Shown: positions 1 to 55,780 of the stretch, in pieces
How the letters are laid out: each line of letters starts with the position of its first letter
How positions within the stretch are numbered: position 1 is the stretch's first letter
Origin: Rhynchonema sp. JSB1_4
Taxonomy: Eukaryota > Nematoda > Chromadorea > Monhysterida > Xyalidae
Assembly: GCA_030248065.1 (NCBI GenBank)
Contig: JASAMV010007604.1
Coordinates: forward strand, 1 to 55,780
Direction: 5' to 3'
Length of the DNA stretch: 55,780 bases
Notes under the pieces: model-generated
Seen by the model: only the letters and a program-made list of their open reading frames with translations
Told to the model about the DNA's origin: nothing
Databases searched by the model: none
Position numbers and translations under genes: made by a program

Positions 1-1
1 G

Positions 2-41
<40 letters not shown>
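1..41. repeat. (AAC)n microsatellite
   Basis: About thirteen uninterrupted AAC triplets open the window. An A-homopolymer follows at 60-78. The DNA from here to 512 has no exon I can support and is taken as an intron of the coiled-coil gene whose first visible exon begins at 513. Confidence 0.95.
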
Positions 42-512
42 TAGCTTGCCGGCGAAAGTAAAAAAAAAAAAAAAAAAAGGGCGTGTCCGGCGCTATGTTA
101 TTGAAGGTGCTAATGGTTCCAAAAGAAAACAATTGAGTTCATGGCCATTTGTGTTGTCCATTGTTGGCTGTATGTCGATTATATTGTGACATTCACAGTG
201 GACTTGCGTTCTCGGTTGCCAAATTCATTTGGTTGGGAAAAAATAAAAAAATGTTTTTTAACGATCAACAAAGTTGGTTGCTGATAAAAAGCTGATGAAG
301 TGCCTTTCGCGTGAGATTTCTTTCCCCTCCTTTTTCGGGACGATAGTAAATGTTATGATAATAGATCAACTTCAAATCAAGCATGGGAGCAATTAATGGA
401 GAATTGATCTGCTGCATTTCATTTCTAAATGTTGTTGACGGTTGAATACTGATCGCTCCGGGTGTTGAAGCGTCTCTTTTGACATCTCCAAATTGACATC
501 TCGTTTTCCCAG

Positions 513-3500
513 GATCCATACGCGGTCAAAGACGAGCAACCAGTTGTGCACATGCAGCACGAGGTAGTTGAGCAGGAGGACATGTCCGTCACCACGACTA
601 CAACAGCTGAAGGTTCCGTTTGTGTCTTATTGCTGATTTAGCGCGATTTTGCATTTGTCTACGAAAATACACAAGGCTGACATTCTGGTTTTATGCTCAT
701 GAATTTCACGTCATCGTAGAAAGCAGAATAACTGTGGGCGTTGTATTATTGGGGCTCTATCTTTTGACTTCTGTTTTTGGTTGCGTTCTACAACAGGAGG
801 GGGCGCACAATTTTCCGACTGAATGGTAACTTAGGTCCGCTTAAAGTGCCTCTACAATTGAATGTTGACCGCGTTTGTTTGCAGCGATTTTTTCAGAAAA
901 GGAAGACAAGGTGTCAGAAACCCAGATTTAGGGAATGGATTTTCAACTCGTTGCTTTGTGATGTTTCACGGAGCCAACATATTTTCACGGGAGGAGAAAA
1001 AATGAAAAAAGTTTGAGGCGGGCCTGTGCAAGACACAGGGTAATCCACTCTTAGATATTTTCAGCGTTTTATACACAGACGTTTCTCTGTTAAAGCTGCT
1101 GGTTAACAACCCTTCGACCGCGCTTGATCTTGGGGGGTAGTATATATAAACAAAGTTTGGACATCGTGTTACTCGACCCTAATCTGGTGAGCCGATTGGT
1201 TGCTTCCTGATGTTTCACGGCCACGTTGAAGTTTGCCCCTCGTGAAAAAAACCGAAAAAATTTGAAACGCTGCTGTGACACGAATAGGCTGTTTCAAAGT
1301 TTGACACTAGAGTGAGAGAAACCTCCAACAGTGTGCCGAAAACCGCAATGCACAATAGCTGTTGAAACGTCCGCATTGTTGAATAAAAAAATAAAAGGTT
1401 TCAAAAACCTGGCCATTTTTTGTTAGGATTTTCTACTCGTATAATTTTAAGCATCTGTGGTGAATGAAATAAGTTGTCAATTACAAATAAAAATCCTCTA
1501 ATTATCAAGTTTTTTGTTTGTGCTTCCCAGTTTTCAAAACCCTACACAGCTCACACAATGTTTACCACAACATGCGCAAGGCAGCCTTTCCAATGCGCAC
1601 ACACACAAAGCTGGCCAGCTGTGAAACATTGCTGTGTTATCGCTGTGCCGGCTGTGTATTGTCGTTGTGTGTGCGCTTTGAGAATGGCTGCCTTGCGCAT
1701 GTTGTGGTAAACATTGTGTGAGCTGTGTTGGGTTTTGAAAACTGGGGAGCACAAACAAAAAACTTGATAATTAGAGGATTTTTATTTGTAATTGACAACT
1801 TATTTCATTCACCACAGATGCTTAAAATTATACGAGTAGAAAATCCTAACAAAAAATGGCCAGGTTTTTGAAACCTTTTATTTTTTTATTCAACAATGCG
1901 GACGTTTCAACAGCTATTGTGCATTGCGGTTTTCGGCACACTGTTGGAGGTTTCTCTCACTCTAGTGTCAAACTTTGAAACAGCTTATTCGTGTCACAGC
2001 AGCGTTTCAATTTTTTTCAGTTTTTTCACGAGGGGCAAACTTCAACGTGGCCGTGAAACATCAGGAAGCAACCAATCGGCTCACCAGATTAGGGTCGAGT
2101 AACACGATGTCCAAACTTTGTTTATATATACTACCCCCCAAGATCAAGCGCGGTCGAAGGGTTGTTAACCAGCACCTTTAAACGAGATATAAAGCATTGT
2201 ACGAAACGCCAGGTTTGACAAATGATAAACGAAACACTCCAAAAAATCAAGCCTTTTTGAAGCACCCTTTTACTGCTGTATAATTTTAGGCATCTGTGGT
2301 AAATGAAATAAGTTGTCAATTGCAAATAACAATCCTCTAATTATCCTGTGTTCAGGATGTGCTTTTCGTTTTTCAAACCCCTACACAGCTCACACAATGT
2401 TTAGTACAACATACGCAAGACAGCCATTCCACAGCGCACACACAACGACAACACACAGCCAGCACAGCGACAACACAGCAATGTTTCAGCTGACAAGCTT
2501 TGTTGTGTGTGTGCGCTGTGGAATGGCTGCCTTGCGCATGTTGTGGTAAACATTGTGTGAGCTGTGTAGGGTTTTGAAAAACGAAAAGCACATTCTGAAC
2601 ACAGGACAATTAAAGGATTTTTACTTGCAATTGACAACTTATTTCATTCACCACAGATGCCTAAAATTATACAGCAGTAAAAGGGTGCTTCAAAAAGGCT
2701 TGATTTTTTGGAGTGTTTCGTTTATCATTATTTGTCACACCTGGCGTTTCGTACAATGCTTCATGTCTCGTTTATCAGAGAAACGTCTGTGCATAAAACG
2801 CTGAAAATATCTAAGAGTGGATTACCTTGTGTCTTGCACAAGCCCGCCTCAAACTTTCTTCATTTTTTCTCCTCCTGTGAAAATATGTGGGCTCCGTGAA
2901 ACATCACAAAGCAACGAGTTGAAAATCCATTCCCTAAATCTGGGTTTCTGATACCTTGCCTTCATTTTCTAAAAATATGGCTGCAAACAAACGCGGTCAA
3001 CATTCAATTGAAGAGTCACTTTAAAATCAAACCGAAACAGCCTGAAAGCTGCGGGTACGCCAGTGCTGGGGTACGCTGTTCATTCATCTATGTGTCCTGT
3101 CCATTTGTTGGCTCGTTTGGCAAACTATACACCAGTGGTGCCCAAATTAATCAGCACGAATTCAAAAAAAACAAGAGTTTAAATTAGAAAACCGATTTTT
3201 TTGCAGTTGAACCAGAGACGAGCAAGCCGAAAAAGAAGCACAGGAAGAAACGAGCCGATCAGCAGCAACACGCTGGTGCAGATGCATACAGCGCGTTGAC
3301 GATCAACGCACAACAGGCGTCGAGCTCGATGAGCCAACCACCATCGTCACCTACTTATGGTTAATTAACCCCCTCTCAAAGACCGAAATCCGTCGCATGA
3401 CCAGCGTTCAAAATAATTGACTGCATATTGCAAACTAATAAGGGCGGGCTTAGGTTAAATTGGAATCCGGAAATATTTCCGGAAAACGTATCATTTTTGC

Positions 3501-6500
3501 ATGTATGTTCTTGCGTTTTCCGGAAATATTTCCGGATCCTTAACCTAAGTTCGCCCTAAGAAATAAATCGAAGCGAAAAACACATTTTCAATGCGCAGGC
3601 CAAGACGCAGCTTCGGACACACACCAACTGCTTGAATCACTCACTCGGTCAACATTGAGTGAAAAAGAGAAGAACATTTTGGTGGAATGCGTGCTCGCCA
3701 AAGACGAACAGAACATCAAGGTTTGTGAATTGCTGGTTGATTTGCGTTTGTTGGCGATTGGTGTGCGTGATTGCGCCGGAAAGCAAATGGCAGCGCATCG
3801 GACAACGCGGCCTGCATTTGATACATCTCACGCTCTCCACCTCGGTGCGTAAACTCCCTTTTTGCCCCCAAAACGTGCGTGCTGTTCGCATGAGCACACC
3901 ACAAATTGAGGTCAGACAGTTCGAAATTGTCTTCATCGTTTTTAGATCCCTTGCTTCCTCCTTTCGGGAGAATGCGGGCCTTTATTTATTTTGAACATTT
4001 CATTTGGATGAGTTGGGACCAGTGTAGTGGCTGGGGGGGGATGGGGGGGATTCCGCCCCTAAGGAGTAGGTACCTTGCAACCACCCCTTGGGGGGGATGG
4101 GGGGGGCAGGGTAGGTACCTTGCAACCACCCCGGAGGGTACCTTGCAACCATCAATTTATGGTTTTTATAGGCAAAAATGGGTGTTTTTCGACCTCAAAA
4201 CCCCAAAAAATCGCGCGCTCCGCGCGCAAACCTCCATATAATAGTTATTTAAGCAAATTTTCGGCCAAAATGCAAAAAAGTACCAATTTTTCGGCCAAAT
4301 TTGCAGTATAATGCATGCAAAAAACACCCTTTTTCGGACCTCAGGGGTACCTTGCAACCTCCCGGAGGCTGGGTAGGGGGGTACCTTGCAACCATCTGGA
4401 TCCATCCCCCCCCAAGGGTACCTTGCAACCATCTGCCTGCCACTACACTGGTTGGGACACCCGTTTGTGATCAATAATGTGTACTAAAATATCTATGGAT
4501 AGCCATATCTATACGTGTCGAAACATTTCCGTTACTCCCGTGTGTGATAAAATTTGTCTATGCGACCTTCCCCCAGAGTTCTTAATTTTAGGGCCAGTTT
4601 GCGCCTAAAAAGTTGCTTCGAGCGAAATGTAAGAATTCTGGGCGTCCATTATTGGACCTAAACACCCGTTTTTAGTGCAACAAATGAAGGCGAAGATTGA
4701 CGAGAACCAAGACTATTCCCGCTTTTTAGATTGCAAAACTAACCAAATCAGTGGCGACCATGGAAAACGAGTTGGACAAGAAAACCAGAGCGCTCGAGCA
4801 GGAGGCCAAAGTGCTGCAGACGGCGCAGTTGCAGCGCAATGACATGCGGTCAGTGAACTTATGTGATGTGCTGCGGTTTTCCTTACAAATTTGTCCACTA
4901 GCCATCCGCCAGTGAGATCTAAAAATCTATTGGCACTAAGCCGGCTGTAGTGAACCACAGAATTCCACTGGTTAATTGGTTGGTAAACATGAAAATCCAC
5001 TGGGCTATCTGAAAAAAATCTAAGGTTAAAAAATCTGTGATCCTGTGTACGCTGCGGGCAATATCAAGCCCGGTGATCAGATCGGATCTACCTTGGTCAC
5101 CCTGGTCACGTGCGATTTTTGCATTAGGGATGACAATCGACTTCATTATACCACAAATTGCGACCAGCGTAGAAGTTGTTGTTCCCGGACAGAACCAAAG
5201 AGCTTTTACGCTGGTCGTGTTCAGTGGATGCAGTCAATTGCTTGTTATCGTGTGTGTGACCAAAGGCAGGTCCCATTCGGTCACCAAGTTCGATGCGACT
5301 CATGAAGACTTCAAGAAAGCTGATTCCACTTCACATTTCGGCCGCCTAATTTTGCAGCGCCGCGCTGGATTCGGAGCGCGATACGGCGCGTAAAATGCAG
5401 CATCAATTCAGCGAACAAATGACGCAGATGAAGAATGTGAATGTTGAGAAGGATCATCAAGTGCAGACATTGACCAGTCGACTGCAGGCAACGGCGCAAG
5501 AGAACAGCGGACTCCGGGACGCACTCCAGCGGATGCAACACCAACAACAGGTGCTTGCTGATTGTTGCGCTTTTGTTTTCGAATTTTTCCACCAGGCAGC
5601 CATTGGCGGGTAAATCTGAAAATCTACCAGCCAGAATAACAAAAGACACTAGCAAGCGGAGTAACGTTCAGAACTCGCCAGCGAAAACTGAAAATCTACC
5701 AGCCAATCTGAAATCCTTCCAGTGGGCAGTGGCTAGTAAAAATTCCCTCCCGTCTCTTGCCTCCCTGCGGTTTGTGGGTGATTATGATGTGGCGATGTTC
5801 CACTCGACATTTTTCACGTCAGTTTGCAGTCTTCGACGACTTGATATTGTCGCTGAAGGGGTTTCAACTTCAATTGTGTTTTTTTTATTTTTACTGGACA
5901 GACACATTTGATTATCATTTCGGTCAGTCACATTGCGCATATTCACATATGCGTCGGAACATTTCTGAATGTGGTGGATCTGAATGTCGATCCAACGTTT
6001 CGCTGCGGGCACTTGCACTTTTTTAACACCAATTTTCATTCAATCCTCCACCTTGATGCAGGAGCAACAACAACTACAAGCGCGACTGAGTCAAGCGGAG
6101 GAGCAAGTGCGTCGGTCGCAAGCCGAAACGGCCGCACGCGAGCAGGCGTTGCGTCAGAGCGAACACGCGTGCAAACAGCTGGAGAAGAATGTGCATGATC
6201 TGGGACGACAGCGCGAACAAATTGAGGTATTTTGGCCTGCGGTACAGTCCTGCCTGGTTATGAGCGTAATAACGGGAACGCAAGCACAATCCGAAATCTT
6301 TTTTTTGCTCTGAAAACGACACTGGCAACCGAACACAGGCTCTTTGCCTCGGATTGTACTTGCGTTCCCATTATTTATACAACATCGTGCACCGCCACAA
6401 AGCAAACCCACACGTATTTGTCTTCATGAGCGATATCAAACTTGGTGGTCGGATCGGATCGGACTGGTCCAGCCTTGGTGGCGTGACTTTGTTGAATTAA

Positions 6501-9500
6501 GGATATTGAAAAATGTGATGCCACTAATTTCGACCAACGTAAAACATGTTCCGCGACCTAAAATCAGAGCTGTGCAAACATATGTATGGTAACATATGTA
6601 TATTGTGACATATATTATTTTGGGATTACATATATTAAACAAAAATTTACATATATTATTGTATTAAAAAAAGCCTGCAACCTGAAATTGTTTGGCAAAA
6701 GGAACAAATACTGGCGTATATTATTTTGGCTCCCGAACAGGTCTGCCTAAAATGAGTAACATTTAAGCTGGACGACATTAGTACCTCCCTCCAGTACACT
6801 TCTTAATGCAAGAATTACGCGGCGCGACCAAGGGAAGTCATATCCGATCCGATCAGATTACCAAGTTTGATGCCGCTCCGAATGTCTTGTACGATCCACT
6901 AAGGCCAACAGGCGAGTTTAGAAATGATTCGTTGGCTCTAATTGCGGAACGCTCTACCTTTGCGACGCTTGAATGCGAACTGTATTTTCGAAACAACCTT
7001 CTGTAACTCGCCATATGTGTCGTGTGGTTGATTGCAATGTTTCGCGAGTCTTTCTTCAACATTCTCCCCTCTGAATTCCAGAAGCAAGTGTCAACCACCA
7101 ACGAAGACCTGAAATCGGTGAAGAACAAACTGCGATCGAAGGACGATGAGCTGGCTCGCCTACGAACAGAGCTGGATGCGCGAGACAAGAATCTGGCGAC
7201 GACCAAACGAGAGTTTCAGGTGCGTGCTGCGTCTTGTCGGAGTAGATCTTTGATTCTGTCTCTTGTGGTTTTCTATTATTTGTAAACCCAGCAGCTGAGC
7301 CGGATCGAACAATCATCCAATTATTAACGTCCGAGTGCTTTATGTGTGCAGTGGAACATTTTCACGCTTGGACATGTGGCTGCGTGAGCATTTATCGATC
7401 GTTTGTCGTCCCTTTATGTGTTCCATTCATTTTTTCATGAATATTCATATTTGTCGTCAAATCCAAATCACAGTTGCTTTTCGCGCTTGTGAAATCCGCC
7501 ACAGTTGTGACATGAGCTAATTGCTGAGTTTATTTGGGCCTTACCGACTGCGGCTGAACCGGCCAAACTTGTTTCTTTGTGTTTCTCGTCGTAAGTCGTT
7601 CCAACAAGGAGTTTGTCACACCTTTGTGATAACCTTAAATACGAGAGCCTCAGGTGCGTGGTTGGATGGAACTTGTTCTTTTGCTTTCGGGCTTGCACCT
7701 TGCAACCACATCTTGAGGGGGAGGGTAGGTAGCTTGCCACCATCACCGAGGGTACCTTGCAACCACCAACTTATGGCTCCGCGCGAAAACCTCCATGTAA
7801 TAGCTATCTTAGACAAATTTTCGGCGAAAATACAAAAAGGTACTAATTTTTGGCCAATTTTGCAGTACATTGCCTGCAAAACCCCTTTTTTCTGAACTTA
7901 GGGGTACCTTGGAACCTTCTGGATTCATCCCCGAAGGGTGGCTACCTTGCAACCATTTGCCTGCCACTACACTGTCTATGTATATCTTGAAACATTTTTT
8001 AGATCTGGGACATGTGTCTTGCTATTGCTTATCAAATACTTGGAGTTGTTTCTTGGCTCGTGATACGTAAAATATAACCTGTCTTGTGTCCAGTCTCAGG
8101 CTTAGGCTTAGGCTTAGGTTTTAGAGTTTTATGACATCCATTTTTTTGTATTATCTGCCCAGTGTGTTTGTGGTCATGGAGTTCCACCGCATCGAACGAT
8201 ATTTTCCACGTCCTGACTTTACGTCTACCTGAAACTTCTTTTTTCACAGATGTTCGTTGACGAATACAAACAGCTGGAGGCTACTGTGCGACATGTGAGT
8301 CCACAACAACAGACTGCGATGCACAATGGAGATGTGACTGACGGGGATAATGAAGTGGGTGGTGTTTTCGGCGATGTTTCATAGGCGGATGGACTGTTCT
8401 GTTCTGACGTTGTGGAAAGAGAGATGCTTCGAACGTTTTTATGTTTGAGAATTCTCACCCGACCAGCAAAGGCGTTGGCTGTGAGTCTGCGGCGCTGGTC
8501 GGGTGTCGAGGGAACTAGCGAAATATTCTCCAATCAAAATGTTGTGTAACAATTGGGGGTCGGGCAATCTCGGTTATCGGGTGAGACGGATTGGTGCAGC
8601 GAGTCTGTTGCCCCGGCGTGGATAAAAACGGATCCCAACAGGCACCAGTCACTGCAGAAAGCGTCGCGTCTGCTCAAAGACCTAACAGTGAGCTCGGAGA
8701 AGATCGCCGAACTGCAATCGGCGTTGACCAGCGCGCAATCGGCGCAACAATCGATCGATGCGCAAATGAGAGAGAAACAGATCGAATATGATGTTGCGAA
8801 ATCGTCGTTGGAAAAGGCGAACGCCGAACTGACTAGTGCTAGGGTGACGTTGAGTGCGAGCGAGAACAAAGCGAAACGGTGTGTGTGTTCGGCTAATTCT
8901 GAGGTGGTTGACTTATGTAGTTCACGTCAGATCGTGCGCAGCGCCTGTGTTCTCTTGCTTGATAGCCGGCTGAGAGGCCTGACATAAACGCAAAAATTCA
9001 ACCGTTTCTAAAGAGGCATGCATGAGATGCGTCGCTGACGTGTGTCAATCGCGATAAGTGTTATTTTCGTTAACTCGTCGGGATGAAGCGCAGAACTGGT
9101 CCTGACGGGGTAGTCCGAAATATGACAAGCATCACCGGTATGTTATAGAACATAAAATTTTGAGCTCGATCTACTTTCTAGTGTTGACGCGTTGATCGCC
9201 GAACTTGACAAGATGAAGGCCGAATTGGCGAATACGAGCCTGAAAGACAACGAAACGGTGACGAAATTGAACGAACGATTGAATGAAGCGAATCAACGAT
9301 GTGCTAAATTGCAGTGAGCGGACTGATTGATTATTTTTTTTCGGTTTACGTTTCGTGCTGTTCAGCGTCAGTCTCCACGTAGTGAACGTTTATATGGTGA
9401 ATCGCTCCAGATCATACAACGAACAATCATGTCCCAACTTAATGAAATTTTTCAACGCGGCGCTCTAAATTGTGAATATTCTTCATGGTGATCGAAATGG

Positions 9501-12500
9501 TCATGTCCCGTTCAGTTGACAGTTTAGGGACTTTAGCGCATGTGTTTTGAGGGAGAATGCGGCATACAACATGTGCTCCGATTGTATTTTGCTAACGTTT
9601 CCATTTCATAAAACTTCTATTCATCAAAACGGTTTAGATTTAGCCAGGGCCTACTGTTTCATATGCGTTCAAAACATTTTATCTTCCTTTTTGTGAGAAA
9701 TCCTTCGATTATCATTCGTTGCTGCAGACAACAACAACAAGCCGATTACGAATCGCGATCAACAGCTGAAACGAACGTGACGCAACTCAAATGTGAATTG
9801 GAGCGAATGGCTGGTGAAATGGCGGCGTTGCGCAAGACCAACAACGACCTGCACACGCAGATGGAGCAGAAAGTGCACAGGTGGGACTGTGAGGGCTGAT
9901 TGGAAATTGGGATTTCGGCCGTGTTTTGGTTCTTTGTTGTCAATCGAGCCTCTCTGTGATCCACCTCTCAACCAGGGTGGTCGCCAAAGTCTGTCGGTGA
10001 CCTCAAACTTACTGCCGTGTCCTGTTGTTGATACCTGGTGCCCATGAAGTCACCGCGTGCTGAGTGAAGAGTTTATCTTTGTGTCCAGACTGCTTTTCTG
10101 AAACAAGCACGTGAGCCGGGTCAATAGGATTTCGTGTTTTTTCCACAGTGCACGGTAGCACGGTAACTTTGCTTGCGTAAAATACCATCGTTTGGAAAGT
10201 GGAATACCGTTTCGAAAACAGGAAATCATAAAGAACGCACCACGTTTGCATGTTTCAAACATGGACATAACAAACGCGTGGTTAAATCGGTGTGTGTGTG
10301 TGTGTTTTGTTGGTGGCACACACAACGGCAGTGTCTGCTGAACAAAAACAACACACCTTTCATTTCAGTGATTTTCCGGAACTGTGGGCATTTTTAGTTG
10401 CGGGATGTTGTCTGTGACATATGAAGTGGGCTGGATATTTGTGTTTATAAACGTCAATGCTGTGGGGTGACGTTACACTTGCGCGCACACACCGCATTTA
10501 TTATTATTGCAAATTTTTTGTGTCTTGTCTCCACAATAATTTGTTATGATGCTGTAACGCAAGGGTGTTTTTCGCTGTACGTGTACAAATGCATTAGAAA
10601 TTATTGGTATGCAACAGATACGGCGCTAGCTGGGGACACGGCATTTTTTGCCGTTTGTCAATCATTGTACTTTTGATTGGTTTTAACGTTTCCGTTTTTG
10701 TAAGAGAACCTGGGCCGTCAGTGTGCCTTGTCTGCTCAGAAACGGTGTTTTGTATTCTGCACAAGCAGGGAAAAATGTAAGGAACACATCGACCTTCCGT
10801 TTCTTTATTCTTGTCTGTTTTCCCAGCACCTGCGTGTTTGGAGACTGACTAATGCAAAAAATCAGACAGCGACGTTGCGTAGTGAACAGTGTTCGAAAAC
10901 AGCTATAACGATGTCGTTAAGATGCGTAGCGTGCTGCGTCAATCATTGGGTGTCGACAATTTTTTGGACTTTTTTAATTTTCCAGCAGCCAGAAACATAC
11001 ATGGCTGTACAAGAACAGGTGTGGGGGAAATGTTATGAGAGCCGGACTGTGAGAATTGTGCGTAACACCGGTGTGGAGTGAAAGGCGAGCGATTGTTGTG
11101 ATAAGACATCATTATTGTTGACTGATTGTTTCATTTTGTGTCTGTCGAAACGTAGAAAGCGAAGATAATGTCGGCAGGGGAGGGGACCGTGTGTGATGTG
11201 AAGGTTGTCAGGATTGAAACCACCTTATTTGATCATGTGCAAGAACTAAAACTGCAGAACAATGATAAAATAGTATTCATAATCTTTCTCTCAGCCAACC
11301 GCTCCACGCCTCCGCGCCTTCGCCGGAAAAGGACACCGAGATTTCGCAGCTCAAGGCTCAGCTCGATGAACAGAAGAGAAAGAATCAGGTGAACTGGAAT
11401 GAATTTCGTGCGAATTATTTTTTAAATTCGTCTATTTTTCTCGCAGGAATTACGTGAACGCAACCAGAAAGCGGTCGATGCCGTTAAGGAAGCTGAACGT
11501 CAGAGTCAACTGGTGGCGCAACAGACTGAGGTTTGTGCAAACGAAGTCGTGTTTTGATTTTGGGGAATTGGGCTTTTCGGGTTTTGTTTGCATGTTTCCA
11601 AAATTATTTTTAGCGTTTATATTAGCTTGCTAAAAATGTTTTAGTTATGTTTCATAGTTGCTAACAAACAAATCTAAGTAAAGGTTTCAAAATTGGTGAT
11701 CGGATTGGCCCAGTCATCCAAAAATCCGTTGTATTTTAAGCCATCATGCTTAAGTCACCCAGTTGACGGCAAGAAGTCTTGCCCGAGCCTGAACGATCAC
11801 TAACTTTGTCCACCTACATCCAAACCCAGTCCATGTATGCCCCATATAGACCGTCTATAACCGAGTGTTGACTGATCACACTCACGAGATGTGCCGTATG
11901 ATCGAGGGTTTGGTGCCGAAAGAAGCGCTACCCAATGTTGCGTCCGTTAATTCCCCCGAGGTTCGTTGTGTCCAGCTACTGTATATGTGCGTACAGTCTG
12001 CCTTCTTTGTAGCGACCTTCTCTGAGCGATTAAGTTTTGAGCATGTTTTTTTTGTTCGGTTCTGTACAAGATTGTAACGTAACGACTGAAAATTGACGAG
12101 TTCGGCCGATCATGTCACGATGAAGAGCGTGGACTGTACGTAGCTTCGGTTCAATTCTGGGATGGGACTCCAGTTGAATGCATGAAACATCACCCATCAC
12201 ACTAACAGAGCGCCGAGCGTTGTCTGCAACAGACGAATCGAGTGCTGGCTGATTGGGTGCACAGACTGACGACCAGTGCGCAGCAACAACAGAATGCGGT
12301 ACGCGCGCACTGTTGCAACTCACAATGCTGATTTTGTCTCCGACATCTTTTGTACTTATTCCCTTTTCGGTGTATTCTAGTGTCCCTCGGACTCGGCCGA
12401 TATGGAGAAACTGCAACGACAGATATCGGAGTTGGAGAGGAGGAATCAAGTAAGATGGATGATGTGCGCGTGTGGCCTGGCTTCGCTTTGTGTTGCTTCG

Positions 12501-15500
12501 AAGTTTTGTTGCATGCGCAGTGCAGAAGTTCATGAAATGAGATAAAGTGTATACAGTTGCGCAACTAAATGGCCATAACTTTAACCTGTTTTTGTGTGGT
12601 GGTTGTTCTATCGTCATTTAACACTTTAACACGTTATAATATTTCTATCTTGATATTCGTCAACATCTGGCCAATTTTTAACAACACAATATTTGCAGCA
12701 ACTTCGGTCGCGTAACGCAACGGCGGTCGACTCTGTCAAACAAATGGAAGCGACCACGAATCAGATGGTTGCTGATGCCGAGGTAACGTCACTCAATTAA
12801 TAGTTGTAAACATATTTTTATTTTTTTAAAAAAATATTTTTTATTTTTGTTTCAAGTTTTATTCATTTTCAGAGCAAATACCAAACATGTCTCACCCAAC
12901 TGCAAACTGATCTTGTTGCCTTACTGTCACGCCTGTATCCCAACGATAACTGGCCGAAGGGCGGCTCCGATACCGGTAATATTGAGGTTAGCTGGATTGT
13001 TAATTTGTGATATTTTCCTTCTGGATATTTTAAAGTTCGGTTTTCGTTGTTTTTATCTGGTTTAACCAATGTTTGATCGTGTGCAGGCTCACTCCAAATG
13101 GTGGTCGCAAATGCAAAATGTGATGCAGAAAAATTTGAATGCCAATAAAACAGCGAATAAGGTTGGACATTTTTTTGATGATATCATTTTTTGCAAAAAT
13201 TTTTTCCTGTGGTTAAAAGCACCTCCATTTTTTTGTTCACAGAAATCAACGAGTGACGCGGATACGTCTGTGCTGCAAGAGCAATTGGACGCTTACAAGA
13301 GTGCAGTGACTGATTTGGTTAGCTTATCTTTCTTAATGTTGCCTTTACGTTGTGTGACCGCAGTTGAAAAGACAGCCGACATTTGGACTTGGTACCCATC
13401 GCTTTCTAATCCCAGTTACCGCGGGTTTTATTTCTTCTACAAGTCGCTCTTAATCCACGACAGTGAAACAAAATGACGAATATCTTTGAGAATCAAAAAA
13501 TCCATTTTAAATCAATTCATAGACAAACGATCTTGATCGACTGGAAGCGGCCGCAAGACAGCAGGAAGAAATGTGGCAGGATAAATACGAGCAATTGAAA
13601 CGATCGCGTGCAAGCAATGGGGGAAACGAACTGGAAAGTGTGAAGGTTTGTCGATGTCTGGTGAACGGAAGCGATACAACATTTGCAAAGGATTCAACTT
13701 ATTGGCCTATTGATGCCTTGTTGCGCTGCCGTGACGTTGTGATGCCTTTAATTGGGACCAGCGTGAAGCTTGTTCTCAGACTCGGGAAAAAACGTTGACG
13801 CTCGCTTCAAATTCTGAACTTGGCCAGTTCAATAATCTCGTACGAGCAAGGGAAGTCCAACTCAATCACCACGGGCCGTTTCAATTTTGATGACAAGGAT
13901 TGGTATGGACTTGGCTTGGGCACCGGCAAATTTTTTAGGGCTGTAGTTTTGTGATATGGCAGACGAATTTCGGCCAGCGTAAAGGTTTTTCATTTTTTGT
14001 GCAGGGGAACTACTTTTACGCCGGTCGGTATTGTAAGCCTACTCTCACTAAATATGGTTCGACCAAAATTTGCCGATGCCCAAGCGAAGTCCATGCCAAC
14101 GGACTTGCCTTTAGCGTTGATACGGCCCCAGATGATCTCAATCTCAAGTGTTATTCCGACCAAAATAAGGAATGTTTCGTTATTTATGTAAGTATGCAGC
14201 CTTTGACATCGACTATGTTCAGACGCATGCATGTCTTTGAGCCTGAAAAACAAAATTGAAAAATGTCACAGCCATTTACAGCGCGATTACGAGTCGAAAC
14301 TGTCGCAAATGCAACGTGAGATGACAGATTTGTTGCAACGCGTGTTCCCGGACGCGAAAATGCCCGCAAGCGTGACGCCCGAGGTCGAGGTGTACAGGGA
14401 ATGGCTGAAGGAGCTGGAGGTGATTGTGAAGCACACGCACACAACAACGACGATTACGGTGCGTTTGGGGCGCGTGCGCTTTGAGTGCTCGGGGATGACT
14501 GTCGATCTTCTGGACATACTGTACATAATCTGTGCGTCTCGTTTCAGAAAGATGGTGACGCGGCAGTGCGTGCTGAGAACGAACGGTTGCGCGCTGAAGT
14601 GACCAAGTTCGAAACCGCTATGGACGAACTGGTACGTTTTCGTGAGTTCAGCTATTTTGCCACACGTTTTGGCAGTGGGGGCTATCAAGGCGGCGAATTG
14701 AGTTGGTTGTTATCCCTGAACTGACGTCAATACTCTGAAAAGAACAAATCACCGACATATCCTTTGCTTCTGGACGCTTTTAGTTTGCCGCATATTTTTC
14801 TACGTTCCGGATTGTGTTTTGATGGATTTGCTTGCTTTCAGGTGCAGGTATGGGTGCGTGATCGATAATTGAGTAAGCCTAACGTGTGCATGTGATGTAA
14901 ATTTTTGCACATAATGATTCCACCCTCATGTGTTTATGTATCGGGTCAGTTGCATGCAGGGTGGTTAACTCAGATTGTTGACACAATCAAACGTTCGAAA
15001 ATGTTTTTGGCGAATGAAAGATTAAATTGTGTTAGTTGCTTATGTCGACGATTTATGTCAACCACTCAGCAATAAGCAGGACTGTATGTCTACCCATGTG
15101 TGTAGAGTCAGTATCAAAAATGATGGCCACCGTCTGTTCAAATTTATTATCCATACTGTCCATCTGGCACGTCTATATTTTACTTTCTGCTCCTCAACCA
15201 AACCAAATGTGAGTAGTTCCATTTTTTCAGGTCAAATCCAAGCTGGCCGAGCTCAAAGTGAAATTATCGACCGAAGATGGTGAAGTGAATATGTTGCGAG
15301 AGGTCTGTACTTGTTTGTGTCTCGAACTGACTGATGTTTCAACCCCAGCACAATTTTAAGTTGAAACCAGATTCAGCCGGATCTTTCTGTCAAGCCGGCT
15401 GATGTTTCACACCATCTATATAAACACGCTCATGGTTGCAGCAAGTGAGTGTGTTGAACGAAACGCTGAAGACCGAGCGTGACACCTGTCGTGACTTGTC

Positions 15501-17044
15501 GGCGCAGGCAGTCAAATTGCGCGGCATGCTCAAAGTCGGACAGACGGCGTTGCAGAACGAACAGCAGCTTACCAAACAATTACGCGAACAGCTCAAGTTG
15601 TATGAGGTGCGATTGATGTGTTCAGCATTTGTTCTGTTCCCATTTTTTCATTCTTCTTTTATTGGGATCTATTTATTTTTGGCATCATTTGTTCCGTGAT
15701 TCTGGGTGCTGGCTGGCCGAACTAACCCCCACTGTTTGTTTGTTTTGTCGCCGTCACCACGGGATGGGCACTTACCTCGGCGCCAATTACTTTGGATAAA
15801 TTTACCAATATTTATTTAAACTTCTTCCGTCCCTTTACAGCCGGAAACGGATGTCAGTGCGACGTCGTGAGAGCTCGACTGCATAATCCGCTCTTCATTT
15901 TAATATATTTTTTTGGAAAGAATACTCTGTCATAATTAACTCATCAATCAATGTTTTTGCGCGTTTCTTATCTCGTCTCAATGTGTCTGTACATTTTTTG
16001 TACTCCGATGTTCTACACATGTCTACCGTCTATCCGGCAGCTGCTTGCATCCTGCGTTTACTAAACATTGAATTAGGTGGGTGTTGGTCTTGGGGTGGAC
16101 TCTGTGGGTTATTGTTTGAATTGTTCACGTGCTTTTCGGCCACTTCTTTCTTATCGGGTACAACTTACGGTGGCAGTACTGACGCACGAAAAATCATGAG
16201 TGACGTAGCTTGCGGAATTCAGCTGTTACCTCTGAAAATATTTGCATTCCGAATTTCAGGAGTCTCATGGTGGTAAAGCGGTGGCTGCTGAACTTGAACA
16301 TGTGAGTTGCCTAATTTGAAAAAACGCGCAAAATCGCGAAAAAATGCAACTTTAATTGACAAGTCACTTTTGTGACTTGGTTTGCATCACTTATGAAGGG
16401 TGTTTACGCCATTTCGATGCGATCCAACAGTCTGTGCTTGTTATGGACCTATGATTGCTGCTCTGTGGTATCAGACACAACAGTTTGTGGTCGAATAAGC
16501 AAGACTCACTCATAAACCATATAGAATTGAGAATATAAACTGCAGAAATACCTGTCGGGTCGCTGAATCAGTCGTATATGACCGACCCGATGGGGTATGA
16601 CATCAAAGTACCATGTAACTACATGCATACTGTGTCTCATGTATCACAGGAAGGTATAATAACATCATTTGGGGCATCTTAGATACCAAATACATGCCCC
16701 TAAAGTGATTTTGTGAAGAAAATTTTTCGACCCTTGAGAAAAAATGACAAAAAAATAACCCCCAAAAAGGCCATTTTTGGACGTTTTAGAACATTTTGTT
16801 CGCCCGAAAAATTAAAAAAAAAATTTTTTTTAAAAAAAAATTTTTCAAAAACCTTTTTTTGCCCAACCCTGGGGTGACCTCCCTTTTGTTAACTGATTTG
16901 TTGTGGAATTTTGCAATATTATCGCTTTTTTAGACGAAAAAACGCCTTGGCGACTGTCAGAAACAGCTGACGGACGAACAGTCAAAGAACAAACAGCTGA
17001 GCAGTAAACTTGTGTCTTTGGGTGTATCCATTCAATCGAACTAG
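513..17044 (+). CDS. RRBP1: RRBP1/kinectin-like ER coiled-coil protein (5' partial, ~25 exons)
   Basis: Exons in consistent phase: 513-612, 3207-3359, 3599-3720, 4730-4848, 5358-5550, 6062-6226, 7082-7219, 8250-8294, 8658-8878, 9182-9313, 9728-9880, 11295-11388, 11447-11530, 11850-11960, 12209-12298, 12381-12449, 12699-12782, 12873-12986, 13087-13161, 13243-13317, 13523-13645, 14282-14419, 14548-14631, 15231-15302, 15442-15606, then either 15841-15870 (stop) or 16260-16301 plus 16934-17044 (stop). The result is ~980-1020 residues: a Lys/Arg-rich stretch (KPKKKHRKKR) in exon 2, then almost unbroken coiled coil. ENSGLRDAL, the block EQKRKNQELRERNQKAVDAV and the following ..MIEGLVPKEALP strongly resemble the vertebrate RRBP1/kinectin rod. 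Family members anchor in the ER membrane by an N-terminal helix, which would lie upstream of this window, and act in ribosome or microtubule-motor docking. Exon 9 could instead start at 8649. RRBP1 versus kinectin cannot be decided; many invertebrates have one gene for both. Confidence 0.8.
841..3024. mobile_element. Palindromic TTAA-flanked element (outer, ~1.1 kb before nested insertion)
   Basis: The left end at 841 (TTAAAGTG) is mirrored by CACTTTAA ending at 3024. From there the two arms match as inverted repeats all the way in, so 841-1089 pairs with 2776-3024. If the nested copy at 1090-2181 is removed, a near-perfect palindrome of about 1.1 kb remains, centred near 2476. TTAA at both ends is the target duplication typical of piggyBac-type transposition. 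No transposase is encoded; the open frames inside are low-complexity mirror images. It lies in the intron between 613 and 3206 of the coiled-coil gene. Confidence 0.85.
1090..2181. mobile_element. Nested TTAA-flanked palindrome (~1.09 kb)
   Basis: TTAA at 1090-1093 and 2178-2181 bracket mirror-image arms beginning AAAG(C/G)TGCTGGTTAAC, centred near 1635. The outer element's other arm shows the undisturbed site as CTCTGATAAACG, so this copy interrupted its host at a TTAA-like site and duplicated it. Its inner ~300 bp per arm is clearly related to the outer palindrome (shared CACCACAGATGC, ACACAGCTCACACAATGTT), so both belong to one family. An exact ~1 kb palindrome would extrude as a long hairpin. 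Confidence 0.85.
3441..3557. repeat. Small hairpin repeat with TTCCGGAAATATTTCCGG arms
   Basis: AGGGCGGGCTTAGGTTAA at the left is mirrored by TTAACCTAAGTTCGCCCT at the right, and each arm holds CCGGAAATATTTCCGG, itself palindromic. This is a short MITE-like hairpin in the intron between coding exons 2 and 3 of the coiled-coil gene. Confidence 0.7.
3830..3990. repeat. Dispersed repeat, second copy near 51.15 kb
   Basis: The segment starting CTCTCCACCTCGGTGCGTAA and running through CAAATTGAGGTCAGACAG recurs, diverged but collinear, at about 51145-51300. Its ends are not defined, and neither copy encodes a recognisable protein. Confidence 0.6.
4020..4450. mobile_element. hAT-like MITE, TSD GTTGGGAC
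   Basis: The terminal inverted repeats CAGTGTAGTGGC / GCCACTACACTG are flanked by an exact 8-bp duplication, GTTGGGAC, at 4012-4019 and 4451-4458. Inside, GGTACCTTGCAACC recurs six to seven times, clustered near both ends, in the same orientation with G-runs between. Eight-bp duplications and a CAGTG start are typical of hAT elements. There is no transposase. Confidence 0.9.
5060..5295. repeat. Degenerate hairpin repeat of the ACGCTGGTC family
   Basis: The left side has ATCAAGCCCGGTGATCAG and the right side has GGTCACCAAGTTCGATG. GACCAGCGT and ACGCTGGTC face each other around 5161-5218. The arms are much decayed. Related hairpins are seen at about 6431-6880, 13890-14110 and 27262-27480. This one lies in an intron of the coiled-coil gene. 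Confidence 0.5.
6431..6880. repeat. Hairpin repeat with ATCAAACTTGGT ends
   Basis: ATCAAACTTGGTGGTCGGATCGG at the left is answered by CCGATCCGATCAGATTACC, then AAGTTTGATGCC, at the right. The middle contains GACCAACGTAAAAC and an AT-rich block of ACATATATTA units (6570-6660). It fills much of the intron between 6226 and 7082. Confidence 0.55.
7687..7974. mobile_element. Truncated second copy of the 4020-4450 MITE family
   Basis: The segment shares GTACCTTGCAACC units, the internal CCTCCATGTAATAGCTAT segment and the right end GCCACTACACTG with the copy at 4020. No left terminal repeat and no target duplication are visible, so its 5' side has been lost. It is intronic. Confidence 0.75.
8099..8118. 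repeat. Interstitial telomere-like repeat (TTAGGC)3
   Basis: GGCTTAGGCTTAGGCTTAGG lies in an intron of the coiled-coil gene. TTAGGC is the nematode telomere unit. A second, larger cluster lies at 39946-40016. Confidence 0.8.
13890..14110. repeat. Hairpin repeat of the ACGCTGGTC family
   Basis: TATGGACTTGGCTTGGGCAC at the left is mirrored by GATGCCCAAGCGAAGTCCAT at the right, and GGCCAGCGTAAAGG faces TTTTACGCCGGTCGG in the centre (about 13975-14030). It sits in the intron between exons ending at 13645 and starting at 14282. Confidence 0.6.
15841..15870 (+). other. Alternative short terminal exon of the coiled-coil gene
   Basis: A good acceptor (CCCTTTACAG) precedes a phase-0 exon encoding nine residues, PETDVSATS, and a TGA. 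The preceding exon (15442-15606) also ends in phase 0. It can therefore splice here, or skip to 16260-16301 and 16934-17044, which continue the coiled coil for 50 more residues. The two tails would be mutually exclusive. Transcript evidence is needed to know whether both are used. Confidence 0.5.
16600..16871. repeat. Possible decayed MITE with right end TTTTTTGCCCAACCCTG
   Basis: The right end matches the terminal repeat of the elements at 37126 and 44241. No matching left end or 8-bp duplication is visible, and the interior is mostly A/T homopolymer. It lies in the last intron of the long isoform of the coiled-coil gene. Confidence 0.4.
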
Positions 17045-18401
17045 GCCGAAACTTGGCTCTTCTGTGGTCCGTTGAAGTTTACTTGCCGCACAACAATTGT
17101 TAAATATGTTTCATTTAATTATGCGACAATGGTTTGGTTTTCTTTTTTCTGTAAATTAGGCAAATTCATCTTTTTTTGTTTGTTAATCTTGAACGTTCTC
17201 GGTTTTTTTCACAAACGTGTATGTGTGTGTGCGTGTGTGTGTTTTTGACGGCCTTTCCTTGTTTGTTTCGCTGTTTTGTTTGTTTGTTAGCTGAAATTGT
17301 CCAATTTTGTGTCTTGACGCGCTGCTTGGCTTGTTTCTTGTTCGTTGTTCTCCGTGTGGCACGTATGTATTTCTAGGTAGCACTTGTTCACTCACCACTG
17401 CTGTTAGCTCAATATATTGATCTGTAGCTCTCGCCAAAATGAGTTGTTGTTGATTCCTTCGAACAGCTTTTGACTTGGATTGATTTGGAAATTTTCCAGC
17501 ATTTTTCAACTGACTATGGGGAAATGGTAGCGCATACAAGTCGATGTGTTCTCTTCTGTGTTTTGGATTTCATGTTTGTGATAGCAAACAAAAGTTGCTC
17601 TGTTTTGACTGAAAAGTCTTCGACGTTTATCTGTACTGTAGCTGTACTCAACCAAGGTGAAGTGTTGTGTCATCGTAATACATGCGGCCAGATATTATAT
17701 GTAGTTTTTTATGATCGCCGACTAACGTGGTGAACCACAATGTTTGGATATTGTTGCTGTGATAATGCATAACCCCACAATTATGTTACGAACATACAGA
17801 CGGCTAATTATTATTCTCACTGTTTCTACTGGTTTTTATTGTTTTTTCAGCTTCTATTGGTCTTTAATCTTCATATCGCCTTTCTATTTTACGCTTCATT
17901 CGTGGTAGGAAATCTGAAAATTTGGGAACGTGGCTTTTCGTTTTCGGAAGTTTTATTTATTAGGTAGGTATATTTTGAAGTATTTTTTGTGTACTGATCA
18001 TTTCCATTCCATTTCTATTGATAAACTGTGTGCGTGCGGTTGAGTTGTGTGTGTGGATAAAACGTAGAGTACTGTTGGTGAAGTTGTAGTGGATTTCGAG
18101 TCTGGAAAAACCTGTTTTCAACTGAACGCTTGTCAACTATGCAAGCGGATACTGTGTGTGATGAATTAAATTATCAAGTCCGTTGTGTTTCCCGGATTTG
18201 TGTTCAGTTGACAGGAAAGTTTCTTTGTTGCTGGGTGTAATTGTAGGATGGCGTATCACAACATTCCATTGTCCCTTTCATCTTTGATCGCTTATTTGCG
18301 TCTAGTGGGCAAACAAAACGTGCAACAGTTATGGTCAATTATCGTCCGCACCCAGATTTGGATTCCGCCTCGACATTCTATGACCACAGCTCGCCCAAAT
18401 A
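17045..18401. other. Intergenic region, coiled-coil gene to COMMD10
   Basis: I see no supportable coding exon. The region is T-rich and has a short TG/GT-rich run near 17220-17245. It should contain the 3' UTR of the coiled-coil gene and any promoter of COMMD10; no clear AATAAA follows the 17044 stop at close range. Confidence 0.6.
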
Positions 18402-19907
18402 ATGTCCATCCAGCCGCACCTGTCTATTCTGAATGGTCACAATGAGCGTCACATCTGTCAATTATTCGATCGAATCCTAGCCAAATTGCCGGACCCCGAC
18501 CATGAGCCCGATGTGCTAACCGATGATGACTTACAGCGACTTGTACGCAGCATGCAACTTGGTGGTCCAGCTGATGCACAAGCACTGGTGCATGCCTGTG
18601 TCCATATTGCACTTCATGTTGGTGGGGGTAATGGGGTTTTCTTAAAATTTTCCCAGCTTTGTAGCGACCCAGCGATCAGGTGTGCGACAGTCGCCACTTT
18701 TACTCGTTGTGTGAAACATTTGCGGCTCCAGAGCAGTGGTGTCGTTGAGAAATCGAAATTTTCCCATACCAAGCCCCATTTTCGGGAAATTTCCCATACA
18801 TACCCCCAAAAATCAAAAATTTCCCATACCAAGGGGTTTCTCCAAAAAATTCCCATACTCGAGGGGGTTCTGAAAAAATCTTCAAAAAGTACCAAAAAGT
18901 GGTCTAAAAATGCCTAAAACAGAGTTTTCTTGCCGCAACAAGCGATTTTTTTACATTTTTAGGCGAAAAATTGTCAATTTTGGTACTCCTCGGGGTCAAA
19001 AAGTCATTTCTTAGGGGTGATTGTTCCAAAAGTGAAAAATTTCCCCCCGCAACAACCCCCGCGACCCCCCCCCCCCTAACGACACCACTGCTCCAGAGTG
19101 AGTCTGACAGAAACGGCGGTTATCGATGTGCAGTTTTTGCATAGCTATGTGTACTCTTTGTACTGTCGTCAGCCCCGATCGTCAACAACCAAGCATATGT
19201 TTTCGCGTTGTGTTGACCACTTTAGTTGACGACTGTACGGTTAGCCAACATACACATGTTTTCAGTGCATCCGCGAAAATCTATCGCCAGAAGCAATGGG
19301 CACTTGGTTGCAATCACAGGATGTGGCCTCGTCACTTTGTGATGGTTTGATCTCAATCTACACGCGCAACCACCCCGATTTGTTGGCACGCGTGCGTGAA
19401 GCGAGCGGCAGCGAGACACAAGCTCGATTGGGTGGGTACACCCTGCTTGAAGTGACTGTCGTTTTGGGCTGATACTAATGTCGTGCGCGCAATGCATTGT
19501 TGAGCAGCGCAGAACCAGCGCGAGAAGTTACGCATTAAGTGTACGACATTAGTCTGAGCCGGTACGGTTTTCTATCCGCAGAAAAAACATTGTATGATAC
19601 TGTATATGTATGCGACGCTCTTTATGAAATTTTGTTTGTTGGAGGTTGAATGTTTGTACAACGGTCAGCTATTTCAGTGCGCCTTGAAACATCAGTGAAC
19701 GTCGACGTGAGCAGTGCCGATCGATACGCAATCAATGAACCAATGTTAATGGTCAGTTGCACCGTGAAAGAACCAAAATCGATCAATCACGAACCAGATA
19801 ATAAACCGATGAAAACACATCGATTCGAAATGGATTACGCGCAGCTGCTGAATGTTTATGACAGTTTGGAGGCGGTGCAAACTCAGTTGGATAAAATGAT
19901 GAAGTAG
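18402..19907 (+). CDS. COMMD10: COMM domain-containing protein 10-like
   Basis: Three exons in phase, 18402-18617, 19266-19431 and 19678-19907, give 203 residues; human COMMD10 has 202. The N-terminal helical part (QLFDRILAKL ... DDDLQRLVRSM ... SPEAMGTWLQSQDVASSL) aligns with the COMMD10 HN domain. The COMM domain starts about RLVRLETSVNVDVSSAD and ends with the family-typical LLNVYDSLEAVQTQLDKM. COMMD proteins form the Commander complex with CCDC22/CCDC93, which supports endosomal cargo recycling and cullin-ligase regulation. An AG at 18388-18389, 12 nt before the ATG, could be a trans-splice acceptor, though its pyrimidine tract is poor. The first intron carries a MITE. The next gene, PARG, starts 381 bp after the stop. 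Confidence 0.8.
18734..19090. mobile_element. hAT-like MITE, TSD CTCCAGAG
   Basis: The terminal repeats CAGTGGTGTCGTT / AACGACACCACTG have an exact 8-bp duplication, CTCCAGAG, at 18726-18733 and 19091-19098. The interior holds repeated TTCCCATAC units and no open frame of note. It is inserted in COMMD10 intron 1. Confidence 0.9.
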
Positions 19908-20287
19908 CATCGCTGTATCTTCTTTATTGTGGTGGACACTCTTGGTGGTAGGCCTACGAAACATAGTATCGAACATACCATCCATTTCACCACGACAAAG
20001 TTGAGACAGTGTGAATCATGTTATCGAAGTTGCAATCCTCCTATGATTATCTCTTGACCATTTTCTGGTGGTGCTTTTTGTATAAACTGTGATATGAAAA
20101 ACCCTGGCATTTTTTAGATCTGTGCGCGTTATTTTTGGCTCGCCGACTGTTTGTTTACTCAGACCAGTCGTATTTCCCAGTCACATACAATGTGATGTTG
20201 CTATAGTGATGTCATACCAACGTGTGTGTGTTTGCATAATGGTGCAATATGGACAGCAAGTCTGAACGTGTTTGAAATGTGTCTCAG

Positions 20288-30662
<10,375 letters not shown>

Positions 30663-30914
30663 ATCGGACGACATTTTTCTGTGTCTTTTACTGAATTTTA
30701 GTCATCTCCTCTGTGTTTTATGGATATACATTTATTCTGCTGTTGTAGTTTTTAGTATGTAATGTAGGCAAGCGTGTGGGTGTGAGCGTTATGCAATATA
30801 CAATGTTATATGGCGTAGCACGTTTGAGCCAAATTATGTTGATCTATCGTTAATGTGTGTGTGTGCTTTCTTTCTTTCGTGCAGTCACCGAACGAAGCCA
30901 TGTGAAATGAGACG

Positions 30915-30920
30915 AATAAA
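30915..30920 (+). promoter_or_regulatory. AATAAA polyadenylation signal, probably of PARG
   Basis: AATAAA lies 253 nt after the PARG stop codon, before the rhodanese gene and the inverted-repeat element. It is the only canonical signal seen in that 3' flank. Confidence 0.5.
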
Positions 30921-31001
30921 CAGGATTTGTACCATTTCATTGGACAGTGGCGGCTATGTCATTTTGTTCAGCTTGGTGACATGGCTGCAGTGAGTGCACA
31001 T

Positions 31002-31638
31002 AAAGGCAGTCTACGGGAGGTTGTCACTCAGCCCCCGAATACCGTAACCTATACTTGCGTATTTTTCCGCAAAATATATTTTTGGAAAAAAAACCGTTTT
31101 TTTTTTTCGGAAAAAAAACCGTTTTTTTTCCAAATATTTTTCCAGTACTTAAGGATACCCATGGTACAAAAAAAACGCCTATGTTGGAAAAAAGGGAATG
31201 GACTAGAAACAGGCTAAAAATGCACTTGGAGATTAAAAAGTGCTCATTATGAACTGTTTAGCACCGATTTACATTGGTTTTGACAACATCCTTTCGCAAC
31301 CTTTGAAAATTTACGGAAATTTTAAAAAAAAAAACCGTTTTGACCAAACTTGAAGCCACTGTGAAAAATTTCCGGAAAAATAAACAGGATTTTTCCAGCC
31401 CGCAAAAAAACCCCTTTCGGTCCCAAAAAACGGCTCTTTCCCCCCCATACCCACCCCCAAACCTCGCCGGCACCATCTCTTTATCTTTCTCGCGCGCCAA
31501 CCCACCAACAGTTTCACTTTGGGACAAAAAAAAAAAACCAAACGTGCGCTATGACAATTTCCAAAAACACACACACCCATCTTGCTTGCGGCGGGTTACG
31601 GTATTCGGGGGCTGAGTGACAACCTCCCGTAGACTGCC
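31002..31638. mobile_element. Inverted-repeat element holding a copy of the 22381 MITE family
   Basis: Arms of ~47 bp (GGCAGTCTACGGGAGG ... CCCGAATACCGTAACC and its complement) lie at 31003-31049 and 31589-31636. Immediately inside the left arm, TATACTTGCGTATTTTTCCG matches the left end of the element at 22381, and long interior stretches match too (ATGCACTTGGAGATTAAAAA). The right end of that inner copy is not intact. The ORF-like frames inside are low-complexity Phe/Lys strings. Confidence 0.7.
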
Positions 31639-31688
31639 TTTACATCCGCTTGCTGTTACCACTTTGTTTTTGACAGCCTCGATGTCTA

Positions 31689-32536
31689 ATGTTTCGTACC
31701 CTGATCTATCAAGGTCAGATCATGTTCGCCAATGCACTGTGGTCGACGACTTTGTTCGGCATTCGTCAGAAATTCAATGACGTCGATCACGTGACCACCG
31801 AGCGCGTCGCTGATTGGCTGCAGCCCAATGCCGACCAATCAGCGTGCAGCAATGACGTCATCATGCTGTTGGATTGTCGCGAGCTGGTCGAGTACCAAGT
31901 CAGTCATCTGCGCGGTGCCATACACGTGCAGCCGGACGCAGACCTGTTAACTGGCCTTGCCAATCACGCTGCACAACAAGGCTGCAGCAAGATCGTCTGC
32001 TATTGCTCGGTCGGGTATCGCAGCTCGCACATTGCCAGAAAGTTGAAGGTGGGACCTGATAATTATTTTTGCATTTTATTTTTTGGAAGTGCATAATATT
32101 GTTTTTCCCGTCGTTTTTTTATTATATTGCAGTCTTGCCTGAAATAATGATACTTCATTTATCGGGCCTATTTCTGTGGGCTAAAAATCGGTATTGTGTC
32201 CATGCCTATTATGCACCGTGCAGTAGCGCTGGAATTAAGAGCTGATTGCTGGGTATAAATCTATTACCGACTACGAAACAGAGCCCTCTGGCTCTGTCAC
32301 TTTCCACTTTTTTCGCTAGTTTTTTTCCAACCATATTTGCTTTGCAGCCACTACTGCCTGGTGATTCACCAAGCGTGCACAATATGGAGGGTTCGATTTT
32401 CAAATGGGCCAATGAGCATCGTGCACTGGTCGATCCATCTGGTGCACTGGTCACACACGTGCATCCTTACTCGACCACTTGGGGTCGCTTGTTGAACAAA
32501 CAACTGTGGGATCCGACTTTCATTGACACAAAGTGA
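31689..32536 (+). CDS. Small rhodanese-like domain protein
   Basis: Two exons, 31689-32048 and 32348-32536, joined in phase 0, give 182 residues. The rhodanese fold is recognisable from IMLLDCRELVEYQVSHLRGA (strand, then the E-Y-x-x-S-H-L-x-G-A loop) and from the active-site loop CYCSVGYRSSHIARKL, whose second cysteine (C-S-V-G-Y-R) is the expected persulfide-forming residue. The C-terminal VHNMEGSIFKWANEHRALVD and VHPYSTTWGRLL are typical of single-domain rhodaneses with a Trp-rich tail. The likely role is sulfur transfer or thiol redox chemistry; the substrate is unknown. The ATG lies 12 nt after TTTTTGACAG, a good splice acceptor. The gene follows PARG with about 1 kb between, of which ~640 bp is the repeat at 31002. 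Confidence 0.85.
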
Positions 32537-35500
32537 CATCTATTTTATGTATTGTGTAGCAAACTGGGAATCTTGTGCATTTTTTACGAATTTCTGTGAT
32601 TTGTGCATCTGCACAGCATTTTATCTTGCTCCGTCGATGATCATCAAAACAGGAAGCCATGATGCGTTGGTGGAAACATCCAAACATCATTTTGTTAAGG
32701 TTTATTGAAATGGTCGTGTGAATAAACATAGTGAAATATCGTCGCACGAAAGCACCTGTTAAATTGTGAAGCAAGTGTCCCTGTCCCACATACAGCGACC
32801 TTGGGGCTGTATTTCAAGGGAGCATTATTTTGACGGCTCTATGATAGGCAATGCGGTATGGTTTGATGCCCCATCACTGCAGCCTGCCAGTTCGAGACCA
32901 CTTTGAGTGCCATTGGTGAAAGCAGACACGTCAATTAATGACGCGCAACATAATTACACAATACCAAACCATCCCAAGCTACCGAATTGCTCGCTTTGTG
33001 TTTTTTATGGAGCCGCGCTTAGCCAGTCAAGTTAAAGTGCATTGACGTCGTGCTTGTCGTAACGTTTTTATCGCACTTCGATTGTTTGCTGTGTGGCGAG
33101 CTGAATCAACTTATGGCAAGAGACTGTGAACGTGCAGCCGGCACAAGCAAGCAATCAGTGTTTATCGCTGAGCCACACTGCTGCCAGTATACAAGGAACT
33201 CGGCGTGGTGCAAGGCCGCTCTCTGATGTCAGCGGAGAGCGAAATTTCGCTCGTGCTCTCTGATCCCAGCCAACAAAATCATAGACGATCGATGAAGAAA
33301 ATGTTTCACAGCTTGCGATGGGTGAGTGATATGATCCCGCATGCGGACAGCGAGATTTTGGAGCGAAAATTCACTGGTGTTAGAGAGCGGCCTCAGTGTT
33401 TCATCACCAAAATCGAAGGTTTCTGCACCCTTGTCGCTGTTTTGCCCTCAGCCGCACGGCGTTCCGCTCAGCTGGGTGTGCGTTTTTAGGGTTTTCACCG
33501 GCCACAAATCCAAAACAAGGCGAGGGCTAAAAACCACGGTCCGCAACAAGTGTCATGTATCTATATGCCACACAAAGCACTTTCGCACTGCTGTGTCATG
33601 TGTCTGTCCAATAGGCATTCTAAGGTCCTGTTTTTGTGCATAAATATAAGATTACCATGTACTCCCAATTCTGCACCCAACAATCATACATTAATTGGTA
33701 CGGCGCCAGCAGAGTGAGAGGTGCAATATTGCCAAACACAAACAGACAGACACAAACAACGACTCATAAAATACGTCGTCCCGCATATGTTCCCGAGTTG
33801 ATAAGTTTTTGACGCTCCCCGAATTCTTGTTATCCCCATGACATGGCACGCCAAATAGACCCCGCAGAAGTGCCAAAAGTGCCCAGCTTCTTTTCACGAC
33901 TTATCCCATTTTATTTGGCCTCCAAGACTAACTTACAGTCTGCTCTCTTTATAGCGACTATGATTATTTTCCCTCATCCCGTGTAAACAGTATGTAAACG
34001 GCTGTATGTTCATCGCCGTTTGTTGTCATCCAATTCTAGATTTAGTTCCATTGGTATATCTGCATACTTTATCTTTACTTTATGCACCAATTTTGCGAAC
34101 ACACAGTGGAGCTTTACACAGGCGCAAGAGTGTCACTATAAAGGTGGTGGTCTGTACAGCAGTAAGATGACCGCATTGCATTATCCCCATCGTTGAAAAA
34201 AACCGTGAGGAACAAGTCTGCAGTGTCATTTAACTTGAAGTAGGTGTTCAATTTATTTTTCCATGTGGTCTTGGTCACTTGAACTTCTAGCATTGCGCAA
34301 TGGCATCTGCTTCAAGCCAGTTCATGTGCACGAGCACTGCGCGCCCGAAGAGTTTATTGACATTTCACTTTTGCGACTCACTGAGATTGAATGTACATAC
34401 ACATACTGCTGGATCGTACATAAGTCGGGATCGGGGGCTCAATTTGATAGTACGCAACGATGCCAACTGCAGATGCAAGGAGTACCATGGCAGTTTACGC
34501 ATTTTTGATGGCATCGGGCTTAGATGGTGTGTAGTGTGGTGTTTTCTTGTTGTTTATTCGACCAGTGTAAAAAATATTGTCCCTACCATAGGTGCCAAAG
34601 AACAACTGTGTACGCTGGTCAAATTTACAATGTTTGCAAAAATCGTCGCATGCTTCCACGTAAACTATGACCAGCGCAAATCAAACATTCTAATGAATAA
34701 AATTGTGGTTATGGAGTTTCCGACGTGCTCCGACCCGATGCCGGCAGAGTACGTACTCCTGCCACACAGACTGGGTACACATTGGGGCAGCGGCAGCAGA
34801 CGGCTTCTATTAAATGCCATCGTCTCTTGCCCGGCCAAAGATTTTCAAATAATATTCGCATTTTGACTTGAAGGGTACCGTCCAGCAAATAATTCAATCA
34901 CAAGCTTGTTCGATGCCCAACAATGAATGCACTAGTGCATGTACATGAGTGGTTGTGCATTTTAACGGACACATTTTGACGCGCGCATGCCAGTCTGCTG
35001 TTGATGTGCACGGTGGGTAAACATTGCGGGCGCGCCTTTGCGTGTTTGGGCAGTTTTTGAGCAGCGCAGCCTTCTTTCGTCCATGACGTGGCGGCATGTT
35101 TCGATGCAAATATGAACATGTGGTGGTCTGTCCGGTCGCCAAATGTAGTTCATAATTGGTTTTCATCCATGTCTCAAAACTCGTACATTACCCTAAGGTT
35201 GGCGCTCATTCTACATTCTCTGTTTTGGCCCCTGAGCCACTACGGCGTGTAGTGTGTGTGTTCATAGGCTTTTCTGAAGTACATACATTATACAGTATGT
35301 GCCTTTTCCAAGCCAACTTATCCAGTCTGGGAATCCAAGAACGACGCTAAATAATGCAAATCAAACCTTGCCGACGATGGTACCTGACAACTTTTGTCTT
35401 CCATTTGCATGCGACAGAAAGACTGCTGCGCACATTTTTATAAGCCTCGGACGGCCATGCTTGCACATTTGGCACTGAATTAGATTATTATACGCCTTGA

Positions 35501-35829
35501 TGTGGCCAGCTGGCTGGACATGCAGACTATAATACGACAGACAGAACAGAGTTTATCAAAACATCATCACCGCATGATAATTTGCGAAACGTAAAAGTTT
35601 TTATTTTGCACTGCACGCTGCAACTGCAGGCGGCTTACGTACTTGTGCTTTTTCACATTGAACACAAGCAGAGACAAGAAGGTCAGCCAGCACAAAACTG
35701 TCGTTTCACATGAACAGTTTGAATCGTCATTATGACTGATTCTTGCTTTTTGAACTAAGGTCTGTGCAAGTACTGTAGCTCTTATTCGTTCCTTCTTACT
35801 TCAGAACTGTCCAACTTACGTATATCAAA
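32537..35829. other. Intergenic region without recognised gene
   Basis: About 3.3 kb between the rhodanese gene and the first BTB gene. Open frames of up to 188 codons exist (for example 34300-34866 on +) but have no recognisable domain, no exon-like flanks and no coherent composition. GACCAGTGTAAAA and GTACGCTGGTC around 34560-34620 resemble the centre of the hairpin family. An acceptor-like TACTTCAG at 35797-35804 precedes the BTB gene start. Confidence 0.6.
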
Positions 35830-38800
35830 ATGACATCAACCAATTCAATTGACAGTGATTCCAACAACATGAATGTTCTCACAGTGGATTGCGGCGGTGC
35901 TTCGAGCAGTGCTGCCAGTGCGCACGTCGAAAACGTCATTTCGAATGAGCCACTGTATTTGAATGTTGGCGGCAAAGTGTTTGTGACCACAAAGGCCACC
36001 CTGACGCGCGAACCGCAGTCGGTTTTCACGGACATGTTCAAGGACAAAGTGTGTTTGTTGGTTCTTGTTCTAACAAGCTTGCTTATGATCACCGAACCAT
36101 TCCCCCTCGAAAAGAGTCGGGAAATCTTTCAGCGGCAATATTTGCGTAGTAAGTTGATTAATTCTCAAAGGTGAACTATTCAATTTTGATAAGCGACAAT
36201 TTTATCCCGTCCTATGACCGAAACTGACCTCGCACAACGGCCGAAAACACCGCATTTTCCAACTTACTGAGGACCTATAAAATATCCAATTGTGACTGAA
36301 AGTCGTTTTATCCCCTTTCCTTTTCAGGATAAATGGCTGATGACCAAATGGAACAAGGACAATCCAGTGTTTGTGGACAGAGACCCAGAGAGCTTCGTGT
36401 TTGTGCTTGAATATCTCAGGTTGGTCGAATCAGGCCTATTCCACAACTGACAGGGGGACACTGAAGCAAGGCGCCACGCCACAATTTGCAGCGAGCTGTA
36501 CGAGGCCCATCGATGATTGGGCGTTTGGGGCTTGACATGCAACGCATCGAAATAATCTTTTGCCGTGTGGCACAGTGAGGCAGAAGCCCTCGCCCTCGGT
36601 ACACCATCCCGCCAGATTTATCGTCGGGATCAAGTCTTTTCATCCGGCTGTCTTCCTGTGTACGCTTCACACATGACACGACACAAAGATATTCGGTGAA
36701 AATAACTTCCCGATGTTTCATAAACAGAAAATGCATCTGGACTGCAGGAATGGTCCAAACGCAATGATCCCACAAGACGAGTACATTTTGCGCAAGATAT
36801 CGGCGGATGCACTTGCGCTCAGGCTGGACTCGCTCAAGCAGTGGATCGATCAGAAATGGTTGTGGCAGGAGATGAACATTCAGGTGTGTTTGGCCGCCGC
36901 ATTGCTGCATGGAAGCTTGCGGCATGTACGTAGGTACGGTATAGCAATGTCAATTGTACAGCGATGTGCTTTTTGGTTGGCCGTGTTGACCTGCTTTCGC
37001 AGATGACGGGCGGTGCACCAGGTCATCGTCAGTGCGAATGCATTAGATGGCCACGTGACCCCAAAAAAGACACATACGAGCTGGTTTTATGCTCGCGTAA
37101 AACATCACTGCTGCTTTGCTGCAAGCAGGGTTGGGCAAAAAAAACGACGGCGTTTTTTCTTAAAAAAACGACGTTTTTTTTAAAAAAAAACGCCTGGGTC
37201 GTTTTTTCGTTTTTTTTAAATCCTGAATTTCCTTGATTTTCCCTGATTTTTCAGGGAAAGTACCCTGATTATCAAGGAAAATCAATTTTTTGTCCCATTT
37301 TTTTCAAAAAATGTTCGACCAATTTTTACTTTGTCGAGATACGTCGATATACGGAGTTTGACTTTCAGTGATGACCCCGGCCAAAGTTGGTCCCACGATG
37401 CGGGTCTGATATGGGATCTTAGCAACTCGCTAGAAAAGGGTTGAAACCTGTTTATTTTGCCTCAGAACACATAGAATGACTTCATTTAACCACGTTTTCT
37501 TCCCAACATGAGCGTTTTCCAATTTTTTTGGGGGCATATTTTGGTCATCTGGGCGTTTTAAAAAAAACGTTTTGCCCAACCCTGGCTGCAAGTACTTTTC
37601 TCTCCTTGGGGCTCTGCTCTGTATGGGGTAGTGTCTGATGCACATTTTCTCATTACTATTGTTCTTGTTGTGATCCTGTGCTTCTGAAATTCTTTTTGTT
37701 CTGGAACGTTTTGAACGATATTTGGTTGTTGCCGTTAACTTCCCAACTACTTCGATCGTCAATACCTACCGTATGGTCTTCAGGGCGGGTCCCGATCAGG
37801 GTTGAAAAAAAATTTTTTTATTAACGAGCTGTTTTTTATAAAAAAATTTTTTTTGATTTTTTTTGACGAAAATTTTTTTTATTAGAAAAAGTGTTGCAAA
37901 CGACGTTTCAGGATAAATGAAATCGATGCAACATATTTTTCAAAAATTGAAAAATTTTCGCCTGAGACCCAACTTGTGTGGTGACACCCGGTAGCATTGT
38001 GCAGATTCTATGGAATCCTACCAGTCTGAGGTTGATGTTCACTAACGATGTACTCTAATGTATGGTAGCATGCCGTACAATGTATTTTAATGCATCTAAT
38101 GCCGTATATCTGATATACGACCATCAAAATATCGATTACAGCCCAAATCTTGCGTGTCAGATCGACTTTGCGCGCCCGGTTTTGCACCAGACCTATGTAT
38201 ATACATGTGTAGTAGCATGCAGTGGTACATTATCGGTGCCACATCACTATAAAAGACCATCCCCGCGCATCCCTGTACGGATTTGGGGACAATACAGGGC
38301 GCCGCAGGCGCGATTTTGGAAAAATTGTCCCGTCCACAGAAAAAAAGTGCCAATTTTTTGCCTCGAAAAAGGCCATTTTTGGACATTTCAGCCCATTTTG
38401 GGCAACTTTCTTTTATTAAAAAAAAGCAAAATCTGAGTTTCAAAAAAAAAATTTTTTTTTTTAAAAAAATTTTTTTAATTAACCACTTTTTTTTGAAACA
38501 ACCCTGGTCCCGATCCTGTCACGTGGAGGGTAGAGCAGACTTCATTGGAATGTCCAGTGCGCGTGTTTGCTTTTGATGGAACTTTTCATTGCCCTAACTT
38601 GTAATTAGGTATGTAGGTATCTTGTTCATTTTCTATCCATTAAAAGCTTGTCCCCTTTTTCACGCACAGGTCTGGTTCTGCTACCAACGCGATACGGATG
38701 GGTTCAAGTCCGGCTTGCGCACGTCCGTTCGCTACGAGCTGCTGTTGCAGAATTGTGAACCGATCAGCAATCTGGCAATGTTGGTCAAGGAATCACTCGA

Positions 38801-39137
38801 AAACGATATTGGAAGGCGGGACTCGAACCCGATCCCGATTGAGGCTCATTCCTCCAAAGACTTCACCGATTTCATGGAATATCTCAAACTCGGCTTTATC
38901 GAGGCAGACGAACTTCGTATAATGACCAACCCTCGTCGACTGTTCTATCTGGCGGTCAGATATGAAATGGCCAGTTTCGGTCGGTACCTATTCAATAAAA
39001 GAGCGGACAAATTGTCCGGAACCGGCGGCGGTGGACTGGCGTTCCATCTGCCGAACAGGGCCAAATCCGAGGACAAACACAACAACTCAAGGATGATGCA
39101 CGCAATGATGAAGGACCAGGAAAAGGACGATGATTGA
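35830..39137 (+). CDS. BTB/T1 (KCTD-like) domain protein A
   Basis: Four exons in phase, 35830-36048, 36328-36419, 36748-36883 and 38670-39137, give 304 residues. After a ~40-residue Ser/Asn-rich leader, residues ~42-135 form a potassium-channel-tetramerisation type BTB domain (LYLNVGGKVFVTTKATLTR ... NPVFVDRDPESFVFVLEYLR ... ILRKI). KCTD proteins commonly assemble as oligomers and act as cullin-3 adaptors or channel partners. The C-terminal half (FMEYLKLGFIEADELR ... YEMASFGRYL) is not a domain I can name, but it recurs in protein B. The tail is basic, then acidic (KDQEKDDD). An acceptor-like TTCAG lies 25 nt before the ATG. Intron 3 (36884-38669) carries two MITEs, totalling 1.17 kb. Confidence 0.8.
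37126..37584. mobile_element. hAT-like MITE, TSD GCTGCAAG
   Basis: Ends CAGGGTTGGGCAAAA / TTTTGCCCAACCCTG are flanked by the exact 8-bp duplication GCTGCAAG (37118-37125, 37585-37592). The same family occurs, in the same orientation, at 44241. Confidence 0.92.
37797..38506. mobile_element. hAT-like element, 710 bp, TSD GTCCCGAT
   Basis: It begins CAGGGTTGAAAA and ends TTTGAAACAACCCTG, with an exact duplication GTCCCGAT at 37789-37796 and 38507-38514. A full-length copy in the opposite orientation lies at 52697-53405 and differs by only scattered bases. There is no transposase frame. Confidence 0.92.
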
Positions 39138-39735
39138 AATTTAGAAATCTTGTTTCTAGCTGAAATCATGCACTTCGTTTGTTCAACGAGAACACATGTT
39201 GCCGTGCACGTGCATCTGCATTTAGTTTTACACATTGGAAGCAGCCATTTCCAGTGAGTGTGACTTGGGTGGTCAATATTCTTGTTTCTTATTGGACTGT
39301 TCATAAATAATTAGTGCTTGTCCCTTTGTCTCCGTCATAAAGTGCGAGATATATACAGTATGTACACATTCAGTTTTACCCACTACAGCTCCAAAGCTGA
39401 TCCAGAACAAAGTGTCCTCATGGTACATCAGATCCAGAAGTCTGATCCGCAATGATTCTGATCTTCAAGGCGACTCAACACGACTTTCCGATACATCATA
39501 ACGTCAGATCTGTCAGACCTGTCAGACCTCATTGGAGCTGACAAATTTCCATTATTTTCACCAATCTCCCGTCCACTTTTCTATACGGATTTCCACGCCT
39601 AAACTCTTGCATGTACACCAGCATTTGGTACTTTATTGCGTGCTCTCTTGGCACATTATGTGATCGATACCGCAGTCTGCGTGATGTTTCATTAACAAGG
39701 TGCTGTTGGAAAAAATGGATGAAATCGCCGACTAT

Positions 39736-40253
39736 GGGTGGAATTTTCGAAACGGCGTAAAGGTCAATTGGGCGTAAAGGTCGGTGTAAAGTTCGGTCGA
39801 AAGCTCGGTCGGCGTAAACGGTGGCCGGACAATTGAGCAAAGCACATTTGAGCAAGACCACTTTGAGCAAGAAAAAGAGCAGGGCCAAAAGAGCAGAGCA
39901 CTTATTTTGTTCCAATGGCTTGGGTTTAGGCTGATTTTGGTATCAGGCTTGGGCTTAGGCTTAGGCTTACACTTAAGATTAGTTTTGTGTTTGGGCTTAG
40001 GCTTAGGCTTAGGCCTATTCGTTTTTAGGTTCTGCTCTTTTGGACTCTGCTCTTTTTTACTTGCTCAAAGTGGTCTTGCTCAAATGTGCTTTGCTCAATT
40101 GCCCGTCCGCCGTGTAAATGTGAAACATTGCCTGTTATTAACGTGGAATGTTTCAAGTTTACACCGAGGTCTATCACACTGAGCTGTCGACCGAGCTTTT
40201 CACCGACCTTTACACCCAACTGACCTTTACACCGTTTCGAAAATATCACCCTC
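39736..40253. mobile_element. Foldback element with TTAGGC-rich loop
   Basis: Arms of ~180-200 bp mirror each other: GAATTTTCGAAACGG with CCGTTTCGAAAATATCAC, TTGAGCAAGACCACTTTGAG with CTCAAAGTGGTCTTGCTCAA, and an AGAGCAG block nearest the loop. The loop (about 39920-40020) contains two clusters of GGCTTAGGCTTAGGC and diverged variants, i.e. interstitial nematode-type telomere repeat. No coding potential. Confidence 0.8.
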
Positions 40254-40632
40254 CGTCAAGGTGACTTTGTCCCTCAAACTTTAGGTATCGGTGGCACTAG
40301 TGTTAGCATAAAGGTGTAGGTTATGTATGGGTAATTCGGCTTCTGTGGACCGAGCCCAGAAAGACTCTGGACTGCAAATTTGTACCACACTACCAGTTGG
40401 CAACAAAGTCTGTGCCAGTGCACTATAAAAAAGAAATGATTACAAAAGCACAGGTATGTACATGCATGAGCATAGTAGTTCCGACATTAGGTTGCTTTGT
40501 TTGACGGCCACTGGCCCACAAACATACAGCATGTGCTTGTGGTTAGTTACCATGCACACAGCTCATCAGTCACTCCACCTCGGTTTGCTGCGCATGCGCG
40601 TTCTGTATACTAAGTTTCTAATTTCGTTGCCT

Positions 40633-40859
40633 CATGCATTTTACAGACGCAGGGAAACTCCCGTTCGAAGTCGAGGCAGGCAACAAGCTCGATACACAGC
40701 GCACAAGGCACGCAGCTAACACATATGTACAGCTTGCGTGGCGACTGAAACATTCGAAACGCACGCAAACCGAGGTGGAGCTGCATGGCTTGTTGACTGC
40801 TGTGTGTTGCCTGCCTCGACTTCGAACAGGAGTTTCCCTGCGTCTGTAAAAATGCATGA
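40633..40859. repeat. Hairpin repeat, ~57-bp arms
   Basis: CATGCATTTTACAGACGCAG ... CGAAGTCGAGGCAGGCAACA at 40633-40690 is mirrored at 40800-40859 with few mismatches. It ends about 160 bp before the start codon of BTB gene B and may overlap its promoter. Confidence 0.8.
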
Positions 40860-41017
40860 CGCAGCAAAATTACAAGTTTACTATACCATGTACAGGCAAG
40901 AGTTCTGATTTGTTTCGGTCACAGTTGAAAAATGTGTTGGCTTCGCAGTGTACATACTTCACAAGACTAGTCTGCTTTCTCAATCCAACATACATACAGT
41001 ACAAGTAGAGTATCATC

Positions 41018-43403
41018 ATGACGGAAGCGATTTATCTAAATGTCGGCGGCAAGCTGTTCGCTACGAGTCGTCAGACGCTGACTCGTGGCAGCGAGGACTC
41101 GTTCTTCGCGCGTCTGCTGAGTTCGAAAGAGGCCTGGGCCGAAACGCGGTCGAATCGCGACAATCCGATTTTCATCGATCGGAATCCGGACGTTTTCGGG
41201 TTCGTGCTCGAATTCATGCGAAACGGACCGACGATGGTGTTGCCGAATGACATGTTCACGCTGAGACAACTCAGTTGAGAATTTGACCAAACAAGGCGAG
41301 TGACAGACAACACGCTGTACGATACGTGTGGCATTCCAATTTCGCTGGCGAACTGAGATGCACCAGACGTGAAGATGCATTTTTCTAATAATCACCATTC
41401 AGACTGTTTGGTTCACACAGTTGACGACGCAATTTAATGGCACCCATGCCCGTGCACATGTATGTAGTTGGCCATATGTTTACGATATCGCAATTTGTCT
41501 CAAACTCGCAGGTTGGAAGCGGAATTTTTCCAAATCGACGGTTTGATGGCGCTGATCGAGCATCGAATGAAGGACCACGAACACGAAGAAAACGATCGCG
41601 TCTGGGTGACGGACTCGTACTGGAATCGGAACGAACACGTCTGCAGCATCAGGTATAGGACATTGACGACACACTGTGATTCGGGTGAGTGCCATTCCTG
41701 TATGTCATCGTTTCACATAGTGCTGGAGCAGCTGATAGTTAGAATGGTTGAGACAATAGTTTTACGTGATCGGCTCGGAGAAAGAAATTGACAATGAGTA
41801 GGCGGAAGCGAATGCGCTTCGGTGAAGAGCACGGTATGAACACAGACCGACAACACAGTGATGTCAGTCGAACACGTCAAACATTTCTATCAACCATTCT
41901 CATATAAGTTCGCTGTCTTTCGTGGGGTCCATGAGGCAGTCATATTTTCCGAGACTTGCGTGGTAGTATTGGTCGCACAATGACTATATAAGAATCCATC
42001 CAAAAAATTTTCCTGAATGGTAAAGCACGTTTCGCTGCAGATCACAAGCGTTCTATTTATATTTTTTCCAAAACATTTCTGCCGATATCACGCCCACTGT
42101 GTTCAAGCAGCTTCGCTGTAATATCGCCGGAAATATTTTGGAAAAATATAAATAGAACGCTTGTGATCGGCAGCGAGACGTGCCTTACCATTCAGGAAAT
42201 TTTTTTGGATGGATTCTTATATAGTCATTGTGCGACTAACATCCAGGAGTGCCATCAAAACCAATTGCGTGTCCTGCAGGCAGCGAGCTGTTCGCTTTCA
42301 TCCAATCCGAGCTTCGCAGCAGTCGCTAGTGATGGGCTCGCGCCTGAAAATTTCGCTCTTTTTTTCGCTCTTCGCTCTTCGCGCCCGGCGCGAAAATTTC
42401 GCTCCTTGATACTGTGAATAGCAAGAGGCCAGAATTTTGTGCTTTCATCAAAAAAGGAGTGCAGAACAGTTATTGGTCTGACACTCAGTCGCACAATGGG
42501 CGAGTGACACTGCCGCCCAGCCCATGCATGAGTTTTCAGTTTCCAACATCGGTTCGGAATTGGAACGGAAGTGGATTATTTAGATCTGAGCAGTTTGAAA
42601 GCTTTTTGAAACCTTTTGAAAGCTTTCAATTTTGATCATTGAATTTTAAACCAGACATTCATATTGACGCACACTGATATCAATACACTTACAACTTACA
42701 AGCACCTGATCATGTCCGTGCCACATTACAATACAACAAAACAAAATAGAACAGGGCAAAACTGATGAACAACAGAACAGAACACATGCATGTTCTATCA
42801 TGATTGTCGCCATATTGTCGTTCTTCTTCTCTGAACTGAAAGAATAATGATTCTTTCTCAGGATATAAATATTAACAACATTTCTGAATAATTTACAAAA
42901 GATTTTTTTGTTCAAACGCATCAAAGCAAGAAAGCGCCAAGAAAAGAGCGAAACGCTCGGGCGCGAACGAAAGCGCGGCAAAGAGCGAAGCGCGAAATCG
43001 CTCTTCGCGCTTAGAGCGAAGAGCGAGCGAAGGCAAATTTCAATTTCGCGCCTTGGCGCGAAGAGCGATTTCGCTCTTCGCGCTAAGACCGAAGAGCGAG
43101 CGAAGGAAAAGAATTGGGAGCGAGCCCATCACTAGTCGTGGCACGTCGGCCGACAACCCAATCACCCTGCCAATCAACCCCGAGTACACGTTTCTGCTGA
43201 TCGCATATCTCAAACTCGGATTTGTTCCCGAACACGAATGGAAACGATACCAATTTCCGATGAAGTACGACTATCTCATCGATTTTTCCACCAAATTTGA
43301 ACTTAGCGAGTTCGCGCGTCATTTGGAATCGGTCCGAGGTCGATCAATGCAGCGACCCGGCTCGACGTCACCTGTGCCACCTCCGGCGTTTAAGTTCCAG
43401 TGA
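41018..43403 (+). CDS. BTB/T1 (KCTD-like) domain protein B
   Basis: Three exons, 41018-41273, 41520-41652 and 43136-43403, give 218 residues. The acceptor at 41520 is the one that fits the phase; the better-looking CAG at 41511 does not. The BTB/T1 domain begins at residue 5 (IYLNVGGKLFATSRQTLTR ... NPIFIDRNPDVFGFVLEFMR). Protein A matches throughout the BTB part and again in the C-terminal AYLKLGFVPEHEWKRY ... FELSEFARHL, but B lacks much of A's middle. Gene order and orientation suggest an old tandem duplication. The last intron (41653-43135) holds a hairpin and an ~800-bp element that sits exactly at the acceptor of the last exon. Expression after that insertion is uncertain. Confidence 0.7.
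41972..42236. mobile_element. Hairpin MITE, GTCGCACAATGACTATATAA ends
   Basis: The arms run GTCGCACAATGACTATATAA inward from 41972 and its complement outward to 42236, pairing over more than 100 bp each. No clear target duplication. It lies in the last intron of BTB gene B. Confidence 0.85.
42328..43133. mobile_element. MITE inserted at the 3' splice site of BTB gene B
   Basis: Ends AGTGATGGGCTCGC / GCGAGCCCATCACT are flanked by AGTCGCT on the left and AGTCGTG on the right, probably a 7-8 bp duplication with mutations. Both ends are packed with short GCTCTTCGCGC-type palindromes. The exon used now begins inside the right-hand duplicate (AG|TCG). Confidence 0.75.
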
Positions 43404-44240
43404 TTGTTTCCAGGAGAAACCAAAACAGAAATAATTGAATTTTCAACTGTATCAGTTGCCTTGTAAATCCTTATGACGCAATGTATTCCTTAGATTTTTA
43501 TGCTCAAGAACGTCCAATGAGCTTCTCTCGGACACCATACAGCAAGTGCATTACTTGTAGCAAATGAACATACTCAGACGGGTGAGCAATTTGACAAACT
43601 GGCTGTCTTTTCACGCCCATGCTTGAATGAAAGACGTGTGCAGTATAAATACCACTTAAAGTTCGATGATGATTTCACAGATTTCTTGTATTGACCTAAG
43701 CAGCTCTAGCTAGCATGCTGTGATCATCGAGGCCCTTTACTTCACCTGCAATATGCGATATTGTGTTTTTTGAGAAGTCAATTATGTGACTTTCAAAGTT
43801 GCCGTAAGTTTTTGCAACACATCGTGGGATATGAACAATACATTAAAAATCGCAATCAAAAATAAAACGACTACTCGAGAATGCTCAGCGTGCTTTCCTC
43901 CGCACCGTTCTTGTCTAACTGCATTGCGAGTCCAGCAAAATGCTGTCTATGAGCGTATAATTGACAAGCACAAACGAAAGTCACCCTCTGCGTGAGTGGG
44001 GCTTGGAACACGGGTCATGATTTGATTTTCTCTCAATGTTCGTGTGCTAACATTTTGCGAAAAAATTGTTGTGGTCTCATTGCCAGCCACTGGGGCACAG
44101 CGTGAAATGACAATTTGAGTTAAAATATGTGCGCAGCACTGCATTATCAGAAGCACACAAGCCACGGCTATATTATGGCTACGTTCTGCGTGCCCGGCCA
44201 GATTATAAACCCCCTGCCGACCTGGTACCGCAATGAAGCC
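43404..44240. other. 3' flank of BTB gene B
   Basis: No gene recognised. It presumably contains the 3' UTR; I see no strong AATAAA context near the stop. Confidence 0.5.
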
Positions 44241-45188
44241 CAGGGTTGGGCAAAAAAAACGACGGCGTCTTTTTTGTAAAAAACGCGAGGGTCGTTTTTC
44301 GTTTTTTAATCCTGAATTTCCTTGATTTTCCCTGATTTTAGAGGGAAAGTACCACGATTTTCAAGGAAAATCAATTTTCTGTCCCATTTTTTTCAAAAAA
44401 TTTTCGACCAATGTTTACTTTGTCGAGATACGTCGATATACGGAGTTTGACTTTCAATGATGACCCCGGCCAAAGTTATGATGCGGGTCTGATATAGGAT
44501 GTTAACAACTCGCTAGAAAAGTGTTGAAACCCGTTTATTTTGCCTCAGAACACATACCGGAGTTTTCCACTTAAAGCCCCCCCGAATAGAGCCCTCGGGG
44601 GCTCTAAGTGGAAAATTTCCACTTAAAGCCCCCGGGGGCTCTAATTGGATTTATTTTTTTACGGACCATTGATTTTACATCGAACAGTAAACTTGCCAAA
44701 ATAGTTCAAACTAGTGTAACTAGAATGACCAAAATACCGCACTTTTCTGTTGTTTTACCAACGTTTTGCCACGTTTAGATGAAGATCCTCACAATCAGGT
44801 TGAAATATGGTATCAGAATGTCAAAATGCTGGCCTAAAGTGTCCCTACTGACAACGATGAAAACACCCAGTTTTCCGCTTAAAGCCCCCGAGGGCTGTAA
44901 GTGGAAACGTTTCCACTTAAAGCCCCCGGGGCTCTAATTGGATTTTTTCTTTCTGGTCGGAGGGTCCATTTTCCATCAATTTCCGCATAGAGCCCCCGGG
45001 GCTTTAAGTGGAAAACTCCGGTAGAATTACTTCATTTAACCAAGTTTTCTTCTCAACATGGGCGTTTTCCAACTTTTTGGGGCAGGTTTCGGTCATCTGC
45101 ACGTTTTTAAAAAAAACTTTTTTTAAAAAAACATTGCTTTTTAAAAAAACAAATTTTTTGAAAAAAAAACGTTTTTTGCCCAACCCTG
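44241..45188. mobile_element. hAT-like MITE, TSD ATGAAGCC, carrying a nested insertion
   Basis: Ends CAGGGTTGGGCAAAAA / TTTTTTGCCCAACCCTG have an exact duplication ATGAAGCC (44233-44240, 45189-45196). It is the same family as 37126-37584; without the 465-bp insert it would be about 480 bp. Confidence 0.92.
44557..45021. mobile_element. Nested TA-flanked MITE (Tc1/mariner-like)
   Basis: Perfect inverted ends CCGGAGTTTTCCACTTAAAG / CTTTAAGTGGAAAACTCCGG are flanked by TA on both sides. The sister copy at 37126 shows the empty site (CACATAGAATGAC). The interior repeats blocks of GGAAA..TTTCCACTTAAAGCCCCCG..GGGGCTCTAATTGGATTT near both ends. Confidence 0.9.
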
Positions 45189-45589
45189 ATGAAGCCATCA
45201 AGTAAAATAACTTTGTGCTGTGTGTGTGTGTTTGTCACAAGTTTGCCTGTTTGCAGGTAAGTAATGTTGTTTAGGAATAGTGATGTCATCGACGAGGTAA
45301 CGGTAGTGACCCGAAGCACACCATGGTTTGAAGTTGAAACCAGACGGTGTAAGATTGGGTGTCGGTGATATGTGTGTGTGAACGACAGTGTGATGGGATG
45401 AGATGATTTGGGGAAAAAAATTTTTTTCTCAGGTGAAACATCACCAGGCTGGATTTAGTGATTTTTCCCCACACCTTGCGTGTTAAAAACGGGGTTTTTG
45501 GTGTGAGCGCGTGCGTTTGGATTCTGATGATGTTTTGATTGTTTTTGAGAGATAGTCCGGTCGGTACAAAACGCTGAAAATTTCAGCAC

Positions 45590-46321
45590 GATCCACCCTA
45601 TAGAAAGGTGTTTTTTGGCCACCCGAAAATCGGCGTGTCCGGCGCTCCCACTTAATTGTGGAGATCTGAACTGCGCTAAGGAACCTGAATGGATTCGGGC
45701 AAGTCGTATATCGTTGGGTTTGGCTAGTGGTGGAGGCGTCGTAGAAGTATGTCCCAAAAAATAATATCGCTTCTATCGTGAGGAACTGGCCGGTGATGTT
45801 TCACCGAATTAGTTGGTGGACTAATGTTTCTGGTTGCTGGTGTGGTCGAGTGTGATTGATTTTGGCAGATGTTTTGATTCGTTTTGAGAGTAAGTCTGGA
45901 GGTTAAAAATGTGGGAAAATTTCAGGTCGGTCCACCTTATAAAAAGGGATTTTTGGGCCACCCAAAAATGGGGTGAAATTTGAGTGCGAGGGCAGGTATG
46001 AGAGGGTAGTATGGTTGAATGTTGATTGTGTTGGGCAATGTTTTGAGTGTTTTTGAGAGTAAGTCTGGAGGTTAACGACGTGTGAAAATTTCAGGTTGGT
46101 CCACCCTATGAAAAGGGGTTTTTGGGCCACCCAAAAAGGGGTGAAATTTGGGCGCGAGGCCAGGTTTGACAGGGTAGTATGGTTGAATGTTGATTGTGTT
46201 GGGCAATGTTTTGATTGTTTTTGAGAGTAAGTCTGAAGGTTAATGACGTGTGAAAACTTGAGATTGGTCTACCCTATGAAAAGGGGTTTTTGGGCCACCC
46301 AAAAAGGGGTGAAGTTTGGGT
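45590..46321. repeat. ~169-bp tandem repeat array, left part
   Basis: GGGCCACCCAAAAA recurs at a spacing of 168-169 bp (near 45957, 46126 and 46294), with a more diverged unit earlier near 45612. Each unit holds TTGGGCAATGTTTTGA and GAGAGTAAGTCTGGAGG. The array continues in the same orientation after 48864. Confidence 0.85.
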
Positions 46322-46834
46322 TTCGTTTCGTTTCGTTTTACTTTTCATGGTTATAACCACAAGGCATATGCGCAACATCAATATAATCATTGATAAAATG
46401 GATCGCATAACCTTATACTAGCAAAAAAACGTTTGTGATTATCGCAGTTCAGTCTCACAGTTTGCGATTTGAATGGTCAGGTGTCCAGAAACGGATTGTC
46501 AAACGAAACGTATGTACAAAAAGACACAGCAAAATGTCCAGTAATACTGACAACAGTGTCCAGTAAAAGAAAGAGTAATAATAACATTGCTATTTAGCTA
46601 GCAGTTATTCAGCACAAAGCAGGTTGGTTGATGGGCAAAGCGCGTAGCTAGCCTGGAACTGAGAAAATGAAAGCACTTGTTTTGTCAATGAAACATCGTG
46701 AGGTATACATACCTGATCCGACGGGACATGGGATATGGGCCTGAACGTGTGCATGTCACGGTAAAACAAAACGATCATGTCCTGAAAAGGGAATGGTGTT
46801 ATGACAAGAAAGACACACGTTACAGTTCATCGGA

Positions 46835-47836
46835 TCACACGTCGATTGATGGAATCATTGGAACTTTAAAAATTCCTACTTTATCGGTTACAAAGTCGAA
46901 CATCTGTTTTGAAGCCACTGCTCGTTTGAATTTGGAATAACACAAATCTATAACTGTTTGTGACAAGTTGTTGAAGGCAAGCGCGGTTGAATTCATCGCA
47001 CTGGCTTGATATCGGGTTGTGCTCGGTTTTGCCAACTTGATTGTTTTTGAATGGGCAATTCTTGAACTCGTTCGCACATCGCAGTCGCTCAATAAGGTGA
47101 ACAGGTCGGGAAGTGAGAATCGCAGCCCATACACATATTGGTACAATGTACACAGTCTAACTGTGAACACTTGTTGGTAGAATGGAACCCATCCAATTTG
47201 ATGAAGCATACTGTCATAGGTTGTTTCGTGTTCCCATTTGTTTAGTATCGCTCTACATGAAAATTTTTGTGTTCGTTCCAGGAGTGTTTGATCACATTTC
47301 CATATTGGATAGCTTGAGCCACATCCGTATAACATAACAGAGCGAAGCAAAGCAACGTACAAGCATTTCAAACTTTTCGGTATAGTGTCATTGGCATTCA
47401 CAGATGCACGATAATTCGATACAGTTTCATTGGCATTCACAGATGCACGATAATTCGGCACAGTATTATTGGCATTCACAGATGCACGATAATTCGGTAC
47501 AGTGTCATTGGCATTCACAGATGCACGATAATTCGGTACAGTGTCATTGGCATTCACAGATGCACGATAATTCGGTACAGTGTCATTGGCATTCACAGAT
47601 TCACGGCTTCCAACTGCGGATCGCACCAGTGTGCGTGGCACAATTGCCGTTTGTCTTAAATTCACACCAGCTCCAGCGAGCTTGGAGCACAGTGGCTCTC
47701 TGGTGGGTAGCACCAGTCTGCTTGCAAATCCACCCGACACTTTATCACAATTTGTGGTATCATCAATAGCATCGTCATTTGACATCAGTTTTGAGCGCAG
47801 ATGCTTTTCGACGGGCCGCACCAGTGTGCTAAGCAA
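46835..47836 (-). CDS. Retrotransposon frame B: repeats plus reverse-transcriptase tail
   Basis: 333 codons. Residues ~80-160 are about six copies of a 13-residue repeat of the type SVNANDTVPNYRA (39-nt direct repeats, 47394-47605). The C-terminal ~170 residues contain LYVALLRSVMLYGCGSSYPI and LLERTQKFSCRAILNKW, matching the thumb-side tail that follows the palm of non-LTR reverse transcriptases. The catalytic YADD region and the endonuclease are missing, so a deletion probably joined the leader to the tail. The start region overlaps frame A by 52 nt. Confidence 0.7.
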   Translation of the reverse strand: MLSTLVRPVEKHLRSKLMSNDDAIDDTTNCDKVSGGFASRLVLPTREPLCSKLAGAGVNLRQTAIVPRTLVRSAVGSRESVNANDTVPNYRASVNANDTVPNYRASVNANDTVPNYRASVNANNTVPNYRASVNANETVSNYRASVNANDTIPKSLKCLYVALLRSVMLYGCGSSYPIWKCDQTLLERTQKFSCRAILNKWEHETTYDSMLHQIGWVPFYQQVFTVRLCTLYQYVYGLRFSLPDLFTLLSDCDVRTSSRIAHSKTIKLAKPSTTRYQASAMNSTALAFNNLSQTVIDLCYSKFKRAVASKQMFDFVTDKVGIFKVPMIPSIDV

Positions 47837-48735
47837 ACCGTCTGAGTTTTTATCACTATTGGCAGCATTTTGACATTTTGAGCTGTTTCATTTGATTTCA
47901 AATTTGAACACATAGACTTTTCGACGGGCCGCACCAGTGTGCTAAGCAAACCGTCTGAAACATCAGTTCCTTTGGCAGATTTGCAATTTTGTGACTTGAC
48001 CGACGTTTGGTCGCGTTTACGACGCTTTTTGGTCATTCTGCGTTCAACACAAGCGTTGTGAGTCACATTCCTGCCATGTCTATCCTTATGCCTATTGCTG
48101 CCATTTTTGTAATGAACAGACCACTGACCGTCTCCGTTTTGATTCATGTCATTTTGATTAATTGGTTGGGTGTCAACATCACATGGCCATTTCTGTTCGA
48201 TTGAACGATTGTTTTGATCAGTGGCACAGTACGTGATCGGCATTGTCACACCGGTTGTTGTCGTCGGCATCGGTCGATACTGAGATATTTGAGTGTTTGA
48301 TACGGGTAATCTGCCATACATGGGCACCAGAGCGTATAGCCCGAACGGCGTGTATACTAATGGGTAGTTGGCGAACCCAATCTGTGCGTACATTGTGGAT
48401 ATGGGAGTTGAGACAGTGCCTATAACCCCACTATGTAGGTATGATACGTGTCGGTGCAGGTACACGTGCAGGCAGGCAGGAAAAACACTGCACAGCACAA
48501 AACAAAGCAAGCAAGGCAAGACCAAGAGTGTAAAGTAAAATGTCCCTCTCGCACCACACTGTTCACAGTGGTGCTCGATTCTCCTGTTGATCACTGTGTT
48601 GTTCGGTACCGGAATCAGTGACTGTTGGTTGACACAGATGGTGCTCGCCAACCAGCGTCGAAATTCGAAATTGAATTTTTGAGATTTTGACGCGTTGATT
48701 GAATGAATTTTGATGACGATTTGTGAAAAGAACAA
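47785..48735 (-). CDS. Retrotransposon frame A, possible ORF1-like protein
   Basis: 316 codons. It has a hydrophobic segment (FYFTLLVLPCLLCFVLCSVF) about residues 67-86, then a Pro/Asn/Gln-rich part and a basic cluster (RRMTKKRRKRDQ). Near its end LLSTLVRPVEK appears; the same peptide opens frame B in another reading frame, which indicates a ~120-bp duplication and a frameshift between the frames. No nucleic-acid-binding domain can be named. Confidence 0.5.
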   Translation of the reverse strand: MFFSQIVIKIHSINASKSQKFNFEFRRWLASTICVNQQSLIPVPNNTVINRRIEHHCEQCGARGTFYFTLLVLPCLLCFVLCSVFPACLHVYLHRHVSYLHSGVIGTVSTPISTMYAQIGFANYPLVYTPFGLYALVPMYGRLPVSNTQISQYRPMPTTTTGVTMPITYCATDQNNRSIEQKWPCDVDTQPINQNDMNQNGDGQWSVHYKNGSNRHKDRHGRNVTHNACVERRMTKKRRKRDQTSVKSQNCKSAKGTDVSDGLLSTLVRPVEKSMCSNLKSNETAQNVKMLPIVIKTQTVCLAHWCGPSKSICAQN

Positions 48736-48864
48736 GCAGAATTTTAGCTTCAGGTTGATGTGACTTCAGTCAAACCATGCGAAATATTGATCAACGTACA
48801 GGTCGGAACAAGTGGACGTATTTCTGAGCAGCAGAGAGGTGAAAAATTCACAACAGAGCAGAGC

Positions 48865-49560
48865 AATTTGGGTGCGAGGCCAGGTTTGCGAGGTTAGTGT
48901 GGTTGAATGTTGATTGCGTTGGGCAATGTTTTGAGTCTTTTTGAGAGTAAGTCTGGAGGTTAATGACGTGTGAAAATTTGAGCTTGGTCCACCCGATGAA
49001 AAGGGGTGTTTGGGCCACCCAAAAACAAAGGGGTGAAATTTGGGTGCGAGGCCAGGTTTGCGACGTTATCGTGGTTGAATGTTGATTGTGTTGGGCAATG
49101 TTTTGAGTGTTTTTGAGAGTAAGTCTGGAGGTTAATGACGTGTGAAAATTTGAGATTGGTCCACCCCATGAAAAGGGGTTTTTGGGCCACCCAAAAAGGG
49201 GTGAAATTGATTGCGAGGCCAGGTTTGAGAGGGTGGTGTGGTTGAATGTTGATTGTATTGGGCAATGTTTTGAGTGTTTTTGAGAGTAAGTCCGGAGGTT
49301 AACGAGGTGTGAAAATTTCAATTTGGTCCACCCTATAAAAAGGAGTTTTGGGCAACCCAAAAGGGGGTGAAATTTGGTTGCGAGTCTAGATTTGCGAAGA
49401 TGGTGTGGTTGAATGTTGCTGTGTTTGGCAAAATTTTGATTGTTTTTGAGAGCGTTGTCTTGGGTTTAACGAGGTGTGAACTCTGGTGCAAACTGAAAAA
49501 GGGGCTTTTGGGCCACCCAAAAAACAGTGAAAGTAGGGTGCGATTCCGTTGGTTTTGTGT
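48865..49560. repeat. ~169-bp tandem repeat array, right part
   Basis: Four to five units of 160-172 bp, same sequence and orientation as the left part, decaying toward 49560. Minus-strand open frames (for example 48848-49360) run through but follow the repeat and are not considered genes. Confidence 0.85.
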
Positions 49561-50505
49561 GATGGTTTAATTGTTTTCGAATGTGGGGCGGTAGTGTTGG
49601 GTTGAGCGTGGCTGGTATGCATCGTGACAGTTTTGAGAGTTTGTCTGGTTAACACTGAAAGCATGTTTATAATGGGTTGTTTCACGTGTGTTAATTTGAA
49701 TTCCTTGAATTGTGGGTCGGACTTGAAATCATGCGTGGTGGTTGTATGGATACGAGCGATTTAGTGAAAGGTGTGTGAATTGATGTAAGCGATTTCGTTT
49801 ATGAGCAATATAAGCGCATGATTTCAACTGCCGCGCCTATTTCTTTGCGCGACACTAATCTCTTAGCTGATTGGTTGTGATAAGCTTTGCTAATCCCCCG
49901 TGGGAAAGTTGCGCGTGTGAAAATTTATTATTGTGTGTGCTTTTTCTCACGCTTAATCATACTGTGCATTCTTGCTTGTTTTATTTGGTGTGTGTTTCGC
50001 ATTGTTACGGCTTTCATATAGTTACATATATTCCTTGGACTGTACGATTTTCCGGTCGACTATGTGTCAGAGATGACATCATATACATGAAAAATGTATG
50101 TATATACTCCGTAAACTCCACACCCGGTCTTGTACTTATGCTTCTTTCACTTAATCTTCTTATTTATGTATTACTGAGTTGGTGCCGACGCAATAAACTA
50201 ACTAACATCATATACATATAACGTGGACGTCTGCCTGTGTTGACAATCAATATGACATCGGCAACGCTACGCGTCGACGGAGATCGCCCTTACCCGTTAG
50301 CCGGGGGACTAGCCTGCATATTTTGTGACGCTAATTGTCAAACTAGCGTGTGCATTTTGTGCGATTAGTTGGTGGATTAACCCCAACCAGCGTGTGTGTT
50401 TTGTGATTAGACATATTAGTCATGTCATGTGTTGACACTCAAGGGCTATCGACGTCGGCGCCCTTACTTGTTCATTGTGGCCAAGTCGTGGAAAGGGTCA
50501 AAGCT
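49561..50505. other. Unassigned region
   Basis: No gene recognised. Degenerate remnants of the ~169-bp unit fade near 49680. The stretch 50260-50460 is GC-richer, with GCGCCCTTAC-like segments of unknown nature. Confidence 0.5.
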
Positions 50506-51814
50506 AGGAAAAAGTGCCCGGGGTCATGTCGTACACCAAGGTTGCGCTGACCACATGTCTCGTCTCGCTCACTTTCTGATGATATAATGGCTCAAAACAA
50601 GTGCCTTGACCCGCATGAACTATTTCAGTCACTTTCTGATGATATAATGGGTCAAAACAAGTGCCTTGATCGGGATGCACTATTTTAGTCAGTTTCTGAT
50701 GATATAATGGGTCAAAACAAGCGTCATGTTCGTTCACGTTGGCGAAAAAATCGCCATGGTGTACGGCGCGAGGGGCCCGCGTGGGCACTTACCGTTGTTT
50801 GTGTGATCAACTGCGGTTGTGTCACCCAATCTTTGTATTGGCAAATCGGTTGTTTTGTATGCGATCATAGCAGTCATGTCAAAAGTCTAATGTTACACTG
50901 CAACAGAGTTTGATCACATGTGGTGCGAAGTGTGACTGTGTTTTGGCAATTATGTGCTGATGAACTAATAGTGTTGAACGTAGTCCACAACACAACGAAG
51001 AACGATCGCGTTACGTGTAGTCCAGCCACGAACTCATGAGACGACTAATTTTGAAGTTGACTTGTACGGCTCCAATAATGTTCCGGTTCTATGTATTTCG
51101 GAAACGAAAGAAAGAGAAACGAATGTATTTTTATAAAAAATATGCTCTCCACCTCGGTGCTTAAATTCCCTTTTGACTCCCAAAACATTTGTGTGGAACG
51201 ACGTTGCTGTTTGCGTAAGCACGCAACAAATTGAGGTCAGGCAGCTGGAACTTGTCATCATGTCTCTCGGCCCAATCTCTTTCTTTTGTTTGCGAAAGCC
51301 CGTGTAACGGGCGCATTTTTGAATCTGGCCCTGCAAGCTTTAAAAAAAGTCGTCTCATGAGCTCGTGGTTGGACTATATCCTATTGACGGAAGTGTTGGA
51401 TGATTGAAAGAACGGACCATGTCTGTATTTCGTCAACCTTTTTGCTGCATTGCAACCTGAAGATATCACAAATTACTTAAAATACAATTAGGTAGGGCAA
51501 GTTGTTGAGTGGGTCGCAGTTGATCACACCAGTGCCCACGCGGGCCCCTCGCGCCGTACACCATGGCGATTTTTTCGCCAACGTGAACGAACATGACGCT
51601 TGTTTTGACCCATTATATCATCAGAAACTGACTAAAATGGTGCATCCCGATCAAGGAACTTGTTTTGACCCATTATATCATCAGAAAGTGACTGAAATAG
51701 TTCATACGGGTCAAGGCACTTGTTTTGAACCATTATATCATCAGAAAGTGAGCGAGACGACACATGTGGTCAGCGCAACCTTGGTGTACGACATGCCCCC
51801 GGGCACTTTTTCCT
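50506..51814. mobile_element. Element with 284-bp terminal inverted repeats encoding 20-residue repeats
   Basis: Arms 50506-50789 and 51531-51814 are inverted and differ at only a few bases. Read outward from the centre, each arm is an uninterrupted frame of ~94 codons containing three 20-residue units of the type CFDPLYHQKVTEIVH.xQGT (60-nt direct repeats). The 741-bp middle holds a second inverted pair and a copy of the dispersed repeat also seen at 3830. No flanking duplication could be identified. The protein frame is unrecognised and may be only a by-product of a 60-bp repeat. Confidence 0.7.
51019..51378. repeat. Inner inverted repeat
   Basis: AGTCCAGCCACGAACTCATG ... GACGACT and its complement ...CATGAGCTCGTGGTTGGACT delimit ~360 bp inside the larger inverted element, probably a separate nested hairpin. 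Confidence 0.65.
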
Positions 51815-52051
51815 CGTTATTTTGTCATTAGCAAGCGAGTGTACCTGCATAGGCATACAAAACCATCACGTTGTCATGGAAAACATACCACGCACGTAGG
51901 ATAATGCATATCACTCAATACGTACATAAGGTGCTTGTCACTGGATCTAACCTACCTACTATGTTTTGCAGATATCTGTAGCAATAATCATCTTTCAAAC
52001 TTACTACTGTCACCGTTATGTGCTTTTCCAGCAATTTAATCAAAACTTGCA

Positions 52052-55000
52052 ATGATGTCGAGGAATCGTTCACATGTGATCTCGCCAGCGAAGTTGGACC
52101 TGGAGACGTCGCCAACGCCAACACCGGAGTCCAATCAACATGAGCAAGTGGGAGATTTTGTACAAGCGCTGTTCGATCTGCACGGTGTGAATGAGCTCTA
52201 CCACGCTTTCTTCAAGAAGGAAAGAAGGTATGTTTTTGCTTGAAGCTTTATATTTTCTTGGCTCAACAAGCTTTCAATCTCACAGTCGGGTCGAAGGCTA
52301 CATTTGGCTGTTCGTGTTTCTGGTCGCGCTAGTTGGCCTCATCACATTTGTCGTTCAAGCGACCGTCGAGTTCGTCACCAACCCGATAGGCACTTCATTT
52401 CGCGTTCAGGTTTGGAAAAGACTATCGTCAAAAACTTGGGTGTTTGTGTGTCTTTGTACGGCCTGAACATGTTTCATTATCTCAGTCAAACAGCAGCGGC
52501 ATTCAATTCCCCACCGTCTATCTGTGTCCGACCAATCCTGAGTTCAACTACAATTTTCTGATGGCATCACTGAATCGAACGTGGTATTTGGCAAATGCTG
52601 CTGGATTGTTGCGACCCGGTGGAAATCTGTCGGAAGGGTTCATCATGGACATTAGTACAGTGGATGCGAACCTGATTCCCAGTTAGTTGCATAGAGCAGG
52701 GTTGTTTCAAAAAAAAGTGGTCAATTAAAAAAATTTTTAAAAAAAAAAATTTTTTTTGAAACTCAGATTTTGCTTTTTTTTTAATAAAAAAAAGTTGCCC
52801 AAAATGGGCTAAAATGTCCAAAAATGGCCTTTTTCGAGGCAAAAAATTGGCACTTTTTTCTGTGGACGAGACAATCTTTCCAAAATCGTGCCTGCGGCGC
52901 CCTGTATTGTCCCCAAATCCGTACAGGGATGCGCGGGGCTGGTCTTTTATAGTGATGTGGCACCGATAATGTACTACTACATGCTACTACACATGTATAT
53001 ATGCAGGTCTGGTGCAAAACCGAGCGCGCAAAGTCGATCTGACGCGCAAGATTTGGGCTGTAATCGATATTTTGATGGTCGTATATCAGATATACGGCAT
53101 TAGATGCATTAAATACGTTGTACGGCATGCTACAATACATCAGAGCAACATCGTTAGTGAACATCAACCTCAGACTGGTCGGAGACCATGGAATCTGCAC
53201 AATACTACCGGGTGTCACCACACAAGTTCGGTCTGAGGCGAAAATTTTTCAATTTTTGAAAAATATGTTGTATCGATTTCATTTATCCTGAAACGTCGTT
53301 TGCAACACTTTTTCTAATAAAAAAATTTTTCGTCAAAAAAAAATCAAAAAAAGAATTTTTTTTTAAAAAAAAGCTCGTTAATAAAAAATTTTTTTTTCAA
53401 CCCTGGCATAGAGTTACACACTTAACTTAGGTACAAAATAGCACCATTTTGACACCTCAGCTGTGCCCATATTTCAGGTCCCAGGGAGCCTGGAGAACCT
53501 GGAACTCAACGTTGGTGATTTTTACGCTCTTTTATTGATTGTTACGCTGCACCGAAGTGTTCATTTCAGCTCCTCCTCCGCTCCCTTATTGCGAGAGTCC
53601 AACCGGTAACGCTACATTTGAGTTTTTTGATTTGAACAACATAACAATTGGAGTATTCAGTGACCAACAAGGAAACGAGGGTGAAACGGTAAACTGACTT
53701 CAGGTTGAGAAAGGTTCCACGGATGCCCAGAGACAAAAGACATTATTCCACGTTTTCTTTCAGATGGCGGTCAGTTGCAATGGCTCTACAACACACCAAC
53801 TGACGTGGCTCAATAAAACACCTCGACTTGAGCCCTGGTTACACAATGTACCGTTGTTACTACGATGTGCGAAAGCCACAGATCCTGGCGACGTGCCAGT
53901 ATGGGTCTCAAATGATGATCTCAACAAAACTTTTCATTCGCCGAACTTTTATTGCGTAAAGGGTATTTCGAATCGTTTTGCTGTAGTTTATTGTTTTGCA
54001 TGCTGAAAAGTTGAGTATTGCGCTGTTTTTCAGTTTGGACCCCCGCAACAGTGCAGGAGTACTATCTGAAAGCCGGATACCCACGACACCGGCTCATGCA
54101 ACAATGTGCATTTGGCGGCCGCAAATTCGATTGTCAGCAATTCACAACAGAAATATTCGATCGCAATCGAGGCAAATGTTTCAAGATAGATATACCGTAC
54201 TCGCAGACGACCCCCGGCAACGGACTCGTGTTGCAGTTGAGCATGGAATTGGACCGAGACTATCTGTCTGAAAGAGAGAGCATTTCTGACATTGATGACC
54301 CGCGGTCGCCGTTTCAAACCGCATATGATTCTGTAAGAGCAGTATGATTTACTGGGGAATTAACTCAGACGCATTTCCAACAGAATCTAGTTTGTTTGTG
54401 CAGATTCACATGCAGCTGTACGACAGCGCCGGGTTCGTGAGCGGATCATTGTCATCGATTCTGTTGCAACCAGGTACCTACGTGAAGGCCGATGTAGATA
54501 GCAGTTTCTACGAGATGTTGGAACGACGTGTACCGATGCCGAAATGGACTGGACTGGCCGGTCATAAACGATGTGTGAAAGATGGCACTAGTATCGAACT
54601 GAAGGTTGGTTTGTTTTGTTTTTCTCTCAATGTTTGTGGCTGTGTGCCAACTTCATGCAAAAGATTGTTGTGGTCTTATCGTATGCGCCAAAGTGACAGT
54701 CGACGTGCGTCAATCACTTTCAGGTGTTCAATATGTCGAGTGAACATGGCTACTCCCTGCTGACGTGTCAGTCGGATTGTGCACGTCACAACGTGATCAG
54801 TCGATGTGGCTGTGTGCCAGCAATGGATCACAGATTTGTCAGACACGATATCCTCAGCCAGCACGCCACTTGTACACCGACGCGGATGCAAGAGTGCGCG
54901 TTCAACAATCAGCAAGATACGAAATTGCAGGAGTGCTTGGATTCGTGCTTGCCTGCGTGCACACATTGGCGACATAAACTCACAACATCGAGCACGGTGA

Positions 55001-55389
55001 GGTCATTTTTTGATCTTTATCCACTCAAACAGAAGGGGCCAAATTGCAGGCTTTCCCGGCAAAAGTTTTTTCAAGCATGTATGGACAGAACCAGTACGCG
55101 AAGGCCGCCATGGACCAAGACAAAATTCTCGTTCAGTTATCATACCCAAATTTACAGTTTACCATCGTCGAGGAGGTTAGTTAGTAGAATTCAGGGGTGA
55201 AAACTCTTGCGCGGTGGTTAATGTGTTGCATATGTTCATGTCTACTTCCAGCAATACGTGATGACTTTCAACAATTTTGTTGGCGGCGTTGGTGGCCTGT
55301 TTGGTCTGTGGCTGGGGCCCAGTCTGGTAACATTGTTCAAGATCATCTTTTCCCTCGCCAAATCGTGTTGTTTCCGTCGACGGGCGTGA
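52052..55389 (+). CDS. DEG/ENaC-family cation channel subunit
   Basis: Eleven exons, all in phase: 52052-52227, 52286-52409, 52486-52681, 53485-53514, 53570-53688, 53764-53962, 54034-54341, 54404-54604, 54724-54996, 55050-55175, 55252-55389; 629 residues. TM1 (IWLFVFLVALVGLITFVVQA) follows a ~60-residue cytosolic part. IQFPTVYLCPTN is the usual post-TM1 segment. The extracellular part has many N-glycosylation sequons and the late Cys-rich block (SLLTCQSDC ... CGCVPAMD ... CLDSCLPACTH). Pre-TM2 and TM2 are FNNFVGGVGGLFGLWLGPSL, with G-x-S (GPS) at the selectivity filter. These channels form trimers passing Na+, gated by peptides, acid or force. TTTTCCAG ends 21 nt before the ATG. Intron 3 is inflated from ~86 to 803 bp by a transposon. 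Confidence 0.9.
52697..53405. mobile_element. hAT-like element, 709 bp, TSD GCATAGAG (inverted copy of 37797)
   Basis: It begins CAGGGTTGTTTC and ends TTTCAACCCTG, with exact duplication GCATAGAG at 52689-52696 and 53406-53413. It is the reverse-oriented sister of 37797-38506, and close similarity over the full length implies both inserted recently. Confidence 0.92.
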
Positions 55390-55749
55390 ACTTGTGATGT
55401 TGCCAGCCAACATGTATTTATTTTCAATCATGCGTGCTAAAAATAAGCTGTCGACGCGAAAAGTCTAAGGAAGTAAGCAGCGGTCAAAGTAACGTTCAAA
55501 GACATTTGCCAGCGAACTCAAAGCTTTCTTCTTTCAGTTTGAAGTATTTATAGCAACCCGTGATCCAATGTTGGTCTGTTGACATACGTATGTGCGCCAT
55601 GTCAGCACCGCACATGATGTGTGCAGTATGTAGTGATTCGATTGCTACCTTGCTCATCACAGTAATGATATTATCGGGGAAGTACGCACTGTATGACATA
55701 CCTGAGACATGAGACCTGGCCATATTTACATAAATATCTAACACAAGAC

Positions 55750-55755
55750 AATAAA
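55750..55755 (+). promoter_or_regulatory. AATAAA polyadenylation signal, probably of the DEG/ENaC gene
   Basis: AATAAA 360 nt after the stop codon, followed by a T/G-rich stretch (GTTTGTTTCTGTCTC) as expected downstream of a cleavage site. Confidence 0.55.
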
Positions 55756-55780
55756 GTTTGTTTCTGTCTCGCCGTGTGAA

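Follow-up and report, generated by a model that had tools for sequence, protein, structure and literature searches.

A U1-type promoter core abundant throughout a nematode genome, and its likely role in short piRNA-type genes

Introduction

The type-I piRNA genes of C. elegans (Ruby motif, PRG-1) have the promoter core CTGTTTCA. The loci described below resemble them in their predicted organization, with a GTTTC core about 40 nt upstream, a YRNT initiator, a 5' U, a pausing signal and a clustered arrangement, and differ from them in that the core is GATGTTTCA and belongs to a complete snRNA-type promoter.

The closest parallel comes from the plectids Plectus sambesii and P. murrayi (Beltran et al. 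2019, PMC6436959; here and below, the parts of that paper considered in this work). As here, piRNA and snRNA promoters are near-identical and of the Pol II type, the motif is bipartite and rich in information, the low-melting region lies further downstream, and PIWI is present. By that paper's text, however, GTTTC is the plectid 3' half and stands behind a conserved 5' half, whereas here it forms the 5' half, is followed by GAATGACTA, and has nothing strongly conserved upstream beyond GCTG. Copies of the core alone, abundant here, find no mention for plectids in those parts of the paper. The dispersed intronic piRNAs of the Pristionchus type (PMC6436959) are similar in that the window's loci lie in introns, those of a PARG gene, and different in that complete loci are clustered here.

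Several further features of published nematode piRNA loci are relevant. Transcription initiates 2 nt upstream of the mature piRNA; the fall of the low-melting region marks the 3' end of the piRNA precursor, about 10 nt further downstream in P. sambesii; and YRNT is mentioned for the SNPC-4-motif loci of C. elegans (all PMC6436959, in the parts considered). As to the distribution of the pathway, clades I to IV are listed without PIWI in the portion of Sarkies et al. 2015 (PMC4323106) considered, and the corresponding portion of Beltran et al. gives PIWI outside clade V in plectids only.

Here, we analyse a stretch of 55,780 nucleotides (the window) together with the 203.9-Mb genome from which it comes. 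We find that GATGTTTCA is an snRNA-type promoter core. Where GAATGACTA accompanies it, at about 600 clustered places that include two of the window's 23 copies, the sequence makes it probable, with some room for doubt, that it drives short piRNA-type genes; sampled copies that lack GAATGACTA show no piRNA signature.

Abundance of the word and the question of repeats

The window holds 23 exact copies of GATGTTTCA, spread from 960 to 47964 over both strands, and our recount thus agrees with that of an earlier note on this DNA. One hundred dinucleotide-preserving shuffles gave a mean of 1.14 copies (sd 1.03, maximum 4); the enrichment claimed in that note is therefore real, but its size is about 20-fold against such shuffles and not about 50-fold. 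The 8-mer ATGTTTCA preceded by another base accounts for 19 further copies (3 with C, 13 with A and 3 with T), where about 18 had been reported. In the whole genome we counted 46,647 copies of GATGTTTCA (23,427 plus 23,220) against 1,330 of the reversed word, a 35-fold excess. The density in the window, 0.41 per kb, is 1.8 times the genome mean of 0.23 per kb, so that the abundance of the word characterizes the genome as a whole and not a local cluster.

Genome-wide, the copies mostly take the form TGATGTTTCA, and most have no fixed partner. In the window, after removal of two palindrome mates, T stands before the word in 17 of 21 cases; in a 302-kb sample, made up of the window and the flanks of fetched loci with their centres left out, it does so in 63 of 73. 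In the same sample, single-mismatch variants stay within about 3-fold of chance, with the exception of those with A in first place. AATGTTTCA was considered as a sister class and set aside: many of its 44 unique copies belong to repeat families, and they show no clear downstream signal. A literature search on GATGTTTCA together with "nematode" returned unrelated titles among the matches listed.

Could a transposable element have spread the word? Four window copies do lie in a fold-back repeat, at 960..968 and 1209..1217 on the plus strand and, as their mirror copies, at 2897..2905 and 2054..2062 on the minus strand; the inverted arms that hold 960/2897 and 1209/2054 are 94% and 96% complementary, and the palindromic mirror pairs described earlier are thus borne out. 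The region from 841 to 3024 folds back in nested fashion, its arms being 152-345 bp long and 86-98% complementary; those arms that bear the word recur widely in the genome. Moreover, GATGTTTCACGG-N6-T has 1,274 matches in the genome, many of them inverted pairs about 830 bp apart among the matches listed. These matches amount, however, to about 3% of all copies, and the flanks of sampled core-only copies are unrelated. We consider spread by a transposable element exceedingly improbable. An origin in repeats was rejected on the same ground, being true of the four window copies and not of the sampled rest; membership in one longer repeat, a refuting condition set in the earlier note, applies to those four window copies only.

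Promoters of the snRNA genes

The identity of the word emerges from the snRNA genes. Among ten U1 matches in the genome, nine of them above the family cut-off, seven have ATGTTTCA 42-43 nt upstream of the gene. GAATGAC or GAACGAC comes next in six of these; the seventh (L026) has TATAAA at +16 instead. In one further U1 match (L027) the core has decayed and GAATGACTACCC is retained after it; in two others (L021 and L025) the core is gone. The nine U2 matches include one with the exact core and GAATGAC, five with the variant GAYGTGACA...GATAGACTA, two with a decayed core and, as the weakest, one with none. The four best U6 matches carry GCTGATGCTACAG and an AT-rich box. One full U6 gene (L017, contig C933) is adjoined by tandem U6-like fragments.

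GATGTTTCA thus forms the core of a proximal sequence element of the snRNA type. Both its sequence and its distance to the start, as in U1, are those of such an element, the site of SNAPc, and from what is known of these elements we infer that SNAPc would bind it. Most sites examined here differ from snRNA promoters in that they precede unrelated, unconserved sequence.

Complete promoters away from snRNA genes

The U1 promoter pattern, allowing up to 3 mismatches, occurs at 99 places, and GATGTTTCA-N6-AATGAC occurs at 251 places genome-wide; the reversed controls gave 0 in both cases. With GATGTTTCA-N5-GAATGAC and at most 1 mismatch, the number rises to 664 places, a few of them U1 genes, against 4 for the reversed control. 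Given the excess of the core, chance would account for about 65 of the 664 (46,647 x 22/16,384 plus a few), which leaves roughly 600 real near-complete promoters. They are strongly clustered: among the first 100 listed of the 251 loci, 70 pairs lie within 20 kb where about 2.5 are expected, and removal of four mirrored or duplicated contigs leaves 62 pairs against 2.2. On contigs C506 and C701 the promoter matches mirror one another in position (2902/36545 and 14193/26571 are examples), which suggests large palindromic contigs, real or an artefact of assembly.

The consensus of 47 complete loci, a set from which near-duplicates were mostly removed and which takes in one U1 gene (L023) and the window's site at 24791, is GCTGATGTTTCACGCGAGAATGACTA. 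No plectid-like conserved 5' half was found upstream of GTTTC, the maximum at -120..-4 being 0.28 bits in 52 loci.

What do these promoters transcribe? Since the loci were picked by their promoter letters alone, features downstream are independent of the choice. Of the 51 loci with an exact core and 6/7 or more of GAATGAC, 33 have a YRNT whose T falls at +47 or +48, against a background of 14% (binomial 1e-16), and the other 18 have none there. Copies with an exact core and at most 5/7 of GAATGAC have it in 8 of 66 cases, where the background is about 14.5%. (U1 and U2 genes and near-duplicates were removed for these counts, and fold-back copies were kept among the 66.) The fixed spacing of motif and start proposed in the earlier note is accordingly found in the complete loci and not in copies without the second half. 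Among 130 offsets tested for YRNT in 52 complete loci, the best two are +48 (20 loci) and +47 (14 loci), and the R of YRNT falls within 1-3 nt of the start expected from U1. Loci with one core mismatch have the initiator in 6 of 12 cases with 6-7 of 7 GAATGAC letters, 2 of 7 with five, 5 of 12 with four and 24 of 165 below that; with two core mismatches, the counts are 0 of 3 at 7/7 and 1 of 2 at 6/7.

The second feature is an A-rich block that begins about 25 nt past the start. Between +70 and +95, A makes up a fraction of 0.48 and 0.42 in the two complete classes, where the local values are 0.30 and 0.24; the excess gives t = 7.9 in 48 complete loci and t = 1.7 in 60 other copies. AT content in complete loci peaks at 0.71 about 40 nt past the start, against a background of 0.58. 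As far as sequence can tell, initiator and A-rich block together are the anatomy of nematode type-I piRNA genes.

Because the same promoter is used by U1 and some U2 genes, it might be argued that the complete promoters drive divergent SNAPc-dependent non-coding RNAs (snRNA-, snoRNA- or SL-like) and not piRNAs. We regard this as unlikely. The region from +26 to +70 shows no strong conservation in the 47 complete loci (at most 0.26 bits per position), the window has no Rfam match at gathering scores, and the YRNT initiator and low-melting block stand at piRNA-like spacing.

Sites in the window

The 23 window copies comprise one near-complete and one complete promoter (24791 and 27800), 1 partial one, 2 of a TATA type, the 4 fold-back copies and 14 core-only copies. 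A weight matrix built from 45 other loci, whose score is tuned to the complete form, gave 36.5 at 27800, 36.1 at 24791, 26.7 at 29048, 23.6 at 30480 and 15.1 at 45434; shuffled windows yielded 0.05 sites scoring above 15. The three strong sites (24791, 27800 and 29048) all lie on the plus strand in introns of a PARG gene, assigned by Pfam PF05028 with exon borders drawn by eye. The relatives of this gene have 37-49% identity, and the named ones come from many animal phyla, with none named nematode among the 120 matches listed.

The only window site that passes every sequence test is 24791. Here the near-complete promoter GATGTTTCACGTGCGCATGACTACC (24791..24815, +), with 6/7 of the GAATGAC half and two mismatches to the U1 pattern, is followed by a YRNT initiator (CAGT, 24836..24839, +) with its T at +48. 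Its position relative to the initiator predicts a 21-nt piRNA-type product with a 5' U at 24839..24859 (+), and an A-rich low-melting block (65% A) follows at 24861..24886 (+). The complete promoter GATGTTTCATGTGAGAATGAC (27800..27820, +) has the full 3' half; it has no YRNT at +47/48 (one has its T at +43), and its A fraction at +70..+95 is 0.35. The variant-core promoter GATGTGGCACGTCAGAATGAC (29048..29068, +) has GATGTGGCA as its core and so falls outside the 23; no YRNT occurs at +43..+52, and the A fraction is 0.35 at +70..+95 and 0.54 at +50..+75. The partial site (30480..30500, +), in the last PARG exon, combines the core with 5/7 of the 3' half and has no YRNT at +47/48. Also in the PARG region, at 24033 (+), TATGTTTCA stands without GAATGAC and yet has 0.62 A at +70..+95.

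The TATA-type sites recall the U1 variant L026. One carries TATATAAA from +16 (15401..15424, +); the other (L063; 25834..25855, -), with its core at 25847, has TATAAA at +16, an A fraction of 0.58 at +70..+95 and no YRNT at +47/48. Among 60 copies outside the complete and fold-back classes, three have TATAWA with the same offset of exactly +16. Perhaps GATGTTTCA-N7-TATAWA, seen at these two sites and at L062 and common to L026, is a second class.

Three core-only copies lie in PARG introns on the plus strand: 24223..24231, apparently at the 3' end of its intron, 25453..25461, with YRNT at +47 and 3/7 of the 3' half, and 30182..30190. Elsewhere on the plus strand are 8373..8381, 15333..15341, 36712..36720, 39683..39691 and 45795..45803. 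Those on the minus strand are 12183..12191, 19685..19693, 21818..21826, 45434..45442 (4/7 of the 3' half), 46689..46697 and 47956..47964, the last (A fraction 0.54 at +70..+95) within a stop-to-stop frame of 326 aa without a Pfam match. That frame and another of 350 aa, likewise without a Pfam match and with internal tandem repeats, occupy 46835-48765 (-) and look like a repetitive or mobile gene. Two repeat copies rich in GGTACCTTGCAACC lie at about 4020-4440 and 7690-7975.

Copies without the second half

More than 98% of the genome's GATGTTTCA copies (over 45,000) lack the second half. Extended to the genome, the earlier note's view would make all 46,647 half-motif piRNA genes, in the manner of C. 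elegans Ruby motifs. The word is indeed sharp, the flank preference CTGATGTTTCAC is common to complete and core-only copies, and in the window 25453 has its YRNT at +47 and 25847 and 47956 have A-rich blocks, which chance may have yielded among copies without the second half. In the sample, however, such copies have the initiator at background level, as the 8 of 66 above attest, and no A-block on average, and in 63 core-only copies no position between -100 and +160 exceeds 0.2 bits except within -5..+9. That all copies are piRNA genes is therefore very unlikely, although in a sample of about 60 copies a functional minority below roughly a quarter, by our estimate, could go undetected.

Alternatively, the core-only word may be a genome-wide element in its own right (of chromatin, recombination or a transcription factor), its overlap with the SNAPc core being due to descent or chance and the piRNA promoters being a separate minority. 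Its 35-fold excess throughout the genome, the near-chance level of single-mismatch variants (A first excepted, and much of that repeats), and the occurrence of copies in exons and introns with no fixed partner all speak for it. Against it, sampled core-only copies favour the same flanks as the complete, piRNA-type promoters (T at -1, C at -2, G at -3 and C at +9). We find this reading possible, if doubtful. Our own preference, no more than a guess, is that the core-only copies most probably represent half-sites for SNAPc that lack a fixed start.

PIWI, Argonautes and the nematode setting

A Piwi profile search of the genome gave 54 exon matches on 17 contigs, and exons of 13 of these contigs were examined for Argonaute type. 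An exon on C1663 (QGTVTPVSYNIL...YKLCHLYYNW) scores 59 bits to the solved "Protein piwi" (6kr6) and 24 to argonaute-2. The genome thus encodes a PIWI-type Argonaute, the gene that the earlier note had proposed to look for. Two contigs outside the 13, C4595 and C3368, match the same Piwi profile segments as C1663. By their signatures, the other 12 contigs examined appear to comprise eight AGO/ALG-like ones, three divergent WAGO-like ones (L102, L103 and L108) and one without a clear type.

That the genome is a nematode's is supported by 15 matches to PF01060 and 698 to (TTAGGC)4, both nematode-typical, and by an ALG-type Argonaute that has 90% identity to an Onchocerca protein (next best 83%, annelid). 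Telomere-type TTAGGC repeats are frequent inside contigs, often paired 30 bp apart, as at about 8096-8130 in the window. No SL1 sequence turned up in the genome even with 2 mismatches allowed, so the sites observed are not canonical SL RNA promoters. In a complete assembly, this absence would also argue against clades III-V.

Implications

How might the complete loci work? SNAPc would bind the complete element, and Pol II would start at the R of YRNT, about 45 nt downstream, run about 25-30 nt and then pause at the A-rich low-melting stretch. A short capped RNA would be released there, and trimming would turn it into the 5' U product that PIWI takes up. Directly supported parts of this scheme are the identity with the U1 promoter, the initiator, the A-block, the clustering and the PIWI gene.

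For the window itself, the idea of a dispersed cluster of 23 piRNA genes is not supported: 24791 has all the features, 27800 has part of them, and the word occurs throughout the genome. What survives of the piRNA reading is the nematode setting, the PIWI gene, a promoter core shared with U1 and, in complete copies, an initiator at the expected spacing; most of the 23 fall outside it.

These results tie an over-represented word to an snRNA promoter and to piRNA-type genes by sequence alone, with a control built in (complete against core-only copies). They are relevant to two questions: how snRNA promoters gave rise to the piRNA genes of nematodes, and whether other nematode lineages have retained PIWI. 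If the species is plectid-like, its piRNA loci would be largely known in kind; otherwise it represents a further lineage. As a conjecture, and one we rate as rather improbable, a nematode that lacks SL1 and perhaps belongs neither to clade V nor to the plectids, groups beyond which the surveys cited give PIWI as lost, may keep ancestral piRNA genes with whole U1-type promoters; the more than 45,000 half-sites around them, one per 4.4 kb, would offer SNAPc a genome-wide platform.
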